A stretch of 64,000 bases of DNA from Chloroflexota bacterium (GTDB lineage Bacteria > Chloroflexota > UBA6077 > JACCZL01), in the NCBI GenBank assembly GCA_020850535.1, contig JADZEM010000068.1:1-64000 (forward strand), in the 5' to 3' direction. The notes below the pieces were generated by a model. It worked only from the letters and a program-made list of their open reading frames with translations. It did no database searches and was not told where the DNA came from. Below, piece by piece: positions 1 through 64,000 of this stretch. Positions within the stretch are counted from its first letter, which is position 1. The number at the start of each line of letters is the position of its first letter. The translations under genes were made by a program, and so were the position numbers.

Positions 1-41
1 ACATCTTATAATGCATGATTACGACTCTCCACTCGAAGAAA

Positions 42-59
42 AACGCCCCGCAGGGCGTT
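42..59 (-). terminator. Rho-independent terminator behind the tRNA-Ala fragment
   Basis: A 7-bp stem (AACGCCC/GGGCGTT) with a 4-nt loop is followed on the minus strand by a run of five T. It lies 14 nt beyond the CCA end of the tRNA fragment, as expected for the original terminator of that tRNA gene. Confidence 0.75.
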
Positions 60-72
60 CACTAGATCGCTC

Positions 73-124
73 TGGTGGACCTGAGGGGAATCGAACCCCT
101 GACCTCTTCCATGCCAAGGAAGCT
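73..124 (-). tRNA. Partial tRNA-Ala(GGC): 3' part only, probable attachment site
   Basis: Read on the minus strand, this holds an anticodon arm with loop TTGGCAT (anticodon GGC), variable loop, T arm (AGGGG TTCGATT CCCCT), acceptor 3' strand CAGGTCC, discriminator A and an encoded CCA. Position 70 is U, the alanine identity base. The matching 5' acceptor strand (GGACCTG) and a proper D arm are absent upstream, so the gene is cut just 5' of the anticodon arm. Such 3' remnants are the usual footprint of tyrosine-recombinase integration into a tRNA gene. The orientation puts the element to the right and the ancestral chromosome to the left. Confidence 0.8.
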
Positions 125-544
125 ACCCCGGGCAGGGGTTTTTCGCTGAGGCGGCCGTGCTCGTCCGGGATCCGCTGCCATGGAAGCCGCGCCGGGATTC
201 CAGGCTGCGGGGGGAGTTTACGCCACCTTTTGCCTACCAGGCAAACCGTTGGCGTCGCGCGATTATGCGATCTCGACCGAGCAGGTGTCTCTATTGAGCG
301 AGAGCCGCTGCCCCTGCGCGCGGCCCGATGCCAGTGTAGTGGAGCGCCGGCAATCAGGTCACCTCGCTCCAAGGCGTGCCACGCTGTACAGCACGGCAGC
401 GACATACTCGATAGCGCGACGGCGATCGACCTCGCGAAGCTCCTGCAGCAGGTCGAATAGCCTTCCGCCACCCGTCGACCCTGTCCAGGGATGGCGCTCG
501 GAGACTTGCCCGTAGGCGGTGCCCAGGGTGCGTCTACTGGCTGA
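125..544. other. Gene-poor stretch beside the tRNA fragment
   Basis: No reading frame here has a plausible start, ribosome site and family resemblance; the frames crossing it have scrambled, low-complexity products. No integrase gene is present next to the att-like fragment. Confidence 0.5.
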
Positions 545-847
545 CTACTTGGTGTCCCGCGGCGGGTTCGGATCATTTCCGGGCGCGACGGTATCGGAGT
601 CGCGGATCTTCCCGTCCTTCCCTTTGATGGTCAGCTCACCGCCACCGATGTTACCCAGGATCTCCCTGCCTCGCTGCATCGCCTGAACCTGGGTGTCGGT
701 GTGCGCGCTGGCGCGCTTGCCGCCGGGCCTGACGACGTCCCAGCCTCCCCCGGGGCGGGCCTGCACGGTCCGCCGCTCAGGGCCTTTGGACTTCCCGCCA
801 GTTCGGCCGCCCCCGCCACCCTTGCCGCTGCCGCCCTTACCCGCCAT
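545..847 (-). CDS. DUF2188 domain protein
   Basis: The 100-residue product has a Gly/Lys-rich N terminus (about residues 1-25) and then a DUF2188-type core containing PGGGWDVVRPGGKRAS and a GGGELTIKGKDGKIRDSDT segment. DUF2188 proteins are small and of unknown biochemical role. GGAGGACAACTC precedes the ATG, giving a good ribosome site. It is the last gene of a leftward set and lies about 190 bp beyond the helicase gene, so it may have its own promoter. Confidence 0.75.
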   Translation of the reverse strand: MAGKGGSGKGGGGGRTGGKSKGPERRTVQARPGGGWDVVRPGGKRASAHTDTQVQAMQRGREILGNIGGGELTIKGKDGKIRDSDTVAPGNDPNPPRDTK

Positions 848-990
848 GAGTTGTCCTCCTAGCCTGTGACTCCCGCGGCGTGACGGTTCAGGCAGCCTCG
901 CTGCCTGGGCCCCGTTCGGGGTACCTGCCGCGTCTTGAATCAGTTAGTCGTTCACGCGCCGCGGAATGCGAAACGAGCCAGAGGCCCCGG

Positions 991-1010
991 GGGAAGGCCG
1001 AGCCCTTCCC
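991..1010 (-). terminator. Possible hairpin after the helicase gene
   Basis: A perfect 7-bp stem (GGGAAGG/CCTTCCC) with a 6-nt loop lies just downstream of the helicase stop codon. There is no T tract, so a terminator role is only a guess. Confidence 0.3.
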
Positions 1011-1038
1011 GTTTCGCCCCGTCTCCGCTGCCACTGGG

Positions 1039-4000
1039 CTAGGCGGGGCAGATCAGGTTGAAAGGGCATGGTGGGCAGTGCTCGAGGCTCTGCTTCGGTC
1101 GGAACCCGCCGGCCTCGATGGCGCGGATGAGCTCGGCCATCTTGCCGGTACGGTTCGAGATCACCCTTGCGGTCGGGTCTGCTGGCTGCTCCAGCCCGCT
1201 CAGCGGGTAATACAGTCGCACCTCGAAAGGCACCCCAGCGTGGTCCTGGTGGTGCAGCGCCGCGTAGAGGGCGAGGCGGTGATCGTCCTTGTGGGACTTG
1301 GCGGGCCGGCCGAAGTGGTAGCGGCGGTAGATGTGCTTGCCGTCGCGTACCTCCTCCTCATCGACGTTGACCTCCACGACCCGTTTGTCATCGAGCCGGA
1401 GCGCCGCGCGACGACGGATGGTGACCTGCAAGCCCGGCGCTAGGCGCTCGGAGAAGGCGCGCACGAGGCGCTCGGCGCGACGTCGGTACCCCCGCTCGTA
1501 CCAGTGGCCCACCAGACCGCTGTCGTCCCAGTGCCCGGCCAGGTGCGCGAGCGCGGCCGCGACGTCCGGCGGAGAGCCGCCGGACGTTTGATTTGCCATC
1601 CACGAGAGGGTCGCATACACGGCGCGGTGGAAGAGGATGGAGCCGCGCTCCTCCCCGCGCAGCCCGTAGACATGCCCGTACTTGAACCGCTGGCCGCACG
1701 CCTCGTAGTCCTCGAGTGCACCGAACGGCACCTCGGCAGCGAGCACCCAGGGGTCACCTGACCGAGCGGCTGGCGTGGGCACGGGGGCGGCACCCGTCGG
1801 CTCCGCTCGGCCCACTCGCAGATACCCCGCCGGCTCCAGGGCGTCGACCAGCGGCTGGAGGGCGGGTGCGGGGATGGCAGTCCCGCGATTGCCGTACCTC
1901 TCGGCGTGGCTGAGGACCAAGTGGTCGCGGGCACGGGTCGCGGCGACGTAGAAGAGGCAGAGCTCCTCGATCCCTTCCTCTTCGTCGGTGGTCCCACGGA
2001 TCAGACCGGGCGGGAGGGGCAGCGGGTCGCGCTCGGCGAGCGGGAAGCGGCCGACGGCCAGGTTTGGCACGAAGACGACGGGCCACTCGAGTCCCTTGCT
2101 GCGGTGGACGGTCAAGACATGGACCACGTCGCTGGCGACGAGGGCATCGTCCGTGAGCCCCAGCTCACCGGACTCCAGGCACGTGCGCACGAAATCGATG
2201 AACGCCGCGGTGTCGCCACCGCCCATCAGCGCGCTCCGCTCGCCGAACTCGCGCGCCAGATCGGCCACCTGTCCGAGCGTTGCTAGCTGGCGCCGGCCGG
2301 CCGGTGAACCGTCGGCGAGCAGCTCGCGTAGCCACGTGGCGTGCTCGAACAGGTAGGCGGCCAGGACACCCCAGGGAGTCGCGAGGTGACCGAGCGCACC
2401 CGCCAGCGCCTTCAGGTGCTGCGCCCGGCCCAGCCCCTCGGCGCTCAATCCTTCGACCTCCCCATTGACTGCCGCGAAGAGTGCGGCCCGCGCCGACCGG
2501 CCGCGGATCTGCGCCGTCCGGAGTAGGCGGCGCAGGTCCTCCTCCGCCAAGTGATGCTCGGGCAGGCGCGCCAGCCGCACCAGGCCCTGCGGGTCGTCCG
2601 CGGCGAGCAGCAGGACCCCCAGGAGATCCTTGAAGGCCGCGCGGTCCTCGAGCGCCCCGCCCCAGTCGGTCGGGACGCCGGCGGCCTCCAGCGCATCCGA
2701 GATCTCCTGCGCCTGGGCCGTCCTGCGACAGAGGACGGCGATGTCGCCCGGTGGTCGGCCTGCGATCTCGCCCTTGACCCGCTCCACCAGCGCGGCCAGC
2801 TCGTCGGCACCCGTACCGGCCACCGACAGCTCCACCGCGGCTTCGGCCCGCAGCCGTCCCCGGTGGGCGCGCAGCTCGGCGACCGGAAGCGGCCGGCCGT
2901 CGGATCCGGCCGGTAGCGGGATATCCACGGCCTGGCCGGCTTTGACCACGTCCTCGACCGAGCGGTAGTTCCACACGAGCGGGATCACCTCGGCGCCCGG
3001 GTAGTCGTGTCTGAACTCGCGCAGGTTCACCGGCGACGCGCCGCGGAAGCGGTAGATGCTCTGGCGGGGGTCGCCAACGGCCCAGACGATGCCCCGCCCG
3101 CCGTCGAGGGCGTGGACCAGGCGGCCGCTGGCGTAGTTGATGTCCTGGAACTCGTCGACCAGGATGAAGTCCCACCGCCCGCGGATGTCGTCGGCCACAC
3201 CGGGCACGTCGAACAGGCGGACCGCCTCGGCGATCAGGTCCCCGTAGTCCAGGTACCCGCCCTCGCGCAGCCAGGCCTCGTAGGTCGCGTAGACCGCGGC
3301 CGCGTCGACACACTCGGCCGCCCTGCGGCGCTCGGCTGCGAGCGCCTCTGCATCGTCCTGGTCGGCAGGTTCCGGCCGTGCGGCAAGTTCTTGTTGCCAC
3401 TCCGCCGCGGACCGCGCGACGTCCTCGGGCCCGCGCAGCTCGTCCTTGGCCCTGGAGATGGTCTGGAGCAGGCGCCGCAGGTTGCGCGAGGGTCGGTGGA
3501 GGTCTTCGAAGTTACCGAGCGGCAGCTGCCCCAAGCGGCGGCGCAGCAGCACGAAGGCGTCGATCTCCGTGAGGAGTTGCGGGTCTTCTTTCAGCCCGAG
3601 ATGGTGGCCGTAGGTCTGCAGGAGCTGGAACCCCAGCGAATGGAAGGTCGCCACGTCGATGGCGTGGGCCTGCGCTGGCAGGAGCGAGGCGAGGCGCGCC
3701 CGCATCTCCTCAGCCGCCTTGTTGGCGAAGGTCAGCGCGAGGACGCGGTTCGCGGGCACCCCCCGTTCCTGCACGAGGTAGCGGTAGCGCTCGGTGAGCA
3801 CACGGGTCTTGCCGGCGCCGGGCCCGGCCAGCACAAGGCCCGCCCCGTCCACGGTGGCGGCGGCCTGCTGCGACGAATCCATGCCGGGCACCGGCCGGTC
3901 GCCCGCCGACGGGGCCGGCGCCAGCGGCGCCGGTCCGGGCAGGAGGGCGGCGGCGAGCTGGTTGAGCATCGCCGTGCGCGTCACGCCGAAGTAGGCGGCG

Positions 4001-4497
4001 AGGCGACGCACGGTCCAGCTCGGGTCGCCGAGGACCATGGAACGCACTCGCTCAACCGGCATCAGCAGCTCGGCGGCGAAGACGTTGGCCTCGAGCTCCC
4101 AGCGGTCGCGGTCGCTGTAGGCCCGGTAGACGCCGTCCTTGACCGTCAGGGCCCCGACGTGCGGCGCGTCGTCGATCTGCTTTGGGCTGTCGTCGAACCG
4201 GCGCGGCGGGTGCTCGAGGGCGCGGTGTCCGAGCTCGTGGGCGACGGTGAAGCGCTGCCGCGCCGCCTCCTCGTCCGGGCGATAGCCGATCACACCGTCG
4301 TCCAGGTACAGGCGACCGGACACGTTCTCCGGGAGCTCATCGTCGGGCACGACCGACAGTTGGTAGAGCTCGCGGGCGATCGCCTTGAGGTGGGCATGGC
4401 TACCGGCGTGCAGGCCGAACGGCGGGCGCCCGGTGCGCCGCTCGTATGCACTGAGCACGTCGGCCGCGCGTCGACGGATGATCGCCCAGTGGTCCAC
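1039..4497 (-). CDS. ImmA/IrrE peptidase - UvrD-type helicase - PD-(D/E)XK nuclease fusion
   Basis: The 1152-residue protein has three parts. Residues 1-185 form an ImmA/IrrE-like zinc peptidase with HELGH at 87-91 and a downstream E. Residues 210-870 form a superfamily 1 UvrD/Rep helicase with Walker A GPGAGKT near 225-231, Walker B VDEFQD and motif TVHRSKG. The C terminus resembles AddB/Cas4-type nucleases, with YEACGQRFKY and a final C-x2-C-x5-C that could hold a 4Fe-4S cluster. The GTG start at 4497 has GGAGGG nine nt upstream; a longer frame would overlap the previous gene by 210 bp. ImmA proteases often cut Xre repressors, and the gene upstream encodes an HTH protein, so the peptidase may act on it (inference). 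A DNA repair or defence role is likely. Confidence 0.85.
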   Translation of the reverse strand: MDHWAIIRRRAADVLSAYERRTGRPPFGLHAGSHAHLKAIARELYQLSVVPDDELPENVSGRLYLDDGVIGYRPDEEAARQRFTVAHELGHRALEHPPRRFDDSPKQIDDAPHVGALTVKDGVYRAYSDRDRWELEANVFAAELLMPVERVRSMVLGDPSWTVRRLAAYFGVTRTAMLNQLAAALLPGPAPLAPAPSAGDRPVPGMDSSQQAAATVDGAGLVLAGPGAGKTRVLTERYRYLVQERGVPANRVLALTFANKAAEEMRARLASLLPAQAHAIDVATFHSLGFQLLQTYGHHLGLKEDPQLLTEIDAFVLLRRRLGQLPLGNFEDLHRPSRNLRRLLQTISRAKDELRGPEDVARSAAEWQQELAARPEPADQDDAEALAAERRRAAECVDAAAVYATYEAWLREGGYLDYGDLIAEAVRLFDVPGVADDIRGRWDFILVDEFQDINYASGRLVHALDGGRGIVWAVGDPRQSIYRFRGASPVNLREFRHDYPGAEVIPLVWNYRSVEDVVKAGQAVDIPLPAGSDGRPLPVAELRAHRGRLRAEAAVELSVAGTGADELAALVERVKGEIAGRPPGDIAVLCRRTAQAQEISDALEAAGVPTDWGGALEDRAAFKDLLGVLLLAADDPQGLVRLARLPEHHLAEEDLRRLLRTAQIRGRSARAALFAAVNGEVEGLSAEGLGRAQHLKALAGALGHLATPWGVLAAYLFEHATWLRELLADGSPAGRRQLATLGQVADLAREFGERSALMGGGDTAAFIDFVRTCLESGELGLTDDALVASDVVHVLTVHRSKGLEWPVVFVPNLAVGRFPLAERDPLPLPPGLIRGTTDEEEGIEELCLFYVAATRARDHLVLSHAERYGNRGTAIPAPALQPLVDALEPAGYLRVGRAEPTGAAPVPTPAARSGDPWVLAAEVPFGALEDYEACGQRFKYGHVYGLRGEERGSILFHRAVYATLSWMANQTSGGSPPDVAAALAHLAGHWDDSGLVGHWYERGYRRRAERLVRAFSERLAPGLQVTIRRRAALRLDDKRVVEVNVDEEEVRDGKHIYRRYHFGRPAKSHKDDHRLALYAALHHQDHAGVPFEVRLYYPLSGLEQPADPTARVISNRTGKMAELIRAIEAGGFRPKQSLEHCPPCPFNLICPA

Positions 4498-4502
4498 GGC
4501 TT

Positions 4503-5369
4503 CTAGCCCTCCCGACCCTCGGTCTCCAACCACGCGCGCCGGTGCTCGTCGGTCAGGTCCGGCGCGCTCGCCAGCGCATCGCGGAACGGCACGAGCCCCC
4601 GCTCGTCGGCTCCCGCGGGCTGCGCCACGCTCGCCTTCGACGTGCCCCTGCGCCCCTGGGTGCCGGCGCGCGCGTGCGCCAACTGGGCCGTACGGGCCCT
4701 CGGGGCTATGCACCGGCGCACCTCGGCGGCGCCGATGCCCAGCTCCTCTCCCAGCCCCTCGAGGAGTGGCTCGGGCACGGTCTCCGGGTCGATGCGGCCG
4801 CGCTGCAGCTTGAGCGTGACGCTCGGGGGCACCCGGAGTCGCCCCGCCAGGTCGTCGTGGGTCACGCCGGCGCGAGCCAGCAACCCCGCGAGCGAGGCCG
4901 GGTCGTGCGTCGAACCGGCGCCGGACTGGTCGGGCGCGCCGGCGGCGACCGGCAGCACGACCCTCTCATGGATCTTCACACCGAGTGCGTCGGCGACTTC
5001 CTGGACCCGTTCCAGGCTCACGCCGGCGTAGCGAGTGGCCTCGTATCGCTGCACCTGCTGCTTCTTCAACCCGAGTCGACCGGCCAGCGCCTCCTGGCTC
5101 AACCCGGCCGCCGCCCGCGCGCGGATCAACGCCTCCGGCAGCTCGCCGAGGGAGGCCAGCTCGAGGACCGCCACCTGCCCGCGGCGCAGGGCTTCGTACT
5201 CGGCGAGCTGCTCGCGCAGCTCCTCGACCTGGCTGTCGTACTGGTCACGCAGCGCCTGCCGCGCTCGGGGAGGAAGGGAGGCGCCCTCCTCGTCGACGCC
5301 GGCACGGGCCTGCTCGAAGCGCTCCAGCCAGCTCTTGGTGATGCGGTACTGCCGCTCGTTCGTGATCAT
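4503..5369 (-). CDS. Xre-family HTH protein with C-terminal extension (partner of DUF6932)
   Basis: The 288-residue product has an N-terminal helical segment (1-75), then a typical Xre helix-turn-helix around residues 80-130 (LIRARAAAGLSQEALAGRLG, KKQQVQRYEA). A second HTH-like stretch around 165-205 and a C-terminal DLTDEHRRAWLE motif follow; both recur in the protein encoded two genes upstream. Its ATG overlaps the TGA of the DUF6932 gene by four bases, so the two are co-translated. The same pair recurs at 62.2-63.1 kb, where the HTH protein lacks the extension. It probably represses its own operon or acts as an antitoxin-like partner, and could be the substrate of the ImmA domain encoded next door. 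Confidence 0.75.
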   Translation of the reverse strand: MITNERQYRITKSWLERFEQARAGVDEEGASLPPRARQALRDQYDSQVEELREQLAEYEALRRGQVAVLELASLGELPEALIRARAAAGLSQEALAGRLGLKKQQVQRYEATRYAGVSLERVQEVADALGVKIHERVVLPVAAGAPDQSGAGSTHDPASLAGLLARAGVTHDDLAGRLRVPPSVTLKLQRGRIDPETVPEPLLEGLGEELGIGAAEVRRCIAPRARTAQLAHARAGTQGRRGTSKASVAQPAGADERGLVPFRDALASAPDLTDEHRRAWLETEGREG

Positions 5370-5818
5370 GGTAGGCCTCCTAGATCGATCGCGACGATGC
5401 CCTTCGGGTCGCCGGTGTCCCTGTCGCGCTGGAAGAAGTCGAGGTACGGCGTGCCCCTCGGGTCCGCCGCCGACTCCGCGATGAAGAGCTCGCCCCCGAA
5501 CGTGGCCTTCTGGGCCGCCCGCCGATTGCGCCAGTCGAGCAGGACCGGGGCGAGCTGGTCCAGGCTGTCGAATTCGACGTCGGCCATCTCCCAGCAGGCA
5601 TCGAAGTCGTTGGGCGCCTCCTTGGCGGTGACGAAGCTGCCGTCGATGTACGCCCGCCGGCACCCGGCCCGGCGGAGCGAGTCGAGCGCGGCCTTGAGGC
5701 CGGCGAGCAGCGCCAGGCGGTGCGGGGTGTAGCCGTAGCGCGCCAGGAGCCCATCCCAGGTAGCCTCGTGGATGCCGGGTGGCAGGTTGCCCGTGGCCGC
5801 GTCGAATGGCGGGAGCAT
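5366..5818 (-). CDS. DUF6932 family protein (nucleotidyltransferase-like)
   Basis: The 150-residue product begins with a PPFD-x-x-TGNLPPGIH motif and contains YIDGSFVTAKEAPNDFDACW, a pattern like the nucleotidyltransferase GS-x(n)-D-x-D core. It ends with DFFQRDRDTGDPKGI. The family is usually found beside an HTH gene, as here with an ATGA overlap, and is suspected to be a toxin-like component; this is not shown. The start lies nine bases from the stop codon of the upstream gene, so it may be read from that operon, from its own near-leaderless promoter, or both. Confidence 0.75.
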   Translation of the reverse strand: MLPPFDAATGNLPPGIHEATWDGLLARYGYTPHRLALLAGLKAALDSLRRAGCRRAYIDGSFVTAKEAPNDFDACWEMADVEFDSLDQLAPVLLDWRNRRAAQKATFGGELFIAESAADPRGTPYLDFFQRDRDTGDPKGIVAIDLGGLP

Positions 5819-5819
5819 A

Positions 5820-5839
5820 AGACAATTCTACCGTTGTCT
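5820..5839 (-). promoter_or_regulatory. Inverted repeat and possible leaderless promoter before DUF6932
   Basis: AGACAA and TTGTCT form a 6-bp inverted repeat with an 8-nt spacer immediately upstream of the DUF6932 ATG. On the minus strand a TAGAAT -10-like hexamer sits about 12 nt before the ATG, which would give a leaderless mRNA. The repeat is a candidate operator for the HTH partner. Confidence 0.35.
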
Positions 5840-6469
5840 CTCTTCCCGATCAAGGCCGCCGCGCCGCTCCAGCCAGTCGCGGCGCTGCGCCGGGGTCAAG
5901 TCCTCGCAGCTCGCGAGCAGCGCACGGAATGGCTGCGGGGCTGGCCGCTCGCCCGTAGCCGGCCGTCCGGTGCCGCGGGCGTGCCCCGCACTGGATCGCC
6001 GGATGGGAGCCGTGGCCGTCGCTCGCAGGACATCGAGCGCTTCCTCGGCCGTCCGCCGGAGCACAGCCCCCAGTCGACTCAAGAAGACCGGGTCGATCGG
6101 CTCGTCGTCATCCGCGATCAGCCGGCCGCGCTCGACCCGCACGATGAAGCTCACGGGCACATTGATCGTGGCTGCAGCCTGCTCGCGGGAGACGCCGGCC
6201 CCGGCCAGCGCCTCCCGCAGCGTCTCGGCTCCGCAAGCATCCTGCACGGCCTGCTCGCGCAGCCTCCGCGTGGAGGCGGAGGACTCCGGCGGCTCCGGCA
6301 CTCGGTCGAGCGCCCGCTCCACCTCGAGCAGCGTAGTGATGAAGTCGACGAGTTCCTCCCGGTGGTGCGGGTGGCGAGCGACGACCTCCTCCAGCGCCGG
6401 CGCCTGTCCCGCCTCGTGCGCTTCGAGGTATGCCACCTTGATCTCGTCCACGTCCCGCTCGGCGCTCAT
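5828..6469 (-). CDS. Unknown protein co-encoded with the sigma factor
   Basis: The 213-residue product starts with a helical region (1-60, rich in acidic residues and HPHHREEL). A helix-turn-helix-like stretch follows around 85-120 (AGVSREQAAATINVPVSFI, then RGRL), and the protein ends with DLTPAQRRDWLE near 190-201. The last two segments closely resemble the middle and tail of the HTH protein encoded two genes downstream, so the two share a module. Its ATG overlaps the sigma factor stop by four bases, the position often held by an anti-sigma or sigma-modulating gene. I do not recognise a named family. Confidence 0.6.
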   Translation of the reverse strand: MSAERDVDEIKVAYLEAHEAGQAPALEEVVARHPHHREELVDFITTLLEVERALDRVPEPPESSASTRRLREQAVQDACGAETLREALAGAGVSREQAAATINVPVSFIVRVERGRLIADDDEPIDPVFLSRLGAVLRRTAEEALDVLRATATAPIRRSSAGHARGTGRPATGERPAPQPFRALLASCEDLTPAQRRDWLERRGGLDREERQR

Positions 6470-7263
6470 GTCGCGTCCCCTTCTAGTCGTTGCGCGTACA
6501 TCGCCCGGAGCGTGGCCAGCGCCTGCTCCAGGTCGGTCTGGGCGGTCTTAGCCGACACACCGACGCGGGCGGCGACATCGGCCCACGCCCGCCCGTCGAA
6601 CAGGCGATCCTCGACCACCCGCCGCTGGCGCGGCGGCAGCTGGCCCAGCCAGCCCACCGCCGTCCGGCCGAGGGCCTGCTCCGCGATCCGCGCGTAGGCA
6701 TCCTCACCGGCCGGGTCCGCCACCTCCAGCGGCCGGGCGACTCGCTCGCCGCTTGCCGCCGCTGCCGCTCGCTCGTTGGCGGCCTCGAGGCTCAGCAGGG
6801 TGAAGCCTGCCGAGTTCGGTGCGCCCGCCTTCGTGAGGCCGTGATGCACCCGCACTTTCCTGATGGCGTCGATGATCAGGGTCTTCACGACCAGGTTGAA
6901 GCGTCGTTCCATGAGGGCGTTGGTGCCCGAGGTGTCGCGGACCCGCCGGCAGAGCTCGGCGAACATCTCGGCCACCGCGTCCTCGATCAGCTGGGGCGCC
7001 TCGTCGAACGCGGCGCGGGCGTAGCGCTCGAAGCGCCGCTCGAGCCGACGGGCCAGTTCTCCGACGATCGACGTGGCCCGCGCCCGCGCCCGCACCGCCG
7101 CCTCGGCCTCCCCCCGCGCGCGTCGCTCCTGCTCGGTCCGGAGATGGCCCCGGAGCTCGCGGACCATCTCCTCGGCTTCCCCGGGACCGAAGACCGGGTT
7201 GCCGCCGCCCAATCGCTGGCTGCTCACGCTCCCGACGCTCCTCATGTGGTGCGGCCGCACCAT
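6466..7263 (-). CDS. ECF-like RNA polymerase sigma factor
   Basis: The product (up to 265 residues) carries a region 2-like segment (LIEDAVAEMFAELCRRV ... LVVKTLIIDAIRKVRVHH) and a region 4-like helix-turn-helix (LGQLPPRQRRVVEDRLFDG, AWADVAARVGVSAKTAQTDL). The N-terminal 70 residues are a charged, probably coiled extension. Starts at 7263 or 7245 are both possible and neither has a strong ribosome site. It diverges from the ubiquitin-like operon with only 167 bp between, so both may share a control region. It probably directs transcription of this accessory module. Confidence 0.75.
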   Translation of the reverse strand: MVRPHHMRSVGSVSSQRLGGGNPVFGPGEAEEMVRELRGHLRTEQERRARGEAEAAVRARARATSIVGELARRLERRFERYARAAFDEAPQLIEDAVAEMFAELCRRVRDTSGTNALMERRFNLVVKTLIIDAIRKVRVHHGLTKAGAPNSAGFTLLSLEAANERAAAAASGERVARPLEVADPAGEDAYARIAEQALGRTAVGWLGQLPPRQRRVVEDRLFDGRAWADVAARVGVSAKTAQTDLEQALATLRAMYAQRLEGDAT

Positions 7264-7430
7264 GATCGAGACCCACGCCAAGATAGTCGTCCGTCCCGGG
7301 GAGGAAGCGAAATGGCCCACGGCAAGGAGCAGCGGTCCGTCGGGCTTCGCGTCGCCGCGGCGCCGAACGACCATCCGTGTCGAGGGGCGGTCGAGACGCC
7401 GCCTCCGCAGTCCAAGAGGAGGCACCGCAG

Positions 7431-8192
7431 ATGCCGACGCACGCCACGACGATCCCGACGACGTACCACCTCAGGGTGCTGGCCCAGAGCGGGAAGAAGG
7501 CCGAACTCCAGGCGCCTTCGAGCACTACGGTCCGCCAGCTGCGCGACGCCGTGCTGGATGCCCTCGGGATCCAGCCCGATCCGAACGTCGTCTGGTTCCT
7601 CCATTATCGGGGCGAGCAGCTCAACGACGATGCGGCGACCCTGGCCCAGGTCGTCGGCGAGCACGACTCGGATAAGCAGGTCATCCTGCACCTCAAGAAG
7701 CAGCCGTTCGCCGGGGCCTCCGCCCCGGCGGCGGTCGCCCCCGAGCCGACCCGCACCTACATCGAGCGGGCAGTTGCCGAGCTGCAGGAGCGGGCCGAGG
7801 AGTTCGCCATCGTGGCGATCGACGTGGCTGGCGTCGACGTCTACGTGACCTTGCTCGCGCGCGACCTGGGAGCCGGTCGCGACCGCTACACCGTCCGCCT
7901 GAGCTGCACCGGCTACAACCTCGAGCCCCCATCCGTCACGATGGTGCACCCAAGCACCCGCGCCGAGGTGGCCGACGCATGGCCGGACGTGCCAACCGGC
8001 CCGGGCGCCATCTTCCGGCCCAACCCCGGTAACGTGCGCGACGCCTTCGTCTGCGCGCCCGGCACGCGCGAGTGGTACGGTCACGGACACGTCGAGTTGC
8101 GGGGGCCCGAGCACTGGACGCTCGCCAACATCGTCGAGGCGATCCATTTCAGCCTCAACTCGACCGGGTACCGCGGGCGGTGTCGGCCGTGA
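7431..8192 (+). CDS. Ubiquitin-like / E2-like fusion protein
   Basis: The 253-residue protein has a beta-grasp ubiquitin-like domain at about 10-90 (TYHLRVLAQSGKKAEL, TVRQLRDAVLDALGI, YRGEQLNDDAATLAQV). An E2 (UBC)-like domain follows at about 108-250. Cys208 in FVCAPGT precedes HWTLANIVEAIHFSL by about 20 residues, as the active Cys of E2 enzymes precedes its W-x-x-x-x-I helix. The Ubl lacks a free C-terminal Gly-Gly because it runs into the E2 part. The ATG has AGAGGAGG nine nt upstream. It overlaps the JAMM gene by four bases and starts a three-gene E2/Ubl-JAB-E1 operon, comparable in content to Bil or other bacterial ubiquitin-like conjugation operons. The target is unknown. Confidence 0.75.
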   Translation: MPTHATTIPTTYHLRVLAQSGKKAELQAPSSTTVRQLRDAVLDALGIQPDPNVVWFLHYRGEQLNDDAATLAQVVGEHDSDKQVILHLKKQPFAGASAPAAVAPEPTRTYIERAVAELQERAEEFAIVAIDVAGVDVYVTLLARDLGAGRDRYTVRLSCTGYNLEPPSVTMVHPSTRAEVADAWPDVPTGPGAIFRPNPGNVRDAFVCAPGTREWYGHGHVELRGPEHWTLANIVEAIHFSLNSTGYRGRCRP

Positions 8193-8770
8193 GCGCGCTC
8201 GACACCCTCCTAGCAATGCTGCCGACACGGCGCCCGCGGCTGCGGGTCCTCGGGGCGACCGGCCGGCCCGCCCACCTGGAGACCCTGCTCGTGCCGCGCA
8301 CCATCGTGGGGGCCAGCCTGACGCACCTGCAGGCCGGCGGCGCCCGCGGCTGCGAGGAGTTCGCCTTCTGGAGCGGCCACGTCGTCGGCGACCGGATCGG
8401 CATCGTCGGGCGCGCCTTCCACCCGCGCACCAGCCAGGGGTACGGCCACGTCATGATCGACGACGACGCCCAGCTACTGTCGATGACGGAGCTCGTGCAC
8501 GAGCACGACGAGCTGGTGCTCTGTCAGTTGCACACCCACCCGGCCGATGCCTGGCACAGTCCGACCGACGACCAGGGCGCCTTCACCGACGAGGTCGGCT
8601 TCCTGTCGCTGGTGCTGCCCTCGTTCGCCTCGGGCGGCCTCGAGACGGCGGAGGCGTTCCGCCGGACGCAGCAGGGGTGGGTCCACGAGGGGCGCGCGGT
8701 GACGACCGGGCTGGTCCAGGTTTTCGGTGATCTTCTGCGCTACGACGGAGCCAACTGGCATGACGACTGA
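8189..8770 (+). CDS. JAB/MPN (JAMM) metallopeptidase
   Basis: The 193-residue protein shows the JAMM zinc signature: HTH at 115-117, Ser124 and Asp127/128 (LHTHPADAWHSPTDD), with a Glu at 56-57 (CEEFAFWSG) as the likely general base. The spacing between HxH and Ser is one residue shorter than in the textbook motif. Such enzymes trim or remove ubiquitin-like tags. The GTG start at 8189 overlaps the stop of the Ubl-E2 gene, and its own stop overlaps the E1 gene start by 11 bases, so the three are translationally coupled. It probably matures or deconjugates the neighbouring Ubl. Confidence 0.8.
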   Translation: MSALDTLLAMLPTRRPRLRVLGATGRPAHLETLLVPRTIVGASLTHLQAGGARGCEEFAFWSGHVVGDRIGIVGRAFHPRTSQGYGHVMIDDDAQLLSMTELVHEHDELVLCQLHTHPADAWHSPTDDQGAFTDEVGFLSLVLPSFASGGLETAEAFRRTQQGWVHEGRAVTTGLVQVFGDLLRYDGANWHDD

Positions 8771-10367
8771 ACAGAGCCGCGCCGAGCTGTTCCTCAGCCA
8801 GGAGCTGGGCGTGTCGGACCTCCCCCTCGCGCGGACGCGGCTGGCGGCGAGCGAGATCGCGCTGGTGATCTCCCGCGAGCTCGCCGAGGACCGCCTGGCC
8901 CAGCTTACCCTCCTGACCGCCGCGAACATACTCTGCCGCCTGGGACCGTACTGCCCGGCGATCACCGTCTCCGCGCCCCAGGCGGCCCGGGTCGCCCCGG
9001 GCGTTCCACTGCTTCCGGCCGGCGCGGCGCTCGCCCCGGCGCTCTGCCAATTCATGACCGAGGTTCAGCGGCCCGCCGACCGCTCGGCGCGTCGATACCG
9101 GGTCGCCGGTCCCGCAGAGCGCTTCGATCTGGCCTTTGCCATCGGCTCCACCAGCGTACTCGCGGGCCGAACGCTCTACGCCTGGTACGAGCGATGGACC
9201 GGCGGGTTCCGGAGCACGCCCCGGCCGCCCCGCTACCACGGGCCGAACCCCTTCGGGGCGCTGCTTGCCGGCATGCTCGGGGCGACGGCGGCCAGTCGGC
9301 TGCTGCTGGCCCGCGTGGCGGCTCCGGCGTCTTCGCCGCGGCCACTGCCCTCCGAGGCGACGCTGTCGGCCTACTCCTATAGCCGTCCGGACGATCCCGC
9401 CGCGGAGCCCGACCTCCCCGCGGTGGTCGATCTGCGACCGGCCGGTCCGACGCTGCTCGTCGGCGGTGGCGCGGTGGCCTCCGGGGTGGCCTTCGCCCTC
9501 GCGAGTCTGGGCCGTGCGGCCGGGACCCTCGACGTGGTCGACGACGACGCGCTGGACGCGACCAATCTCGAACGACACCTGATCTCCGCTTGGACCGACA
9601 TCGGCGCACCGAAGGCGCGCCGACTGGCCGAGGTGTTCGGCAATGGCGTCTGGAATGGCCTGCACCTGCATCCCCGCATCTGCCGCTACGAGGCGCTCCC
9701 TCCGCAGCCTTGGCCTACCGTCATCGCCGCCGTCGACCGGCCGGACCCGCGGCGCCGACTCGAATTCGACTTGCCGAGGGTGCTCTTGAATGCCGGGACG
9801 GTCGGTTCCGAGTTCGTGGTGTCCCGCCACGATTATGGGGCCGGGCCATGCGCGGAGTGCCTGTACCCGGAGCGGCCGGCGGCGGTGAAGTCGCCGACCG
9901 AGATCGTCGCCGCCCAAACGGGACTCAGCGTCGGCGAGATCTTGGATCTTCAGGCGACCGGCGCACCGGTCGGCGCCGATCAGCTTTCCCGCATCGCAGG
10001 TTCGGGCGGCCTGGTCTTCCCGCCGGATGCGCTCTCCCGCGCCGCTCGCGAGGGCATCGGCGCGCTCGCGAGCGCTGCCTGCACCACCGCGGTAGTACGG
10101 CCGAGCCAACCGGTCGCCACGATCGGCTTCGTCGCGGCGTTGCCCGGCCTCCTGCTCGCCGCCGAGTTGATAAAGGAGGCGGCGATGGGCGCCCTGGCTA
10201 CCGGTCGGCCACCCCTCTCAGGGAACCGGAACATCTTCCGGATGGACACCTTCGGTGGCTTGGCCGACGAGTTGGAGCACGCCAAGTCCAGCCGCGGCTG
10301 TCGCTGCCGGAACAAAGTCATGCAGGCCGCCTACCAGCGGCGCTGGACCTGGGCAGCGAACGCATAG
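8760..10367 (+). CDS. E1-like ThiF-family adenylyltransferase
   Basis: The 535-residue protein has an unrecognised N-terminal domain (1-220) and a ThiF/MoeB/E1 Rossmann domain. Its ATP-binding loop is LLVGGGAVASG (232-242), followed by acidic VVDDD (259-263), and N269 and R272 in NLERH. CAEC at 364-367 and CRC at 514-516 could form a split zinc site. Cys441 (ASAACTT) is one candidate active cysteine. E1 enzymes adenylate the C terminus of a ubiquitin-like protein and pass it on as a thioester. It is the last gene of the operon; the large N-terminal domain is uncommon for the family. Confidence 0.8.
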   Translation: MTTEQSRAELFLSQELGVSDLPLARTRLAASEIALVISRELAEDRLAQLTLLTAANILCRLGPYCPAITVSAPQAARVAPGVPLLPAGAALAPALCQFMTEVQRPADRSARRYRVAGPAERFDLAFAIGSTSVLAGRTLYAWYERWTGGFRSTPRPPRYHGPNPFGALLAGMLGATAASRLLLARVAAPASSPRPLPSEATLSAYSYSRPDDPAAEPDLPAVVDLRPAGPTLLVGGGAVASGVAFALASLGRAAGTLDVVDDDALDATNLERHLISAWTDIGAPKARRLAEVFGNGVWNGLHLHPRICRYEALPPQPWPTVIAAVDRPDPRRRLEFDLPRVLLNAGTVGSEFVVSRHDYGAGPCAECLYPERPAAVKSPTEIVAAQTGLSVGEILDLQATGAPVGADQLSRIAGSGGLVFPPDALSRAAREGIGALASAACTTAVVRPSQPVATIGFVAALPGLLLAAELIKEAAMGALATGRPPLSGNRNIFRMDTFGGLADELEHAKSSRGCRCRNKVMQAAYQRRWTWAANA

Positions 10368-11056
10368 CCGGTCACCTGGCGGGGGCGCAGCCATAGCTGC
10401 GGGCAGGGAGACCGGGCGACTGCGTCTGAGCCGGCAAGTCATCTCCGCGTCAAGGCGTCCCACACTGCGCAGAACGACGTGGCATTTTGGACCGCGAAAC
10501 GGTCCCGGGCTCGCCGTACTGTTGGACGGTGCCGGCGGCCCGGGCTGCGGCGATGTTCCGCCGCAGCTCACTCCGTGGGCTGCCAGTGAAGCTCGCGACC
10601 GGGCAGGATCGCGAGAGCCGCTGCGAAGCACGTCCGGAACGTTCAGTAGGGTTAAGAGGTCTCAAGCAGACGTCACTGACTACCTGCGCCGCTTCGTCGT
10701 CGGCGCTGAGGACTACCTCGACGACTGGCTCACACGCGAGAGATCGGGGTGACGGGACCGTGTTGAGCAGGGGCTGATGAGGCTGTTGGTCACCGTCTCC
10801 TGGTCGGCGTAGCCGTTCACCCCGTGCCGGCCGGTGCGCCCTTCGGGGCAGTGTCGCCGGGGTGCCGAGCGCGGGTATGCGTTCGCCTTCACCGCGATGA
10901 GGATGTCGGGTGGCCGTCCCCCGACCTTGGCCGAGATGACGGGGCCGGCGCCCCGGTCGACGCGCCGCGCGTCACCGCGCTCGGCACCCGGCCTGACGCC
11001 GGGCAGCGTCGCGAGAGCCTCTCTGGCTGCGCCCGCGAGGTCGGCAGCATCGCCGT
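10368..11056. other. Non-coding or decayed stretch between the Ubl operon and the copper region
   Basis: No intact gene is evident. A plus-strand frame ending at 10752 has a protein-like tail (DYLRRFVVGAEDYLDDWL), and a minus-strand frame from 11075 starts MADSAKNG. Neither has a recognised domain or convincing ribosome site, so they may be gene remnants. Confidence 0.4.
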
Positions 11057-11112
11057 TCTTCGCTGAATCTGCCATGCTCGCTGCACACCGAATTTGGCAG
11101 ATTCAGCGAAGA
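11057..11112. repeat. 18-bp perfect inverted repeat
   Basis: The arms at 11057-11074 and 11095-11112 are perfectly complementary (TCTTCGCTGAATCTGCCA on the plus strand) and flank a 20-nt loop. It lies between the convergent E1 and PCYCGC genes. It could terminate both transcripts, though no T run follows, or serve as a recombination or binding site. Confidence 0.7.
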
Positions 11113-11200
11113 GGGGAGCAAGTGCGCTTTATGCCCGGTGATGTGAGCGGAGCGCGAATGCCCCTGCGGTTTCTCGGTGAGCCGGCTGCGTGACTGGCAC

Positions 11201-11725
11201 TCACTCGTGCTCGCCCGGCGTTGCCGGGCCCCGATCGGAGTACGCCGCGACGATGCGGCGGTGGACCTCCTCGATCGGCAGTCCCGCGTCGGACCAGTCG
11301 GCAGCGTCGAGCGCTTCGTCCTGACACGTCTCGCAGAAGGCGGCATGCGGCTCGATCTCACCCGCTGGCGTGATGAAGCAGTCCTTCAGGTTCGTGTGGG
11401 CGCCCGCCTGGAAGACGCCACAGCCGCAGTAGCAGGGGAGTGCCGCCATGACGTCGAGGCGGGAGTGGGCGGCGGTGTAGGCCGCCCGGCCCCGCGGCAT
11501 CGTGTCGACCCAGGCCGGGAAGTTGACCCCTGGCCCGGTCGATCCCCCGCCGGTCGCGCCGGCGCTCGTGGGGGCAACCGAGGCGGCAACCGACGCCGCG
11601 GGCGGTCCGGCCGCGATGGCGGTGCCCGGCAAGCGACTGCAGCCGGCGCCTACGAGCCCCAGGACACTGAATCCACCGAGCAGCGCGATCGCTCGTCGTC
11701 GGGAGTAGCGAGTCGCGGTCATCAT
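11201..11725 (-). CDS. PCYCGC-motif lipoprotein
   Basis: The 174-residue protein has a twin-arginine-like signal (SRRRAIALLGG) ending in a slightly unusual lipobox GAGC near residue 29, then a low-complexity linker and the family core. The core has ALPCYCGCG, a Cys in LKDCFI and a CETC motif. These Cys-rich lipoproteins of Gram-positive-type bacteria are thought to bind metal or take part in thiol chemistry at the outer membrane face; the exact role is unknown. It lies 22 nt behind the probable selenoprotein gene and shares its CTCAG-box promoter. Confidence 0.85.
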   Translation of the reverse strand: MMTATRYSRRRAIALLGGFSVLGLVGAGCSRLPGTAIAAGPPAASVAASVAPTSAGATGGGSTGPGVNFPAWVDTMPRGRAAYTAAHSRLDVMAALPCYCGCGVFQAGAHTNLKDCFITPAGEIEPHAAFCETCQDEALDAADWSDAGLPIEEVHRRIVAAYSDRGPATPGEHE

Positions 11726-11747
11726 CGTGTGCTCACCCAGCGTGGGC

Positions 11748-12227
11748 TCAGCCCGAGGCGCCCACCAGTGTCAAGACGACGCTTGGGGTTTCGGGGCTGT
11801 CGGTCGTCAGCGTGATCTCGAAGCGGTGCGGCCCGCCCATACCCGCGTGCATGATGTATGGGTAGCGGACGACGAGGGTCTCGCCGGGCTTGATGGCCGT
11901 CGAACTGACGGCCGGCGTGGCCGGTCAACAGCCCTCCAGCATCTTGACTTGCGGCCGTCCCGTCAGCCGGACCTCGCTCCCGCCGGTGTTGGCAAGCTCA
12001 AAGCGAGCTTCCTTCATCACGTCGAACGGGACGCGACCGAGGTCGATCGTTGGCTGGCTGGCGACCAGCCGGCCCGGGGCGTCAGCATCCACCGCCACGG
12101 CCGGGGTTGCCGGTCGAAGCCAGATGACCAGCCCGGCGGCGACGCCGGCCAGCGCGAGCAAGCCGGCGACAAGCAAGGGGAGCCTGAGTCGGCGGGCGGT
12201 CCGCGTTCGGCTGCGTCGTCGTGACAT
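11748..12227 (-). CDS. Probable selenoprotein: membrane-anchored DUF1573-like protein (Cys-Sec)
   Basis: A conventional frame stops after 100 residues at LEGC-TGA, but reading continues in frame for 58 more residues that complete an Ig-like DUF1573-type fold (IKPGETLVVRYPYI, HRFEITLTTDSPETPSVVLT) and end at a TGA at 11748-11750. The TGA at 11925-11927 sits where DUF1573 proteins have their Cys motif, so codon 101 is probably selenocysteine next to Cys100. A hairpin with bacterial SECIS properties follows. Residues 16-37 form one membrane anchor. ATG at 12227 has AGAGAGG nine nt upstream. A four-repeat CTCAG box lies upstream. It probably does extracytoplasmic thiol/selenol redox or metal binding. 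Confidence 0.75.
11895..11927 (-). promoter_or_regulatory. Candidate bacterial SECIS element with Sec UGA
   Basis: Starting 11 nt after the TGA, GGCCGTC-AGTTC-GACGGCC forms a 7-bp perfect stem with a 5-nt loop. The loop begins 19 nt after the TGA and has G as its second base. Bacterial SECIS rules ask for a small stem-loop with its apex about 16-37 nt downstream and a G in the first two loop bases. Confidence 0.65.
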
Positions 12228-12286
12228 CGAAAATGACCTCTCTCCGCTGGGGGGCCGCGAAGCGCGAGCATCGTTCGCTCACGATG

Positions 12287-12340
12287 ATGAAACGCGACCG
12301 ACCTGAGTGGAGGCTGAGACCCGGCTGAGAGTTTCCTGAG
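12287..12340 (-). promoter_or_regulatory. CTCAG box A: four 11-bp direct repeats plus -10 (selenoprotein operon)
   Basis: On the minus strand four perfect CTCAG pentamers lie at exactly 11-bp pitch (plus-strand CTGAG at 12303, 12314, 12325, 12336). Ten nt later comes TTTCAT as the -10. It points to the selenoprotein and PCYCGC genes. Confidence 0.8.
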
Positions 12341-12457
12341 GACCAGCGCGTCAATTGACGAAGCGATAGAGACCGAGGTAGTAGGGCTGTACCCTCTCGG
12401 GTTCCGGAGCCTCGACCAACGGCGGTGCGGTTCGCTACCGACCGCAGGCCGTCGCCG

Positions 12458-12511
12458 CTCAGCGAACCCTCAGGTCGCCCACAGGACGCTCACAGCCTGG
12501 TATCGGACACT
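12458..12511 (+). promoter_or_regulatory. CTCAG box B (histidine kinase gene)
   Basis: CTCAG, CTCAG, CACAG, CACAG start at 12458, 12469, 12480 and 12491, and GACACT follows after 10 nt. The box diverges from box A and drives the kinase gene at 12551. Confidence 0.75.
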
Positions 12512-12550
12512 ATCCGTCAGCCTTTGGAGCGGTCGGGGCTGGGGACTCAG

Positions 12551-14596
12551 ATGGCCGAGGACAGACGGGCGACATATCCAGACGTTGCGCCATCCCGGTG
12601 GAACGGCGCGCGTCACGAGCCGACCAGTCCGCCGACGAGTCCGGCGATGCGCGCGCGTACGATGCTTCAAGTCACGCGCCGCGCGCTCGCGGCGGCCCGC
12701 TTCGATGCGACGGTTCACCGCTGGGCAGTAGGGCTGTTCCTCTGCATGACCGGAGCATTGCTGCTCATCGCCCCGCACCAGATGCGTGGGCCGGTGTACG
12801 AATCCTCCTCGGCCTGGCTCCTTCCGCTTGGCGTCGCGCTCTTCGGGATCGGCGGCGCGCTGATCGGCGTGTCCGTGCTCATGCCGCCACGCCAGTTGGT
12901 CGTGACAGCTCACCTCCTCGCGGGCAGTGGGATCCTGCTACTGACGTACAACGCTGCCGGCGCACAGGCCTGGAGCGAGGCCGCGGTGTACGTCACGTTC
13001 GCGGTCACCACGCTCCTCGCGCCGCTGATCGAACGGCGGTCGGGACCGGTCCGTCACGCGCCGGACCTCTTCGCGCTGGCGCTCGGCGCGTCGGCGACGT
13101 TCGGCGGGCTGCTGATGCTGCTTGCTGCGAACCAGTTTGGCGCGCCAACGTACGATCTCGTGCGATCCCACCTCGGACTGTTCGGCGTGCTTCTCGTGAT
13201 GAGCGGGGCTGCGCTGGTGGCCGTCCACGCCCGGCCAACCACCCCTCTGCGCCTCGTGCGAGCGGCCCACCTGGCGGTTGTGCCCGCGTTTCTCGGCGTC
13301 GCCGTGTCTGTGCTGGCCGCGCCGGTACACTGGACGGACGTCGGGTACTGGTTGGGCTTCGGGGCGCTGACGGTGGCGCTGCCGTGGGTGGGCCCGCAGC
13401 TTCGTGCGATCGACCCGCAGGCACTTCGCATGCAGCTGTCAGTGCTCGTTGCGTTGCTCGTGTCCTTCCCCTTGATCGTCGCGATGGCGGTCGACGGGGC
13501 GTTACACGCAGAGCGAGACGCCGCGGCCCGTGACGCGACCTACGGCTTTGTGCTGCTCGCGGTCGGGGCCGCGGTCGCGGCGAGTATCTGGATGGGGAAC
13601 CGGTTCGCCCAGCCCCTGCGTGACCTCGCGGAAGCCGTGCGAGTCATCGCGGAGGACGAGCACGCGTCGGTCGCATCGCCTCACGGCCCAGCGACCGAGC
13701 TCGCTCGCCTCGCACGTGACTTCGACGACATGCGCGCGCGGTTCGGTGAGCGCACGGCATTGTTGGCGGGACTGTCGCTCACGAATGCGCGGCTCCACCG
13801 GGAAGCCCACCAGGCGCTGCTGGCTCGGGATCGGTTCCTGAGCATCGCGGCCCACGAGCTGAACACCCCGGTGACCAGCATGCTGGGCTTTACCCAGCTC
13901 GCCCTGCGGCAGGTCCGGCACAACGAGATCGACGCCAGCCGACTGGACGCCGCCCTCACCAGGGTCGAGCGGCAGGCCGTCAAGCTCACGCGTATGATCG
14001 CGCAGCTCCTCGATCTCTCGCGACTGGAGACCGGCGAGCTTCAACTCGAACGTCATCGCATCGATGTCGCGGCACTCGTTCGGCGTGCGGTTGAGGACAT
14101 CCAGCTCGCGGGTGTTCGGTGTCCGATCGTCGTGTCCGCGCCTTCGCGGCTCGAGGCCTGGGTGGACCCCATCAGAGTAGAGCAGGTCGTAACGAACCTC
14201 GTCAGCAATGCCGTCAAGTTCAGTCCGGCCGAATCCGCGGTCCACGTCGAGCTCGCCGCTCACGGCAACACGATGCTTCGATTGGCCGTGCGCGACCATG
14301 GTCCGGGGATCCCGGCCGAGCACGGCGAGAGCATCTTCCGGGCGTTCCACCAGGTGCAGCCAACCGACGTCCGGTCGGGTCTGGGCCTCGGGCTGTTCGT
14401 GAGCAGCGAGATCGTTCGCCATCATGGAGGGACGCTCGCGGTCGAGCATCCGGCGGACGGTGGCGCGCAGTTCACGCTCCTGCTTCCATCGTGCGCCCAC
14501 AGTGATGCCCCCGACCCTTCGGCATGGTCGATCTCGGCCACTGGTGACGCACCGGCTGCCCGTACCTCTGCCGGCGGCGAGGCTCCGACTTCCTGA
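12551..14596 (+). CDS. Membrane sensor histidine kinase
   Basis: The 681-residue protein has a hydrophobic sensor region of several membrane helices (about 55-350) and a HAMP-like linker (RFAQPLRDLAEAVRVIAED). A HisKA domain with AAHELNTPVTSML (phospho-acceptor His435) and a HATPase domain (LVSNAVKFSP, RDHGPGIP, GLGLGLFVS) follow. The short C-terminal tail is low complexity. The start at 12551 is chosen because the promoter -10 is at 12506-12511; an earlier frame start would lie upstream of transcription. No response regulator gene is adjacent, so it may signal to the OmpR-type regulator near 39.6 kb (inference). Confidence 0.85.
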   Translation: MAEDRRATYPDVAPSRWNGARHEPTSPPTSPAMRARTMLQVTRRALAAARFDATVHRWAVGLFLCMTGALLLIAPHQMRGPVYESSSAWLLPLGVALFGIGGALIGVSVLMPPRQLVVTAHLLAGSGILLLTYNAAGAQAWSEAAVYVTFAVTTLLAPLIERRSGPVRHAPDLFALALGASATFGGLLMLLAANQFGAPTYDLVRSHLGLFGVLLVMSGAALVAVHARPTTPLRLVRAAHLAVVPAFLGVAVSVLAAPVHWTDVGYWLGFGALTVALPWVGPQLRAIDPQALRMQLSVLVALLVSFPLIVAMAVDGALHAERDAAARDATYGFVLLAVGAAVAASIWMGNRFAQPLRDLAEAVRVIAEDEHASVASPHGPATELARLARDFDDMRARFGERTALLAGLSLTNARLHREAHQALLARDRFLSIAAHELNTPVTSMLGFTQLALRQVRHNEIDASRLDAALTRVERQAVKLTRMIAQLLDLSRLETGELQLERHRIDVAALVRRAVEDIQLAGVRCPIVVSAPSRLEAWVDPIRVEQVVTNLVSNAVKFSPAESAVHVELAAHGNTMLRLAVRDHGPGIPAEHGESIFRAFHQVQPTDVRSGLGLGLFVSSEIVRHHGGTLAVEHPADGGAQFTLLLPSCAHSDAPDPSAWSISATGDAPAARTSAGGEAPTS

Positions 14597-14682
14597 CCGG
14601 CTCCGCCAGCAGGAGGACTCCGCCGCACACGGTGACTGGCCGCGCCGGCGTCCCCGGCGGCGCTACCCATCAGCCGTAAACG

Positions 14683-14736
14683 CTCAGGAAGCCCTCAGCC
14701 TGTCGTCAGCACCGCCTCAGCCAGGTCGTGTTTCCT
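14683..14736 (+). promoter_or_regulatory. CTCAG box C (L,D-transpeptidase operon)
   Basis: CTCAG, CTCAG, GTCAG, CTCAG start at 14683, 14694, 14705 and 14716, with TTTCCT ten nt later. It precedes the L,D-transpeptidase, TlpA-SurA and rhodanese genes. Confidence 0.75.
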
Positions 14737-14922
14737 TCACGGACACGGACTCCGTGGCGGCGGAACGCGTCCCGTGTACGGACGCCCCCCGCCGGGTGGT
14801 GTCCCAGATGCTCGGCGCCCCTCGCGAAGCAAGAATCCGCGCACGGCGGCTCCGTTGTTTCCCGTACAAGGTGGACGCGGGTGCCCCACGCCGATCGACG
14901 CGGTGGCGCCAACGGAGGTTGC

Positions 14923-15708
14923 GTGATCTCGCGCCGTGCTTTCCTGCAAGCTGGACTTGCCCAGGCTGGCCTTGCCGCCGTCATCAGCCTGCCGCTCGCG
15001 ACGGTTGCCGCGGCTGCCTCGTGTACGACCGACACGGGCGACCGGCCCTTCTCGCCGTGTGGGTCTGACGGCGTGCTCGCCCGACCGGCCGGTGACCCGC
15101 CGTTCGAGCCGCGATGGGTGGCCACCTTCCTGCCGACGAAGCTCTGGCCGACCGCGACCGAGATCGACGATTCGGTCGGACCGGTCGAGCCGGGCGCGCT
15201 GTTCCGGGTCGACGCCCCGCAGCGGGGCTACCGCCTGTTCGTCTGGGATCCGCGCGAGAACCGTCACGTCTTCCTCGGATCGGAGGCGGTCGGACCGGCC
15301 GACGAGCCATTCTGGTCGGCGTTCGCCGACGACGGCCGCTGGATCGACGTGAGCCTCGGGCTGCCGCAGCGCCTGCGTGCCATGCAGGGCGACCAGGAAG
15401 TGTTCCGCGACCTCATCACCGCCGGGATCGACCGCAGGACGAAACCCGGCTTCTACCGCATCCTGCGTCGCGTCGCGAACGAGACGATGGACAGCCGGAC
15501 CGTCCCGGATGCGACGCGCTCATACCTGCTGAAGGACGTCCTCTATACCCAGTACTTCCACAACGACGGGTCGGCGATCCACTACAACTGGTGGGCTGTC
15601 ACCTGGGGTGCCCCCGGCTCGCAAGGCTGCCTCGGGATGCGCCTCAACGGCGCCCGCTACATGTGGGACTGGGCCACCGTCGGCACGCCGCTCGCCATTC
15701 ACGAGTAG
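14923..15708 (+). CDS. Exported L,D-transpeptidase (YkuD family)
   Basis: The 261-residue protein starts with a twin-arginine-like signal (ISRRAFLQAGLAQAGLAAVI). A middle domain of SH3-like appearance (85-150) precedes a YkuD catalytic domain ending in HNDGSAIHYNWWAV and APGSQGCLGMRL, with the His and Cys of the H-x(n)-SxGC active site. Such enzymes cross-link peptidoglycan or attach proteins to it outside the cytoplasmic membrane. GGAGG precedes the GTG start. The leader from promoter box C is about 180 nt. Its place in the copper/redox set suggests envelope remodelling under the same control. Confidence 0.85.
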   Translation: MISRRAFLQAGLAQAGLAAVISLPLATVAAAASCTTDTGDRPFSPCGSDGVLARPAGDPPFEPRWVATFLPTKLWPTATEIDDSVGPVEPGALFRVDAPQRGYRLFVWDPRENRHVFLGSEAVGPADEPFWSAFADDGRWIDVSLGLPQRLRAMQGDQEVFRDLITAGIDRRTKPGFYRILRRVANETMDSRTVPDATRSYLLKDVLYTQYFHNDGSAIHYNWWAVTWGAPGSQGCLGMRLNGARYMWDWATVGTPLAIHE

Positions 15709-15790
15709 CTGACGACCGGGGCTGACGACGGATTGACCGTACACGCTCCGGCCCGGACCTCGTGGTCGGCGCGGGTAGCACGGAGGTGAG

Positions 15791-17005
15791 ATGCAGGGAA
15801 CGACGAGTGGTGCGGTGAGCGGGCGCGCTAAGCGATCGCGGCCACGCCGCCAGCAGCTCGGCACGACCGTCGTCTGGCTGGCGGTGCTCGTCCTGGTGCT
15901 TGGGGGCCTGCTGGGCGTCGCGGCGTACCTCGTGCTCGGCCTGCCGGCACCGGGCAGCCCTGGTGCCAGAGCGCCTTCGAGCGCGCAGGGTGGCGCGGCC
16001 TCCCCGGGTGCCGGGATGGTGCCGGCTCCGGAGGGGCCACCGGCGCCACGCCCGGGTGCGCTGGCGCCGGACATCGCCGGGCTGGCACTGGACGGGTCGC
16101 GCGTCGCGCTCGGCGACCTGCGCGGGAAGACGGTCATGGTGAACTTCTGGGCGAGCTGGTGCCCGCCCTGCGAGCGCGAGATGGCCGATCTCCAGCAGCT
16201 GTACGCCGAGGAGAGCAGCGCGGGCTTCGTCGTCCTGGGCGTCAACGAAGGCGAAGCACCGGAGCGTGCGCAGACCTTCCTGACACGGAAGGGGATTACC
16301 TTCCCAAACCTGGTTGATCCCGACATGAGCATCACCAGGCGCTACGAGGTGTTCGGACTCCCGAACTCCTTCTTCGTCGATCCCGCCGGCGTCGTTCGCG
16401 CCCGGATCGTTGGCCCGATCAGTCTGGAGCAGATGCGTAGCCACCTCCAGCAGGTGCGCCAGGGCTCGACCGTCCAGCAGGCGAGCATCCCATCGTTGTT
16501 CGCCGCGACGAGCGCCCTGCACGATCGGCCGGTCGCCGAGGTGGCGGGCGGGCCGATCACCCTCGGCGAGGTCAACCGGCGGATCGACCTGGAGCTGAGC
16601 CTGACGGCGATTAAGGGGGGCCTCGTCACCGACCTGACCCGCCCGGAGCGCAGCGAGGAGCTCCAGCAGCTCCAACGGATCATGACCGAGCGGGTGGTCG
16701 ACGAGCGTGTCGTCGCACGGCGCGCCGGCGCGGCCGGCATCGCCGTCACGGATGCCGAGGTCGACGCCGACCTCGCGCGGACGGCCGGCGAGGCCGGCCT
16801 GACGCCCCCGGCCCTCGTACAGGCCCTCTCAGAGCGTGGCTCGGACATTGCCGTGCTCCGGGACAGTCACCGCGCCGCCAGCCTGATCGGAAGGTTCGTG
16901 GCCGAGCGCGTGCTGACCGGCCAGAATGCTGAGGGGCTCGACGACTACGAGCCGTGGCTCGCAGCGGCGCGCGCGGCTGACGGCGTCCGGATCCTGCTCC
17001 CGTGA
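15791..17005 (+). CDS. TlpA-like thioredoxin fused to a SurA N-terminal-like domain
   Basis: The 404-residue protein has a membrane anchor (22-50) and a Pro/Ala-rich linker. A TlpA/ResA-type thioredoxin fold follows (about 95-235) with active site WASWCPPCE and FGLPNSFFVDPAG. From about 250 a helical region (VAEVAGGPITLGEVNRRIDL, VVDERVVARRAGAAGI) resembles the N-terminal chaperone part of SurA/PrsA. The first part would reduce or oxidise extracytoplasmic disulfides; the second may hold the unfolded substrate. GGAGGTGAG precedes the ATG. It lies 82 bp behind the L,D-transpeptidase gene and before the rhodanese gene. Confidence 0.85.
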   Translation: MQGTTSGAVSGRAKRSRPRRQQLGTTVVWLAVLVLVLGGLLGVAAYLVLGLPAPGSPGARAPSSAQGGAASPGAGMVPAPEGPPAPRPGALAPDIAGLALDGSRVALGDLRGKTVMVNFWASWCPPCEREMADLQQLYAEESSAGFVVLGVNEGEAPERAQTFLTRKGITFPNLVDPDMSITRRYEVFGLPNSFFVDPAGVVRARIVGPISLEQMRSHLQQVRQGSTVQQASIPSLFAATSALHDRPVAEVAGGPITLGEVNRRIDLELSLTAIKGGLVTDLTRPERSEELQQLQRIMTERVVDERVVARRAGAAGIAVTDAEVDADLARTAGEAGLTPPALVQALSERGSDIAVLRDSHRAASLIGRFVAERVLTGQNAEGLDDYEPWLAAARAADGVRILLP

Positions 17006-17052
17006 GACATGGCGCTCGTATGAGAGCGCGTATGAGATAAGGAGACAGCGTG

Positions 17053-17499
17053 ATGAGGGTCAGGCAACGGGGGGTGGTCGTCACGGTTGGCATCGTCGCG
17101 ATGATGGCGGCCACCGTGCTCGCGGTCACGATGCTGCGCCCCGGAATGGCCGCGTCCGGCCCCCAGACAGCACCGAGCGCCGGCGGCTTCAGGAACGTCG
17201 GTCCGGCCGAGCTTCAGCAGATCCTGGGATCGAGCGACCCCGTCCTCGTCGACGTCCACGTGCCCAACGAGGGGTACCTGGCCGGGACGGACGCGCGGAT
17301 CCCGTACACCGAGGTTGCCGCCCGGATCGGCGAGCTACCGGCCGACCGCGACGCCCCGATCGTCCTCTACTGCATGAGCGGCCGGATGAGCGAGATCGCG
17401 GCCAGGAGGCTCGTCGACCTGGGCTACCGCAACGTCGCGCACCTGGCCGGGGGCATGGTCGCCTGGCGGGAGGCCGGCCTGCCCGTGCTGTCGGAGTAG
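17053..17499 (+). CDS. Exported rhodanese-like protein
   Basis: The 148-residue protein has an N-terminal membrane anchor or signal (8-30) and a single rhodanese domain (55-147) with the active loop YCMSGRMSE, and HLAGGMVAWREAG near the end. Rhodaneses carry sulfur as a persulfide on the loop Cys. It follows the TlpA-SurA gene by about 47 bp, with GGAG upstream. GTG at 17050 is an alternative start; the ATG at 17053 has better spacing. With TlpA it suggests extracytoplasmic thiol or sulfane sulfur handling. Confidence 0.85.
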   Translation: MRVRQRGVVVTVGIVAMMAATVLAVTMLRPGMAASGPQTAPSAGGFRNVGPAELQQILGSSDPVLVDVHVPNEGYLAGTDARIPYTEVAARIGELPADRDAPIVLYCMSGRMSEIAARRLVDLGYRNVAHLAGGMVAWREAGLPVLSE

Positions 17500-17551
17500 C
17501 CCCACCAATCCCCCGCCGAGCGCTTCACCGCACGGCCAGATGATGACTGGG

Positions 17552-18664
17552 TCACCGCGCGTCGGCGACGGCCAGCGCCGCCAGCGGGGCGTCGCTGTTG
17601 GACCAGGCGCGCAGGAGCTGCGCCGCCGTGATCCGGCCCTCCCCCCGCCCCGACCACGGCACCGGGTCGCTAAACAGGAAGTCGTCCCCGTCCACCCCGG
17701 TGAGGACGAGGTAATGGTCGTAGGTGACCGCCGCCCACTCGCGTCCTGGCATCAACCGGTACCGCAGCTGCGGGATGACCGGGTGCCCCGCCCGGAGATG
17801 GGTCCGGACCTCGTCGAGCGTCCAGCGACGGTAGCGCCGATTCTCCAGTAGCCCCTGACCCTCCAGGCCGTACGACTCCACGACGCCTTCGAGCGCCTCC
17901 AGCAGGAAGCCGGTGTCCGGCCCGGACGTCCCCTGGAAGCGGTGGGCTTGCTCGCGCAGGCGCGCGGTCGGCACCGTGATGCCGTAAGCTTGCAGGATCA
18001 TCCCGATGCTCGCCGGGCCACAGTTCGCGCCGGCGGCGGCGCTCCCGTCAAGCTGGGTGCGATAGGGGACGCTCAGGGCGACCTGCGCCGCGCCGAAGGC
18101 GAACGGACCGTCCCACGGACGCAGCAGACCCTGCGTCGGTCCGGCCTGGACGGCGCTGGCGTCCACCCAGGCCAGGATGGTGTCGAGCCCGCCCGGCAGG
18201 CCGAGACGGACGGGTATCCGGCCGTCCCGGATCGGCCCGGCGGCCTCGAGTACGGAGAGGCGTGGCACCTGAGCGAGCACGGTCGAGTCCGGATGCCCGT
18301 CGTCGCGCAGGGCGACGTCGCGCACGCTGACGAGCGGCCCGGCCAGAGTCGTCGCGCCGTCGTCCACTACCTCCGGTGGTAGCTCCGGCGCGTCGGCAAC
18401 CTGCTCCGACCCGGGCTCCGCCACGTCGGCCGGTAGGTCGGCCGGCGTGATCCGCGTGACGACGGGGCGCCTGACCGGAGCCCACTCCACGGGAGGCGCA
18501 GCCGGGACACCCGGCCAGACGATCGCGGAGCGCAGCGCCGGCGGCGTGTCCGGGGTCGGCGCCGGGATCGCGGTCCAGGCGGTCACGGCCAGGGTCACGA
18601 GGACGAGCGCATGGCGGGCGAGGTGACCGGTCGTCGGCTGCGTGCGGGTACGGATGGCCTGCAT
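17552..18664 (-). CDS. Exported C39-like peptidase
   Basis: The 370-residue protein has an N-terminal signal or anchor (15-38) and a Pro-rich stretch. An SH3-like region (105-190) and a C39-type papain-fold domain (200-370) follow, with GANCGPASIGMIL holding the catalytic Cys and YDHYLVLTGV the His. Such proteins cleave peptides outside the cell or at the membrane. It converges with the rhodanese gene (52 bp apart) and diverges from the sortase gene; no CTCAG box points toward it. Confidence 0.8.
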   Translation of the reverse strand: MQAIRTRTQPTTGHLARHALVLVTLAVTAWTAIPAPTPDTPPALRSAIVWPGVPAAPPVEWAPVRRPVVTRITPADLPADVAEPGSEQVADAPELPPEVVDDGATTLAGPLVSVRDVALRDDGHPDSTVLAQVPRLSVLEAAGPIRDGRIPVRLGLPGGLDTILAWVDASAVQAGPTQGLLRPWDGPFAFGAAQVALSVPYRTQLDGSAAAGANCGPASIGMILQAYGITVPTARLREQAHRFQGTSGPDTGFLLEALEGVVESYGLEGQGLLENRRYRRWTLDEVRTHLRAGHPVIPQLRYRLMPGREWAAVTYDHYLVLTGVDGDDFLFSDPVPWSGRGEGRITAAQLLRAWSNSDAPLAALAVADAR

Positions 18665-18738
18665 GGGGCCGATTATCCGGGAGACATTGAAGACCTGTCT
18701 ACGGTCTGCGAGACGGAAGAGAGCGGGCGGGGCGAACC

Positions 18739-18792
18739 CTCAGCGAACCCTCAGCCGCGCCTCAGCACGCGTTCAGCCACCCGGCCGACTGT
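18739..18792 (+). promoter_or_regulatory. CTCAG box D (sortase gene)
   Basis: CTCAG, CTCAG, CTCAG, TTCAG start at 18739, 18750, 18761 and 18772. GACTGT follows after 10 nt as the -10. Confidence 0.75.
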
Positions 18793-18862
18793 CCGGTGAG
18801 AGAACCGCGTGCCGCGCGGGTTGGGCGCAGGGCGCGAGCAGACTCGACCTTGGAGAGCTTCT

Positions 18863-19651
18863 GTGGGCGGACACTGGTACAGCAGCAGACCGACAGATGA
18901 CCCAGAACGTCGATCGCGGGCCGGAGGGCGTCTCGCTCGGCGGCATGCCCTGACGCTCCTGGCGACGGGCGTTCTTGCCGGGCTCGTCGGCGTGTCCGCG
19001 CGGTCGGCAAGAACCGCGCTCGGTGCTCCGCTGATGACAGATCCAGCGCGCAGCCCCGAGGCCATGGCTCCACCGACGCCGGGGGTGCCGGGCCGCACCG
19101 GGACCGAGAGCCCGCTCGGCGGCGTGCCGCCCGTTCTTGGCCCGGTCGTGGAACAGAATCGGGTTCTGCCCGTGCCGAGGCAGTGGCCTCCGTCGCCGCG
19201 CGCGCTCCCGACCCGCGGGTTTGGCGTTCGGGAGCAGCCGCCCGAGCGACTGCTCGTGCCCGCCATCGCGGTCGACGCCAGGGTCATGCCGATTGGAGTG
19301 CGGGTGGACAAGCAGGGGCAGCTCGTCTGGGAGACGGCGCCGTTCGCGGTCGGGCACCACCAGGGCACGGGCGTGCCCGGTCTGCCGGGCAATCTCGTGC
19401 TCTCCGGCCACATCAGCAGCCCGAGCGAAGGCGATGTCTTCCGGCGGCTCCCGGACGTGACGGTTGGCGATGGCATCGTCGTCGTCACCTCGGAGCGCCA
19501 CTGGCTCTACCTGGTCACGGCGACACTGGTCGTCACGCCGGACGCCGTTCAGTACATCGAGCCCACCCTCGACCCGGTGGCTACCCTCATCATGTGCGTC
19601 CCGGACGGCGTGTACTCCGATCGCCTGATCGTTCGCGCCGCGCTCGTGTGA
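18863..19651 (+). CDS. Class D/E-type sortase
   Basis: The 262-residue protein (from the GTG at 18863, preceded by GGAGAG) has a membrane segment (30-50), a linker and a sortase beta-barrel (115-262). The active-site residues appear in LSGHISS (His), TLIMCVPDG (Cys) and SDRLIVRA (Arg). The usual TLxTC motif is TLIMC here. A GTG at 18809 is an alternative start. Sortases join proteins to the cell wall or into pili; no LPxTG-type substrate is seen nearby. Confidence 0.8.
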   Translation: MGGHWYSSRPTDDPERRSRAGGRLARRHALTLLATGVLAGLVGVSARSARTALGAPLMTDPARSPEAMAPPTPGVPGRTGTESPLGGVPPVLGPVVEQNRVLPVPRQWPPSPRALPTRGFGVREQPPERLLVPAIAVDARVMPIGVRVDKQGQLVWETAPFAVGHHQGTGVPGLPGNLVLSGHISSPSEGDVFRRLPDVTVGDGIVVVTSERHWLYLVTATLVVTPDAVQYIEPTLDPVATLIMCVPDGVYSDRLIVRAALV

Positions 19652-19713
19652 TGCCGCGGAGCGTTCTCCGGCCTGTCATGCCAGCAGCCTCCGTGGTGCC
19701 GCCCCCGACGCTC

Positions 19714-19767
19714 TTCAGGACATCCTCAGGGGCCTCTCAGGGCCAGCACAGCATCGGCCGGTACGCT
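19714..19767 (+). promoter_or_regulatory. CTCAG box E (methyltransferase gene)
   Basis: TTCAG, CTCAG, CTCAG, CACAG start at 19714, 19725, 19736 and 19747, and TACGCT follows after 10 nt. The -10 is identical to that of box H. Confidence 0.75.
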
Positions 19768-19820
19768 GAGCGTGAACGACAAGAGAACTGGCCCAATGAC
19801 CTTGCCTTCGGGAGACTCCC

Positions 19821-20477
19821 ATGCCTGATGAACCCGCCGCCTACGGCCTCTGGCCGATCGTCGTGGTGAACTCGGCGGTGCTCCTGATCTTCGCGTTCAG
19901 TTTCACCCGCCCGCGCTCGCCCCGGGACTGGCGCTCGTTCGGCGCCTTCGCGGCCTTCGTGGTCGCCCTGTTCACCGAGATGTACGGGTTCCCGCTGACC
20001 ATCTACCTCCTGGCGGGCTGGCTGGGGGGGCGCTTCCCCGAGCTCAATCTCCTGACCCACAACGGCGGGCACCTCTGGCAGACCATGCTCGGTCTGCCCG
20101 GCGACCCGCACACCAGCCCGCTCCATCTGGTGAGCGATCTGGTCATCGTCGCCGGGTTCATCCTCCTCGGCGCCTCGTGGAAGGTCCTGTATGCCGCCCA
20201 GCGCACGGGACGCCTCGCCACGACTGGCCCGTACGCGCGTCTGCGTCATCCGCAGTACGTGGGCTTCACCCTGATCATGGCCGGCTTCCTCCTTCAGTGG
20301 CCCACGCTGCCGACGCTTGCCATGTTCCCAATCCTCGTCACGATGTACGCCCGCCTGGCCCGTCGCGAAGAGCGGGACGCCATGGCCATGTTCGGCGACG
20401 CCTACGTGCAGTACGCCGCCGCCACGCCGGCCTTCGTGCCGCGCCCCCGGCCCCGTGCCGTACCCTCGGCAGCGTAG
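19821..20477 (+). CDS. Isoprenylcysteine carboxyl methyltransferase (ICMT)-like membrane protein
   Basis: The 218-residue protein has five or six membrane segments and the ICMT/PEMT signature TTGPYARLRHPQYVGF followed by RREERDAMAMFGDAYVQY. Members use S-adenosylmethionine to methylate small molecules or thiols at the membrane; the substrate is unknown. GGGAGA precedes the ATG. It stands alone between box E and a strong terminator. Confidence 0.8.
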   Translation: MPDEPAAYGLWPIVVVNSAVLLIFAFSFTRPRSPRDWRSFGAFAAFVVALFTEMYGFPLTIYLLAGWLGGRFPELNLLTHNGGHLWQTMLGLPGDPHTSPLHLVSDLVIVAGFILLGASWKVLYAAQRTGRLATTGPYARLRHPQYVGFTLIMAGFLLQWPTLPTLAMFPILVTMYARLARREERDAMAMFGDAYVQYAAATPAFVPRPRPRAVPSAA

Positions 20478-20552
20478 GTCGCACGCGGGAGCCGCGAGAG
20501 CTGGCGACGGCTTGGTGCGCGGTGCAGGTTCGTCAGGTGGGCTGCTCACAGC

Positions 20553-20586
20553 GACGAGGGCGGCGGGAGATCCCGCCGCCCTCGTC
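20553..20586 (+). terminator. Strong hairpin terminator after the ICMT gene
   Basis: A 15-bp perfect GC-rich stem (20553-20567 with 20572-20586) and a 4-nt loop lie about 75 nt behind the stop codon. It is followed by ATCATC, so a classic T run is lacking. Confidence 0.65.
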
Positions 20587-20680
20587 ATCATCCGGCTCGG
20601 TGAGTCCAGTCACATGCCCTGGCCCGCACCGTCACAGCGGGCGATTGACTCCATACCGCTGGTCGGCGGGGAGGCTGCTC

Positions 20681-20734
20681 CTCAGGCAACCCTCAGGTGC
20701 GGCTCAGCGTGGATTCAGGGCCGGTCCGTATTAC
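20681..20734 (+). promoter_or_regulatory. CTCAG box F, separated from its gene by an IS
   Basis: CTCAG, CTCAG, CTCAG, TTCAG start at 20681, 20692, 20703 and 20714, with TATTAC after 10 nt. The natural target is the gene at 21724, but an IS now lies in the leader between them. Confidence 0.8.
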
Positions 20735-20802
20735 TAGCGAAGCCTCACTCGTCCCGCCGCGCGATGGTGCCCGGCGCCTCGTCGCGGGGCCGTCTCGTCT
20801 AG

Positions 20803-21679
20803 AGCCTGTTATGGACTTACGTCAGGCCGAAGTAGGCAGTAGCGCGGGCGAGTTCGAGGCAGGCGAAGGCGACGAGATGCAGACCGGCCAGGACGGAGAG
20901 GCGGCGCTCGTAGTCTCGGACGAGGCGTCGGAAGCGGGACTTCCAGGCGAAGGATCGCTCCACGACCCAGCGCCTGGGAAGGAGGACGAAGCCACGCTTG
21001 GCCTCGGGCAGCTTGACGACCTCGAGGCGGATGCCGTGGGCCAGGGCCGCCTCGGCGGGGTCAGCGCCCGTGTAGCCCTGGTCGACGAACGCCACCTCCA
21101 CCGTCCCGGCGGTCACAGCTTGCACTTGCCGACTCAACTCGGCCACCTGGGCGCGATCCTGGTCGTTGGCCGGCGTGACGTGCAGGGCCAGCAGGTGGCC
21201 GAGGGTATCGACCGCCACATGCACCTTGCTCCCCTTCCGCCGCTTGGCCCCGTCGTAGCTGGCATGCGCCCCACTCTCGGGCGTGCTCTGGAGGGTCTGG
21301 CTGTCGTAGATCACCGCCGTCGGCTCCGGCGCACGCCCCTCCGCCAACCGGAGCAGCGCCCGCAGGTCATGGATGATCGCTTCGAAGCTGCCAGCCGCCA
21401 GCCAGCGTTGCGTCTGCTGGTACACCACCGGCCACGGCGGCAGGTCGTGCGGCATCCAGCGCCACTGCCCACCGGTCTTCACGATGTAGCGCAGTCCGTT
21501 GAACACCTCCCGCAGCGGGTACGTTCGCTGCGGCGCATCCTCCGTCATCAAGGTCAGGTACGGGGCGACAAACGCCCATTCGTCGTCGCTCACATCACTC
21601 GGGTACGACTTCCGTGCGGGAGTGACATCGCTCATGCCCCCACTTTACGGAAGCCGTGGCCCAAAGTTCATAACAGGCT
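20803..21679 (-). mobile_element. IS5-family insertion sequence, 877 bp
   Basis: The imperfect terminal repeats AGCCTGTTATGgACTT and AGCCTGTTATGaACTT bound the element. It is flanked by direct copies of CTAG (20799-20802 and 21680-21683), which fits the YTAR target of the IS5 group. It carries one intact transposase gene on the minus strand and interrupts the leader of a CTCAG-box operon. Confidence 0.85.
20817..21635 (-). CDS. IS5-family transposase
   Basis: The 272-residue protein has an N-terminal DUF4096-like DNA-binding part ([32 protein letters not shown]) and a DDE domain with YDSQT, VDQGYTG and RRWVVERSF marking the three acidic residues. It appears complete and probably active or recently active, since the terminal repeats and target duplication are intact. 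Confidence 0.9.
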
Positions 21680-21723
21680 CTAGGACGGCCCCGCGACGAG
21701 GCACACTCCCGAGAGGAGAAGAG

Positions 21724-22641
21724 ATGCGTCGAACCGCTGTCGCCGTCGCCGCGCTGCTCCTGGCGGCCGGCACCACACCCGCGCTCGCGGGCGGTGGCCT
21801 GCCAAAGGTCGCCAGCATCGAGGTCGGTCCCCACCGGGCCGCCGTCCACAACGACTCGCCGTCGCTGCTGACCGGCAGCAACACCCTGACCGTCGAGATC
21901 GGCGACCTCACGGCCGATCACCGGGTGAGCCTCATGCTCATCGGTCCGCGCGGCGAGCAGATCGCCGTCCCGCTCGGCCCGGTCATCGTCCTGGACGGGC
22001 CGGGCGGCGGCCACGGCGGTGGCGAAGCGAGCGCCCCGAATGGTGAGGACAACCATGCGTCTGTTCCTGCCGACGACCACGCCGCCGCGCCGGCCGCGTC
22101 CTCGGCGAAGGCCGACACTCATGGCACGGTAGCCAGGGACGCCCACGGCGCCGCGGAGAGCCACGGGACGAGCGTGACGGCACCGGCCGCACGGGACAGC
22201 CAAGGCGCCCCGGTGCAGGCGAAGCTCGCCACCGCCGTCGACAGCCACGCGGCGAGCCCGGCTGCCGCCGATCCGCACGGGGCCGGCACCCAGGACGGCC
22301 ACGCCACTACCGCGTCCTCGCCGAGTCCGGCCACCGGACATGACGAGGCCGGGCCGGCGGCGGCGGATGCCGACCACGGCCATGAGACTCAGGAGTACAT
22401 GGCGCGTGGCGCGGTCTCGCTCCCCTCGACCGGCACCTGGACCGCGCGCCTCGTCATCCGTGACGCGCACGGCGAGGAGATGGTCGGTGAGGCGCCGGTC
22501 CAGGTCGAGCAGGGCGGCCCGAATCGCCTGTATCTCGGCGTCAGCGGCAGCCTGATCTTCGGCTCAATGCTCTTCGGCATGATCCAGCGGCGTCGGGAGC
22601 CGACCCGCTCGCGCGACCCACGCTCGCGCACCACGCGCTAA
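21724..22641 (+). CDS. Exported His/Ala-rich protein with C-terminal anchor
   Basis: The 305-residue protein has a signal peptide (1-22), a beta-rich domain (25-95), and a long His/Asp/Ala/Ser-rich middle (100-235) that includes many H-x-A/D clusters and could bind metal. A second beta segment (LPSTGTWTARLVIRDAHGEE) and one membrane helix near 275-290 with a basic tail follow. GAGGAGAAGAG precedes the ATG. It is the first gene after the IS and lies 11 bp from the iron-sulfur membrane protein gene. I know no named family; a periplasmic copper or zinc sponge is possible. Confidence 0.65.
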   Translation: MRRTAVAVAALLLAAGTTPALAGGGLPKVASIEVGPHRAAVHNDSPSLLTGSNTLTVEIGDLTADHRVSLMLIGPRGEQIAVPLGPVIVLDGPGGGHGGGEASAPNGEDNHASVPADDHAAAPAASSAKADTHGTVARDAHGAAESHGTSVTAPAARDSQGAPVQAKLATAVDSHAASPAAADPHGAGTQDGHATTASSPSPATGHDEAGPAAADADHGHETQEYMARGAVSLPSTGTWTARLVIRDAHGEEMVGEAPVQVEQGGPNRLYLGVSGSLIFGSMLFGMIQRRREPTRSRDPRSRTTR

Positions 22642-22652
22642 GGAGCGGATCG

Positions 22653-24065
22653 ATGGCTCTCCGACAGCCGGCGCGCCCCGAGCGCGCCCCCACCCCCTTG
22701 ACCATCCTGACGGCCGCCGCGCCAGCACCCCACTCGCGCGGCCTGCTCGACAACCCGCTCGTCCTGGGGTTCCTCCAGAGCCGCTACTACCCGGCCGTCT
22801 TCACCTACCCGGTCCTGGTCGTCTTCGGCTACATCATCTACTCGCTGCTCTGGGGGCCGGCCGCCGCCTCGGCGAACCTCGGCACCAGCCTGACCTGGGT
22901 GCTCTGGTGGCCGCTGATCCCGCTGGCGATGTTCGCGCTCGGGCGCTTCTGGTGCGGGATCTGCCCCTTCGGCACGACCATCGACCTGGTCCAGAAGGTC
23001 GCCGGCCTCGGCCGCCCGGTGCCTGCATTCCTGAAGAAGTACGGCATCTGGGTGATCGACGCCGTCTTCCTGCTGATCACCTGGGCCGACCACGTCTTCG
23101 GTATCGTCGAGTCGCCGCGTGGCTCCGGCTACCTGCTCGGGCTGCTGGTGACGGCCAGCGTCGTGACGGCCGTCTTCTTCGAGCGACGGACCTGGTGCCG
23201 CTACCTCTGCTTCCTCGGCGGCCTCTCGGGCAACTACGCGCGGACCTCGGGCATCCAGCTCCAGGCGACCCCGGACATCTGCGCCACCTGCAAGGACCAG
23301 TACTGCTACAAGGGAAGAGACGGCATCCCCGGCTGCCCCGTCTTCGAAGTGCCGCGCACCATGAACAACATGGCGAACTGCAACTTCTGCGCGGCCTGCA
23401 TCAAGTCGTGCGAGAAGGGCTCGCTGCGGCTCTTCCTCAGGAAGCCCACCAGCGAGCTCTGGTTCCTGGCTCGCCCGAAGTTCGCCGAGGCGTTCCTGGC
23501 GGTCGTCATCGTCGGGATCGTGCTGGTCCAGAACATCACGATGCTCTCGTTCTGGGAGCCGCTGATGACGACGCTCCAGGGCGTCCTGCTTGGCAGCCGG
23601 GTGGCGGCCTTCACGTCGGTCTTCCTGGTCGCGATGGCCGTCCCGTTCGTGCTGATGCTGGCGGCGGCAAAGCTGACCGGCGCCCAGACCGGCGAGGACA
23701 TCGCGCGGACGTTCGCCCGCTTCGGGTACGCGGTGATCCCGCTGGACCTGGCCGGGCACATGGCCCACAACTTCTTCCACCTGTTCGCCGAGGGCAAGGC
23801 GATCCTCTTCAACACGGCCGCCCTCGCCGGCACGTACGTGACGGGGGACGCCGCCCTGGTCTCGACCCCGACCATCCAGGCGATGCAGTTCGCCGTGCTC
23901 GCGCTCGGCATCGGCGGCTCGATCTTCACCGCCTACAAGATCGCCCAGCGCAGTCCTGGCCAGGCCACGCCCCTCCGTGCCTTCGTGCCCCAGCTCGTGG
24001 TGCTGGTCATCTTCGGACTGGTGAACGTCTATCTCTTCACCCTCCCGATGGCCCACCGCGTGTAG
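22653..24065 (+). CDS. NapH/CcoG-like polytopic 4Fe-4S protein
   Basis: The 470-residue protein has about eight or nine membrane helices, with RFWCGICPFGTTIDLVQKV and RRTWCRYLCFLGGLSG in the first half and two Cys-rich clusters after. These are C-x2-C-x3-YCYKG...GCPVF and CNFCAACIKSCEKGSL, the second a classic ferredoxin C-x2-C-x2-C-x3-C. NosR, NapH and CcoG proteins pass electrons across the membrane for nitrous oxide or nitrate reduction or reduce copper for oxidase assembly. Here the copper setting fits the latter. It is co-transcribed with the genes on either side. Confidence 0.8.
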   Translation: MALRQPARPERAPTPLTILTAAAPAPHSRGLLDNPLVLGFLQSRYYPAVFTYPVLVVFGYIIYSLLWGPAAASANLGTSLTWVLWWPLIPLAMFALGRFWCGICPFGTTIDLVQKVAGLGRPVPAFLKKYGIWVIDAVFLLITWADHVFGIVESPRGSGYLLGLLVTASVVTAVFFERRTWCRYLCFLGGLSGNYARTSGIQLQATPDICATCKDQYCYKGRDGIPGCPVFEVPRTMNNMANCNFCAACIKSCEKGSLRLFLRKPTSELWFLARPKFAEAFLAVVIVGIVLVQNITMLSFWEPLMTTLQGVLLGSRVAAFTSVFLVAMAVPFVLMLAAAKLTGAQTGEDIARTFARFGYAVIPLDLAGHMAHNFFHLFAEGKAILFNTAALAGTYVTGDAALVSTPTIQAMQFAVLALGIGGSIFTAYKIAQRSPGQATPLRAFVPQLVVLVIFGLVNVYLFTLPMAHRV

Positions 24066-24084
24066 GGACGGGGATGGAGCTCTC

Positions 24085-24634
24085 ATGACGAGCGTGACAA
24101 CTCGCGTCGCCCTACTGGCCCTGGCCGGGGCGCTGACCGCAACCGCGCTCTCCATCAGGCCCACCGTCGAGCGGTCATCCGAGAGCGCGCCACCACCGCT
24201 GCCCGAGCTCCTCGCTCGGGCAGCGGGCGGCGACCCGGTTGCGCTTGATACCGCGCCGACAGGGAGGGACCCGCCCCACGCAGGCGACCCGTCCGATGCG
24301 CGGTGCGGGAGTCCAGGCCGCCGAAGCGCCCCCACCGAGCGCATCGGTCTGGTTGATGGTCTTGGGGCCAGTGACCCTCTTCCTCGGCCTTGTGTCCTGG
24401 GCATACCTTGACCGACCTCGACGCCAGCGATACATGGCGCTCGCGCACGCCGCTGAGAGAGCGCACTCCGCGGCGGCTGCGGCCGCCAATCCCTGCAGCC
24501 CGGGGTTGGTGAGTGAGCAGCTACCTCACCTCGAATTGTGGCGAGGTAGTCTGCTCGGACTTCCGAACGGCGTGCGGCTTTCACTGGTGTCGTGGTGGCC
24601 CGTGGGCCGCGATCGCGACCGTCCGGCAGCCTGA
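24085..24634 (+). pseudogene. Frameshifted small exported/membrane protein gene
   Basis: From the ATG at 24085 (GGAG seven nt before) the frame encodes a signal-like segment (TRVALLALAGALTATALSI) and then degrades into Arg/Pro/Ser-rich sequence ending near 24411. From about 24290 the +1 frame encodes a clear membrane helix (WLMVLGPVTLFLGLVSWAYL) with a basic, His/Ala-rich tail to 24634. The simplest reading is one gene with a single frameshift, natural or from sequencing; two small genes remain possible. Confidence 0.45.
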
Positions 24635-24699
24635 CTGGAAGGAGTCCAGGCTTCTCACGTCGGCGTACGCGATTCCAGGTGATCCCAAGCCCAACGTAC

Positions 24700-24728
24700 G
24701 AGGGCCAGGCAGCACTTGCCTGGCCCTC
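24700..24728. terminator. Bidirectional hairpin between convergent genes
   Basis: An 11-bp perfect stem (24700-24710 with 24718-24728, GAGGGCCAGGC) and a 7-nt loop lie between convergent transcription units. There is no T run on either side. The remaining bases from 24635 to 24916 show no gene. Confidence 0.55.
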
Positions 24729-24916
24729 AACTATCCCTGGTGCAGCGTTCCGTGTCGGGCGTTGCCTGGGAGTACCAGGAGCAACCCGCCTTGAAGAGTG
24801 CCCAGCCGCCATCTGCCCCGAAGCCGCCGTTAACCGAGCTGTTGGTCGGGAGGGATCGGGGCAATGCTGCTACCTCGCACGTGCATCCTAGCCACGGGGC
24901 CAGGCCACCGTGTCGC

Positions 24917-25360
24917 TCACAGGACGTGATGCGCTCCGACCATGACGGCGACGTACCGCGCCAGTTTGCCGGCGACGACCCAGACCGTGAAGACGAGCAA
25001 CGGTAGCCGCACGGCGCCGGCGACGACGGTCAGCGGGTCGCCAATGACGGGTAGCCAGGAGAAGAAGAGAATCGGCGCCCCCCACCGCTCGTAGGTCGTC
25101 CGAGCCCTGGTGAGCCGGTCGGACGACGTGCCCACGTGGCGAGCCAGGGAGCGGGCCGCGCCGGCCCCGATGCAGTAGTTCACGATCGCGCCGAGGGAGT
25201 TGCCAAGGGTCGCCACGGCAACCGTCAGCACAGAGTCATACCCCGACCTCGCCATGAGCGCCACTGCCAGCTCTGATGAGATCGGCAGGAGGGTCGCGGC
25301 GAGGAAGCTGACGAGCAGCAGGCCGAGGTAGCCGGTTCCGGCGATCAGCTCATCCACCAC
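24917..25360 (-). CDS. DedA/YqaA-type membrane protein
   Basis: The 147-residue protein has four or five membrane segments and the VTT/DedA-like pattern (FLAATLLPISSELAVALMA, GNSLGAIVNYCIGAG, FFSWLPVIGDPLTVVAGA). It is short, matching the YqaA branch. DedA-family proteins move lipid carriers or support membrane homeostasis; the substrate here is unknown. The GTG start lies about 80 bp behind the CcdA gene and it may end the long leftward nuo transcript. Confidence 0.8.
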   Translation of the reverse strand: MVDELIAGTGYLGLLLVSFLAATLLPISSELAVALMARSGYDSVLTVAVATLGNSLGAIVNYCIGAGAARSLARHVGTSSDRLTRARTTYERWGAPILFFSWLPVIGDPLTVVAGAVRLPLLVFTVWVVAGKLARYVAVMVGAHHVL

Positions 25361-25443
25361 GTCGCGCCTGCGCCAACGGGCGCTCAGTCACGTCGCCGAT
25401 GCGTCGCGCCTCGATCAGGCCGAGCCAGTGCCGTCTCGGCACG

Positions 25444-26211
25444 CTACAGGAACCAGTAGACGAGGGTGTCGTTCGCTCCGGCCAGCAGGAGCACCGCCGC
25501 CGCGAGCGGCCGCAGCCACGCATCCAGGCGCCGCGCACCCGCCAGATAGCTTCGGGTCGCGCCGAGACCGGCGCTCAGCACCGCCGCCAGGCCGAGGAGC
25601 GGCAGGGTCGTGCCGAGCGCGAAGGCGCCCGGATAGACGATCCCGACCGGCGAGGCCAGCGCCAGCGGGATCGTCAGCCCGAAGAACAGCAGGAACAGCG
25701 TCGGGCAGAAGGCGAACGCGAAGGCGACGCCGAGCACGAATGCGCCGCTCGTGCCCGGCCCGGCCCGCGCTTCGAGCCACTCCGAGAGTCCCTGGCCAAC
25801 CGTGAAGCGCAGTGGCGGCCAGCCGAGCAGGTGCAGCCCGAGCAGGATCATCAGCGGCCCAAGCGCCTTGCGCGCCGCCACGACAACCGGGATCGAGCTT
25901 TGCGCGGCTTCCCGCCCGAGCAGGATGACCGCCACGCCGACGACGGTGTAGACCAGCACCTTGCCGAGCAGGTACGCCAGCGCCCCGCCCGCGACAGATC
26001 GCCGCTCGCCGGCCCCGCGGACCACATACGCCAGCGCGCTCGCGTTCGTGGTGAGCTGGCAGGGGCTGGTCGCCCCGAGCAGCCCGAACAGGAGCGCGCT
26101 CACCAGCGGGATGCCGATGCCGTCCCCGAGCGAGCGGACCGGGTCGACCACCGCGGCGTTGAGCGCACTCAGGACGGCGTACCAGGACATGACCAGCCCG
26201 CGCAGGTCCAC
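25444..26211 (-). CDS. ccdA: CcdA/DsbD-like transmembrane thiol transporter (copy 1)
   Basis: The 255-residue protein has six or more membrane helices. One Cys lies in GATSPCQLTTNAS of the first helix pair and a second in AFAFCPTLFLLFFGL of the other, the arrangement of CcdA/DsbD proteins that carry reducing power outward to TlpA-type thioredoxins. It follows the methyltransferase gene by four bases. A second, more canonical CcdA is encoded at 45966-46679, so this one may serve a separate partner. Confidence 0.75.
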   Translation of the reverse strand: MDLRGLVMSWYAVLSALNAAVVDPVRSLGDGIGIPLVSALLFGLLGATSPCQLTTNASALAYVVRGAGERRSVAGGALAYLLGKVLVYTVVGVAVILLGREAAQSSIPVVVAARKALGPLMILLGLHLLGWPPLRFTVGQGLSEWLEARAGPGTSGAFVLGVAFAFAFCPTLFLLFFGLTIPLALASPVGIVYPGAFALGTTLPLLGLAAVLSAGLGATRSYLAGARRLDAWLRPLAAAVLLLAGANDTLVYWFL

Positions 26212-26215
26212 CCGC

Positions 26216-26929
26216 TCACCCCCGCTCTTCTATCGAGCCGAGAGCTCGCGGACCACGATCCTCGGGCTTGATCGCCGTGTAGATGGCGACCGTGCCGAAG
26301 GCCGTCGCCAGCCGCGAGGTCCGCCGTACCTCCTCGAACCCGGCATCGCACACCATCGACGGGAGAAGGCCCTGGATGTTGTCGCCGACCTCCTCGAAGT
26401 GGCGGGTGACGAGCGAGATCGCGCGCATCAGCCCTGTGTGCGGGCGGTCGAAGTCCGCGACGTGCAGCTCGCCTCCGGGCCGGAGCACGCGGAGCATCCC
26501 GCGGCAGGCGCGGCGCTTGTCGTCCGTTTTCAGGTGATGCAGGACGAGCGTCGTCAGCACCCGGTCGAATGACCCATCTGGGTACGGCAGCCGCGTCGCC
26601 GTGCCGCGCTCGAACGTGACCTCGCGCCCGCGCCGCGCCGCCTTGGCACGGGCGCGCCGCAGGATGCGGTCGTCCGGATCGAGCCCCACCACCTGGGCTT
26701 CGGGCTGCCGCTCCTTCACCAGAATGACGAGCGTGCCGGTCCCACACCCGACGTCGAGGACGCGCTGTCCGGGCTCGACGCGGGCGCCTTCTACGAGCCG
26801 ACGCTTCAGGGCGAGCTCCGGCATGACGCGGCTGACCAGCGGATCGTACAGCGGCGTCAGCCACCGATAGCTCAACGCCGGAATGTACCGGTCCGTCGCG
26901 GCGGCTGGTGGCGATTGCTGGCGTGTCAT
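26216..26929 (-). CDS. SAM-dependent class I methyltransferase
   Basis: The 237-residue protein has the SAM-binding motif VLDVGCGTGTLVILV (about 58-72), acidic VVGLDPDD, and LTTLVLHHLKTDDK, like UbiE/MenG or other small-molecule methyltransferases. The N terminus (LSYRWLTPLYDPLV) resembles quinone-type methyltransferases. GGAGGACTCC precedes the ATG. It sits just behind nuoN, so a quinone-related substrate is possible but unproven. Confidence 0.8.
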   Translation of the reverse strand: MTRQQSPPAAATDRYIPALSYRWLTPLYDPLVSRVMPELALKRRLVEGARVEPGQRVLDVGCGTGTLVILVKERQPEAQVVGLDPDDRILRRARAKAARRGREVTFERGTATRLPYPDGSFDRVLTTLVLHHLKTDDKRRACRGMLRVLRPGGELHVADFDRPHTGLMRAISLVTRHFEEVGDNIQGLLPSMVCDAGFEEVRRTSRLATAFGTVAIYTAIKPEDRGPRALGSIEERG

Positions 26930-26977
26930 GGAGTCCTCCTGCCCATCACGCGTCCGGGCCGACCGGCGTGTGACTCG

Positions 26978-28408
26978 CTAGCCTCCCAGGAGACCGGCTC
27001 TGGTGAACGCGAGGTAGAACGGTTCGGCGACGATGCCGACCAGGACGAGCGCCGCGGCGCAGGCCAGCGTGGCGACCGCCGCCCAGCGCCCGAGCACCGG
27101 CACCGGCCCGGCGAGCGGACCGAAGTAGACGGGGCCGAGCACCCGCGCGTAGTAGAAGATCGAGACGACGGTGTTCACGACCGCCAGCGCCGCGAGCCAG
27201 GTGTAGCCAGCTTCGATGGTGGCCCCGAAGAGCAGCAGCTTGGCGACAAATCCGACCAGAGGCGGGACGCCGATGAACGAGAGGAAGCTGACCGCGAGCG
27301 CGCCGGCGAGCCAGGCGCGGGCCCGGGCCAGCCCGGTGAACTCGCCAAGCGCCGTTCGCCCGCGCAGCTCGACCACCACGCCGAACGCGGCCACGTTGCC
27401 GACGACGTAGGCCAGCAGGAAGAACAAGAGCGACGGGACCGCGAGGGCGCTCCGCTCGAGGGCTACGACCGCCATCAGCCCGTACCCGATCTGGGAGACG
27501 GCCGACCAGCCCAGCAGCCGCCGCACGTCGTTCTGCCAGAGGGCGGCCAGGTTGCCGAGCGTCATCGTCGCGGCCGCCAGCACGGCAACGAGCGGTCGCC
27601 ACTCGACGGACTCCGTCGGCAGCGCGAGCACGAGCCGCGCGAGGAAGATGAGCCCGCCGACCTTCGGGATCGAGGTGACGAAGGCGGCGACCGGCGCCGG
27701 TGCCCCCTGGGCCACGTCCGGCACCCAGGCGTGGGCCGGCAGCGCGCCGATCTTGAAAGTCACCGCCAGGATGACCAGCGCTGCGCCCGTCGCGAGGGCC
27801 AGCCCGCCGGTCGGGAGCCCGCGCGTCAGGCCCGACAGCGTGGTGGACCCGGCCAGGCCGAACAGGTAGGCCACCCCGATCAGCATGCTCGCGCTGGTGA
27901 AGGCGCCGACCAGGTAGTACTTGATCGCCGCCTCCGAGGCCGGCGAGGAGCGGCGGTGGTAGGCGGCGAGCACGAAGCCGGTCGCGGACGAGAGCATCAT
28001 CGCCATCACGAACTGCTTCAGGTCGGTCGCCCCGGCCAGGAACACGGCACCGAGCGCGGAGAGGAGCAGCAGCGCGTAGTACTCGCCATGTCGGTGATCG
28101 GACTCGAACCAGGGCACCGAGAGGCCGATCGCGCCAACCGTGCCGGCCAGGACGATCAGCTTGCCCCAGACCGCCGTCCCGTCGCGCGCGTACGTGTCCG
28201 CGAACGTCAGGTACTCCGGGCCGCCGAGCATCGCCAGGGTGGCGACGGTCGCGAGCGCCGCCGTCGCCAGGGCCAGCAGCGCGGCCCCGGCCTGGAGCCG
28301 CCGGGGGGCCGCGAGCGCGTAGAGGAGCACGACGACGCTGCCGACGACCAGCACGATCTCCGGGATCACGTCGGCGACCATCGCCGCCATGTTCGCGGTC
28401 ATGTCCAT
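26978..28408 (-). CDS. nuoN: Complex I-like subunit NuoN
   Basis: The 476-residue protein has about 13-14 membrane helices and the antiporter-like subunit pattern, with KYYLVGAFTSASMLIGVAYL, AHAWVPDVAQGAPAPVAAFV and SIPKVGGLIFLARLV. It is a proton-pumping membrane subunit by family. It ends the nuoA-BD-H-J-K-L-M-N series. Length is close to normal. Confidence 0.9.
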   Translation of the reverse strand: MDMTANMAAMVADVIPEIVLVVGSVVVLLYALAAPRRLQAGAALLALATAALATVATLAMLGGPEYLTFADTYARDGTAVWGKLIVLAGTVGAIGLSVPWFESDHRHGEYYALLLLSALGAVFLAGATDLKQFVMAMMLSSATGFVLAAYHRRSSPASEAAIKYYLVGAFTSASMLIGVAYLFGLAGSTTLSGLTRGLPTGGLALATGAALVILAVTFKIGALPAHAWVPDVAQGAPAPVAAFVTSIPKVGGLIFLARLVLALPTESVEWRPLVAVLAAATMTLGNLAALWQNDVRRLLGWSAVSQIGYGLMAVVALERSALAVPSLLFFLLAYVVGNVAAFGVVVELRGRTALGEFTGLARARAWLAGALAVSFLSFIGVPPLVGFVAKLLLFGATIEAGYTWLAALAVVNTVVSIFYYARVLGPVYFGPLAGPVPVLGRWAAVATLACAAALVLVGIVAEPFYLAFTRAGLLGG

Positions 28409-28530
28409 CGGTCTGGCCTACGGCGTTCGGGCGAGCGCCCGGCGCGGTGCGTGGCGCGGCGGCGTGCGGCGCAGCACCGGGCACACGCTCCTGTCGCGGG
28501 GTAGCGGCGGCCGGATCACGGGCAGGCACC

Positions 28531-30075
<1,545 letters not shown>

Positions 30076-30091
30076 AGGCAGGCTCCCCTCG

Positions 30092-32044
30092 TTACACCAG
30101 CGCCGGAACCAGCAGCAGGACGGCGACCATCACGGCCAGCCCAACCGCCAGGATGACGTAGTAGTGGTGGGCCAGGCCCGTCTGGAGCCGCCGGCTGGCG
30201 TGACCGGCGCGGCCGGTCAGCCGGGCGCTTCCTTCGACGGCTGCCCCGTCGATCGCCGCCTCGTCGGCCACCCGCGAGCCGCCGGCAAGCCGCAGCGTGC
30301 CGAGCGCCGTGGCCCGGACGGCGCCGTCGATCGTCCACTCAGCCCGCCGCGAGAACAGGCGTGACAGCGCGGCGGCGAGCACCGCGACCCCGCGCACCCC
30401 GGCGTCCACGACGCGCGCGTCGCCCCAGGCCAGCGCGCGGGACAGGCTGAGGACCGGGTTCACCACGAGCAGGCGGGTGGCGAGAGGCAGGCCCAGCCAG
30501 TCGGCGGCGCGCGCGTGCAACGCGGACGGCAGGCCGAGACTCGCCAGGCGACCGCCCCGGTCCAGCCCCCAGACGAGCGCGAAGGCGGCGACGATGAGGG
30601 CGAGGGCGACGCCGAGCTCCCAGGCAGCCGCCTCTCCCAACGTCCGCTCGGCCACCGCCTCGACGACCGACCCAGCACCCGGTAGCCACAGCGCGGACAG
30701 GAGCAGGGTGGTCCCGGCGAGCGCGGCGACGCCGGCCAGCTCGACCGCGCCCGGACGGTGGTGAGGCGCCTGCGCGGTGGCCTCGCCCCCACCCGCCGGT
30801 CTAGCCGGTGGGGGGCCGTAGGCCAGGAGCTGATAGCGGGCGGCGTAGACCGCGCTCAGGAAGCTCGCCAGGAAGACGCCGGCCGCGAGCCAGGGCGAGG
30901 CGTGCACCGCGGCGGCTACGATCTGTTCCTTCGTCCAGGCGCCCCCCAGCGGCGGCACGGCCGCCAGGGCCAGCGCCCCCACGGCCGACAGCGCCGCGAC
31001 GCGCGGGAGCGCCCGGCCGAGCCGCAGGCCGGCCAGGTCACCGGTGCCCACCGCGTGCATGGCGATGCCAGCACCCAGGAACATGAGCGACTTGAAGGCC
31101 GCGTGAGCCACGAGGTGCGCACCGGCGGCGGCCGTCGCACCGGTGCCGACGGCGACGAACATCAGCCCGTACTGCGCCGAGGTCGAGGCCGCCAGTGCCC
31201 GCTTGACGTGCGGCTGGACCGTCGCGACGACCCCGCCCGCGAGCGCGGTCGCGAGCCCGACGCCGGCCACCACCGGCAGGAACCAGCCGACCGACGCCAG
31301 CGCCGGGGCCAGGCGGATCAGCAGGTAGGCGCCGGCCGCCACCAGCGTCGCTGAGTGGAGCAGCGCCGACACGGGGGTGGGGCCGGCCATCGCCGCGAAC
31401 AACCATGAGGAGAAGGGAAGCTGGGCCGACTTCGCCGTCGCGGCGAGCAGCACGCCGGCGGCAACCGCGTCCAACGCCGGGCGTCCGGCCAGACTCAGCC
31501 CGTCGAACGCGAAGCTCCCGGTAGCCGCGAACAGGAGCCCGGCCGCCGCGTACAGCCCCAGGTCGCCGACGCGGGTGGTGACGAAGGCCACCGTGGCCGA
31601 GCGCGGCGCCTCGGGGTTCCGCCAGTCGTGGGCGATCAGCGCCCAGGAGGCGGCGCCGACCAGCTCCCAGCCAATCAACAGCGTCAGGAAGTCGGTCGCC
31701 AGGACGAGCCATTCCATCGCCCCGACAAAGGCCAGCAGCAGCGCGAGCAGACGGGCACGCCCCCCCTCCTCGCTCACCGCCGCGTAGGCGACGATCGGCG
31801 CCGCGATGAGCGGGACGAGCACGGCCATCACGCGCCCGAAGCCACTGACCGCCAGTCCCAGCTCGATGGCCGGGCTCCAGCGCCAGCGGACGGCCGGCTC
31901 GGCCGCCGCCGTCCACCCGCCCAGTGCGAGGGTCGCAAGGAGCGCCCCGACCGCGAGCGGACCGAGCAGCCCGCTCCGACGCCGAAGTAGCACCAGGAGC
32001 CCGGCGGCGAGGAGCGGCAAGAGCGGCAGGGCGAGCACGCTCAT
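30092..32044 (-). CDS. nuoL: Complex I-like subunit NuoL
   Basis: The 650-residue protein has about 16 hydrophobic segments and NuoL motifs such as LIGWELVGAASWALIAHDW, KSAQLPFSSWLFAAMAGPTP and ALLHSATLVAAGAYLLIRL. The usual QLPFHTWLPDAMEGPTP pattern is recognisable but diverged. The C terminus holds the lateral-helix region. Its ATG overlaps the nuoK stop by four bases. Confidence 0.92.
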   Translation of the reverse strand: MSVLALPLLPLLAAGLLVLLRRRSGLLGPLAVGALLATLALGGWTAAAEPAVRWRWSPAIELGLAVSGFGRVMAVLVPLIAAPIVAYAAVSEEGGRARLLALLLAFVGAMEWLVLATDFLTLLIGWELVGAASWALIAHDWRNPEAPRSATVAFVTTRVGDLGLYAAAGLLFAATGSFAFDGLSLAGRPALDAVAAGVLLAATAKSAQLPFSSWLFAAMAGPTPVSALLHSATLVAAGAYLLIRLAPALASVGWFLPVVAGVGLATALAGGVVATVQPHVKRALAASTSAQYGLMFVAVGTGATAAAGAHLVAHAAFKSLMFLGAGIAMHAVGTGDLAGLRLGRALPRVAALSAVGALALAAVPPLGGAWTKEQIVAAAVHASPWLAAGVFLASFLSAVYAARYQLLAYGPPPARPAGGGEATAQAPHHRPGAVELAGVAALAGTTLLLSALWLPGAGSVVEAVAERTLGEAAAWELGVALALIVAAFALVWGLDRGGRLASLGLPSALHARAADWLGLPLATRLLVVNPVLSLSRALAWGDARVVDAGVRGVAVLAAALSRLFSRRAEWTIDGAVRATALGTLRLAGGSRVADEAAIDGAAVEGSARLTGRAGHASRRLQTGLAHHYYVILAVGLAVMVAVLLLVPALV

Positions 32045-32346
32045 CCGCGCAGCCGCCGAAGCTTCTCGGTGATGTCTGCGCGCCGGACGCGGTAGACGTT
32101 GGTGACGAGGGCGAAGCCGAGCGCCATCTCGATCGCCATCACGGTCATGAAGACGATCGCCAGCATCTGGCCCTGGGGGTTGCCGCCGGCCGTGCGCGCC
32201 CAGAAGGCGACCAGGGCGAGGATGGCGGCGTTGATCATCAGCTCGAGGCCCATGATCAGCATCACGAACGACTGCTGGCTGAGCGCGCCGTAGACACCGA
32301 TGCCGAACAGCGCGGCGGCCACGACGAGCACGGCTTCGAGGGTCAT
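32041..32346 (-). CDS. nuoK: Complex I-like subunit NuoK
   Basis: The 101-residue protein has three membrane helices with the conserved Glu in MLIMGLELMINAAIL (normally GIELMLNAVNL) and a second in VMAIEMALGFAL. These two glutamates lie in the proton path. Length matches the family. Confidence 0.92.
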   Translation of the reverse strand: MTLEAVLVVAAALFGIGVYGALSQQSFVMLIMGLELMINAAILALVAFWARTAGGNPQGQMLAIVFMTVMAIEMALGFALVTNVYRVRRADITEKLRRLRG

Positions 32347-32412
32347 CGCGTCGCCTCCCTCATCGCGTCGCCTGCAGTCATGGCCCCGCCTCCCGTCCTG
32401 GCCCCGCCCCCG

Positions 32413-32982
32413 TCATCGCCTGGCGTCCGACTCGGGCGCGAGCGGCGGCTCCTGCGAGCCCTCATCGGCCTCGCCGTAGCGGCCCCGCCGGCTCGCGATG
32501 GCGACCGCTCCGATCATCGTGGCCAGGAGCGCGACCCCAGCCGTCTGGAAGACCAGCATCGAGTCGCCCAGCAGCTCGATCCCGAGCTGCTCGGTCGCCA
32601 TCTCGGGCCGGGGGTTTGGCCGGTCGGGGAAGTCCGCGACCAGGGCCAGCCCGGCCAGCACCAGGAAGGCGCCGACACCGGCCGCGACGGCGACCCGGTG
32701 CTGGTGGACCATCCACATCGGGTTCAGCCCGGCCGGGTTCATCATGTACATCACCATGACGATCGCCATGACGAGCATCTCGCCGGCCATCATCAGGATC
32801 AGCACCATCCCGAGGAACTCGGCGCCGAGCAGCACCAGGATCCCGCCGACCCCGGCGAAGGAGGCCAGCAGGTAGAAGGCCGCCCGCACCATCGAGTCGG
32901 TCCGGAACACGCGGTACCCGGTCAGGACGCTGCCGACCGCGAACAGCCAGAACAGCGCGTCGACGAGCAGCGACTCGGTCAC
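32413..32982 (-). CDS. nuoJ: Complex I-like subunit NuoJ
   Basis: The 189-residue protein (GTG start overlapping the nuoH stop) has five membrane helices and the NuoJ pattern (SMVRAAFYLLASFAGVGGIL, LLGAEFLGMVLILMMAGEM). The Tyr-rich helix 3 region of other NuoJ proteins is altered. It contributes to the membrane arm near the coupling region. Confidence 0.88.
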   Translation of the reverse strand: MTESLLVDALFWLFAVGSVLTGYRVFRTDSMVRAAFYLLASFAGVGGILVLLGAEFLGMVLILMMAGEMLVMAIVMVMYMMNPAGLNPMWMVHQHRVAVAAGVGAFLVLAGLALVADFPDRPNPRPEMATEQLGIELLGDSMLVFQTAGVALLATMIGAVAIASRRGRYGEADEGSQEPPLAPESDARR

Positions 32983-33911
32983 AGCAACACCGCCCCCGCG
33001 ATGAACACGTTCAGCAGCGCCAGCGGGATCAGCACCGCCCAGGCGACGACGACGAACCGCTCGATCCGGATCCGCGCCAGCAGATGGCCCGCCGCCACCA
33101 GCACCACCAGCAGCGCCACGCTCTTCACGAGCACCCAGACCGGGCCGGGCAGCCACGGCCCCCACCAGCCGCCGAGGAACCCGGCCGCGCCCATCGCCGC
33201 CACCGCGACGAGCATGGCGGCGCGGGCGGCCTGCCAGAGCAGCCGGGCGACGCCGGCGTCCTCGGCCGACGTTCCCTCGGCCAGGTCGGCACCGTCCGGC
33301 AGGTTCAGCGGCCCCCAGAAGCTCACGGCCAGGCCGACGACCAGATACAACGGCAGGCCGAGCGGCTGGCGGACGACGTTCCAGATCGACGCCTGCGCCC
33401 GAACGATCTCCACGATCGAGAGCGACTCGGCTGGCAGCGCCGTCGCCAGCATCGCGAGCAGGAAGGGGATCTGGAACGAGAGCGCCTGGGCCGCATAGCG
33501 GTAGGCGCCGTGCAGTGGGAAGACCGCGTTGGGCGACCAGCCGTGCAGAAACACGGCGATCATCACGAACGCGATCGCGGCTGAGAACACGACGAAGCCG
33601 GTCGCCGGGTCCGCCGCGACGAGGTCCGGCCCGAGCGGCACCAGGCCGAGGGCCACGGCCGCCAGCCCCAGGAGCAGGGCCGGCGCGAGCGCCCAGCCCG
33701 GGGCGTCGAACCGCTCGGTGCCACGGTAGCGCTGCACGAGCAGGAGCGCCGCCGCCCGGACCGGGCCGGCCAGGAGTCCGCCCACCCGAACGGGCGCGCC
33801 GGCGACCACCGCCCCGACGACGCGGTCGAGGACCGCGACGAGGTACACGCCGACGAGCAGCACGCCGCCAACGGCCAGGGCGGCGACGAGCGGGGAGGCG
33901 TCGGGCCTCAT
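32979..33911 (-). CDS. nuoH: Complex I-like subunit NuoH, with degenerate quinone-site loops
   Basis: The 310-residue protein keeps the NuoH fold (GWSPNAVFPLHGAYRYAAQA) but is shorter than usual. The normally acidic SYE-x-P motif reads SFQIP, and the loop that is usually DLPEAESELVAG reads NLPDGADLAEGTS, without the EGFNVEYSG stretch. These are residues of the quinone tunnel. ATGA overlaps join it to the BD fusion gene upstream, and GTGA overlap joins it to nuoJ. Confidence 0.85.
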   Translation of the reverse strand: MRPDASPLVAALAVGGVLLVGVYLVAVLDRVVGAVVAGAPVRVGGLLAGPVRAAALLLVQRYRGTERFDAPGWALAPALLLGLAAVALGLVPLGPDLVAADPATGFVVFSAAIAFVMIAVFLHGWSPNAVFPLHGAYRYAAQALSFQIPFLLAMLATALPAESLSIVEIVRAQASIWNVVRQPLGLPLYLVVGLAVSFWGPLNLPDGADLAEGTSAEDAGVARLLWQAARAAMLVAVAAMGAAGFLGGWWGPWLPGPVWVLVKSVALLVVLVAAGHLLARIRIERFVVVAWAVLIPLALLNVFIAGAVLL

Positions 33912-35227
33912 CCGACCACCGCCCCGGCCACCTGCCGCGCGACCAGGGCCGCCTCCTCGAGATCGAGGTCGAGGCTGACCAGGGTCGCCACGGCGTCGCC
34001 CCACTCCTGACCCGCCAGCAGCGGTGGCAGGAGCGGTAGCAGGCGCGTGGTGGCGGCGCTCTCGGGTGTCAGAAGGCCGCGCGGCGACTCGACCCGCCCG
34101 CGCGGCTCGGCGCGGCGGTCACCGGCCCGCGCGGCCAGGTCGAGGGACTGGGCGGCCTCTGCGAGCCGCTGGCGCCAGCGGTCGGCCGCGTCACCGCCCC
34201 GGTGCAGGACCGGCGCGAAGCCGAGCGCCCGGTAGGCCGGATCCTCGGCACGGGCATCCTCGGCCGCCCCGGCCGCTCGTGCCACCGGGCCGCCGATCCC
34301 GCGCGCGTCTTCTCCGGCGACTCGTCCGACGCCGGCGGTGGACCACCGGAGCACCTGCGTCCAGCCGAGCGTGCGGGCCAGGTCGCGCACGCTCGCCCCG
34401 TCCCCCGGCCCGACCCGCGCGGCGAGCCTGAGGACGCGGCTGCCGAGGCTGGGCAAGCCGTGGGCGACCAGCGCGTCGGCCAGCCAGCGCAGGTGCTCTC
34501 GCGCTCGCGCCAGCTCCAGCTCGGCCACCCGGACCGGTTCGGCGAGCGCCCGGACGAAGGCGGCAAGGCCAGGGCGAGCGGCGAGCGGGGGCGAGCCGTC
34601 GGCGACGAACGGGTTCGGGTGGACTGTGGCGTCCACGACGACATCGCCGGCCAGCGTGACGTCCAGGGCGAGGCCGACCGGGAAGCGCGGGAAGAACGGC
34701 CCGACCGTGACCGGCAGGACGTCCAGCCGCAGGCCATCGCGGTCGGGTCCGAGCTCGGCCATCGGCCGCCCGTAAGGGATGCCGCCGGTCATGCCGCTGC
34801 CGCCCTGCCCGTAGGGACCGACGCCCCGCCAGGGCGCCGGGTCCGCATCCGGCAGGATCGGTGGGTCCGAGCGCCGCCGCCCGGCGAGCAGGTCGCGGTG
34901 AGCGCTGACGATGGCACCCACAGGGTCGTCGTGGACCAGCACCGAGTCGGGGAAACGGGCCACGATCCCCTCCGACTCCGGCCCCCACCAGACAGTGCAG
35001 CGCGGGTGCGGCAGGGCGTCGTGGACGCGAGCCAGCGGCTCGGCGAGCGACTCCGGGATGCCCCCGGCGACGAGCAGCACGCTCCCCGCCCGTGGCGTGT
35101 CGACGAGCCGCAGCTCCTCGGACAGTCGGAGGCGCTGGACCGCCTCCCGCGCCCCGGCGCCCGCCACGGCGAAGACCGGGACCGGGGCATCCGCCGCAAG
35201 CCAGCGGAGCGCGTCGTGCAGCCTCAT
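33908..35227 (-). CDS. Divergent NuoB-NuoD-like fusion lacking catalytic residues
   Basis: The 439-residue protein has an N-terminal part (1-120) like NuoB/small hydrogenase subunit folds (GSVLLVAGGIPESLAEPLA), with only one Cys (PRCTVWWGPES) instead of the four that hold cluster N2. From about 165 it follows NuoD (GPFFPRFPVGLALDVTLAGD, VVVDATVHPNPF), but the helical core is eroded and Cys/His quinone-site residues are not visible. It lies between nuoA and nuoH, where B, C and D normally are; E, F and G are absent. It may serve as a scaffold between an unknown donor and the proton-pumping arm. Confidence 0.7.
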   Translation of the reverse strand: MRLHDALRWLAADAPVPVFAVAGAGAREAVQRLRLSEELRLVDTPRAGSVLLVAGGIPESLAEPLARVHDALPHPRCTVWWGPESEGIVARFPDSVLVHDDPVGAIVSAHRDLLAGRRRSDPPILPDADPAPWRGVGPYGQGGSGMTGGIPYGRPMAELGPDRDGLRLDVLPVTVGPFFPRFPVGLALDVTLAGDVVVDATVHPNPFVADGSPPLAARPGLAAFVRALAEPVRVAELELARAREHLRWLADALVAHGLPSLGSRVLRLAARVGPGDGASVRDLARTLGWTQVLRWSTAGVGRVAGEDARGIGGPVARAAGAAEDARAEDPAYRALGFAPVLHRGGDAADRWRQRLAEAAQSLDLAARAGDRRAEPRGRVESPRGLLTPESAATTRLLPLLPPLLAGQEWGDAVATLVSLDLDLEEAALVARQVAGAVVG

Positions 35228-35231
35228 GCGA

Positions 35232-35606
35232 TCACGACCAATCGAGTGCCCGCTCCCGCCACGCGTAGAGCACCCCGAGTAGCAGGATCGTGATGAACAT
35301 CCCCATCTCGACGAAGGCGACGAAGCCCTCGCGGACGAACACGACCGCCCACGGGTACATGAAGACCATCTCCATATCGAAGGCCAGGAACACCAGCGCC
35401 ATCACGTAGTAGCGAGCGTGATAGCGGCTCCAGGCGTGGACCCCAGGCGGCACGCCCCCGGCGAACGGCACGCGGTCGGAGGACGTCAGCCCCGCCGCGC
35501 CCCGGCGCGGGCCGTCGCCGATCCACCAGAGCAGGAGCAGGACGCCCAGCGCACCGACGAAGACCGCGAGCGCGACCCCGAGTGGGCCGAGCATCCCCCC
35601 CATCAA
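35232..35606 (-). CDS. nuoA: Complex I-like subunit NuoA
   Basis: The 124-residue protein has three membrane helices and the NuoA motif RYYVMALVFLAFDMEMVFMYPW, including the acidic D/E pair. The long loop that normally carries the Cys-rich quinone-site segment (PYECG) is replaced by PFAGGVPPGVH. It is the first nuo gene, four bases before the BD fusion gene. Confidence 0.9.
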   Translation of the reverse strand: MMGGMLGPLGVALAVFVGALGVLLLLWWIGDGPRRGAAGLTSSDRVPFAGGVPPGVHAWSRYHARYYVMALVFLAFDMEMVFMYPWAVVFVREGFVAFVEMGMFITILLLGVLYAWRERALDWS

Positions 35607-35662
35607 CGTTCCTCCAGCGGGTCGTCAGGCTGCGCCAGGTGACACCGGTCGGGGCCGATCGG

Positions 35663-35818
35663 CTACAGGTAGTCGTCCGGCGACTCGCGGAACGAGTCCG
35701 CACAATCCTGGCTGCAGAAGTAGTAGGTCGTGCCGTTGTGCTCGATTGTCGCGACGGCGTCCGACGGTGAGATCTTCATGCCGCACACGGGATCGGTTAC
35801 CTGCTGCTCGGTTGCCAC
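35663..35818 (-). CDS. YHS-domain protein, 51 residues
   Basis: The short product MATEQQVTDPVCGMKISPSD... has the YHS signature DPVCGM, then TTYYFCSQDCADSFRESPDDYL. The three Cys and surrounding residues are the heavy-metal binding pattern seen in copper ATPases and TRASH-like modules. The GTG start has GGAG seven nt upstream. It lies directly before nuoA and behind the promoter box G, which supports a link between copper and this complex I cluster. Confidence 0.85.
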   Translation of the reverse strand: MATEQQVTDPVCGMKISPSDAVATIEHNGTTYYFCSQDCADSFRESPDDYL

Positions 35819-36185
35819 GTCATCTCTCCTTCGCGCCACGCTGTGCGCCGGGCTCCACCATGCAACGCCGTCATGGCCCGGTCGATGGAACCCCGAACGG
35901 GGGCGGGCCGACCCCCGGTCATCTCCGCTGTCGAGCCGCGACCCTGGACGCGAGACCTCCTCCGACGCTCGAGATCGCTCCGGGATGGAGACGTGTTGCG
36001 GCCAGACGCCGCAGACGGCGTGCCGCGACGACGGGCGCCTGGCCGGGCCGCCGACAGGGGCAGTCGGAGGCAGACCCGACGGTCAGTGCCGGTTACCAGC
36101 AAGACGTCGCCCGCCCTCACGTCGACGTCGATCGTCCCACGGCCGCGGTCCGCGACGCCGCCACTTACGTATCCCCACACCAGGA
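35819..36185 (-). other. Long leader between box G and the YHS gene
   Basis: About 360 nt separate the box G -10 from the YHS start. A minus-strand frame beginning GTG at about 36180, exactly where a leaderless start would lie, encodes VWGYVSGGVADRGRG and RAGDVLLVTG before turning Arg/Ser-rich. It may be a small protein or leader; I cannot decide. Confidence 0.3.
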
Positions 36186-36239
36186 ACTCTACGCCGGCAA
36201 GCTGAGGGCTGGCTGAGGAGGGGCTGAGCGTCCGCTGAA
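36186..36239 (-). promoter_or_regulatory. CTCAG box G (YHS-nuo operon)
   Basis: On the minus strand TTCAG, CTCAG, CTCAG, CTCAG lie at 11-bp pitch (plus-strand complements at 36235, 36224, 36213, 36202). TAGAGT follows after 10 nt. It points to the YHS and nuo genes and diverges from box I. Confidence 0.8.
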
Positions 36240-36284
36240 ACACGCGCCGACGTGCCGAGCTGGCCGCCGTGCCGAGCTGTCAGC

Positions 36285-36338
36285 CTCACCGAATCTTCAG
36301 CCGCGCCTCACGTGGGCCTCAGCCCGCTCGGCGATGCT
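36285..36338 (+). promoter_or_regulatory. CTCAG box I (C2H2 zinc-finger gene)
   Basis: CTCAC, TTCAG, CTCAC, CTCAG start at 36285, 36296, 36307 and 36318, and GATGCT follows after 10 nt. It drives the small gene at 36452 through a leader of about 107 nt that holds the short palindrome GCCCGGATGTCCGGGC. Confidence 0.7.
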
Positions 36339-36451
36339 TGCGCGTGACACGCAGGCAGCAGCCGGCGCCCGGATGTCCGGGCCCCTGGCAAGGGGGCGCG
36401 GACACTACGGACGATCGGGGACCCCGCGTGATTGCCGCGGAGGACGTTGTG

Positions 36452-36697
36452 ATGAGAGTTGAACTGTCGACATCGATACCCCTGGCCCTCATGCGACGAG
36501 CCCGGGCGATGAAGCTGGTGACCGTCGGCGACGCGAAGGTCGCAATCCTCAAACAGGCGTCCCGCTGGTGGGGCGCGGCCTTCTACCACTGCCCGATCTG
36601 CGACCGCGACTTCCGGCACGACCTGGACGCGGCGAACCACCTGGTCGGCCACAAGCACCCGGTCCTCCGCTGGGACGCAGCAGGCCGCTGGGCCTGA
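36452..36697 (+). CDS. Small protein with a single C2H2-type zinc finger
   Basis: The 81-residue protein has an N-terminal helical part (MRVELSTSIPLALMRRARAM) and a finger YHCPICDRDFRHD then AANHLVGHKHPV, giving C-x2-C-x(n)-H-x3-H. Single classic zinc fingers are uncommon in bacteria. GGAGG lies eight nt before the ATG; a GTG three bases earlier is an alternative. Being under a CTCAG box, it may sense or store metal rather than bind DNA, but neither is shown. Confidence 0.65.
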   Translation: MRVELSTSIPLALMRRARAMKLVTVGDAKVAILKQASRWWGAAFYHCPICDRDFRHDLDAANHLVGHKHPVLRWDAAGRWA

Positions 36698-36750
36698 TCG
36701 ACGCCGAGTTGGGCGGCGGGCGTGAGGCGCGCAGTCCAACGCCTCAGCCC

Positions 36751-36804
36751 CTCAGCCAACCCTCAGGTGTGGCTCAGGCTGGACTCAGCCCCCGCCGGTA
36801 CGCT
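36751..36804 (+). promoter_or_regulatory. CTCAG box H (multicopper oxidase operon)
   Basis: Four perfect CTCAG pentamers start at 36751, 36762, 36773 and 36784, with TACGCT 10 nt later. An extra CTCAG at 36743 is out of phase. Confidence 0.8.
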
Positions 36805-36853
36805 CCAGGCAACACGCTGATGCCCCGCTTCGGCGGGGAGAGGGAACTCGATC

Positions 36854-37351
36854 ATGACCACTCGCACGAGCCCACGAAGCATCGCACGCTGGCTCGGACG
36901 CGCCGTCTTCGCCACGTCCGTGAGCCTCGCGCTGATCGGACCGGTCGGCCCGGCGCTAGCGGCTACCGACGGTCTCGCGGTGGTACAGCAGGCGGCCGAC
37001 GTCCAGACGGCTGATGTCCAGACCAACGTCGGCGGCGGCGTCACAGTCAAGGTCAGCCGGTTGGAGAGTGCCGAGGGGCTGGCCTTCAAGATCGTGCTCG
37101 ACACCCACTCGGTGAACCTGGACCGTATCGACCTCGGCCAGCTCGCCGTCCTCCGGACCGAGCAGGGCGAGGAGATTGCCCCGCTCGCCTGGGAGGCGCC
37201 GGCGGGCGGCCACCACCGCGAGGGGACGCTGATGTTCCCGACCACCACGGCCGACGGGTTGCCCCTGTTCGAAGCCGGCGCGGGCACGGTCGAGCTCGTG
37301 ATCCGCGACGTCGCCGGCGTTGCCGAGCGCGCCTTCCGCTGGGTGATCTGA
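36854..37351 (+). CDS. Exported protein of unknown function
   Basis: The 165-residue protein has a long signal peptide (1-36, ending ALA) and a beta-rich domain with no Cys (VTVKVSRLESAEGLAFKIVL, LVIRDVAG). It resembles the ends of the exported protein at 21724 in style (LVIRDVAG versus LVIRDAHG). It is the first gene of the operon with the multicopper oxidase, 25 bp upstream of it, so it may be a partner or chaperone. Confidence 0.65.
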   Translation: MTTRTSPRSIARWLGRAVFATSVSLALIGPVGPALAATDGLAVVQQAADVQTADVQTNVGGGVTVKVSRLESAEGLAFKIVLDTHSVNLDRIDLGQLAVLRTEQGEEIAPLAWEAPAGGHHREGTLMFPTTTADGLPLFEAGAGTVELVIRDVAGVAERAFRWVI

Positions 37352-37376
37352 CGCCGCCGTGATGGGGAGGAGAGGG

Positions 37377-38534
37377 ATGTCAGGTGTAACGACCACGCGC
37401 GCCGGTCGCTGGGCGGCGGTCGCGGCGGCCCTCGCGCTCGTCGCGGCCACCGCCTGGAGCGCCGGCCGCGCGACCGCGCCGGCCGTGACGGCCAGCGCGG
37501 CGCCCGCGCCGACCGGCTACAACATCGGGGTCGCCGGCAAGCCGGCCCCCACCGGCCAGGTGAAGGAGTACCAGCTCGTCGCCCGCGAGGCGCCCTGGGA
37601 GATCGCACCCGGGGTCACCGTACCGGCGATCACCTACAACGGTCAGGTGCCCGGCCCGACGATCCGTGTCACCGAGGGCGACACTCTCCGGGTGACGCTG
37701 AAGAACGAGCTGTCCAAAGCGACCAGCATCCATTGGCACGGCCTGCACGTGCCGAACGCGGCCGACGGCGTGCCGGGCGTCACGCAGGCGGCGATCGAGC
37801 CCGGCCAGAGCTACACCTACGAGTTCCAGGCCAGCCATGCCGGGACGTTCCTGTACCACCCGCACGTCAACTCGGTCGAGCAGATCGACCGGGGCCTCTA
37901 CGCCCCGCTGATCATCGACCCTGCCACGCCACCGGCGACGACCTTCGACAAGGACTTCACCATGATGCTGTCGGCCTGGGACACCACGGCTCTCAGCAGC
38001 GGCGGTGAGGCCGGCCATGGCATGCCCGGCATGACGATGACCTACAACTACTTCACGATCAACGGCAAGGCGTTCCCGTCGAACGAGGCCTGGACGGTCC
38101 GCGAGAACGACCTCGTGCGCGTCCGGATCATCAACATCTCGAACGTCGTCCACCCGATGCACCTGCACGGGGGCGACTTCACCGTCGTAGCGAAGGATGG
38201 CGAGCCGATTCGCCCCGAGCTGCAGCAGACGATGAATACGGTTTCCGTGAACGCGGGCGAGACGTTCGACGCCGTCTTCCGGGCCGACAACCCCGGGACG
38301 TGGCTGTTCCACTGCCACGAGCTGCACCACACCGAGAACGACGGCGTCGAACCGGGTGGGCTGATCCAGGTGATCCAGTACGCGGGCGTCCAATCACCGC
38401 CGGCGTCGGGCGCCCCGGCCGCCCCAGCAGCGCCGGCTGCCCCAGCAGCGCCGGCTGCCCCGGCTGCCCCGGCCGCCACGCCGACCGCGCTCCCACCCGG
38501 ACACTCCCCGAACATGCCCGGCATGCGGCACTAG
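37377..38534 (+). CDS. Multicopper oxidase / nitrite reductase-like protein
   Basis: The 385-residue protein has a signal anchor (12-35) and cupredoxin domains with the copper-ligand motifs SIHWHGLH, FLYHPHVN, HPMHLHGGD and WLFHCHELHH. HCHELHHTENDG supplies type 1 and trinuclear ligands. A central HGMPGMTM and a C-terminal AAP-repeat linker ending in NMPGMRH add Met/His copper sites. GGAGGAGAGGG precedes the ATG at 37377. Laccase-like copper oxidases detoxify Cu(I); related two-domain forms reduce nitrite. The HWHG/HCH pattern favours oxidase. Confidence 0.85.
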   Translation: MSGVTTTRAGRWAAVAAALALVAATAWSAGRATAPAVTASAAPAPTGYNIGVAGKPAPTGQVKEYQLVAREAPWEIAPGVTVPAITYNGQVPGPTIRVTEGDTLRVTLKNELSKATSIHWHGLHVPNAADGVPGVTQAAIEPGQSYTYEFQASHAGTFLYHPHVNSVEQIDRGLYAPLIIDPATPPATTFDKDFTMMLSAWDTTALSSGGEAGHGMPGMTMTYNYFTINGKAFPSNEAWTVRENDLVRVRIINISNVVHPMHLHGGDFTVVAKDGEPIRPELQQTMNTVSVNAGETFDAVFRADNPGTWLFHCHELHHTENDGVEPGGLIQVIQYAGVQSPPASGAPAAPAAPAAPAAPAAPAAPAATPTALPPGHSPNMPGMRH

Positions 38535-38544
38535 ACTGGACGAG

Positions 38545-39348
38545 ATGACGATGCTGACCATCGACCTGGACCCGATCATCTTCCACGCCGGCCCGCTGGC
38601 GCTGTCCTGGTACAGCCTGGCCGTTCTGGCGGGCGTGGCGAGTGGCGCCTGGCTCACCTGGCGTGAGGCGGCGCGACGGGGCATCCCGACCGAGCCGCTC
38701 TCTGACCTGCTCGTCTGGATCGTCGTCGGCGGCATCGTCGGCGCCCGGCTGTTCCACGTCGTCGACCGCTGGGACGCCTACGCCGCGGACCCGCTGGCGA
38801 TCCTGGCGATCCAGAATGGTGGCCTGGCGATCCTCGGCGCGATCGCCGGCGGCACACTGGCCGGCGTCGTCGCGGCCCGGCGGCTGGGCCTTCCGGTCCT
38901 GCGCCTCTCCGACGCCGCCGCGCCCGGTGTCGTGCTCGGCCAGGCGATCGGCCGATTCGGCTGCCTGGTGACCGGCGACGCCCTCGGGCCGGCCACGGAC
39001 GGCACCTGGGGGATCGTGTATGTCAACCCGGGGGCGATGGCGCCGGCGCTCGGCGTCGCCTACCAGCCGACCTTCTTCTACGAGATGGTGCTGGGTCTCG
39101 CCATCTTCGGCCTCCTCTGGGCGGTCCGCCGACGGCTGCACCAGGACGGCCAGCTCTTCGCGCTCTACCTCGGCCTCTATGCCATTGGGAAGTTCGGGCT
39201 GACCTTCCTGCGAACCGAGACGGTCTGGCTGTGGGGGCTCCAGCAGGCCCAGCTCGTGGCGCTCGGGCTGCTGCTGGTCGCCGGCCTGTGGGCGCTCTCG
39301 GCGCGGTTCGTCTGGCCGGCGAGCCGGCCACGGCTGTCGGGGGGATGA
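38545..39348 (+). CDS. lgt: Prolipoprotein diacylglyceryl transferase
   Basis: The 267-residue protein has seven membrane segments and Lgt motifs (GGLAILGAIAGGTLAG, QAIGRFGCLVTGDALG, YQPTFFYEMVL, ETVWLWGLQQAQ). It attaches diacylglycerol to the lipobox Cys of prolipoproteins. Key Arg and His/Asn positions are mostly kept, though the HGGL motif reads NGGL. It lies ten bp after the oxidase gene and may process cluster lipoproteins such as the PCYCGC protein. Confidence 0.85.
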   Translation: MTMLTIDLDPIIFHAGPLALSWYSLAVLAGVASGAWLTWREAARRGIPTEPLSDLLVWIVVGGIVGARLFHVVDRWDAYAADPLAILAIQNGGLAILGAIAGGTLAGVVAARRLGLPVLRLSDAAAPGVVLGQAIGRFGCLVTGDALGPATDGTWGIVYVNPGAMAPALGVAYQPTFFYEMVLGLAIFGLLWAVRRRLHQDGQLFALYLGLYAIGKFGLTFLRTETVWLWGLQQAQLVALGLLLVAGLWALSARFVWPASRPRLSGG

Positions 39349-39560
39349 AGGCTGGTGGACGAACGCCGGCGGAGGCGGTGCCGAACACGGCGGGGGCCGG
39401 GTAACGGGGCCCGGTCCCCTAGCCCGCTACCGAGCGGGTCGCCGGCGGCCGAGAGGGCCGAGACGGGGAGGCCATAATGCAGGAGGCACGGGGACTCGGC
39501 CAGTTGCTGCTCCGTGCGCGCGCTGACAGCTCGGAGGAAGGAGGGTCGAAGGCCGTGGCA

Positions 39561-40235
39561 ATGCAGCGGATCCTGGTCGTCGACGACGACCTGTCCGTGA
39601 CGAGCGTCCTCAAGCGGGGCCTCTCATACGAGGGGTACGTCGTCGAGACGGCCGCGACCGGCGTCGAAGGCCTCGAGCTGGCGCGCCAGCAGGCACCGGA
39701 CCTGGTGATCCTCGACATCATGATGCCGGGGCTCGACGGCCTGGAGGTGCTGCGGCGGCTGCGTGGGGCCGACCGGGACCTGCCGGTCCTGCTGCTCACC
39801 GCCCGCGACGCGCCGACTGACCAGGTGCTCGGGCTGGAGCTGGGCGCCGACGACTACGTCGTCAAGCCGTTCACCTTCGAGGTGCTGGTGGCCCGCGTCA
39901 AGGCGCTCCTGCGGCGCAAAGAGAGCGACCGCCCGGCCGTCTTGCGCTTCGCCGACCTCGCCCTGGACACCGGCACCCGGATGGCGCACCGGGGCGAGCG
40001 GAGCATCACGCTCACCAGCACCGAGTACGATCTGCTCCAGCAGTTCCTGGAGCACCCCCGCCGCGTCTTGACACGGGACTTCCTGATGGAGCGGGTCTGG
40101 GGCTACGACTTCGGCGGCAACACCAACGTCCTCGAGGTCTACGTCAAGCAGCTCCGGCAGAAGCTCGAAGCCGACGGCCAGCCCCGCCTGATCCACACCC
40201 TGCGCGGCTCTGGCTACGTCCTGCGCGAGCCGTAG
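39561..40235 (+). CDS. OmpR-family response regulator
   Basis: The 224-residue protein has a receiver domain (phospho-acceptor Asp52 in VILDIMMPG, acidic VDDD at 7-10, Lys in DDYVVKPF) and a winged-helix DNA-binding domain (EYDLLQQFLEHPRRVLTRDF, VYVKQLRQKLE). OmpR/PhoB-type regulators bind direct repeats spaced about 11 bp, exactly the arrangement of the CTCAG boxes in this window. It is the only such regulator here, so it is the best candidate. The ATG at 39561 has AAGG eight nt upstream; a GTG at 39555 is possible. The kinase gene follows 15 bp later. Confidence 0.85.
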   Translation: MQRILVVDDDLSVTSVLKRGLSYEGYVVETAATGVEGLELARQQAPDLVILDIMMPGLDGLEVLRRLRGADRDLPVLLLTARDAPTDQVLGLELGADDYVVKPFTFEVLVARVKALLRRKESDRPAVLRFADLALDTGTRMAHRGERSITLTSTEYDLLQQFLEHPRRVLTRDFLMERVWGYDFGGNTNVLEVYVKQLRQKLEADGQPRLIHTLRGSGYVLREP

Positions 40236-40250
40236 ACGAGGACCGGCCCT

Positions 40251-41672
40251 GTGTCGCTGCGGCTGCGGCTGGCCCTCTGGTACGGCGCGCTGACCGGGCT
40301 GGCGATCGTCGTCGTCAGCCTGGTCTCCTACGCCATGCACAGCCGCGCCCACTACGACGAGATGGACGCGATGCTCGCGAGCGCCGCGGAGCACATCGCC
40401 GAGGAGTACCTCGGCACCGCGACCCCGGCCGACCGGGCGGCCAGCATGGCGACGTCGATCGTGCCGGATCTGGTGATGCGGCTCTACCGGACGGACGGCG
40501 GGCTCGTCGCGGAGTCGCCGAACGCGGCCAGCGTGCCGGCCACGGATCCCCGGACATCCCTGGCGGGTCCGAGTCGGCCAGCCTTCGACGCGATCGCCGG
40601 GCTCGCGCCGGCCTTTGCCTGGCCCCCGGCCGGGCACGGCCGTTTCGACGTCACCGCCGACCGGCAGGGGAATCGCTGGCGGCTGCACGTCCTGCCGCTC
40701 GCGAGCCTCGGCCAGATCCTCGTCGTGGCGGCGCCCCTGGATCGGATCGACGCGTCGGTTGCGCGGTTCCGGGGGCTCCTGCTCGGGTTCGCCGTGGTCG
40801 GGACGCTCCTCACGTTCATGGTGAGCTGGCTGCTCGCGCGTGGGGCGCTACATCCCCTCGCCGTCGTGACGGCGACGGCGAGCGCCATCGCCCGCTCGCG
40901 CGGGTTCGGACGCCGGGTCCCCGTGGGGCCGCGCGACGACGAGCTGGGGCAGCTGACGACGACGTTCAACGAGATGCTGGACAGCCTGGAGCAGGCCTAC
41001 CGGGCCGAGCAGCGGTTCGTGGGCGATGCCTCGCACGAGCTGCGGGCGCCGCTAACGGCCATCCAGGCCAACCTCGAGCTCTTGGAGCGCCGCCCCGACA
41101 TGCCGGTCGAAGCGCGCCAGGAGGCGGTGGCCGAGGCGAGCCGCGAGGCCCACCGACTGACCCAGCTTGTGGCCGACCTGCTGGCGCTCGCCCGCGCCGA
41201 CGCCGGCGCAGCCATCCCGCGCCACCCGGTCGAGCTCGACCGCGTCCTGCTCGACACGCTCGGCTCGGCGCGGCACCTGGCCCGGGGGCGCCGCCTGGAC
41301 ATCGCCGCCCTCGATCCGACCGTTGTCGAGGGTAACGAGGACCGCCTTCGGCAGCTCCTGCTGATCCTGCTCGACAACGCCATCAAGTACAGCCCGCCAG
41401 ACGGGACGGTAACCCTCAGCTTGCGGCGCAACGGCCGGACGGCGGACCTCACCGTCGCGGACCGGGGCGTCGGCATCCCGCCCGACGAGCTGCCGCGCGT
41501 CTTCGACCGCTTCTACCGGGCGGACCCAGCCCGTGCCCGCGATCCCGGCGGCACCGGTCTGGGCCTGTCGATCGCCCACTGGATCGTCGAGCAGCACGGC
41601 GGCCAGATCGGCATCGAGAGCGCCGTGGGCCGCGGCACGACGGTCTCCGTCACCCTGCCGACGAACGGCTGA
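40251..41672 (+). CDS. Sensor histidine kinase, partner of the OmpR-type regulator
   Basis: The 473-residue protein has two membrane helices (8-28 and about 178-202) flanking an extracytoplasmic sensor of about 150 residues. A HAMP linker, HisKA with GDASHELRAPLTAIQ (His262) and HATPase (LLDNAIKYSPPDG, ADRGVGIPPDEL, GGTGLGLSIAHWIVEQHGG) follow. This is the CusS/QseC-like layout for metal or envelope sensing. It probably phosphorylates the regulator encoded just upstream. Confidence 0.88.
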   Translation: MSLRLRLALWYGALTGLAIVVVSLVSYAMHSRAHYDEMDAMLASAAEHIAEEYLGTATPADRAASMATSIVPDLVMRLYRTDGGLVAESPNAASVPATDPRTSLAGPSRPAFDAIAGLAPAFAWPPAGHGRFDVTADRQGNRWRLHVLPLASLGQILVVAAPLDRIDASVARFRGLLLGFAVVGTLLTFMVSWLLARGALHPLAVVTATASAIARSRGFGRRVPVGPRDDELGQLTTTFNEMLDSLEQAYRAEQRFVGDASHELRAPLTAIQANLELLERRPDMPVEARQEAVAEASREAHRLTQLVADLLALARADAGAAIPRHPVELDRVLLDTLGSARHLARGRRLDIAALDPTVVEGNEDRLRQLLLILLDNAIKYSPPDGTVTLSLRRNGRTADLTVADRGVGIPPDELPRVFDRFYRADPARARDPGGTGLGLSIAHWIVEQHGGQIGIESAVGRGTTVSVTLPTNG

Positions 41673-41745
41673 CGCCCCGGCGCCTGACCGCCCCCCCCGC
41701 GGCATCGGCTGTTCGCCGGCGGACGATGCATTATCCTATGGTTAT

Positions 41746-42111
41746 ATGTTTATGCTTGATGTGTCGTTGGGGAGCGTGTCGGTCGCCATGCGGCAGGATC
41801 CTCAGTTCAGTCTGAAGGCGAAGCTGTTCCGCGGCCTTGCCGATCCATCGCGCCTGGCGATCCTCGAGATCCTGCGTGCGGGCGAGCGGACGGTGTCGGA
41901 CGTCGTCGAGGCAACGGGGCTGTCCCAGCCGAACGTGTCGAGCCACCTGGCGTGCCTGCGGGATTGCGGGCTTGTCTTGAGTCGGCAGGATGGTCGCTTC
42001 GTGTACTACCGACTCGCCGATGCACGCGTCGAGGATCTGCTGCGCCAGGCCGAGGGCATCCTGGTCAGTGTTGCCGACCGCGTCTACGCCTGTACCCGCT
42101 ACGAGTCTTGA
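41746..42111 (+). CDS. ArsR/SmtB-family metal-responsive repressor
   Basis: The 121-residue protein has the ArsR winged helix ([44 protein letters not shown]) and Cys residues in LACLRDCGL that match CadC/CmtR-type metal sites, plus a C-terminal Cys. A TATCCT -10-like hexamer lies eight nt before the ATG, so the mRNA may be leaderless; ATGs at 41752 and 41788 are alternatives. It lies 10 bp before the P-type ATPase gene, which it probably represses until metal binds. Confidence 0.85.
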
Positions 42112-42121
42112 GGGCACCAGC

Positions 42122-44275
42122 ATGACGACGTCTGCGAGCCGAACAAGCGTCGACCTGCCGATCGTCGGCATGGACTGCGCCGACGAAGCGGCGCACATCG
42201 AGGCCGCGGTCGGCAAGGTACCCGGCGTGCTCGAGGTACGGGCGCTCGTCGCGGCTCAGCGAGCGCGTGTGACGTATGACCCGGTCCGCGTGACGCCCGC
42301 CCAGATCGTCGCCGCGATCGAGCAGACGGGGTGCAGCGTCCGCGACGAGCACGAGCCGGCCGCGGCTGAGACGCAGGCGGAGGGTCGTCGGGACATCGGC
42401 CAGATCATCGGCTGGGGCGCCCTGGGCATGGTCGCCGTCGTGGTACTGGTCGCCGCGCTCGGCGAGCGGCTCGGTCTGCTCGACGCTGTGCTCGAGCGCC
42501 TGCCGTGGTGGATTCCGGCCCTGGCGATTATCCTGGGTGGCTGGGGCGTGTTCGGCGGCGTGCTCCGGGCCGCCCGGCGCGCCGAGGTGACGAGCCACAC
42601 CCTGATGACGACCGGCGTCATCGCGTCGGCCGCGATCGGCCAGTGGACGACGGCCGCGCTGATCGTGTTCTTCATGCGCTTCGCCGACTGGATCGAGGAG
42701 CTGACGACCGAGCGGAGCCGCCAGGCACTCAAGCAGCTCGTCGCGCTCCAGCCGCCGTCGGCGCGCGTCCAGCGCGACGGCCGTGAGGTCGACGTGCCGG
42801 TCGCCGAGGTCGCGGTTGGAGATATCGTGGTCGTCCGCCCGGGTGAGCGCATCCCCGTCGACGGCGAGGTGATGGAGGGGCAGGCGCCGGTCGACCAGGC
42901 GCCGATCACTGGCGAGAGCGTGCCGGTCGAGAAGGGCCTGGGGGACGCCGTGTTCGCCGCGACGGTGACGCAGGCCGGCTTCTTGAAGGTTCGCGCCACG
43001 AGGGTGGGCGCCGACACGACGTTCGGCCGGATCGTGCGGCTGGTCGAGGAGGCTGAGTCGCAGAAGGCGCCGGTCCAGCGCTTCGCCGACCGCTTCTCGT
43101 CCTACTACCTGCCGGCCGTGCTGCTCATTGCCGCCATGACCTACCTGGCCACCGGGCAGGTCGTGAACGCCGTCGCGGTGCTGGTCGTCGCCTGCGCCTG
43201 CGCGATCACGCTGGCAACTCCCGTCGTCGTCCTGGCGAGCGTCGGCAACGCGGCCCGGCGGGGCCTGCTCGTCAAGGGCGGGATCGCGCTGGAGCAGCTC
43301 GCCAGGGTCGACACCGTCGTCATGGACAAGACCGGCACGCTCACCCGTGGCGAGCCGCGCCTGACCGACGTCGTGCCGCTCAACGGCATCGGCGAGGCCG
43401 ATCTGCTAGCGACCGTTGCGGCCGTGGAGGCACGGAGTGAGCACCCGCTGGCGAAGGCGCTCGTGCGGGCGGCCGACGAGCGGGGCCTGGCGCGACCGGA
43501 GCCCGACGCGTTCACGCCCCTGCCCGGGCGCGGGCTGGTCGGCGCGGTGGCCGGGCGCGAGTGGGCGGTGGGTAACCGCCGGCTGCTCGCCGAGCGCGGC
43601 GTCGCCCCGTCGCCCGAGCACGAGCGGCGGGCCCAGGCCTTCGAGCGCGACGGGAAGACCGTGTTCTTCGTCGCGGACGGCGCCGGCGTGACCGGGCTGG
43701 TGGCGGTGGCCGACGTAGTGCGCCCCGAGGTGCGGGCGGCGCTCCTCGACCTGAAGCGGCTGGGCGTGCGGCGCCTGCTCCTGCTCACGGGCGACAACGA
43801 GCGGGTGGCCGCGGCCGTCGCGCAGGAGCTCGGGCTCGAATACCGCGCCGAGCTACTGCCGGACGAGAAGATCGCGGCTGTCAAGGCTCTTCAGGCGGAA
43901 GGCGCGGTGGTCATGATGGTGGGCGACGGCGTGAACGACGCGCCGGCGCTGGCCCAGGCCGACGTCGGCGTGGCGATGGGCGCGGCCGGGACCGACGTGG
44001 CGATCGAGGCGGCAGATGTGGCGCTGATGCGCGACGATTGGGCGATGGTCCCGGAGGCGATTCGCCTCGGCCGGCGCTCGGCGCGCGTGATCCGCCAAAA
44101 CCTTGGCTTCACGGCCGCGTACAACGTCATCGGCATTGCTCTCGCGTTCGTCGGCCTGTTGCCGCCGGTGTGGGCAGCGGCCGCCCAGAGCCTGCCCGAC
44201 GTCGCGATCATGGCCAACTCCGCGCGGCTACTCCGGGTCCCCCGCGCAGGACCACCCCGCTCCGACACCGAGTGA
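42122..44275 (+). CDS. P1B-type heavy-metal ATPase with CAC instead of CPC
   Basis: The 717-residue protein has an N-terminal heavy-metal-associated domain ([16 protein letters not shown], one Cys), membrane helices, the actuator TGES, the phosphorylation motif DKTGTLT and hinge [11 protein letters not shown]. The transmembrane metal-site motif reads Cys358-Ala359-Cys360 ([13 protein letters not shown]) where the family almost always has CPC. By family it exports Cd, Zn, Pb or Cu ions. The ArsR gene upstream favours a Cd/Zn/Pb-type substrate. All catalytic motifs seem intact, so it should still be an active pump. Confidence 0.88.
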
Positions 44276-44375
44276 CGGGCGAGCGTATGCCCACGACGGA
44301 TCCCTGGCGCCGTTCGCAGTGCTCGCTGAGAGCGTGGGGTCGCGTCAGGATGAGATCCTCCGATCGGGCGAAGCG

Positions 44376-44705
44376 CTAGCGATCCATGCGCCGTGTGCTC
44401 GTGAGCAGCTCCCGCCCGAGAAGGAGGACTCCGAGGACGCCGGAAGTCAGCAGTCCCAGTCCGCCTGACCAGTAGAGCGGTTGGATGCCAACGCGGTCGA
44501 CGAGCAGTCCCCCGAGCGCCAGGGACAGGAGCCGCGTCGCGTGCCACGTCACGTCCAGCAGGGTGAAGACGCGACCGCGCACGGAGTCGGGCACGGCCTC
44601 CTGCACCACGGAGTTGAACACGACGATGCCGGCTGAGGTCTTGAGCCCGTAGACGAAGCGCAGCACGAGGGCGACGGGCAGCGGTGTGATGATGTTGGCC
44701 GCCAA
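44376..44705 (-). pseudogene. C-terminal remnant of an MFS transporter gene
   Basis: The frame encodes about 109 residues resembling the last third of a major facilitator transporter (VFNSVVQEAVPDSVRGRVFTL, LSLALGGLLVDRVGIQPLYW). The N-terminal two thirds are missing: upstream sequence does not continue the family in any frame. It is likely a truncated leftover beside the ATPase. Confidence 0.65.
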
Positions 44706-44881
44706 CCGCGGATCACCTCGCCATACGCGCCTGCGACTCGGCCGAGCCGCCCTGTCAGAGGGGTCATCGGTACAGTATGGCCGGATCTGTCTACACGGCT
44801 ACGATCGTGAGGGCAAGTCGCCCCGCACCGTTGGCCAGGTGACGACACGGTACCTGCTCCACAAGAACCCGGGAGGGTGTT

Positions 44882-45322
44882 ATGGCAGAGACGTGCTGCG
44901 CTCCTACGCTTCCTGCACCGGTCTGCCCACTGACCGGGCGGCCCACGCTTCCCGTCTCCCGCTCGACGGTCCTGGCCCACGCGGCCCTCGCCGATCTCCC
45001 CGAGACGGCGCTGGGGTTCTGTGACATGCCGACGTGCGATGTCGTCTACGTCGGCGCCGACGGCCTGCTGATCGAGAAGGCTCAGCTAGCGACGCGCGTG
45101 GGGATCAAGGAGACGGAGGATCCCGTTCCGGTCTGCTACTGCTGGAACGTCAGCCGGCGTCAGATCGTCGATGACCACCGCCAACACGGCCGCAGCACCA
45201 TCCGCGCAGCTATCGAGGAGCGTCTTCGACAGGGGCTGTGCCGGTGCGAGTCGGCCAATCCATCCGGCCGCTGCTGCCTCGGAGAGGTCGGACGAGCCAT
45301 CGCCGTGGCTCGGGAGGGGTGA
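44882..45322 (+). CDS. CopZ N-terminal-type protein: zinc and [2Fe-2S] domains
   Basis: The 146-residue protein has an N-terminal Cys-rich zinc domain (ETCCAPTLPAPVCPLTG) and a central beta part (LGFCDMPTCDVVYV). A [2Fe-2S]-binding BFD-like domain follows (PVCYCWNVSRRQIVDD, LCRCESANPSGRCCLG). Archaeoglobus CopZ has this module fused to a copper-chaperone HMA domain, which is absent here. It could pass or reduce copper for the nearby transport proteins. No CTCAG box precedes it. Confidence 0.8.
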   Translation: MAETCCAPTLPAPVCPLTGRPTLPVSRSTVLAHAALADLPETALGFCDMPTCDVVYVGADGLLIEKAQLATRVGIKETEDPVPVCYCWNVSRRQIVDDHRQHGRSTIRAAIEERLRQGLCRCESANPSGRCCLGEVGRAIAVAREG

Positions 45323-45377
45323 CAACCGGGCTCTCAACGGCCCTGACCGCGCGGGTGTTGGCGGGTCGGGGCACTCC

Positions 45378-45431
45378 CACAGCGAGTCATCAGGCCAGCC
45401 TCAGCATGGTTTCAGGTCGAGGGTCGACGAT
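45378..45431 (+). promoter_or_regulatory. CTCAG box J (cupredoxin-ccdA operon)
   Basis: CACAG, ATCAG, CTCAG, TTCAG start at 45378, 45389, 45400 and 45411. GACGAT follows after 10 nt. It is one of the less perfect boxes. Confidence 0.65.
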
Positions 45432-45502
45432 ACCGTCGACACCGTCGGACGCATGCCCGGAGCGGGGCTCCGCGCGTGATCCGACCATCCGGAGGACGCG
45501 TG

Positions 45503-45961
45503 ATGTCACGCGCGAAGCACCGAGACAGGCAATCCTGCCATGCCGACAGGCACCGGCGCGGCCGACTCCCCGTTCGCATCGCGTTATTCGCCCTCGTCGC
45601 CATCGGGACGGTTCTCGTGGCCGGTGCACTGCTGTTCCCGGCGCGAGGCTCAGCCGGACCGGCCGATAAGACGGTCCAGATCACGATGGGCGGGTTCAGC
45701 TCACCAGTGATCGGCGCGACGGCCGGCCAGCCGCTCCGGGTCAAGATCGTCAACCCGGATAGCTCCTATCACACCGATGGCGGCGGCTGGCACCAGCTCG
45801 CCATCCCCGAGCTGCGGGTTGACGCACGCGTGGCGCCGCGCAGCGAGTCGGTTGTGGAGATCCCCGCCGCGGCCCCCGGCGAGTACGCCTTCTATTGCGA
45901 TGTCTGCTGCGGCGGGAAGGAGAACCCGTCGATGCAGGGCGTCCTCATCGTCACGGCCTGA
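45503..45961 (+). CDS. Membrane-anchored cupredoxin with a CuA-like loop
   Basis: The 152-residue protein has an anchor (28-48) and a cupredoxin fold with His in GGWHQLAIPE and the loop YCDVCCGGKENPSM. The loop resembles the CuA C-x3-C-x3-H-x2-M pattern, but the His position is Glu/Asn and an extra Cys is present. It may bind copper in an altered site or chaperone it. GGAGG precedes the ATG at 45503. The CcdA gene starts four bases later, so a thiol-reduction partnership is likely. Confidence 0.8.
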   Translation: MSRAKHRDRQSCHADRHRRGRLPVRIALFALVAIGTVLVAGALLFPARGSAGPADKTVQITMGGFSSPVIGATAGQPLRVKIVNPDSSYHTDGGGWHQLAIPELRVDARVAPRSESVVEIPAAAPGEYAFYCDVCCGGKENPSMQGVLIVTA

Positions 45962-45965
45962 CGCC

Positions 45966-46679
45966 ATGGGCGCGCTGGGCGCACTCGACCTGACCTTGCC
46001 GGTGGTCCTCGGGGCGGCGCTGATCGACAGCATCAACCCGTGCGCGTTCGCCGTCTTGCTCACGTTCATTGCCGCGACGCTCGTCCTGGCCGAGCGCGCG
46101 AGTGCGACCGGCCCGGGTGCCCGCTGGCTCCTCTGGCGGCTGGGCCTAGTGTACGTTGGCGGCATCTTCGTCACCTACCTCGGCCTCGGTCTCGGCCTCC
46201 TCTCCTTCGCCACCTCGCTGGGTCAGACGCATTGGGTCGGGCGGACCGCGGCCGTCGGGGCGATGCTCCTCGGACTGCTGGCGCTCCAGGAGGCGCTGGT
46301 ACCCGAGTGGGGCTCGCGCCTGACGGTGCCGGCCGGCCTCCACGGCCGCCTCAAGGCGCTGAGTGCACGGGCCACCGTACCGGCGGCGTTCGCGGCCGGC
46401 GTGCTGGTTGGCCTGTGCACCGTGCCGTGTTCCGGCGCCGTCTACCTCGCGGTGCTGGGCCTGCTCGCAAGTCAGGCCACCTACCTGGAGGGCGTTGGCT
46501 ATCTGGTGCTCTACAACCTGGTCTTCGTGCTGCCGCTCGTGGTCATGCTGGCGCTGGCCGGCTCGCGGCCGGTCTTCAATCGGCTCGGCCGGTGGCAGCT
46601 CCACCATCGCGAGGCGCTCAAGGGCGGCCTCGGCGTGACGGCGATCGGGCTCGGCATCGTCCTGCTCGAAACCCTGTAG
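45966..46679 (+). CDS. ccdA: CcdA/DsbD-like transmembrane thiol transporter (copy 2)
   Basis: The 237-residue protein has six or more membrane helices and the classic CcdA cysteines in DSINPCAFAVLLTF and LVGLCTVPCSGAVYLAVLG. It carries reducing power from cytoplasmic thioredoxin to proteins outside the membrane. Its neighbour, the Cys-rich cupredoxin, and the TlpA-SurA protein are plausible recipients. Confidence 0.85.
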   Translation: MGALGALDLTLPVVLGAALIDSINPCAFAVLLTFIAATLVLAERASATGPGARWLLWRLGLVYVGGIFVTYLGLGLGLLSFATSLGQTHWVGRTAAVGAMLLGLLALQEALVPEWGSRLTVPAGLHGRLKALSARATVPAAFAAGVLVGLCTVPCSGAVYLAVLGLLASQATYLEGVGYLVLYNLVFVLPLVVMLALAGSRPVFNRLGRWQLHHREALKGGLGVTAIGLGIVLLETL

Positions 46680-46742
46680 CGCCCGCGGCACGGGCAGATG
46701 GCAGCCGCCGTCCTCACCGCCTTATCGGTGCCGCCGCGGTTC

Positions 46743-46796
46743 TCAGCGAACGCTCAGGTGCGCCTCAGCCAGGCCACAGGCTGCCCGGATACCGTC
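46743..46796 (+). promoter_or_regulatory. CTCAG box K (beta-propeller gene)
   Basis: CTCAG, CTCAG, CTCAG, CACAG start at 46743, 46754, 46765 and 46776. TACCGT follows after 10 nt. Confidence 0.75.
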
Positions 46797-46860
46797 ATGC
46801 ACGTGGACGTACCGGCCGGGCGAGGCGCTCGGCCGGCGAGCACTGGGTTGGAGACCGGGT

Positions 46861-48009
46861 ATGAGGATGAAGACCATGCTGCTGCGCGGCGCCGGCACGC
46901 TGCTGACCCTGGCTGGATTGGTGATCGGGGCGGTGCTGACAACGGGGCTCCAGGCCGAGGCACAGGCGCAGCCAGTGGCACCGGCCACCGCCGGCGTGCA
47001 GGGCACGGTCTGGGTTGCCGAGGAGGAGGGCAACGGGCGCACGGCGATCGACGCGTCGACCAATCGGGTGGTGACCCGGCTGATCGGCGTCGAGGGGCCG
47101 CACAACGTCCAGGTCGCCCCGGACGGGCGGACGGTCTGGGCGGTGAGCGGCCACGATGCCCTGGCGGTGAAGATCGACGGCACAACTTACGAGCTGCGGG
47201 GGGTGACGCCGACGGGCAAGAGCCCGGCCCACGTCGTGGTGACGCCCGACGGGAACATGGCCTACGTCACCAACGGCGACGACAACACCGTCAGCGCGAT
47301 CGACGCCGCGACCATGCAGACGGTCGCGACGATCCCGGTTGGCGCCTACCCGCACGGTCTGCGCCCCAGCCCGGACGGTCGCTGGGTCTACGTCGCGAAC
47401 GCGAAAGGCACGACGCTCAGCGTGATCGACACGCAGACAAACGAGCGCGTCGCCGAGATCGAGGTCGGGCAGGCTCCGGTCCAGGTCGGGTTCTCGCCCG
47501 ACGGGGCATCGGTCTACGCCTCGCTCGGCGGCGAGGATGCGCTCGTCAAGATCGAAGTCGCGTCGCGCACGGTGACCGGCACGACCCGCGTCGGCGTCGG
47601 GCCGATCCAGGTCTTCGTGACGCCGGACGGCCGCGAGGTCGTCGTCGCGAATCAGGGCACCCGCGCGACCCCGAGCACGACGGTCTCGATCGTGGACGCC
47701 GCGACGCTCGCCGTGACGAGCACGATCGAGACCGGGCGCGGGGCCCACGGCGTGGCCATCGAGCCCTCCGGTCGTCACGCCTACATCACCAACATCTACG
47801 GCGACGACGTGGCGGTCGTCGACCTGATCGAGCGCACGGTCGTGGCGACCGTCCCGTCCGGCGGGGCGCCGAACGGCGTGAGCTTCTCGCCGCTCGCCCC
47901 GGCGCCGGCACCGGCGGCGGAGGTGCGCCTGGCCGTGCCGCGACACGACACGCCCGCGCATGACGACGAGCCCGGGCACGAGGAGACCATGCCCGGCATG
48001 GGGCACTAG
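46861..48009 (+). CDS. Exported YVTN-type beta-propeller protein
   Basis: The 382-residue protein has a signal peptide (1-38) and about seven YVTN/NHL-like blades (GNMAYVTNGDDNTVSAID, GRWVYVANAKGTTLSVID, GRHAYITNIYGDDVAVVD). The His-rich tail ends ETMPGMGH, close to the NMPGMRH end of the multicopper oxidase. Similar propellers are found beside copper nitrite or nitrous oxide reductases and oxidases. A redox partner or copper-binding role is likely. Confidence 0.82.
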   Translation: MRMKTMLLRGAGTLLTLAGLVIGAVLTTGLQAEAQAQPVAPATAGVQGTVWVAEEEGNGRTAIDASTNRVVTRLIGVEGPHNVQVAPDGRTVWAVSGHDALAVKIDGTTYELRGVTPTGKSPAHVVVTPDGNMAYVTNGDDNTVSAIDAATMQTVATIPVGAYPHGLRPSPDGRWVYVANAKGTTLSVIDTQTNERVAEIEVGQAPVQVGFSPDGASVYASLGGEDALVKIEVASRTVTGTTRVGVGPIQVFVTPDGREVVVANQGTRATPSTTVSIVDAATLAVTSTIETGRGAHGVAIEPSGRHAYITNIYGDDVAVVDLIERTVVATVPSGGAPNGVSFSPLAPAPAPAAEVRLAVPRHDTPAHDDEPGHEETMPGMGH

Positions 48010-48030
48010 GTCCGTCCCGGGGCCGCTGCG

Positions 48031-48101
48031 CCCTGTCAGGGTGCGCCCGGCCCGCCCCCCGCTCGCGGCGGAGGTGGGGCCGCTGCGCTGCCCTGACAGG
48101 G
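48031..48101. repeat. Duplicated CCCTGWCAGGG palindrome
   Basis: CCCTGTCAGGG at 48031-48041 and CCCTGACAGGG at 48091-48101 are 11-nt palindromes, each preceded by GGCCGCTGCGC. They lie between the propeller and DUF6197 genes and could be tandem hairpins ending the propeller mRNA or a repressor site. Confidence 0.5.
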
Positions 48102-48151
48102 CGCGCGGCTCTCGTGAGCCGCCAGCCGGTTCGGCAGCGTACGGAGGCATC

Positions 48152-48514
48152 GTGACGACATCACCGACACGCGACATCCTGCTCCGGGCGCGGGCCCTCA
48201 TCGCCGACCGTCGCCGCTGGACGCGGGACGTGACGGCTCGCGACCGACACTACCGCCCGGTGTCCGCGACGGAGCCGGCGGCGATCCAGTGGTGCGCGCT
48301 CGGGGCCCTGCTCCGCGTCGCCGACGATCCGGCCGCCTTCGTCCGCGCCGTCAATCTGCTGGAGATGGCCGCCGCCGCGCTCTTCAAGCGATCGGTCCGC
48401 TGGGTCAACGACAGGCCGGGTCGCACGGCCCACGCCGACCTGCTGGCCGTCTTCGACCACGCGATTGCCGCTGCAACTGAAGCCGAGCGAGTCCAGGTCT
48501 GCCGGTCGGCCTGA
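48152..48514 (+). CDS. DUF6197 family protein
   Basis: The 120-residue protein is helical and contains the family-type AIQWCALGALLRVADD. The first part (RDILLRARALIADRRRWTRD) and the tail (ADLLAVFDHAIAAA) fit DUF6197. The function is unknown. GGAGG lies four nt before the GTG start. It has no CTCAG box of its own. Confidence 0.65.
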   Translation: MTTSPTRDILLRARALIADRRRWTRDVTARDRHYRPVSATEPAAIQWCALGALLRVADDPAAFVRAVNLLEMAAAALFKRSVRWVNDRPGRTAHADLLAVFDHAIAAATEAERVQVCRSA

Positions 48515-48616
48515 CCACACACCGCCCCTCGGGCCCGGGCAGGCACCGTGTTGAGGTCGGCGCGGTCCGGTTCGCGAAGGCCGTCCGCTACACGGCACGC
48601 CGCGTGGCCGCCGATC

Positions 48617-48670
48617 CTCACCAAGACCACAGGCCTGCCTCAGCGCAGCCTCAGCAACCGGCCGGACACT
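48617..48670 (+). promoter_or_regulatory. CTCAG box L (operon of small membrane proteins)
   Basis: CTCAC, CACAG, CTCAG, CTCAG start at 48617, 48628, 48639 and 48650, with GACACT after 10 nt. The -10 is the same as in box B. Confidence 0.75.
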
Positions 48671-48702
48671 CAGAGCAGAGAGCGTGCGGAGGAGGCCTGG
48701 TG

Positions 48703-48996
48703 GTGTCGGAGATCGTCCAGTTCGTGCAGGCCAACGCGAGCTGGCTGATGCTCGCGGTTCTCTTCGGGGCGATGCTCCTGATGCATCGCGCGGCTGGGTG
48801 CGGCATGAGCCACGACCGGCATCCCAGCCCGTCGACGGGGACGTCCCCGTCAGACCAGCGCTCCGGTACGCGCCAGGATGGCGAGCCGATGAGCCAGGGC
48901 GCGGGAGCGCCCCGGTCGAAGGCGTGCCACGGACCGGACGCGGTCGCGCACCGGCCACGTGTCGGAGCCAGCGCAGAGGAAGGAGGGCGAACATGA
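48703..48996 (+). CDS. Small single-span membrane protein with Cys/His tail
   Basis: The 97-residue protein has one membrane helix (SWLMLAVLFGAMLLM) followed by HRAAGCGMSHDRH and a disordered tail. The Cys/Met/His cluster next to the membrane resembles small copper-resistance proteins. GGAGG precedes the GTG start. Its stop overlaps the next gene by four bases. Confidence 0.55.
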   Translation: MSEIVQFVQANASWLMLAVLFGAMLLMHRAAGCGMSHDRHPSPSTGTSPSDQRSGTRQDGEPMSQGAGAPRSKACHGPDAVAHRPRVGASAEEGGRT

Positions 48997-49658
48997 TCGG
49001 CAGGCGTCTCCGCAACGGAGGAAGTGTCCTTGCCGCGGTGGTCGCGGTGACTGGTCTCGGCCTGGTGCTGGTCCGTACCGCGAACGACGCACCGGCATCG
49101 CCCGTCACCGTCTCGATGGTCGACGGCGCACGCGCGATGGATCGCGTGGCGACCGTCATGCAGACACACGGTCGGGCGATGCTGGCCGAGGGGAGCGAGC
49201 GCGCCGACGCCGCGATGACCGCGGATGGGCAGCGTTGGCTCGACGATGGAGCGGGACTCCTGACGGGCGGACGCTGGATGAGCATGGACCCGCTTTCGCC
49301 GGCCAATCTGGCGACGCCCCCCGCCGAGCTGGCCCGCCAGGGAACGTGGGGAGAGCTCACGCGGACGGCCCAGGCGATGCGCCACGTCCCCGAGCGAGCG
49401 TCGGCGACCGACCTCCGGGCACTCCGCCAGAACGGCCAGGCCATGGTCGGCGAAGGACAGGCGATGCGCTGGCACGCCCACGTGATGAGCGAGGCGGTCA
49501 GCGACATGGCCGTCCGCCACGCCGGCACAGCGCGGAACCTGCCCGACCTGCTCGCCGCGACGGAGGAGCTCCGCCGCGCCGGTCACGGCCTCGAAGCGAC
49601 CGGCGGTCGGATGGTGGCCTACGCCGACCGCATGTCCGCCTCGCTCGGCGCTCGGTGA
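48993..49658 (+). CDS. Exported helical protein of unknown function
   Basis: The 221-residue protein has an N-terminal anchor (10-28) and a long helical region rich in Met, Ala and Arg (GARAMDRVATVMQTHGRAML, GQAMRWHAHVMSEAVSDMAV). It lacks Cys. The regular Met and His spacing could bind copper weakly; this is speculative. It is coupled to the previous gene by ATGA and precedes a DUF5676 gene. Confidence 0.55.
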   Translation: MIGRRLRNGGSVLAAVVAVTGLGLVLVRTANDAPASPVTVSMVDGARAMDRVATVMQTHGRAMLAEGSERADAAMTADGQRWLDDGAGLLTGGRWMSMDPLSPANLATPPAELARQGTWGELTRTAQAMRHVPERASATDLRALRQNGQAMVGEGQAMRWHAHVMSEAVSDMAVRHAGTARNLPDLLAATEELRRAGHGLEATGGRMVAYADRMSASLGAR

Positions 49659-49716
49659 GCGACCCGAGCAGGAGAGCGACGGTCGCAGCAGGTCACAGGA
49701 AGCCGAAAGGAGCGAC

Positions 49717-50022
49717 ATGATGAGACGCCTTGACATCCTGCTCGTCAGCTCCACCACGACAGCGTTCGCGGTGATCCTCTACCTCGTCTGCGTCGCGTTC
49801 CGGCTGGTCTTTCCGGGCTGGGCGATGTACGAGCTGGATCGCTGGGTCGCCATCTTCCCGGGCTTCAGCTGGTCCGTCCTCGGCGTGACGATCGGCCTGA
49901 TCGAGATCGCCGCCGCTGCCGCGCTCGGATCTGCCCTCTACGCCTGGCTCTACAACGCCCTGGCGCGCCGGCTCATCTCCCGAGGTGCGGGGGCTGAGCC
50001 GCCGGTCCGAGCGGTCGCGTGA
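49717..50022 (+). CDS. DUF5676 family membrane protein
   Basis: The 101-residue protein has two membrane helices with a short loop (VFPGWAMYELDRWVAIFPGF) typical of DUF5676. Members often lie beside DUF2933 and copper-handling genes, as here; their function is unknown. AAAGGAG precedes the ATG. It probably belongs to the box L operon. Confidence 0.75.
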   Translation: MMRRLDILLVSSTTTAFAVILYLVCVAFRLVFPGWAMYELDRWVAIFPGFSWSVLGVTIGLIEIAAAAALGSALYAWLYNALARRLISRGAGAEPPVRAVA

Positions 50023-50078
50023 CCGCCGACGGTCCCCGCCCGGCGTGGTGAGCGAGGGCCGGGCGTTCGCGCTCGGCC

Positions 50079-50132
50079 CTCAGCCAGCCCTCAGCCTGCG
50101 CTTAGGCCGCCCTCAGGTGGCTCGCCTACACT
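50079..50132 (+). promoter_or_regulatory. CTCAG box M (DUF305 gene)
   Basis: CTCAG, CTCAG, CTTAG, CTCAG start at 50079, 50090, 50101 and 50112. TACACT follows after 10 nt, close to a standard -10. Confidence 0.8.
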
Positions 50133-50196
50133 CCGGGAGAGGCCCCCCGCCTCCCATCACCGGGGCGCGACGCTCCGGATCGTAGAGGTAGCCCCC

Positions 50197-50928
50197 ATGA
50201 AACGATGGCTTGTTGCTCTGGCCGCGGTTGCGGCGCTCGTGGTCGGGACGACCTGGTGGCTCACGCCGGCCCGCGCGCAGACCCTCGACACGCTCGGTGG
50301 CGAGGAGTTCGAGAAAGCGTTCCTGCGCGAGATGATCATGCACCACGCGATGGCCGTGATGATGGCCCAGCCGATCCCCGAGCGGGCCGTCCACGACGAG
50401 CTCAAGGCGGTCGGGCGCAGCATCATCACCAGCCAGACGGCCGAGATCGAGCAGATGCGGACCTGGCTGCGGGACTGGTACGGGATCGACCAGCCGATGC
50501 CGATGATGCAGCCGGGCCAGGGCATGGGCTCCGGCATGGGCCAGGGCGGGCACATGATGCCCGGCATGCACGAGAGCATGCACGGAGCGGGCAATCAGGG
50601 CATGATGCCCGGCCAGGGCCAGGGCATGATGCCAGGCATGGGGCAAGGGCAGACGCCCGGTCAGGGCAGCGGCATGCCGATGGACCAGTGCTCCGGCATG
50701 GGCATGGAGATGATGGGCATGATAACCGGCCTCGCCGGCCCACGCCTGGAGGCCACGTTCATGGCGATGATGATCCCGCACCACGAGGGGGCGATCACGA
50801 TGGCGCGGCTGGCCGCCGAGCGGGCCACGCACGAGGAGCTGCGCACGCTGGCGCGGAAGATCGTCGAGGACCAGTCCGGCGAGATCCAGTCGTTCAACCA
50901 GTGGCTCGCCGCCTGGTACAACCTGTAA
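50197..50928 (+). CDS. Exported DUF305 protein with duplicated domain and Met-rich linker
   Basis: The 243-residue protein has a signal peptide (1-27) and two DUF305 halves. The first has FLREMIMHHAMAVMMAQ, the second AMMIPHHEGAITMARLA, each with the family HH pair. Between them lies a Gly/Gln/Met-rich linker of about 60 residues with repeated MMPG and HMMPGMH units. DUF305 domains are ferritin-like and linked to copper; the Met-rich linker is a typical Cu(I)-binding sequence. It stands alone between box M and a terminator. Confidence 0.85.
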   Translation: MKRWLVALAAVAALVVGTTWWLTPARAQTLDTLGGEEFEKAFLREMIMHHAMAVMMAQPIPERAVHDELKAVGRSIITSQTAEIEQMRTWLRDWYGIDQPMPMMQPGQGMGSGMGQGGHMMPGMHESMHGAGNQGMMPGQGQGMMPGMGQGQTPGQGSGMPMDQCSGMGMEMMGMITGLAGPRLEATFMAMMIPHHEGAITMARLAAERATHEELRTLARKIVEDQSGEIQSFNQWLAAWYNL

Positions 50929-50952
50929 CCGACGTCGGCAGCGCTGCCATCA

Positions 50953-50980
50953 GGGGCCGGTCTAGACGGACCGGCCCCTT
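50953..50980 (+). terminator. Terminator after the DUF305 gene
   Basis: A 10-bp perfect stem (GGGGCCGGTC with GACCGGCCCC) and 6-nt loop are followed by TT, about 25 nt behind the stop codon. Confidence 0.65.
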
Positions 50981-51005
50981 CGTCATGCCTCCCTTTTTGG
51001 AGACG

Positions 51006-51059
51006 CTCAGGGAATACTCAGGCGCGATTCAGCCCTCGCTCAGCGGCGTTCGCGATAGT
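51006..51059 (+). promoter_or_regulatory. CTCAG box N (HMA gene)
   Basis: CTCAG, CTCAG, TTCAG, CTCAG start at 51006, 51017, 51028 and 51039. GATAGT follows after 10 nt. Confidence 0.75.
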
Positions 51060-51147
51060 AGGCGCAGGCCGAGCGCCGATCGTGGACAGCTCCGCGTGAC
51101 CGGATCCAGGATCGGCTGCCCGCCGAGTCCTTCTGTGGAGCCTCACC

Positions 51148-51384
51148 ATGGCCACCTCGTGCCAACGCGTGACTCTTGCGATCTACGGTCTGTCCTGCGG
51201 TGGCGGTGGTGCGCTCGGCGTCGAGCGGGCGCTCGAGGGCACGCCGGGCGTCCTGCGCGCGTACGTCAATCCGCTGACGGAGATGGCCTACGTGGAGCTT
51301 GATCCCGGCTCCACCACGCACGACCGCCTCGTCGCCGCGGTGCGCCACGCCGGCTTCGACGCCAGTGCGCCAGAACCGCGCTGA
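51148..51384 (+). CDS. Heavy-metal-associated (HMA) domain protein with altered metal motif
   Basis: The 78-residue protein has the HMA beta-alpha-beta fold (VTLAIYGLSCGGGGALGVERAL, read as fold; VLRAYVNPLTEMAYVEL; LVAAVRHAGFDA). The usual CxxC copper motif is reduced to a single Cys (SCGGGG). A second Cys is only at position 5. It could bind copper as a dimer or with altered affinity. It follows box N with a leader of about 80 nt. Confidence 0.75.
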   Translation: MATSCQRVTLAIYGLSCGGGGALGVERALEGTPGVLRAYVNPLTEMAYVELDPGSTTHDRLVAAVRHAGFDASAPEPR

Positions 51385-51399
51385 GTCCGCGCCCGATCG

Positions 51400-51453
51400 C
51401 TCACGTGTTCATCAAGCCTCACTCAGCCCCGTCCCGGGTGGCGATCCGATACT
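51400..51453 (+). promoter_or_regulatory. Degenerate CTCAG box O (DUF2933 gene)
   Basis: CTCAC, ATCAA, CTCAG and CCCGG occupy 51400, 51411, 51422 and 51433, and GATACT lies 10 nt after the last. The geometry is kept but only two pentamers are good. Confidence 0.5.
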
Positions 51454-51662
51454 GACCCCGACGAGACGGCCATTCGGGGTCCCCTCACGAGGCACTCATG
51501 GCAACACACCTGCCTGAAGCACCAGCCGGCTCTGGCGACCGCGATCCCGGCTGCGGCATAGACGTCAATCACACGAGAGTCGCTGCCGGCCGGCAGCCTG
51601 GCGGCGGAAACATGGACGTCAGCTCGCAGCAATGCCCGGCAGCGATCGAGAGGAGATCGAGC

Positions 51663-51887
51663 ATGAGACCGACGGAATCGACGAGCTGGCGCGCGTGGCT
51701 GCGGTCACCCACCGGCCTCCTCGCGATGGCGGCAGTCGTGCTGGCAGCCGTCTATACGGCGACACAGCACACTGAGCACGTCCTGGCCGCCCTCCCATTC
51801 GCCTTCGTTCTGCTCTGCCCACTCATGCACCTGTTCATGCACGGGGGCCACGATCGTGGGGGGTATGAGGAGCAGGCGCAACGCTGA
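51663..51887 (+). CDS. DUF2933 family small membrane protein
   Basis: The 74-residue protein has two membrane segments and ends with the family hallmark LLCPLMHLFMHGGHD. The Met/His cluster suggests copper or zinc binding at the membrane. AGGAG precedes the ATG at 51663; a longer frame from 51498 lacks such support. It is the last gene of the copper region. Confidence 0.8.
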   Translation: MRPTESTSWRAWLRSPTGLLAMAAVVLAAVYTATQHTEHVLAALPFAFVLLCPLMHLFMHGGHDRGGYEEQAQR

Positions 51888-52092
51888 ACGCAATGGCGCC
51901 GGCGCGGTGGTTGCATGTCTGCCCCGACCTCGTTGACGCGCCGCTCTGCTGCTGCCGCATGTGTGCATGTCCGCGTATTTACTGCCCTTGTACACGCCTC
52001 GATTCATGCCTGGGCGGTTCTGACCATAGCATCAACGCTTTCATGTGGGCGGTGCCTGTATCTTATCACTAATTCGCAACATCGCGGACAAA

Positions 52093-52149
52093 GAAAAGGG
52101 CCGACGCATGTGAGCCGGGGACTGCTCTCCCAGCCCACATGCGTCGGCC
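52093..52149 (-). terminator. Rho-independent terminator of the PRTRC/helicase operon
   Basis: A 14-bp perfect stem (52099-52112 with 52136-52149, GGCCGACGCATGTG) is followed on the minus strand by CTTTTCTTTG. It lies 24 nt behind the helicase stop codon. The bases from 51888 to 52092 show no gene. Confidence 0.85.
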
Positions 52150-52173
52150 TGTCCATCGACAGTGGTGCTTCGA

Positions 52174-54444
52174 CTAGCTGCTGAACAGGCCCAGCTGCCC
52201 CTCCGGCACGCGTTTCCGTCGAGGCTTCGGACGCCGAAGGAGGCAGGCCAGTTCCTCTAGCGTCATCCTCGTGCTCGCCGATGGCGAGCACGCCGACGGA
52301 TATCGGACCAGATCGGATGCGAACAGCGGCAGCGCATCCGTCGCCCCGGGTCCCGATCGGGCCGGTGATGCGGTCGCTTCCGACGCGCCCTCCGCGCCAT
52401 CCCAGCCGACCTCCACCAGCAGCTCGTCCGCCTCGTCCTCGCTCCGGCGTGCCTCGGCGAACAACGCTTCGAGGGAGTGCGCCCGGCCGCCCTCGCCGTC
52501 GCCCGGCTCGGCGAGCCGCCGCGCCAGCGCCAGGTAGACGTCGCCGCCGTCGCCCTCCAGCGCGGCCAGCCCGTCCTCGGGTAGCTCGCCCTCAACCATC
52601 AGCGAGGCGCGCGTCTTGGCCGCGACCAGCGCCAGGGCCTCGGCCTGGAGTGTCCCCGCGTAGGTCAGGAATGTGACCTCGACCGGGTGACGCTGCCCGA
52701 TCCGCCAGCTTCGCCGGCTGGCCTGGCGCAGGACATACACCGAGTAGTCGACCTCCGCCCAGACGACGCTGGGGAAGTCGACCAGGTCGAGCCCGGTCTG
52801 CACGAGGCGCGGGTTCGTGAGGAGGACGTCCAATCCCTCGCGCACGCGGGCGGCGACCCACTCCTCGCGCCGCTCGGCCGCCACGGTGTCCGCCTTCAGC
52901 ACGGCGACCCCGAAGCCGGCCCGTTCGAGGATCGCGCGCAGGCGCAGGGTGATGTCCCGGAGCCCGGTGTGGGTCACGTACACGAGCACGCGGCGGCCGC
53001 GAACGCGCTCCCGCCGCACGAGGTCCACCAGCGCCCGCTCCTTGGAGTAGAGCCGGTCGTCCGGCAGGGCGGGCGCGTGGGCGAGCACCTCGTTCGTCGT
53101 CGGGTCGAGGACGACCTCCTCGCGCGTGCAGGCATCTGGATAGGAAAGGAGCGCCTGGAGGTAGGTGCCGAGCAGGCGCTTCGAGCCCGCCCTGAGCGCC
53201 CGCTGCACCGCGGAGCGCAGGTCGGCCGCGAGCCGTCGGTAGCAGCCTGCCTGGGATGGCTCTTCGGTGGTGGCCGCCTCATCAAGCGGGACCAGCAGCA
53301 CCTGCTCCTCGTAAGGCGGGAGGTGCCGGGCGACGTCCCGCAGCCGCAGGAAGACGGTGTTGCCGACCAGGTGGAAGAGGATCGGCGGGGTGACGCCTGG
53401 CTTCTCGACGACCCGGGTTTGGTAGGTCCGCCGCTTGGACCGTCGCCCGTCGTCGACGCGCGCGTCCGGGTCGCGCTTGGTGATGCGGGCCAGGTAGCCG
53501 TAGCGCGCCACCCACGTGGCCTCCTCGCCGTGGGCGAACTCCGTCCGGATCGCCGGGCTGAAGCGGTAGAGCAGGTGGAAGAGGGTCGAGGCGTAGCCGC
53601 CCAGCAGCGTGCCGGTCAGGACGAGCGTCCGCGGGCAGGCCTCGGCCAGCGCCGCCCCGGCCAGCCCCTGCGCGGTCCCTCGCCCTTTCAGCTCATGCAC
53701 TTCGTCGGCGATGAGCAGGTCGAAGTGGCCGCGCATCCGCCGCAGCAGGTAGTCGGCGAGGGGGATCCGACGGGGACCGGTCCGGTCAGCTTCCCAGAGC
53801 GCGCCGCCGCACGGGTCGCAGCGTCGCTTCTTCTGCTCCAGGTCGGCCCACGCGAGCGGCACGCCTTCGTCATCGACGATCGGCGCGAAGCACGTCGGGC
53901 AGCAGTGGAGGCGGGCGACGGTGCCGGTCTGGTCGAGCACCGCCGCCCCGCCCGGGCCGCGCGCGAGCCGGGTGACCGCGGCCGGCCGCCAGCGGTAGCC
54001 GAGCTTGGCCTGCTCGCGCGAGCAGACCACGAACTGGACCGCCCCGCCGAGCGCGCGGGTGCCCTCAAGGTCCCGGATCGAGCGGACGATCGCCACCCGG
54101 GCGCCCGGGACGGTCCGCTCGATCTCCCGCCGCCACTTGCGGACCAGGTGCGGCGGGCTCAGGACGAACACCCGCCGGCAGTCGGCCAGGTAAGCCGCCG
54201 CTGCCGCGATCGTGGACTTCCCGCAGCCCATCTCGCCGACGAGGATCGTGCCGGGCTGGCGTCGGAGCGACAGGGCGGTAGCGCGGATCGCGTCGGCCTG
54301 CCCCCCGAGCGGCCGGCGGAGGAGTCGGTGGAGGTCGAAGCCGCGGGCGCGGCGCGTGTCGGCGTCGTAGAGCGGCGGGTAGGTCCGCACCACGGCGTCC
54401 TCGATCGCGTCGCGATAGGCGTCCAGGAACTCCCGGAGCTTCAC
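52174..54444 (-). CDS. SNF2-like superfamily 2 helicase with C-terminal clamp-binding motif
   Basis: The 756-residue protein has Walker A (GEMGCGKST), DEVH box (IADEVHELKG), a zinc-ribbon insert (CCPTCFAPIV, RRCDPCGGAL) and a helicase C domain ending QASRRSWRIGQRHPVEV, the SNF2 pattern. The last residues, EGQLGLFSS, match the QLxLF beta-clamp-binding consensus. The GTG start overlaps the methyltransferase stop; the longer open frame upstream is a shadow of that gene. Proteins of this type are common on plasmids and integrative elements beside DUF6094 methyltransferases. A role in element replication or protection is likely. Confidence 0.82.
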   Translation of the reverse strand: MKLREFLDAYRDAIEDAVVRTYPPLYDADTRRARGFDLHRLLRRPLGGQADAIRATALSLRRQPGTILVGEMGCGKSTIAAAAAYLADCRRVFVLSPPHLVRKWRREIERTVPGARVAIVRSIRDLEGTRALGGAVQFVVCSREQAKLGYRWRPAAVTRLARGPGGAAVLDQTGTVARLHCCPTCFAPIVDDEGVPLAWADLEQKKRRCDPCGGALWEADRTGPRRIPLADYLLRRMRGHFDLLIADEVHELKGRGTAQGLAGAALAEACPRTLVLTGTLLGGYASTLFHLLYRFSPAIRTEFAHGEEATWVARYGYLARITKRDPDARVDDGRRSKRRTYQTRVVEKPGVTPPILFHLVGNTVFLRLRDVARHLPPYEEQVLLVPLDEAATTEEPSQAGCYRRLAADLRSAVQRALRAGSKRLLGTYLQALLSYPDACTREEVVLDPTTNEVLAHAPALPDDRLYSKERALVDLVRRERVRGRRVLVYVTHTGLRDITLRLRAILERAGFGVAVLKADTVAAERREEWVAARVREGLDVLLTNPRLVQTGLDLVDFPSVVWAEVDYSVYVLRQASRRSWRIGQRHPVEVTFLTYAGTLQAEALALVAAKTRASLMVEGELPEDGLAALEGDGGDVYLALARRLAEPGDGEGGRAHSLEALFAEARRSEDEADELLVEVGWDGAEGASEATASPARSGPGATDALPLFASDLVRYPSACSPSASTRMTLEELACLLRRPKPRRKRVPEGQLGLFSS

Positions 54445-55493
54445 GCCGCCCTCTGCTCCGGCTCGACCGCGCCGCCCTGCTCGACGACCTCCAGCGCGCC
54501 CGAGTGGAGGTCTAGGACGACGACGGAGGTGCGCAGCACCTCGCACGCGACCTCGGTGTCGGGCTCGTCGCTCTCGACCGGGACGAGCTCCTTGCGGGCG
54601 CGGCCCTTCACCAGGACGCGCCGGCCGCCCTGGCGCAGCACGACGTTGTTCAGCAGCCCCGCGGCGATCAGCAGCGCCAGGTGGCCGCGCCGCAAGGGCA
54701 TCAGCGGCCGCACCGGGCGCTCCTCCGTCGGCCAGAGCTGCTCGGCGAAGGCGGGCTGCGCCCAGACGCCGCGCCGCCGCGCCTCCTGCGCGGCATGGTG
54801 CGGGTCGAAGGCGAGCGGGGCGAACAGGACGTCCGCTCGCGGGAGGGCGGGCACCACCACCGGCGGCCCGTCCGGCCCGTCGGGAAGCGGCGGCAGCCCG
54901 GCGCCGCTCCACGCTTCCAGGCGGGCCTGCGCCTGCGGGTCGGGCGTCGCCCGGGCCTTCCTCGTCGCTAGCAGGTCGACCTGGCGAAAGGCGGCAAACT
55001 CGGGGTCGGGGAAGCGGTAGGCCCGGAAGCCGGTGTAGTGCGCCGCCAGGTACCGGGCCGAGACGGCCAGGCGCGCCTGGGGGATGAGGAAGACCAGCAC
55101 GCCGCCCGGACAGAGCGCCCGCGAGAGGGCGGTCAGGAACGCGTGTTCGAGGCGACGCCCCTCGTCGTCCGCGTCGTACGGCGGGTTCAGCCACAGGAGC
55201 GAGAACGCCCCGTTGGCCAGCCGGACCGAGAAGGCGCAGGTGGCGAGCAGGTGGTCGAGGCGGGCGCGGCACTGCTCGGCCCGCTCGGCGTTGAGCTCGA
55301 TGCCGTAGCTCTCGCCGCCGAGCGCCCGCGCGAGCGTCGCCGCGGGCTCGCCGGTCCCGGCGCACGGGTCGAGCACGCGGACGACCCGCTTCGCGCCCCC
55401 GGCCGCGGCGGTCAAGTGGTGGCCGAGCGCCGCGACAACCCCGGGCGGGGTCGGGAAGAAGCCGGCGACGGCCTGGCTAGCGAGGCGCGCCAC
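54441..55493 (-). CDS. DUF6094-type DNA methyltransferase
   Basis: The 350-residue protein has FFPTPPGVVAAL near the start, the SAM motif DPCAGTGEPAATLA and the catalytic NPPYDADDEGRRLE, the N6-adenine type. A central segment (HYTGFRAYRFPDPEFAAFRQVDLLA) fits DUF6094. The GTG start has GGAGGGGG upstream and overlaps the previous gene by 17 bp; it overlaps the helicase gene by four. It may modify the element's DNA. Confidence 0.8.
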   Translation of the reverse strand: MARLASQAVAGFFPTPPGVVAALGHHLTAAAGGAKRVVRVLDPCAGTGEPAATLARALGGESYGIELNAERAEQCRARLDHLLATCAFSVRLANGAFSLLWLNPPYDADDEGRRLEHAFLTALSRALCPGGVLVFLIPQARLAVSARYLAAHYTGFRAYRFPDPEFAAFRQVDLLATRKARATPDPQAQARLEAWSGAGLPPLPDGPDGPPVVVPALPRADVLFAPLAFDPHHAAQEARRRGVWAQPAFAEQLWPTEERPVRPLMPLRRGHLALLIAAGLLNNVVLRQGGRRVLVKGRARKELVPVESDEPDTEVACEVLRTSVVVLDLHSGALEVVEQGGAVEPEQRAA

Positions 55494-56133
55494 CGCGATC
55501 CCCCTCCGTCCCGTCGGGCACCCGCAGGCGACCGCTCCGGACGGCGGCCGAGAGGTCGGCGGCGAGCGCATCCACGTTGGGTGCGCAGCGGTAGGCCCGG
55601 ATGCCCTCGGCCTCCAGCGCGGTCGCCTCACCTCTCCGGACCGCCCGCTCCCAGAGCCAGCCGTGCCAGCCCGCGTGGAGTGGCAGGTCCACCCGGCGGT
55701 CGAGGAAGCGGCAGTGGAGCAGCGGAGCCTCCGCCTCGGCGCGCGGCAGGAGCAGGAAGTCCTCGCGCGCCGCCGCGTACCGGGCCGTCTCGGGTAGCAG
55801 CACCAGTTGGTGGCCGGCCGCTGCCGTCAGGCTGGCGGTGTAGGCGCGCCAGGTCCGGGGTCCCTCGGGCGCCAGCACGCAGACATGCGCCTGCCCGAGC
55901 GCCTCCCGGCTGAGCGTCGCCGGCTCGCCCTTGAGCAGGCGCGCCCAGAGCGCCTTGAGAGCCTGCCGCGGCCCGAGCAGCGAGAGGAACCAGAGTTGCA
56001 TCCGGCGGGCGGCCGGGTCGGGGTCAGGCTCCCAGGCGAAGGCGTCGACGGTCGCCGTGAAGCCGCCGGCCTGCAGGATGGGCAGAGGCTCCCCCTTAGG
56101 CGTCGTCGAGGGGATCGTGACAGACATCGCCAT
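55477..56133 (-). CDS. Unknown protein of the PRTRC operon
   Basis: The 218-residue protein has a beta-rich first half (FTATVDAFAWEPDPDPAARRMQ) and a part with LPLHAGWHGWLWERAVRRGEAT. GGAGG lies six nt before the ATG. I recognise no family. Its place between the ThiF and methyltransferase genes suggests a link to one of them. Confidence 0.6.
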   Translation of the reverse strand: MAMSVTIPSTTPKGEPLPILQAGGFTATVDAFAWEPDPDPAARRMQLWFLSLLGPRQALKALWARLLKGEPATLSREALGQAHVCVLAPEGPRTWRAYTASLTAAAGHQLVLLPETARYAAAREDFLLLPRAEAEAPLLHCRFLDRRVDLPLHAGWHGWLWERAVRRGEATALEAEGIRAYRCAPNVDALAADLSAAVRSGRLRVPDGTEGDRGGAPR

Positions 56134-56216
56134 TAGCTACCTCCGATGGGTGAAGTGAGCGGCCAGAAGCTCCGACCAGCCTCGCCGGCCGCGTCGAGGC
56201 GCGCGTCAGCCGGCTG

Positions 56217-57083
56217 TCAACCAGGCCTCGCCGGCCTCGCCGGCCGGGCGACGGCGTTCGGGTGCAGTCCGGCAATCTCGGCCACCGCCTTCGGGTCGGC
56301 GGGCACGCAGCGGAGCGTCCCGTCGTCGAGGTCGAAGTACGACGCCATCCAGGCGCAGGTGCCGGCCAACAACTTTTCGACGTAGCCCGCCGCGATCGCC
56401 GCGACGACCTGGTTGATCGTCGCGCCCTGCTCGCCCTCGGCGACCGCCTCGGCACAGTCCGGCGCGGGTCGCGGCGCGGGCGGCGCGTCGAGCAGGTCCG
56501 GCCGCTGGAGGCTCGGCGCCGGCAACGCCCGGCAGTTTCCGAGCGCCGGCAGGAAGGCCCCGCGTAGCTCGTCGGCCCGCGTCGCGTTGCCGAGCAGCAC
56601 CTGCCCTGCGTTGCGGAGATTCCCACTATCCAGCCACCAGACCGAGCGAGAGCCGCCGGGACCCCATTGAGGATGATCGAGCGTCGCGGCGATCGCGCGG
56701 CGAGCAGCGGCGTTGTCGACGCAGCCGATCAGGAGCCGGAGGCCGCCGGCCCCCGCGAAGACGCGGGCGTGGAGCTCGCGGTCGTAGGGCAGCACCGAGT
56801 AGCCGACCTCCCGCCGGAAGCGGTGGGCGAGCCGCTCGGCCAGCACCTCGGCCTTGAAGCGGCCGACGTCGCGGCGGTCGAACGCCTGGCGGGCGACGTT
56901 GTGGTCCTCTACCCGGTCAGGGTCGACCAGGTAGACGTAGGAGGGCAAGCCGATCAGCAGCCGGCAGACGGCCTCGGCGAGGAAGCCGCCGGTCCCGCCG
57001 CACCCGACCAGCACGACCGTCGCCCCGCGCTCCCCGCGGCCCGGCGGCCCGGGCTCGCCGAGCGGATCAATCAGGTAGCCCAT
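56217..57083 (-). CDS. PRTRC system ThiF-family (E1-like) protein
   Basis: The 288-residue protein has the E1 ATP-binding loop VVLVGCGGTGGFLAEAV (23-39), acidic YLVDPDRVEDHNVARQAF with N62, R65 and Q66, and a C-terminal part with Cys residues (LGNCRAL, PDCAEAV, TCAWM). It resembles the ThiF protein of PRTRC cassettes. It should adenylate a ubiquitin-like partner, here most likely protein C. Its start overlaps the JAMM gene by 17 bp. Confidence 0.85.
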   Translation of the reverse strand: MGYLIDPLGEPGPPGRGERGATVVLVGCGGTGGFLAEAVCRLLIGLPSYVYLVDPDRVEDHNVARQAFDRRDVGRFKAEVLAERLAHRFRREVGYSVLPYDRELHARVFAGAGGLRLLIGCVDNAAARRAIAATLDHPQWGPGGSRSVWWLDSGNLRNAGQVLLGNATRADELRGAFLPALGNCRALPAPSLQRPDLLDAPPAPRPAPDCAEAVAEGEQGATINQVVAAIAAGYVEKLLAGTCAWMASYFDLDDGTLRCVPADPKAVAEIAGLHPNAVARPARPARPG

Positions 57084-57693
57084 CGGCCCCCTCCGCCTCC
57101 TCCGCCGGCGCGAACTGGGCGTCGCGGAAGGCACCCCGGTCGCCGGCGAAGACCGCCTCCCAGGGCAGCGGCAGGAAGTGGCCGTAGGCGCCGACCCGCA
57201 GGGCGACCTCGGGGCGGTCCGTCCCGAGGCGGCCGAGCACGCCGTACACCCGCAGGCCCTGCTCGTCGCGGTCGTCGGTCGCGCTGAAGCGGGCGGGATA
57301 CTCGCAGTGGGAATGGATCTCGAGGACGGCGTTGCTCGGCGGGCGGTAGACGACCCCGGTCGGGCCGGCCAGCTGGGGCGGGCGGACGAGGCGGTACCCG
57401 AGGAGCTCGTCGCGGGTGGCAACCAGCAGCACCTCGCGACCGTCCAGGCGGCGGGCCTCGGCGATCGCCACGATCGTCTCCCAGGCCGCCTGGGGCAGTC
57501 GACCGTGCTTCAGCGTGCATGACGGGTAGAGTGACCGCAGCCCCCGCACTGCGCAGCGGGCGACCGGCACGCGGACGGCGAGGGCGTCGTTCTCGGCGAC
57601 GAGGTACAGCCCGTCGCCGGCCAGGACGTAGTCGTAGGCCAGCCCCCGCCGAGGCGGCGGGCCGTCGCGGGCGACCAGGTAGTCGACCAGCAC
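57067..57693 (-). CDS. PRTRC system protein A (JAMM peptidase)
   Basis: The 208-residue protein carries a complete JAMM motif: His127, His129, Ser137 and Asp140 in LEIHSHCEYPARFSATDD. The N-terminal half is beta-rich (YDYVLAGDGLYLVAEN). It should process or remove the Ubl partner. The GTG start at 57693 lies just inside the stop of the protein B gene's region and is the most likely choice. Confidence 0.82.
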   Translation of the reverse strand: MLVDYLVARDGPPPRRGLAYDYVLAGDGLYLVAENDALAVRVPVARCAVRGLRSLYPSCTLKHGRLPQAAWETIVAIAEARRLDGREVLLVATRDELLGYRLVRPPQLAGPTGVVYRPPSNAVLEIHSHCEYPARFSATDDRDEQGLRVYGVLGRLGTDRPEVALRVGAYGHFLPLPWEAVFAGDRGAFRDAQFAPAEEAEGADGLPD

Positions 57694-57698
57694 GATCG

Positions 57699-58436
57699 CT
57701 AGTCCCCGATCCGGAGGGCGTCGGCGACGGTGAGCTGCGGCACCAGGTCGTCGAGCGGGAAGGTCGGCCGGCGGTGGAGTTCCGCCCACAACTGGCCGAC
57801 GTCGTCGGGGAAGCGCCGCGACTTGCCGCGGCCGGTGTCGCCGGTCGCCGAGAAGTAGGAGCGGAAGAACTCCTCCGGCACCTTCCCCGGGTCGGCCGGG
57901 AAGGCGTGCGAGCCGGTGCAGACCCGGCCGCTCGGGAAGACGTTGTAGGTCGGGCAGCGGTAGAGCTGGTCGTCGGGCGTCCGCGGGCGGCGCGCGGCCG
58001 CGAAGACGTACGGCGCCTGGCGGGCCGGCAGGCACACGAAGACGAGGCCCGGCATCGGCAGTCGCAGGCGTCGGGGTGGCGCGTCGTAGCTCTCGCGCAG
58101 CCGCACCGTCCAGACCCGCGGCTCCCGCCAGAGGGCGACGCGGGTCCCGCCGGCCGTCTTCGCCCACCAGAGCGCCTCCGGCGGGAGCAGGCCGCTCGTC
58201 AGGTCCAGCTCGCGGGCGAGGGCATGGGCCACGTCGAGGGCCGAGACGACCCGGGTCCGGGCGACGCCGTCGGCGTAGTCGTGGAGCACCACCGTCTCGT
58301 CGTGGAAGTCGAGGCGGAGCCGCAGGGGATCCTCCTCCAGCTCGACGTCAGTCGGCAGTGCCGATCGGTAGGGCGACGGGCTCGGGCTCGTCGGGCCGGA
58401 TCGGGACGAGCCCGTCCGGGGTGATCTCGCAGGCAT
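57699..58436 (-). CDS. PRTRC system protein B (E2-like)
   Basis: The product (up to 245 residues) shows PRTRC B features: LPPEALWWAKTAGGTRVALW, FVCLPARQAPYVFAA, and RCPTYNVFPSGRVCTGSHAF, in which the Cys in GRVCTGS is the likely E2-type active residue. The ATG at 58436 has GGAGG four nt before it but overlaps the previous gene by 89 bp; a CTG start near 58358 is an alternative, and the first 27 residues look like a shadow. It would accept the Ubl from the E1 and transfer it. Confidence 0.8.
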   Translation of the reverse strand: MPARSPRTGSSRSGPTSPSPSPYRSALPTDVELEEDPLRLRLDFHDETVVLHDYADGVARTRVVSALDVAHALARELDLTSGLLPPEALWWAKTAGGTRVALWREPRVWTVRLRESYDAPPRRLRLPMPGLVFVCLPARQAPYVFAAARRPRTPDDQLYRCPTYNVFPSGRVCTGSHAFPADPGKVPEEFFRSYFSATGDTGRGKSRRFPDDVGQLWAELHRRPTFPLDDLVPQLTVADALRIGD

Positions 58437-59211
58437 AGGACCTCCGTGCGCGTCGGTAGTCGAGGTGGGCGTCTCCGTCGAGGGCGGCGTCGAGCAGCGC
58501 GGCGAAGCGGGCCGGCGGGTCGGCCTCGAGCCAGCGCGTCAGGGCGACGACGCGGTCGAGGATGCCCTCGGCCCGACGCCACTGGACGGCCAGCTCGTCC
58601 ATGTTCTCGCGGCTCCACGCGGCGTCGTCGACCTCCAGCTCGTCGTCGAGGTCGAGGAACACGGTCTCGGTCTGGCCCCACTGCCAGTCGGCGAACTCGG
58701 CGAGCGCGACGTACGGCGTGCCGTCGAGTCGGGCGTGCAGGTCGGCTGGGGACAGCCCCCCGGCCGGAATCCGGGCCAGCAGGTCGGCGGGCACGTGGGC
58801 CTCGGCGGCGTCGAGGAGCGGCAGGCGGAGGGCGTCGTCGTAGGCCGAGGCGCAGAGCGCCGACAGCAGCAGCTCGCCGGGGCGCAGGTCCAGGTCGTGG
58901 ACGCGGTCGTAGCCCCAGCCGTTGCGGACGAACGGGATGCCGGCCACCACCTGCGCGTACTCCTCGAGCTCGTAGACCGGAAGCCATTCGGCCTGCACCC
59001 GGCCCAGGAACGCCGCCACGCGGGCCTGCTCGCGGGTCGCGCCCGGCTGACGGGCGGCCAGGATCCCCTCCGCCTCGTCGGGGAAGAGGCTCGCGACGAT
59101 CCGGCGGAACTCGAGCTGGGCGGCGTAGCCGTCGAGCAGGGCGGCGACGGACGCCGGTCGCACCGGCACCCGTCGCAGGGCCTGCCCGAGCGCACTCGGG
59201 CGGACGATCAC
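58348..59211 (-). CDS. Unknown PRTRC-associated protein
   Basis: The 287-residue protein is mostly helical with acidic patches (TVFLDLDDELEVDDAAW, LAEFADWQWGQTE). It lies between proteins C and B, where other cassettes often carry protein F, so it may be its counterpart; I see no firm similarity. GTGA couples it to the C gene. Confidence 0.6.
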   Translation of the reverse strand: MIVRPSALGQALRRVPVRPASVAALLDGYAAQLEFRRIVASLFPDEAEGILAARQPGATREQARVAAFLGRVQAEWLPVYELEEYAQVVAGIPFVRNGWGYDRVHDLDLRPGELLLSALCASAYDDALRLPLLDAAEAHVPADLLARIPAGGLSPADLHARLDGTPYVALAEFADWQWGQTETVFLDLDDELEVDDAAWSRENMDELAVQWRRAEGILDRVVALTRWLEADPPARFAALLDAALDGDAHLDYRRARRSYACEITPDGLVPIRPDEPEPVALPIGTAD

Positions 59212-59615
59212 CGCGGGCGAAGCTCGCGGAGCGCCCGGACCGCCTGTTGGGTGGCCCGAGAATACGACTCGGCCTCGGCGGTCGCCAGGTTCACCTCCGG
59301 CTGGCGGGCCGCCGCGGCGTCGACGTCGAGCTCGCCGTCCGGGCCGACCAGCTCGCCCGCCAGCGCGAAGACGGCCAGCCGCTTTTCGGGCACCCGGCGG
59401 AGGATCTCCACCACCGTGGCGCGCCGCCGGCCCTTGGTCCCGATCCGGCGGGTGAAGGTGTAGCGGGTCTCGTCCTCGCCGCGCCGCTCCTCGCGCGTCT
59501 CGGCGTTGGCGAGCTCCGGGAAGAAGTCGGCGAGCTGCTTGCGGACGTCCTCGACCGAGAGGACCGGGTCCGGATCCGGGAACTGGCGGCCATCGTAGAC
59601 GAAGATGCGTGGCAT
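59208..59615 (-). CDS. PRTRC system protein C (ubiquitin-like) with C-terminal extension
   Basis: The first 70 residues match PRTRC C: IFVYDGRQFPDPDPVLSVED, VRKQLADFFPELANA, YTFTRRIGTKG. Typical members stop near there; this one continues to 135 residues with VEILRRVPEKRLAVFALA and a helical tail. No C-terminal Gly-Gly is visible, so the JAMM enzyme may need to cut it or another Ubl is used. GGAGG lies six nt before the ATG. Confidence 0.85.
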   Translation of the reverse strand: MPRIFVYDGRQFPDPDPVLSVEDVRKQLADFFPELANAETREERRGEDETRYTFTRRIGTKGRRRATVVEILRRVPEKRLAVFALAGELVGPDGELDVDAAAARQPEVNLATAEAESYSRATQQAVRALRELRPR

Positions 59616-59647
59616 GGCAGGCCTCCTACGCGATCATCCGAGCTTCA

Positions 59648-60238
59648 TCACCCGAACAGGGTGAGCTGGTCGCCCGCCGCTCGTTTCCGCGGCGGGACGG
59701 GGCCGGCCGGGGTGGGCGGGGCGTCTGCGCCCGTTGGCGGCGCGGTCGCTGACTGGCAGACAGGCGACGTGGTCTCGGGCGACGGGTCGTCGACCGGGTT
59801 CGCGCGCCGTCGGCTCGGGGCTGCCCGGCCAACGGCCGGCCCGGCGACCGTCGGGTTACGCGGTCGGGCCTGCCAGTGCGCCTCGGCCTCGGCCAGCAAG
59901 GCCGGCACCCGGTCGAGCGCGGCCGGCAAGCCGTCCACCGTGGCTGACCGCAGGATCGGGTCGCAGCCGTCGGCCGCGACCGCCAGCAGGGCGCGGTACT
60001 CGCGATCGTCCAGCGGCTGGAGCGTCAAGACGACCTTCAGCGTCCGACGCGGGACCGAGTCGTCGGGTGTGGGCCCCGGCTCCGGCGCCGGCTCGTCGGA
60101 GACGGTCTCGGACCCCACCAGCGGCTCGATGGACGCTGTGGTCCGTTCGTCTTTCGGTGAGGTGGGCGGGGCACAGCCGCAGGCATCCGCCGGCCGGGGC
60201 CAACGAGCACCGGCCGGCTCGAGCGTCTCGCGTTGCAT
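59648..60238 (-). CDS. PRTRC system protein E-like, ending in a clamp-binding motif
   Basis: The 196-residue protein has a disordered N terminus (1-65) and a short structured part (TLKVVLTLQPLDDREYRALL, LPAALDRVPALLAEAEAHW) like PRTRC E. A Pro/Ala-rich tail ends DQLTLFG. QLTLF fits the QLxLF beta-clamp-binding consensus, and a clamp gene lies 64 bp upstream. GGAG precedes the ATG. Confidence 0.65.
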   Translation of the reverse strand: MQRETLEPAGARWPRPADACGCAPPTSPKDERTTASIEPLVGSETVSDEPAPEPGPTPDDSVPRRTLKVVLTLQPLDDREYRALLAVAADGCDPILRSATVDGLPAALDRVPALLAEAEAHWQARPRNPTVAGPAVGRAAPSRRRANPVDDPSPETTSPVCQSATAPPTGADAPPTPAGPVPPRKRAAGDQLTLFG

Positions 60239-60301
60239 GGTGATGCTCCAGGTGCAAGAGGGAGGCGGGTGGCTCGGCAAGTCGCCCGCCTCCGACGCCA
60301 C

Positions 60302-61444
60302 TCAGGCGGCCTGGGCTTGCGGCCGCGTGAGGGCCGGGTCGTGGAGCGGCATGACCACCCAGACGTCGTCCGACCCGGCCGCGTCGGCCTCGCGCACGAG
60401 GACCGGTGCCTGCGGGCTCGACCAGGACAACTCCAGGCGCGATCCGTCGGTCGACTCGAGGAGGTCGATGAGCAGGCGGGTGTTGAGCGCGACCGCCTGG
60501 TGATCGCCCTCCACCGTCGCGGGCAGCTCGCTCTCGGCCTCGCCGACCTCGTCGCCGCGCGAGAGCAGGTGGAGCCGCTCGGGCCCGGCCTCGAGCACGA
60601 CCGGCCGGACCTGGCCGTCCGAGCCGAACAACCCGGCGACGCGCACGGCCTGGCGGAAGCTCACCGCGTCCACCGTGACGCGAGTCCGCGCGTCGCGCGG
60701 GATGACCCGCTCGACGTCCGGGAACGCCCCGTCGATCAGGCGGGCGAACAGGGTCGTCTCGCCGACGCTCAGGAACGCGCCGTGCTCGTCGGGCGTGAGG
60801 ATGAGGCGCGCCACCTCGGCCTCGGCCAGCAGCCGGCCGAGCTCGGCCACGGCGCGGGCCGGCACGAGCAGCTGCCGCCCGGCGCCCGCCGCCTCCGGCA
60901 GCCGCGCGCGGGCCAGCCGGAAGCCGTCGGCCGCCGCGAGGGTCAGGCCGTCCGGTCCGAAGTCGAAGAGGACGGCCGTCAGGACCGGTCGACTCGCGTC
61001 GCGCGCCGCCGCGAAGGCGACGCGGTCGATCGCCCGCCGAAGCCGGCGGGCATCCAGGTCGACGGTTGCGGACTCGTCGGCGGCCGGGAGGACGGGGAAG
61101 TCCTCAGGATTCGCAGCGGCGAGGGTGGCCGCGAACCGACCGCAGCGGGCCCGGAGGTGACGGCCGCTCTCGTCGAGGGCCAGCCGCAGCGGCTCGGTCG
61201 GTAGCTGGGCGACGTACTCGCCGAGTAAGCGGGCCGGGATCGCCGCCCGCCCCAGGGTAGTGACGTTCGCCGCCACGGCGGTGGCCAGGGCCAGCTCGCC
61301 GTCGGTGGCGGTCAAGCGGAGGCGGCCCGCCTCGGCGGCGAGCAGGACCGTCTGGAGGATCGGCAGCGTCGACCGGGTGGGGACGACGCGGGCGATGAGT
61401 CGCAGCGCGCGGCTGAGCGTGGCCTGGTCAAGCGTCAGGTCCAT
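60302..61444 (-). CDS. dnaN: DNA polymerase III beta clamp, element-encoded
   Basis: The 380-residue protein is full length for DnaN, with three clamp domains (RALRLIARVVPTRSTLPIL, ATDGELALATAVAANV, ARLIDGAFPDVERVIPRDAR, GDHQAVALNTRLLIDLLE). The C terminus reads DDVWVVMPLHDP, where housekeeping clamps end in a VMPMR/VMPVR-like strand, and then runs on by ten residues. AAGGAG precedes the ATG at 61444. A second clamp in an accessory operon with a helicase suggests element-specific replication or repair. Confidence 0.88.
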   Translation of the reverse strand: MDLTLDQATLSRALRLIARVVPTRSTLPILQTVLLAAEAGRLRLTATDGELALATAVAANVTTLGRAAIPARLLGEYVAQLPTEPLRLALDESGRHLRARCGRFAATLAAANPEDFPVLPAADESATVDLDARRLRRAIDRVAFAAARDASRPVLTAVLFDFGPDGLTLAAADGFRLARARLPEAAGAGRQLLVPARAVAELGRLLAEAEVARLILTPDEHGAFLSVGETTLFARLIDGAFPDVERVIPRDARTRVTVDAVSFRQAVRVAGLFGSDGQVRPVVLEAGPERLHLLSRGDEVGEAESELPATVEGDHQAVALNTRLLIDLLESTDGSRLELSWSSPQAPVLVREADAAGSDDVWVVMPLHDPALTRPQAQAA

Positions 61445-61627
61445 GCGCATCTCCTTGCTGGTCATCGGCGGTCGAGCGCGCCAGTGGCGCGCTCGACCGG
61501 AGCGGTGCCCGGCGTGCCGTGGGGCCCCAGCGGCACGCCGGGTCGGCGTGGCACCGCGCGACGGTCGTCTCGCCGTCGCGGCGGGAGGCTCTCAGGGGAT
61601 GGCGTCGAGGGGTTGCAGGACGACCCG

Positions 61628-61822
61628 CTACCGAGCTTCCGCCGGGCCGCCGATCTCCGTGATCGGCCGGGCCGAGAAGCGATACCGCTCCGGCGTCGTC
61701 CGGTTCCCGCGGTAGAACGCGCCGGCCAGCGCCTCGGCCTGTTCCGCCTCCGCGGCGGCGAACAGCAGCACGCGGTCAATCACCGCGCGGCGGGGCGGGA
61801 CGATGACGACCCAGAGCCGCAT
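61628..61822 (-). CDS. Small hypothetical protein
   Basis: The 64-residue product MRLWVVIVPPRRAVIDRVLL... is regular in composition, with AEAEQAEALAGAFYRGN and an ERYRF segment, and has the codon bias of its neighbours. The ribosome site is weak. I recognise no family. The rest of 61445-62161 shows no gene. Confidence 0.45.
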   Translation of the reverse strand: MRLWVVIVPPRRAVIDRVLLFAAAEAEQAEALAGAFYRGNRTTPERYRFSARPITEIGGPAEAR

Positions 61823-62161
61823 CGCCGTCGCTGCCAGAGCCGTGGCGCTGTCCGAGCACCGCGGCGACGTGGTCCTGGTTCGGCGCCCCTGGCTCGGATC
61901 GCGCCACGCGCAGCGGCCCAGCCCCAGGACCTCAGGTCTTGCAGATGGTCACGGAGCGGCGCCGGCAACGCTCAGCGTGCGGGCCATCGTGATCGGCTGG
62001 GGCAAGGAGGGAAGTGAGCGTCTCCAACGTGCACAATCGTGCCTGCGGCCCGATCGAGCAAGGCAGCGACGGCGGTGGCGATGCCGAGGCCCCCCGGCCG
62101 GATCGCAGGTCTCGGGCACGGAGCAGTCCGTTATCTCCAGTACGCTGGCGGTGCCGCCGAG

Positions 62162-62623
62162 TTAGGATCCTGCCTCTGGATCGGGAGCCGACCCCGCCGC
62201 GCCAGGCAACAGGACGCGCTCGTGGATCTCGACGCCCAGCGCGTCGGCGACGGCCTGGATGCGCTCGAGACTGGCCCCGGCATAGCGCCGCGCCTCGTAC
62301 CGCTGGACCTGCTGCTCCTTGAGCCCCAGGCGGCGAGCCAGCTCCTTCTGACTCAGGCCGGCCGCGATCCGCGCGCGAATCAGGGCCTCGGGCAGCTGGA
62401 CGAGCGAGTCGAGCTCCAGCACACGCACCCGGCCGGAGCGGAGGGCCTCGTAGTCCGCCAGCTCCTGGTGCAGGTCGGCCAGCTGGCTCTCCATCCCCGC
62501 ACGGAGCCCCGTGCGGACCCACTCCGGGCGGTCCCCGGCATCCGCGTCCAGGCGCGCTAGCGCCTCTTCGAACTCGCGGATGGCGGTCTGGGTCACCCGA
62601 CGTTGCAGCTCATTGGCGATCAT
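62162..62623 (-). CDS. Xre-family HTH protein (second copy, partner of DUF6932)
   Basis: The 153-residue protein parallels the N-terminal half of the HTH protein at 4503-5369: a helical N terminus (QLADLHQELADYEALRSGRV) and the HTH (LIRARIAAGLSQKELARRLG, KEQQVQRYEA). It ends soon after (HERVLLPGAAG) and lacks the extra module of the other copy. Its ATG overlaps the DUF6932 stop by four bases. Confidence 0.8.
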   Translation of the reverse strand: MIANELQRRVTQTAIREFEEALARLDADAGDRPEWVRTGLRAGMESQLADLHQELADYEALRSGRVRVLELDSLVQLPEALIRARIAAGLSQKELARRLGLKEQQVQRYEARRYAGASLERIQAVADALGVEIHERVLLPGAAGSAPDPEAGS

Positions 62624-63060
62624 GGCAGGGCTCGCAGGTCGAGCGCGACGATGCCCTTGGGTCGCCCCGAGCGGTCGCGCTGGAAGAAGTCGACGAAGGC
62701 CGTCCCGGCGGGGTCGGCGGGCCCGTCAGCGAAGAACAGCACGCCGCCGAACGTCGCCTTCTGCGCGCGGCGCTGCCGGTCGAACGTCAGGAGGACGGGG
62801 TCGAGCCGGGCGGGGTCCACCCCGTTCGTCTCCCAGCAGCCGTCGAAGTCGCCTGGCGTCTCCTTCGCCGTCACGAAGCTGCCGTCGACGTAGGCCCGCT
62901 GGCAGCCGGCGAGCCGTAGCGCATCCAGCGCCGCTTTGAGCCCGGCCAGCAGCGCCAGCCGATGCGGCGTCCACCCGAAGCGGGCCACCAGCTCCTCCCA
63001 GGTTGCCCCGTGGATGCCGGCCGGCAGCAGTCCGGTCGACGGCTCGAACGGAGGAATCAT
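62620..63060 (-). CDS. DUF6932 family protein (second copy)
   Basis: The 146-residue product starts MIPPFEPSTG and contains YVDGSFVTAKETPGDFDGCW and FVDFFQRDRSGRPKGI, closely matching the copy at 5366-5818. It has the same nucleotidyltransferase-like GS-x(n)-D pattern and the same HTH partner arrangement. The repeat of this pair at both ends of the window links the two regions. Confidence 0.78.
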   Translation of the reverse strand: MIPPFEPSTGLLPAGIHGATWEELVARFGWTPHRLALLAGLKAALDALRLAGCQRAYVDGSFVTAKETPGDFDGCWETNGVDPARLDPVLLTFDRQRRAQKATFGGVLFFADGPADPAGTAFVDFFQRDRSGRPKGIVALDLRALP

Positions 63061-63088
63061 AGCACCACAACACGAGAGTTGGGGAAGC

Positions 63089-63814
63089 TTAGCCGCGGTC
63101 ATGCGCGCCCGGCCAGGGGACGACGAGGCCCCGCGCGCGGGTGGCCACCAGGTCGATGACGCGCTGGTTCCCGGAGCCAGTCCAGGCGCCGGCACGCTCG
63201 GCCAGGGCTTCGACGTAGGGCCCGTCGATCAGAACCTCGATCTCGTCCAGGATGTGACCAATCGCGGGCCGGGCGAGCGCCCGCCGGCGCAGCGCTTCGT
63301 AGGTGCGTCCGGAGTAGCAGACGATGTGCGGGCAGCCCCTGGTTCGGAGTGCTCGCACGAGGGCGAGCAGGCCGTCGGGCTGCAGGAATGGTTCGCCCCC
63401 GAGGATGCTAACGCCATCGCGCCGGTACGCGGCGTCCAGCAAGGCGTCGGCCAGGCGCTCGACCGGCACCAGGACCCCCGCCTCGGCGGGGTGCAGGTGC
63501 GGGACCCAGCACCCGTGGCACGCCAGGTCGCAGCCGCCGAGCAGGACCGATGACCGGCGGCCCGGCCCCTCGACCAGCGAGTCGTGGTAGTAGCCGGATG
63601 TTCGCAGGCAGGACTGACTAGCAAGCTCAGCGTGCGTCGCCGGCGGCAGGTGCCGGAGGCCGGTCGGGCGGGCACACCCCAGATCCTGTCCGGGGCCGAG
63701 CAGGTGCTCGAGCTCCTCACGAGGTGGCCGCCCCAGGCGCTCCGGGTGCTCGACGAGGACCGCGCCGGTACGCTCGTCGATCGTGACGGTCAGGTATGGC
63801 ACGGTCGTCTCCAT
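63089..63814 (-). CDS. Radical SAM activase-like protein
   Basis: The 241-residue protein has the radical SAM cluster motif C-x3-C-x2-C (Cys95, Cys99, Cys102 in GGCDLACHGCW) and VSILGGEPFLQPDG, like NrdG and other glycyl-radical activases. An additional N-terminal part has its own Cys residues (LGCARPTGL, SQSCLR). No glycyl-radical enzyme is encoded in the window, so the target may be to the right or elsewhere. The start at 63814 is chosen over a longer frame; neither has a strong ribosome site. Confidence 0.7.
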   Translation of the reverse strand: METTVPYLTVTIDERTGAVLVEHPERLGRPPREELEHLLGPGQDLGCARPTGLRHLPPATHAELASQSCLRTSGYYHDSLVEGPGRRSSVLLGGCDLACHGCWVPHLHPAEAGVLVPVERLADALLDAAYRRDGVSILGGEPFLQPDGLLALVRALRTRGCPHIVCYSGRTYEALRRRALARPAIGHILDEIEVLIDGPYVEALAERAGAWTGSGNQRVIDLVATRARGLVVPWPGAHDRG

Positions 63815-64000
63815 CCATGGCTGGCTCGTCGCGCGGGAGTGCTGCCGGCCGCGGGCCGAGCGTTCCACCCAGCGAGACGATGCGTCCGTTCAGCGCCTCC
63901 ACAGCGCCGGCGCTCTCCGCGTTGCGGTCGGCGGGCGCCATCCCGGTGCCAGGGATGCGCAGCTCGAGCAGAGGGCCGCGCTGCTCCCCCGGCCGCATCG
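63717..64000 (-). CDS. Possible C-terminal end of a gene running off the right edge
   Basis: From the window edge to about 63815 a minus-strand frame has strong GC-third-position bias (GPLLELRIPGTGM, AVEALNGRIVSLGGTLGP), then loses it and ends at 63717, overlapping the radical SAM gene by nearly 100 bp. The true stop or a frameshift may lie near 63815. No family is recognised. Confidence 0.3.
   Translation of the reverse strand, partial: MRPGEQRGPLLELRIPGTGMAPADRNAESAGAVEALNGRIVSLGGTLGPRPAALPRDEPAMDGDDRAIPDRHDRRAYRRGPRRAPGAPGAATS

What the first reader, a model, noticed from the sequence alone, without database searches (positions are those of the whole stretch)
1039..4497. ImmA/IrrE - UvrD helicase - Fe-S nuclease fusion next to an HTH gene
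One polypeptide joins a zinc peptidase (HELGH), a superfamily 1 helicase and an AddB/Cas4-like nuclease end. ImmA peptidases usually cleave HTH repressors after DNA damage or other cues. Here sensor/effector and helicase-nuclease are fused and the HTH gene lies just upstream, which suggests a DNA-damage or phage-triggered switch.
Basis: partly seen in the sequence, partly recalled or inferred. Interest (0 to 1): 0.65.

Follow-up and report, generated by a model that had tools for sequence, protein, structure and literature searches.

The report
Protease-helicase switch near ubiquitin-like operons
A single protein that joins a repressor-cutting protease to a DNA-unwinding motor belongs to a widespread, overlooked family, and in many bacteria it sits in a small control unit with its own sigma factor next to ubiquitin-like operons thought to be immune systems, so it probably turns them on when DNA is damaged.

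Summary
The fusion is real: M78/ImmA-IrrE peptidase, UvrD helicase and an AdnA-like PD-(D/E)XK end with four conserved cysteines, in one 1,152-aa protein (4497-1039, minus strand). It is a family, not a local accident: about 70 colinear relatives were read, from Chloroflexota, Proteobacteria, Cyanobacteria, Verrucomicrobia, Acidobacteria and Abditibacteriota. Zinc site, ATPase residues and cysteines are invariant. One correction: the nuclease D-x-K pair is lost in all of them, so the end is a pseudonuclease.

The fusion is the third gene of a conserved cassette: sigma-like factor, XRE-fold protein (X), fusion. In 18 of 21 evaluable loci outside the phylum sample, and then in 10 of 10 fresh loci, all picked by the fusion alone, a ubiquitin-like E1 operon (Bub or Bil type) lies beside it. 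A promoter-like element, TTWCCGGT-N15-CGATTRA, recurs before X and before the Ubl gene in most of these. In the window a Ubl-E2/JAB/E1 operon lies divergently.

Best reading: a DNA-damage-activated protease-helicase cuts X and frees the sigma factor, turning on the Ubl operon. Cleavage, signal and sigma action are inferred. It works like CapH/CapP and IrrE/DdrO but with new parts; I found no description in the papers I could search, and key papers were not held.

The parts
1039..4497 (-). Fusion: M78 zinc peptidase (aa 57-181), UvrD/Rep SF1A helicase (209-866), AdnA-like PD-(D/E)XK pseudonuclease with four Cys (927-1151)
   Evidence: Pfam; invariant residues over 71 relatives; model pLDDT 80.8 matching UvrD and AdnA
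4503..5369 (-). HTH1: XRE HTH (aa 77-136) followed by an X-like half; candidate substrate, seen in this combination only in the window
   Evidence: HTH_3 8e-11; 36% identical to X, 6e-11
5366..5818 (-). DUF6932 protein (PADLOC PDC-M63A)
   Evidence: Pfam 1.2e-39, PADLOC 6e-12; part of the run in the window, not seen as a regular cassette member
5828..6469 (-). X: helical N-terminal part, XRE-fold domain (aa 80-155), conserved C-terminal tail; proposed substrate
   Evidence: Family found upstream of the fusion in all but a few cassettes; model and fold matches
6466..7263 (-). Sigma-70-family-like protein (region 4 clear)
   Evidence: Sigma70_r4_2 2.1e-7, TIGR02937 4e-10; 10 of 12 relatives match region 4
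545..847 (-). DUF2188 protein downstream of the fusion (PADLOC PDC-S16); membership in the unit uncertain
   Evidence: Pfam 1.4e-18, PADLOC 3.5e-20
7434..8192 (+). Ubiquitin-like domain and E2-like domain in one frame; divergent operon, proposed output
   Evidence: Pfam ubiquitin 2e-4; PADLOC BilB 6.8e-6
8207..8770 (+). JAB-type peptidase
   Evidence: Prok-JAB 4.4e-4; PADLOC BilC 3.5e-7
8727..10367 (+). E1-like (ThiF) enzyme
   Evidence: ThiF 1.3e-12; PADLOC BilD 4.6e-14

Best explanation
The fusion is the sensor-protease of a three-gene control cassette (sigma, X, protease-helicase) for a ubiquitin-like conjugation operon. In the resting cell the XRE-fold protein X (in the window perhaps also the X-like half of HTH1) holds the cassette's own sigma factor inactive. 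When DNA is damaged or a phage replicates, the UvrD motor and the nuclease-dead four-Cys end engage single-stranded or broken DNA; this activates the M78 zinc peptidase, which cuts X. The freed sigma factor starts transcription at its own promoter type, raising X and the protease-helicase and switching on the Ubl genes. Shown by computation: domain order and its conservation, invariant zinc and ATPase residues, loss of the nuclease active site, the sigma-X-fusion gene order, association with Ubl operons, the repeated promoter-like element. Inferred: X as substrate and sigma antagonist, ssDNA as signal, helicase activity, recognition of the element by that sigma factor. In the window itself no repeated element was found, so there the sigma step rests on gene order alone.
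For: Fusion conserved full length; zinc site, Walker K and DE box 71/71, four Cys 69/69. M78 part nearest CapP 7t5t (3.7e-6) and IrrE 3dte (2.4e-4); PADLOC CapP 9e-21. PprI and CapP are activated by ssDNA and cut HTH repressors (PMC10904395; PMC13373217). X has an XRE-fold domain; CapH and DdrO HTH domains are among its matches (Z 6.7 and 6.4; the fold is common). Sigma and X precede the fusion in the same order in 17 Chloroflexota relatives and nearly all others. Ubl E1 within about 6 kb in 18 of 21 evaluable loci outside the phylum sample and in 10/10 fresh loci, all chosen by the fusion alone. Bipartite element in the fusion-Ubl gap and once before X, at both places in 6/10 fresh loci. The copy inside the sigma gene uses ATT for Ile in 15/18 loci against 6.2 expected (partly circular because the loci were found with a motif containing ATT).
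Against: No experiment. X could bind DNA rather than sigma. In about 30 Chloroflexota relatives the fusion stands alone, in one clade beside housekeeping genes, without X or sigma nearby, so the protein has a use outside this switch. The proteobacterial sigma-like proteins show region 4 but no clear region 2. The element is absent from the window and from its nearest relative L184.
Confidence: 0.42

Rival explanations
1. CapH-type derepression: X (and HTH1 in the window) is a DNA-bound repressor; the fusion cuts it after DNA damage and the Ubl operon is simply derepressed. The sigma-like protein is an ordinary DNA-binding partner, and the bipartite element is an operator rather than a promoter.
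For: X has an XRE fold, with CapH and DdrO HTH domains among the matches; HTH1 is a clear XRE protein; CapH/CapP precedent beside Bub operons; several proteobacterial sigma-like proteins lack a clear region 2.
Against: A sigma-like gene is kept directly before X in nearly all cassettes; the element has two unlike blocks about 15 bp apart, more like -35/-10 boxes than a symmetric operator; the XRE sequence of X is degenerate in Proteobacteria.
Confidence: 0.26
2. The fusion is a direct anti-phage sensor or effector: the helicase tracks phage DNA and the protease acts on Ubl-pathway proteins or on other targets, with no transcriptional role.
For: Tight linkage to Bil and Bub operons on plasmids; PADLOC GajB-like helicase matches show that such helicases serve in defence.
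Against: Cassettes with sigma and X but no Ubl operon exist (L040-L049, L095, L096); M78 peptidases with known targets cut HTH regulators; the nuclease is dead.
Confidence: 0.13
3. The fusion is a chromosomal DNA-repair or DNA-damage-response helicase of Chloroflexota, like IrrE in Deinococcus, acting on a global repressor; linkage to Ubl genes is secondary and not regulatory.
For: About 30 Chloroflexota fusions stand alone, one clade in housekeeping synteny.
Against: Repeated linkage to E1 operons in distant phyla, with at least two separate links on the tree, and the repeated element before X and Ubl.
Confidence: 0.12

Closest known systems
CapH + CapP (ssDNA-activated M78 protease with HTH repressor beside CBASS, Bub and other operons; Lau et al. 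2022)
   Same: M78 zinc peptidase; adjacent XRE-fold protein; found beside immune-type operons; CapP is the nearest solved structure by sequence
   Different: CapP is small (291 aa in 7t5t); here the peptidase is fused to a helicase and a pseudonuclease, and a sigma-like factor is part of the unit
IrrE/PprI + DdrO of Deinococcus
   Same: M78 peptidase activated by ssDNA, HTH repressor as substrate
   Different: Here a UvrD motor follows the peptidase; partners and gene order differ
AdnAB / AddAB / RecBCD helicase-nucleases
   Same: SF1A helicase followed by a RecB-family fold with a four-Cys set; the AdnA end is the best sequence match (2.4e-6)
   Different: Catalytic D-x-K lost; extra N-terminal peptidase; no AdnB-type partner in the operon
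Bil and Bub ubiquitin-like operons
   Same: The neighbouring genes encode Ubl, E2-like, JAB and E1 (Bil) or multiubiquitin, ThiF and DUF6527 (Bub)
   Different: The cassette is an added control unit; [quoted passage not shown]
CapK + CapS (EMBO J 2026, PMC13373217)
   Same: DNA-damage-responsive control pair found mostly beside Bub operons
   Different: Kinase and STAS-wHTH repressor; no protease, helicase or sigma factor

Membership tests
CapP (protease of CapH/CapP) | HEXXH zinc site with downstream Glu | tested here: met
   H87, E88, H91, E134 in 71/71
CapP (protease of CapH/CapP) | Sequence similarity to CapP | tested here: met
   PADLOC CapP 9e-21 over aa 36-181; 7t5t 3.7e-6 with a profile
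CapP (protease of CapH/CapP) | Small stand-alone protease | tested here: not met
   One 1,152-aa chain with helicase and pseudonuclease; the CapP of 7t5t is 291 aa
CapP (protease of CapH/CapP) | Cleaves the adjacent HTH protein when ssDNA is bound | not testable with these tools
   Needs biochemistry
RecB/AdnAB-type nuclease | Catalytic D-x-K of the PD-(D/E)XK site | tested here: not met
   Column 1059 never D/E (R in 51 of 71), column 1061 K in 3 of 71; aligned with AdnA D934 and K936
RecB/AdnAB-type nuclease | Four-Cys (Fe-S) set | tested here: met
   C934, C1141, C1144, C1150 in 69/69 that hold the region; cluster binding itself not tested
UvrD/Rep SF1A helicase | Walker A, DExx box, motif residues and fold | tested here: met
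   K230, D448, E449, R512 in 71/71; D. radiodurans UvrD Z 38.1
Sigma-70 / ECF factor (gene 7263-6466 and relatives) | Region 4 | tested here: met
   10 of 12 members match Sigma70_r4_2
Sigma-70 / ECF factor (gene 7263-6466 and relatives) | Region 2 | tested here: inconclusive
   TIGR02937 spans aa 69-254 of the window protein at 4e-10, below its cut-off; no separate region 2 match in Pfam
Bil system (window genes 7434-10367) | Ubl, E2, JAB and E1 together | tested here: met
   BilB 6.8e-6, BilC 3.5e-7, BilD 4.6e-14, ubiquitin 2e-4; no BilA match
Bil system (window genes 7434-10367) | Separate BilA and BilB genes | tested here: not met
   Ubl and E2-like domains lie in one frame
Gabija | GajA OLD-type nuclease partner | tested here: not met
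   GajB matches cover the UvrD domain only; no such partner among the nine neighbouring proteins scanned

The most novel reading that the evidence does not exclude
A cytoplasmic regulated-proteolysis circuit in which an M78 protease, tied to a helicase that reads DNA breaks, destroys an XRE-fold anti-sigma factor and releases a dedicated sigma factor for bacterial ubiquitin-like pathways; the unit moves between phyla and is plugged into either Bil or Bub operons.
Probability: 0.36. Interest if true: 0.85.

Novelty: new variant of a known kind. Interest (0 to 1): 0.7.

Why it matters
How bacterial ubiquitin-like (Bil, Bub) pathways are switched on is open; a 2026 study ties 219 of 544 Bub operons to CapW or CapH+CapP and 59 to CapK+CapS, leaving many without an assigned regulator (it may also have counted this fusion as CapP). 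This cassette is a concrete, testable candidate for part of the rest. It is carried by plasmids of Acinetobacter, Klebsiella, Rhizobium and others and by at least one E. coli chromosome, where it is annotated only as 'UvrD-helicase domain-containing protein' next to hypotheticals. It would also be a clear case of a helicase-nuclease turned into a signalling protein.

Tried and rejected
Active nuclease: rejected, D-x-K is lost in all relatives read. Gabija: rejected, GajB matches are the UvrD domain only. Phage-borne fusion: none full length in the phage collection at 1e-20. The TTWCCGGT-N15-CGATTRA element in the window, L184, L095 and L096: none at 13/15. A shared motif between the two directions of the window's divergent region, or between it and L184: nothing convincing. 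Alignment upstream of sigma in Chloroflexota: no clear conserved block. A scan limited to 160 bp upstream of sigma gave only a weak combined signal (Fisher p 0.012), before the copy inside the sigma gene was seen. The peptidase domain is absent from the structure-match lists because the helicase fills them. A genome-wide scan with the M78 alignment alone failed for lack of conserved stretches. The main Bil, Bub and CapP papers are not held, so an earlier description cannot be excluded; literature searches found none.

Full report
What is there. The minus-strand frame 4497-1039 encodes 1,152 aa. Pfam places Peptidase_M78 at 57-181, UvrD domains at 209-866 and PDDEXK_1 at 927-1151. It ends a tight run of genes: sigma-like (7263-6466), X (6469-5828), DUF6932 (5818-5366), HTH1 (5369-4503), fusion, then DUF2188 (847-545). 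A Ubl-E2, JAB and E1 operon runs the other way from 7434 to 10367. The window begins at the first base of its contig, so genes beyond 545 may be missing.

A family, not an accident. A search of 400 genomes of the phylum with the peptidase domain gave 61 genomes with a match, about 50 of the places in frames of roughly 1,000-1,400 aa. Blast aligns most or all of the query colinearly at 27-37% identity. I take the phylum to be Chloroflexota because a Roseiflexus record falls inside a clade of 'same phylum' genomes. A genome scan added Acidobacteria, Alpha- and Gammaproteobacteria and Verrucomicrobia; plasmids added Cyanobacteria, Betaproteobacteria and Abditibacteriota. In the plasmid collection 86 records hold 80% or more of it, most of them near-copies from Acinetobacter. 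It is rare in Gammaproteobacteria: 2 of 369 genomes.

Which parts can work. Across 71 aligned fusions the zinc residues, Walker lysine, DE box and R512 are invariant, and the four cysteines are present in all 69 that hold that region. The residue aligned with the nuclease aspartate is never D or E (R in 51, W in 11) and the lysine position is K in only 3. A profile of this end finds AdnA (2.4e-6), and the alignment puts the lost residue on AdnA D934, which is alanine in the solved AdnA(D934A) chains. The predicted model (mean pLDDT 80.8) matches UvrD (Z 38.1) and AdnA over 210-1152. I read the end as a structural or DNA-binding pseudonuclease; that is an inference.

The cassette. Models built from sigma and X relatives find sigma, X and fusion in this order on one strand in L040-L049, L052-L054, L057, L065, L073 and L076 of the phylum sample, and in nearly every locus from other sources. 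About 30 other Chloroflexota fusions have neither; one clade of them sits beside type III pantothenate kinase and other housekeeping genes. X matches no Pfam family well. Its model has an XRE-type domain at 80-155; CapH and DdrO HTH domains are among the matches (Z 6.7 and 6.4), though this fold is common and the best match is an uncharacterised Neisseria protein. HTH1 is a hybrid seen only in the window: a clear XRE HTH, then a half that is 36% identical to X (6e-11). So the window has two candidate substrates.

The ubiquitin-like neighbour. The loci were chosen by similarity to the fusion, before their neighbours were seen. Of 21 with an intact fusion and enough flank, 18 have a Ubl-pathway E1 within about 6 kb: Bub type (multiubiquitin, ThiF, DUF6527) or Bil type; the exceptions are L095, L096 and L185 (annotation). 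Some of these are close relatives (for example L179 and L181), so they are not 21 independent cases. L097 matches BilA, BilC and BilD strongly. Ten further loci fetched afterwards all had an E1 and X, and nine had sigma. In Robbsia the Ubl genes are divergent, as in L184 and the window. On the tree the window is sister to L184 (45% identity), apart from the main Ubl-linked clade, and the Ubl label needs four changes, so the link probably arose more than once.

A promoter-like element. In the gaps between fusion and Ubl gene I saw TTWCCGGT-N15-CGATTRA. It was derived from those gaps, so its fit there is partly circular; shuffled gaps score about 10/15, most real ones 12-15. A whole-locus scan then showed a second copy before X, either upstream of sigma (L097, L099, L127, L180) or inside the 3' end of sigma about 210 bp before X, and few other copies. 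In the fresh loci both copies appear in 6 of 10. The inner copy is coding (YRxxLxxAI), so protein conservation explains part of it; but Ile is written ATT in 15 of 18 against 6.2 expected from the same genes, including loci where ATT is only 8-12% of Ile codons. Those loci were picked with a motif that contains ATT, which inflates the figure. L102 and L225 share a different element at the same two places, better than any of 40 shuffles. I found none in the window.

How it probably works. CapP and PprI are ssDNA-activated M78 proteases that cut HTH repressors. Here the peptidase is tied to a DNA motor, its XRE-fold partner lies next to a sigma-like gene, and a shared element precedes X and the Ubl operon. 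The simplest circuit is: damage or phage DNA, protease active on the helicase, X cut, sigma free, Ubl operon on. Whether X holds sigma or sits on DNA is the main open point; I lean to sigma because of its position, its degenerate HTH and the two-block element.

Limits. No complex prediction and no experiment. The main papers on Bil, Bub and CapP were not held. The 2026 paper reports CapH+CapP or CapW at 219 of 544 Bub operons; some of these could be this fusion. Sigma activity in the proteobacterial relatives rests on region 4 and on annotation such as 'sigma-70 family' or 'sigma factor-like HTH'.

Noticed in passing
window 7434-8192: A ubiquitin-like domain and an E2-like domain lie in one frame, so the Ubl has no free C-terminus unless it is cut; unlike separate BilA and BilB.
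   Followed up: no
window 5366-5818 and 545-847: DUF6932 and DUF2188 proteins flank the fusion genes; both match PADLOC candidate-defence models (PDC-M63A, PDC-S16).
   Followed up: partly
L059-L092: In one Chloroflexota clade the fusion stands alone in conserved housekeeping synteny (type III pantothenate kinase, cytidylate kinase), suggesting a chromosomal role without the cassette.
   Followed up: partly
L102, L225 and L177: These Bil-linked cassettes carry other repeated elements (CTTCCGGTTTTT with TCGCTCC; CCCATTTTT) both upstream of sigma and before the Ubl gene.
   Followed up: partly
window 26000-36000: Strong positive AT skew (up to 0.35) over about 10 kb, unlike the rest of the window.
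   Followed up: no
L186, L219 and L231: Plasmid copies of the fusion that look degraded or are annotated only in part (Roseomonas, Rhizobium leguminosarum, Sinorhizobium alkalisoli).
   Followed up: no

Follow-up and report, generated by a model that had tools for sequence, protein, structure and literature searches.

A probable Gly-Cys-Sec subfamily of DUF1573 selenoproteins in Chloroflexota

Proteins with a DUF1573 domain are already on the lists of selenoproteins, with the motif U-G-C (PMC9312934, PMC13188914), and differing selenocysteine (Sec) motifs are counted as separate subfamilies (PMC13188914). The family concerned, OS_HP2 (NF041425; Olavius algarvensis symbiont), has a curated cut-off of 100 bits and the motif TG-U-GCT, as read directly from genome members. 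The gene described here had been put forward in a sequence-only reading as that of a new selenoprotein. Part of this claim stood: DUF1573 selenoproteins were known, with U-G-C and under NF041425 (OS_HP2), and what appears to be new is a subfamily with the motif GC-U.

The window, i.e. the whole stretch of 64,000 nucleotides analysed, belongs to a Chloroflexota genome of 7.65 Mb in 227 contigs that is 96% complete. The DUF1573 gene spans 11748..12227 on the minus strand (the sequence-only reading had given no strand), from an ATG at 12227 to a terminal TGA stop at 11750-11748, with a Shine-Dalgarno-like GGAGAGAGG (12237..12245, minus strand) found in the upstream sequence 9 nt before the ATG. 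Under translation table 11, the open reading frame (12227..11925) ends after 100 aa with the C-terminus ...QVKMLEGC. Read as Sec, the single internal TGA at codon 101 (LEGC-U-PA) is followed by 58 further codons and gives a product of 159 aa, an assignment based on the translation, Pfam and homologues. The Cys100-Sec101 pair is encoded by TGT TGA at 11925..11930 (minus strand), the Sec codon being 11927-11925. The read-through product scored 28.0 bits with Pfam DUF1573 (PF07610) and thus reached the gathering cut-off of 26.1 bits, compared with 14.5 bits for the truncated product, so the part downstream of the TGA completes the domain; PF07610 matched 44 of the 51 family members at E <= 0.001. 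The GC3 content was 0.80 upstream and 0.90 downstream of the TGA. Accordingly, the in-frame TGA after LEGC, the 58 codons completing the domain, the normal codon bias after the TGA and the truncation by standard annotation were all borne out. The Cys motif proposed for this place was found in part: a Cys is present one residue before Sec, and the usual CGC motif lacks its first Cys.

Homologues were first collected from 201 related genomes, which yielded 20 sequences including a second copy in the host genome. Each had exactly one internal TGA, and in their alignment the TGA column was identical in 20/20, preceded directly by [EDN][GS]C and followed by P. A wider profile scan of 84,980 species gave 121 relatives, of which 80 were kept and 75 were readable at the site, with TGA in 65 and TGC or TGT (Cys) in 10; the sets of 20 and 75 overlap and are not additive. 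Homologues with Cys in place of the TGA, which the sequence-only reading had proposed searching for, thus exist, and the column holds TGA or Cys rather than the end of a protein. A scan of contigs with the single window protein as the query found no relative, as these were recovered only with an alignment as the query, and a search of plasmid records revealed none encoding a relative. Most homologues came from Chloroflexota; further carriers were a few MAG contigs labelled Methylomirabilota, Rokubacteria, Actinomycetota, Gemmatimonadota and Desulfobacterales, any of which may be individually mis-binned. On a tree of 74 rows, the Cys forms were dispersed among the Sec forms, which is explained most simply by seven Sec/Cys changes, with at least three forced by well-supported branches. 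The second copy in the host genome (G000 contig C31, 12335-12817; L036, neighbourhood in L134 8878-9513) is 67% identical to the window protein, carries the same TGA and hairpin, and is followed by a PCYCGC gene. In another genome, a near-identical second copy (L041/L043, G128:C1 4125128-4125516) is apparently split by a frameshift and could be a pseudogene or reflect misassembly close to the record end.

The predicted bacterial SECIS (bSECIS) element is the hairpin GGCCGTC-AGTTC-GACGGCC at 11895..11913 on the minus strand, assigned from covariation and from stem retention in Sec versus Cys forms. It begins 11 nt past the TGA, has a 7-bp stem and a 5-nt loop, AGTTC, that starts 18 nt past the TGA, and has a folding energy of -12.8 kcal/mol; the loop of the family reads RGTNC. 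Published rules specify an apical loop of 3-9 nt, a stem of 4-16 bp, a G in the first two loop positions, a distance of 16-37 nt from the UGA and an MFE <= -7.5 kcal/mol (PMC13188914), and the window hairpin agrees with all of them. Across 19 distinct sequences, six of the seven stem pairs had changed on both sides yet remained paired. The covariation score was 0.583, compared with 0.262 after shuffling; it was reached by 0/500 shuffles and fell when the partner was slid. RNAalifold recovered 6 of 7 stem pairs unaided. The six inner pairs were intact in 60/65 TGA forms versus 2/10 Cys forms (Fisher p = 3e-6, for sequences that share descent and are not independent events), with a retention of about 13% expected under random synonymous codons. 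The two Cys forms that retained the stem, L056 and L059, share a supported clade with the Sec form L075 and look like a recent loss of Sec. The mixed Sec/Cys tree and the decaying hairpins thus offer natural cases of selenocysteine loss. The fold of the single sequence was only modestly better than that of shuffles (z = -1.98), and since such folding is weak evidence in GC-rich DNA, the SECIS argument rests on covariation. The hairpin had been described in the sequence-only reading with the same stem, spacing and loop, and its proposed action as a SECIS element is favoured by the covariation of 6/7 pairs.

These data bear on whether the TGA is an ordinary stop, which would leave either a 100-aa protein or a pseudogene with a nonsense mutation. 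The table-11 frame does terminate at the TGA and the single-sequence z-score is small, but 65/75 readable homologues share the TGA and Cys is the sole alternative, the sequence past this codon is conserved, the SECIS covaries, and half of the DUF1573 domain would be lost, all of which makes an ordinary stop extremely improbable.

The host genome also encodes the machinery for Sec. A tRNA-Sec scored 65.2 bits and was given the anticodon tca by ARAGORN, SelA (559.6 bits) and SelB (336.7 bits) are encoded by adjacent genes on contig C199, and SelD scored 388.5 bits. All four genes that the sequence-only reading had named for a check (selA, selB, selC and selD) were therefore found, and refutation by absent machinery failed. 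The SelD gene (G000 contig C53, 26913-27836; L129) has its own in-frame TGA, within HGAG-U-ACK, which makes it very probable that the organism produces one or more further selenoproteins. Among 21 tested genomes with a Sec form, SelB was above the cut-off in 17 and apparently split over contig ends in an 18th (G022), and no clear copy was found in G017, G213 and G214, probably due to incomplete assemblies. In genomes with a Cys form, SelB was above the cut-off in 6/10, as expected if Cys sometimes replaced Sec after loss of the machinery.

Insertion of another residue, such as Cys through a tRNA with a UCA anticodon or Trp through a variant code, would fit the tolerance of Cys at the site in homologues. 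Among the candidate tRNAs scanned, however, the sole one with a UCA anticodon is tRNA-Sec and the tRNA-Cys has the anticodon gca; in addition, SelA and SelB are present and the hairpin, which decays in Cys forms, obeys the bSECIS rules, so this reading is highly improbable. A variant genetic code was ruled out, as TGA also terminates the selenoprotein frame. With the machinery present, TGA or Cys in 75/75 readable homologues and a covarying hairpin, decoding of UGA codon 101 as Sec through the bSECIS hairpin, as the sequence-only reading had held, is very likely. SelB with Sec-tRNA(Sec) would recognise the hairpin 18 nt downstream, with its loop A-G-U-U-C, and ribosomes would pass the UGA and insert Sec beside Cys100.

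The AlphaFold2 model of the read-through product had a mean pLDDT of 92.3, including the part past the TGA, and consists of a helix spanning residues 15-36 followed by a beta-sandwich. The helix, which coincides with hydrophobic sequence, is the predicted N-terminal transmembrane helix (12120..12185, minus strand). Matches in the PDB were ASH/PapD-like domains of HYDIN, OCRL and CEP192, and a sequence search of solved structures returned mainly ciliary HYDIN-type repeats. The product would thus be anchored by one N-terminal helix and display a PapD/ASH-like Ig domain (DUF1573) outside the membrane; this presumed extracytoplasmic location rests on the helix and the partner proteins. Residues G64, N80, G99, C100, U/C101, P102, P114, M126, H127, G129, M130, G132, P133 and H134 were invariant in 51 sequences, and the C-(U/C) pair was likewise invariant in the alignments and the homologue codons. 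In the model, strand 93-98 leads into the Cys-Sec pair, and strand 117-124 into the MHxGM loop. This loop, M126-H127-x-G-M130-x-G-P-H134 (11826..11852, minus strand), contributes candidate metal ligands from its invariant columns. Together, Cys100-Sec101 and Met126, His127, Met130 and His134 probably form a soft-metal or redox site, although the conserved Cys/Sec and Met/His residues could also take part in redox chemistry without a metal.

The next gene (11201..11725, minus strand) encodes a PCYCGC protein (PF13798/CYCXC family; Pfam 40.1 bits, NCBIfam NF041379 under cut-off), and its ATG lies 22 nt after the stop of the selenoprotein gene. A PCYCGC gene lies downstream of both selenoprotein gene copies in the host genome. 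Open reading frames were clustered around 76 homologue loci, and the recurrent neighbours were PCYCGC proteins (51/76), COX2-like (CuA-type) cupredoxins (45/76) and an Fe-S membrane protein of the Fer4_5 type (44/76), as well as copper-type P-ATPases (28) and multicopper oxidases (14), the latter two named from their sequences rather than by profile search. The cupredoxins carried the exact CuA motif CxxxCGxxHxxM at 37 loci, and the longer ones additionally had CXXCH. At the 43 loci with >=4 kb on both sides, a PCYCGC gene was found on the same strand within 4 kb in 34 and a cupredoxin in 33. The sole host-genome homologue of the conserved Fer4_5 protein is encoded in the window at 22653..24065 on the plus strand (501.7 bits, 51% identity, Pfam), 11 kb from the selenoprotein gene and on the opposite strand, and a search of the host genome for the CuA-cupredoxin of the conserved cluster gave no close match (best 34 bits). 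The link with copper is therefore weaker here than in other Chloroflexota. Directly upstream of the Fe-S membrane protein gene, the window encodes at 21499-22641 (+) a predicted exported protein without a Pfam family, which has a long low-complexity stretch rich in His, Asp and Ala and a C-terminal hydrophobic segment. A further ORF, at 15791-17005 (+), joins a TlpA/ResA-like thioredoxin domain to a SurA-like region, an unusual fusion.

In the function that we tentatively favour, the window protein would act together with the PCYCGC protein in copper handling or CuA thiol protection. The two would bind or reduce copper, or protect or reduce the thiols of CuA sites, and this would serve electron transfer by a membrane module that combines CuA-type cupredoxins with the Fe-S membrane protein. 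Nearly as likely, though still less than even, is a general thiol/selenol redox protein, a disulfide or peroxide reductase that is fed by the TlpA- and DsbD-type proteins nearby and has no metal role. Such a protein would find possible partners in the TlpA-like thioredoxin (15791-17005), a rhodanese and a DsbD_2 protein (25444-26211), all encoded in the window, and a redox role is presumed for most selenoproteins (PMC13188914). Copper is suggested instead by the invariant Met/His set and by the recurrence of CuA-cupredoxins, copper-ATPases and multicopper oxidases among the neighbours, and the TlpA gene is not conserved beside homologues, its ORF cluster covering 3/76 loci. A Cys-Sec pair is expected from general chemistry to bind Hg(II) strongly, which counts in favour of a protein handling mercury or organomercury. 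The same holds for the CU motif, which is shared by two selenoproteins linked to mercury, SaoL and HgcA (PMC13188914). Inspection of the recurrent neighbour clusters, however, revealed no recognisable mer or sao genes but copper and Fe-S partners, and this role is unlikely. The copper reading can be extended to a widespread Sec-dependent copper-handling protein whose Ig fold carries Cys-Sec and a Met/His loop. It would deliver copper to CuA-type electron-transfer proteins or reduce it for them, and its gene would belong to a conserved PCYCGC-cupredoxin-DUF1573-FeS-cupredoxin/cytochrome cluster found in Chloroflexota and in a few further phyla; this extension is rather doubtful. The conserved neighbourhood would tie Sec to copper/CuA-type electron transfer, which is a testable idea.

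PCuAC- and SCO-type CuA copper chaperones are membrane-bound and have ligands of the Met/His/Cys type. The window protein would resemble them in these two respects and in the CuA genes near its relatives, but it belongs to another fold family and carries a probable Sec. The CYCXC/OS_HP4 (seleno)protein (NF041379, PF13798) represents the superfamily of the PCYCGC partner next door, which in the host genome is in the Cys form and under the NF041379 cut-off.

Within DUF1573, it was considered whether the window protein is a plain member of OS_HP2. The two share the fold family, with PF07610 and a Sec in the Cys-motif loop, hhalign gave a profile-profile probability of 97.7%, and NF041425 matched 29/51 members. 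Against this, NF041425 gave no match with the window protein itself, and the best of ten relatives reached 38.4 bits, under the cut-off. OS_HP2 has TG-U-GCT without MHxGMxGPH, compared with EGC-U-P here, and UGC is the only DUF1573 motif in PMC13188914. Plain membership is therefore very unlikely. MAFFT placed the two Sec residues in the same column, whereas hhalign aligned GC on GC, with the window Sec three residues later, so the distinction rests on the motif and not on column identity. In the class to which the Desulfobacterales genome G216 belongs, OS_HP2 was above the cut-off in 169/192 genomes, in contrast with the mostly Chloroflexota distribution of the window group. Genomes of this class hold several OS_HP2 paralogues each (L136-L165), some of which lack an internal TGA.

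The U-G-C of OS_HP2 has no counterpart in the window protein, with its G-C-U-P and invariant MHxGMxGPH, and since the Sec motif differs, the GC-U group is, by the rule of PMC13188914 itself and as judged from gene sequences, a new subfamily within a selenoprotein domain that was already known. It is absent from the 2026 catalogue; the open-licence literature was searched, and an earlier mention elsewhere is possible. The TGA form occurs in at least 65 species-level genomes, in which standard annotation would truncate the gene, and this selenoprotein subfamily of Chloroflexota, and probably of some other phyla, is likely absent from most gene tables. Compared with canonical DUF1573 (PF07610, [ST]-C-G-C-T), the window protein shares the Ig-like fold and scores above the Pfam cut-off, but has Glu for the first Cys, as well as the MHxGMxGPH loop and a Cys-Sec pair. 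Two groups of bacteria would carry Sec in this same small Ig domain in different motifs, UGC in one and GCU in the other.

What the first reader, a model, noticed from the sequence alone, without database searches (positions are those of the whole stretch)
12287..51453. A regulon of fifteen promoters with four CTCAG repeats at exact 11-bp pitch
Seen: fifteen sites with the same 54-bp layout, four CTCAG-like pentamers 11 bp apart, 10 nt, then (T/G)AnnnT or a similar -10. Thirteen of them have at least two perfect CTCAG in phase. They precede genes for the selenoprotein, kinase, L,D-transpeptidase, sortase, ICMT, iron-sulfur protein, YHS-nuo, zinc finger, multicopper oxidase, cupredoxin, propeller, DUF305, HMA and DUF2933 proteins, and occur only at 12-52 kb. 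Known: PhoB/OmpR-type regulators bind 11-bp direct repeats that replace the -35. Inferred: one regulator controls the whole copper/redox region.
Basis: partly seen in the sequence, partly recalled or inferred. Interest (0 to 1): 0.9.

Follow-up and report, generated by a model that had tools for sequence, protein, structure and literature searches.

The report
Cluster-private regulon with fifteen matching promoters
A bacterium that is probably a Chloroflexota member appears to switch on a whole metal-and-redox gene cluster through about fifteen near-identical promoters, each with four copies of one five-letter word spaced about one DNA turn apart, and the same switch with the same regulator recurs in distant relatives.

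Summary
A box-only rule finds fourteen arrays of four CTCAG-like boxes at exact 11-bp pitch in the window and none at other pitches; a fifteenth (51400) is weak but passes leave-one-out. Twelve of 15 have (T/G)ANNNT exactly 10 nt after box 4, at most 1 of 15 at other offsets. A profile of the 15 finds no other convincing site in the assembled 7.65-Mb genome (next E = 0.078): the regulon looks private to this 39-kb cluster.

Assignment to the OmpR/PhoB-type regulator at 39477-40235 is strongly supported by comparison: 29 loci around its orthologues hold 21 such arrays (0 for five controls), and all 21, chosen on boxes alone, have ANNNT at the same offset. In relatives, arrays precede orthologues of the same operons' genes in different gene orders. 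Box and geometry resemble M. tuberculosis PhoP (TCACAGC, 11-bp pitch).

Best reading: a PhoP/PhoB-like regulator fills four tandem subsites that replace the -35 and activates, with autoregulation. Binding, activation and a copper/redox signal are inferred. New variant of a known kind.

The parts
12287..12340 (-). array 1 (4 perfect boxes; -10-like TTTCAT) before a predicted selenoprotein gene starting at 12227 and the PCYCGC gene
12458..12511 (+). array 2 (GACACT), before a large orphan histidine kinase gene; divergent from array 1
14683..14736 (+). array 3 (TTTCCT), before an L,D-transpeptidase (YkuD) gene
18739..18792 (+). array 4 (GACTGT), before a sortase gene
19714..19767 (+). array 5 (TACGCT), before an ICMT/PEMT-like methyltransferase gene
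20681..20734 (+). array 6 (TATTAC), ahead of P21724 and an Fer4_5 iron-sulfur protein; a transposase gene now lies between
   Evidence: the same pair behind an array in G026
36186..36239 (-). array 7 (TAGAGT), before a YHS gene (35818) and the nuo-type operon
36285..36338 (+). array 8 (GATGCT), divergent from array 7, before a zf-met gene
36751..36804 (+). array 9 (4 perfect boxes; TACGCT), before P36854 - multicopper oxidase - LGT, with the regulator and kinase genes next downstream
45378..45431 (+). array 10 (GACGAT), before cupredoxin and DsbD/SfLAP-like genes
   Evidence: same order behind an array in G006
46742..46795 (+). array 11 (TACCGT), before a beta-propeller gene
   Evidence: same in G022 C452
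48617..48670 (+). array 12 (GACACT), before a small possible gene without family match (48700) and 48993-49658
50079..50132 (+). array 13 (TACACT), before a DUF305 gene
51006..51059 (+). array 14 (GATAGT), before an HMA gene (51148)
   Evidence: same in G022 and G140
51400..51453 (+). array 15, weak (one perfect box; GATACT), before a DUF2933 gene
   Evidence: leave-one-out score
39477..40235 (+). OmpR/PhoB-type response regulator, predicted to bind the arrays; helix NVLEVYVKQLRQK; true start may be 39561
40251..41672 (+). partner histidine kinase (HAMP, HisKA, HATPase_c)
   Evidence: next to the regulator in relatives
36854..37351 (+). P36854: predicted exported beta-sandwich protein with conserved THSV and GGHHR, the target most often found behind arrays in relatives
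37359..38534 (+). multicopper oxidase
45476..45961 (+). cupredoxin

Best explanation
The fifteen sites are activator-dependent promoters of one regulon. Each holds four direct 7-bp subsites (cCTCAGs) with 4-bp spacers. Phosphorylated response regulator 39477-40235 fills them head to tail, as M. tuberculosis PhoP does on its two-subsite operator. Subsites 3 and 4 take the place of the -35 element, and the file of regulators recruits sigma-70-type RNA polymerase to a (T/G)ANNNT -10 exactly 10 nt beyond box 4 (class II activation of the PhoB type). The partner kinase 40251-41672 sets the phosphorylation. The operon from array 9 probably reads through into the regulator, giving positive feedback. 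Targets are extracytoplasmic metal, redox and respiratory functions, so metal or redox stress outside the membrane is the likeliest signal. Shown here: the arrays, their geometry, their confinement, and conserved linkage to this regulator and to genes of these operons. Inferred: binding, activation, phosphorylation, filling of all four subsites, feedback, signal.
For: Geometry. Confinement: 15 of 15 convincing sites in the assembly. Tests of the -10 on arrays chosen without it: 10 of 14 picked by three perfect boxes only, one of them a simple tandem repeat; 18 of 21 with (T/G)ANNNT and 21 of 21 with ANNNT around regulator orthologues, at most 3 of 21 at any other offset, ANNNT background 3.5%; the sets overlap in part. 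Linkage: of 32 of 400 phylum genomes with a close regulator, 10 have a three-box array within 10 kb on the same contig. Four-box scan of 29 of the 31 non-own regulator loci: 21 arrays in 13 loci against 0 in each of five controls. Target conservation: 16 of 29 profile or array sites examined in relatives have a homologue of a window-cluster gene downstream on the same strand, 12 of them starting within 600 nt. No profile site lies near any of the paralogous regulators of the own genome. Helix: 10 of 12 orthologues with Gln at the PhoP-Tyr220 position have a four-box array nearby against 3 of 17 others, Fisher p = 7e-4, classes set after seeing the data and kinship not corrected. PhoP structure and 7+4-bp operator: PMC4832192 (passages).
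Against: No binding, expression or phosphorylation data. 34 of the 47 genomes with a three-box match have no regulator above the threshold used; several of these are simple tandem repeats. 16 of 29 regulator loci show no strict array, among them two with Gln (G040, G287), though G040 has profile hits on both sides. Gln is not required: G018 and G021 have arrays but Tyr in the closest regulator seen. 13 of 29 sites in relatives have no cluster homologue downstream. With a laxer rule 15 of 20 listed arrays have the -10, 5 do not. The regulator gene lacks its own array here; read-through from array 9 must cross 128 to 212 nt. Regulator and kinase score below the cut-offs of the heavy-metal models, so a copper signal is not established.
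Confidence: 0.85

Rival explanations
1. The same regulator binds the arrays but mainly represses, by covering the core promoter.
For: By the geometry the boxes cover about -60 to -23 relative to the inferred start point, where a bound protein could also block polymerase.
Against: The fixed distance to the -10 and the lack of a conserved -35 word in columns 25-30 fit activation by contact with polymerase; a repressor does not need an exact spacing to the -10.
Confidence: 0.08
2. Another regulator, for example the partner of the orphan kinase at 12.5-14.6 kb or one of the paralogous response regulators, binds the arrays.
For: The orphan kinase has its own array; the genome holds some 30 full-length OmpR-type paralogues. 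The closest paralogue (C60) also has Gln in its helix, NLVPVYVGQLRGK.
Against: Arrays follow orthologues of 39477-40235 across genomes. The 11 closest paralogues have other helices and no profile site lies near them. The 3.7-kb loci alone would prove nothing, since the regulator's own 3.7-kb locus shows no array either.
Confidence: 0.05
3. The arrays are copies of a mobile or duplicated promoter cassette, or a tandem-repeat artefact.
For: Most exact four-box matches in the named-genome scan look like simple tandem repeats: 96 of 118 loci fail my distinct-spacer rule.
Against: Window spacers differ; flanks of the 15 sites are no more alike than chance (mean identity 0.30 and 0.29, expected 0.30), spacers 0.39. 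Conservation upstream of orthologous genes argues for selection.
Confidence: 0.02

Closest known systems
Mycobacterium tuberculosis PhoP and its TCACAGC direct-repeat operator (PMC4832192, passages; best solved match by sequence, closely followed by PrrA)
   Same: OmpR/PhoB-type fold; 7-bp subsites with a strict 4-bp spacer (11-bp pitch); contact residues Asn212, Val213, Glu215 and Tyr217 kept; CACAG differs from CTCAG by one base
   Different: PhoP Ser216 and Tyr220 are Val and Gln here; four subsites instead of the two crystallised; word CTCAG (CACAG in 6 of 60 boxes); other targets
Streptomyces PhoP PHO boxes of 11-nt direct repeat units (review PMC7866108, passages)
   Same: 11-nt direct repeat units, four core units at pitH2 and four at glpQ1; at glpQ1 and glpQ2 they overlap the -35
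   Different: Different word and signal; there the number and quality of units varies between promoters (two at pstS, five at glpQ2), here the sites follow one four-box plan with a fixed -10 distance
E. coli PhoB class II activation (recalled)
   Same: Operator takes the place of the -35 and ends about 10 bp before the -10
   Different: Word, number of repeats, regulon
Heavy-metal response regulators CusR/CopR/CzcR (TIGR01387)
   Same: Best NCBIfam match of the regulator; the kinase best matches TIGR01386
   Different: Both below the curated cut-offs (229 of 279.2; 226 of 292.55); their operators are recalled as different
Corynebacterium glutamicum MprA (PMC12113857, passages)
   Same: The htrA site contains TTCAG; two neighbouring binding regions upstream of cg0793
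   Different: Consensus TKTTAAGAAM, described as loose; relation of the two proteins not tested here

Membership tests
OmpR/PhoB-type response regulator | N-terminal receiver plus C-terminal winged helix (PF00072 + PF00486) | tested here: met
PhoP-type tandem operator | direct repeats of about 7 bp with 4-bp spacer, in phase | tested here: met
   14 arrays at pitch 11, 0 at five other pitches
PhoP-type tandem operator | subsite TCACAGC | tested here: not met
   consensus is cCTCAGs; CACAG in 6 of 60 boxes
PhoP-type tandem operator | cooperative tandem binding by the regulator | not testable with these tools
   needs footprint or EMSA
Class II activator promoter | operator at fixed distance to a -10, no conserved -35 | tested here: met
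   (sequence only; activity not tested)
Heavy-metal response regulator subfamily (TIGR01387) | score above curated cut-off 279.2 | tested here: not met
   229 bits
Heavy-metal sensor kinase subfamily (TIGR01386) | score above curated cut-off 292.55 | tested here: not met
   226 bits
MtrA (NF040689) / PhoB (TIGR02154) | score above curated cut-offs 300 / 296.2 | tested here: not met
   214.8 / 209.3 bits
CutR of Streptomyces | binding word TAWATAAA (PMC12802291, passages) | tested here: not met
   word of the arrays is CTCAG
MprA of Actinobacteria | orthology with MprA | not tested
   similarity recalled only; no MprA sequence was compared

The most novel reading that the evidence does not exclude
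In Chloroflexota a clade of PhoP-like regulators marked by Gln at the helix position of PhoP Tyr220 uses a rigid promoter form (four CTCAG subsites, no -35, -10 at exactly 10 nt), so that its regulon can be read off sequence across the phylum; in this organism the form has spread to 15 promoters of one 39-kb cluster and nowhere else, an island with a private transcription code.
Probability: 0.5. Interest if true: 0.7.

Novelty: new variant of a known kind. Interest (0 to 1): 0.62.

Why it matters
It gives an experimentally simple, sequence-readable regulon in a phylum whose gene regulation is, to my knowledge, little studied; it ties about a dozen poorly known extracytoplasmic genes (P36854, DUF305, DUF2933, a propeller, a sortase, a predicted selenoprotein and a nuo-type operon among them) to one switch; and it offers a natural test of how winged-helix regulators of the PhoP type choose their bases and why a promoter would need four rather than two subsites.

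Tried and rejected
CutR of Streptomyces was considered as the source of a CTCAG-like word and dropped: its word is TAWATAAA. Five paper searches aimed at this array listed no title or abstract start that describes it: CTCAG with direct repeat and response regulator (5 of 5 listed), TCTCAG with two-component terms (20 of 72), CTCAG with copper / two-component / Chloroflexi (10 of 78), MprA box (10 of 23), MprA with CTCAG (10 of 68). Of seven papers I saw passages, of the others listings only. The viral-contig scan for the regulator confirmed no relative. Rfam finds no family in the window at the gathering score. The kinase sensor region showed, by eye, no conserved Cys and no clear His or Met pattern in ten aligned kinases, so it gives no signal. 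P36854: a model from a three-sequence alignment (mean pLDDT 67) has no Foldseek match at E <= 0.001; best by VIA-align is H. pylori CrdA, a copper resistance protein, Z 9.8, rmsd 2.9 over 96 residues, with many unrelated Ig-like sandwiches at Z 8 to 9; suggestive only.

The script label 'CopA' for 42122-44275 is mine; it passes the general heavy-metal, the cadmium-type and the copper-type P-type ATPase models, so its metal is open.
Full report
What is in the sequence. The window is 71.7% G+C and belongs to a 7.65-Mb genome in 227 contigs. Four contigs of its relatives (G006 C517, G022 C525, G021 C7, G026 C36) have the lengths, and arrays at the places, of named Chloroflexi MAG contigs (L057, L099, L087, L082), so the phylum is Chloroflexota by inference. 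CTCAG repeats at 11-bp pitch are far above chance (39 against 6.25 +/- 2.52). A strict four-box rule gives 14 arrays at pitch 11 and none at five other pitches. The fifteenth (51400) is weak but stands clear of background in a leave-one-out matrix (18.7 against -0.4; the other 14 score 30.7 to 50.7 against at most 4.7). The box consensus is cCTCAG(C/G), with no A or T in the position after the box in any of the 60 boxes.

The -10. (T/G)ANNNT starts exactly 48 nt from box 1 in 12 of 15 sites and in at most 1 of 15 at any other offset from 38 to 65. Of 14 arrays in relatives picked by three perfect boxes only (one a simple tandem repeat, one in a doubtful register), 10 have it at +48 and at most 2 at any other offset. 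Of 21 four-box arrays around regulator orthologues, 18 have (T/G)ANNNT and all 21 have ANNNT at +48, at most 3 of 21 at any other offset, against a background of 3.5% for ANNNT. Twelve of the 21 come from loci fetched later; 10 and 12 of them fit. The two sets overlap in part. A laxer list has 15 of 20 with it. No TTGACA-like word is conserved at the -35 position, which falls on box 3 and its spacer (columns 25-30).

Placement. Each array points at a gene on its own strand. Counted from an assumed start 60 nt after box 1, the start codon with a ribosome-site word lies 23 to 180 nt away for 12 of 15. Exceptions: array 7 lies about 360 nt before the YHS gene, the start of the kinase gene behind array 2 is uncertain, and array 6 is cut off from its likely operon by a transposase gene. 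In a relative (G026) a homologue of that operon's first gene, P21724, begins 186 nt from box 1 of an array, with the iron-sulfur gene behind it, which suggests that array 6 served the same genes before the insertion.

A private regulon. A sequence-only profile of the 15 sites finds 15 hits with E <= 3.7e-5 in the assembly, all inside 39 kb, and then nothing better than a partial hit at E = 0.078 (150 of 7090 candidates scored). These are the training sites, so their own E-values are no test; the emptiness of the rest of the genome is. CTCAGN6CTCAG gives 30 places in the genome, 20 of them here (overlapping within arrays), against 11 for the reversed word.

Which regulator. 39477-40235 is an OmpR/PhoB-type response regulator followed by a kinase. 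Among 400 phylum genomes, 47 have a three-box match (88 places, against 17 for the reversed word) and 32 have a regulator match at E <= 1e-88 (six candidates scored per genome). In 10 of the 32 the two lie on one contig within 10 kb: G000, G006, G022, G023, G026, G140, G320, G357, G145, G073; in the last four the distance is about 90 to 205 bp, in G320 and G357 with the array pointing away from the regulator gene. On the other side, 34 of the 47 array genomes have no regulator above that threshold, several with simple tandem repeats. I fetched 29 of the 31 other regulator loci (G135 and G303 left out; 4.5 to 20 kb each, nine of them, where the arrays of some were already known) and scanned them with the four-box rule: 21 arrays in 13 loci, 377 kb, and 0 for pitches 9, 10, 12, 13 and for the reversed word. 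G073 and G145, missed by the four-box rule, show three boxes, a TTCAT and CATACT at the same spacing upstream of the regulator gene, which fits autoregulation. In the own genome no profile site lies near any paralogue.

Recognition. In the M. tuberculosis PhoP-DNA structure, helix residues Asn212, Val213, Glu215, Ser216, Tyr217 and Tyr220 read TCACAGC, and Asn212 and Ser216 share a water that contacts the third base (PMC4832192, passages). In the alignment the window regulator keeps Asn, Val, Glu and Tyr at 212, 213, 215 and 217 and has Val for Ser216 and Gln for Tyr220. The operator changes at the third base, A to T. That a valine should favour the thymine methyl is my inference. Orthologues with Gln have a four-box array nearby in 10 of 12 cases, others (16 Tyr, 1 His) in 3 of 17 (Fisher p = 7e-4, classes chosen after seeing the data, kinship not corrected). 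Gln is neither enough (the paralogue on C60 has it, with a different helix start) nor required (G018, G021).

Targets. Of 32 profile hits outside the own genome I examined 28, plus one array. Sixteen of the 29 have a homologue of a window-cluster gene downstream on the same strand within 2.5 kb, 13 have none. Within 600 nt of box 1 the first such homologue is P36854 (G006, G022, G026, G040, G056), cupredoxin (G006), LGT (G026, G056), HMA (G022, G040), propeller (G022) or P21724 (G026): 12 sites. LGT and the iron-sulfur gene are later genes of array operons in the window. Two further loci show P36854 behind an array (G328, G080) and one HMA (G140). Gene order differs between genomes, so the operator follows the genes. 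I hold this to be the strongest evidence that the arrays work.

What it does. The genes behind the arrays are mostly exported or membrane proteins of metal and redox handling: multicopper oxidase, cupredoxin, HMA, DUF305, YHS, thioredoxin-like and rhodanese proteins, CcdA/DsbD-like membrane proteins, a nuo-type operon, plus envelope enzymes (L,D-transpeptidase, sortase, LGT). Operon extents are inferred from spacing. Copper or redox stress outside the membrane is the likeliest cue, but neither the kinase sensor nor the family models settle it. The heavy-metal P-type ATPase gene behind the kinase has no array and sits with an ArsR gene.

Comparison with the known. Four 11-nt repeat units, and units overlapping the -35, are known from Streptomyces PhoP promoters (PMC7866108, passages), and strict 11-bp pitch from M. 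tuberculosis PhoP. What I did not find described (searches in Tried and rejected) are the word, the uniform four-box plan with a fixed -10, the pairing with this regulator clade across the phylum, and the confinement of 15 promoters to one cluster. Hence: new variant of a known kind.

Noticed in passing
window 11748-12227, minus strand: First gene behind array 1 reads through an in-frame TGA in the context Glu-Gly-Cys-TGA-Pro to a second stop; looks like a DUF1573-like selenoprotein (name recalled). The genome has a tRNA-Sec hit above cut-off, 65.2 bits against 47 (in that of 14 control genomes were over the cut-off); no SECIS test made.
   Followed up: partly
window 20735-21723: IS4/5-type transposase gene (DUF4096 + DDE) on the minus strand sits between array 6 and its likely operon; may have broken or changed its control.
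   Followed up: partly
first spacer of the arrays (columns 7-8): A in 12 and 10 of 15 window sites, in the first spacer only; weaker in the 21 foreign arrays (10 and 9). Perhaps a contact of the polymerase alpha C-terminal domain or of the regulator's wing.
   Followed up: no
window 12287-12511 and 36186-36338: Two pairs of arrays stand back to back and divergent, 117 and 45 bp between their first boxes, so eight boxes could be filled together.
   Followed up: no
window 12425-14596: Large histidine kinase without an adjacent response regulator, itself behind an array; possible feedback or cross-signalling partner.
   Followed up: no
window 35819-36180, minus strand: Unusually long leader, about 360 nt, between array 7 and the YHS gene; no Rfam match at the gathering score.
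   Followed up: no
window 42122-44275: P-type ATPase with CAC in place of the usual CPC in the membrane metal site (motif recalled), next to an ArsR gene and without an array.
   Followed up: no
window 52174-55493, minus strand: Helicase-like and DUF6094 methyltransferase-like genes with weak matches to defence models (DpdE 1.1e-12, mad2 1.4e-13).
   Followed up: partly
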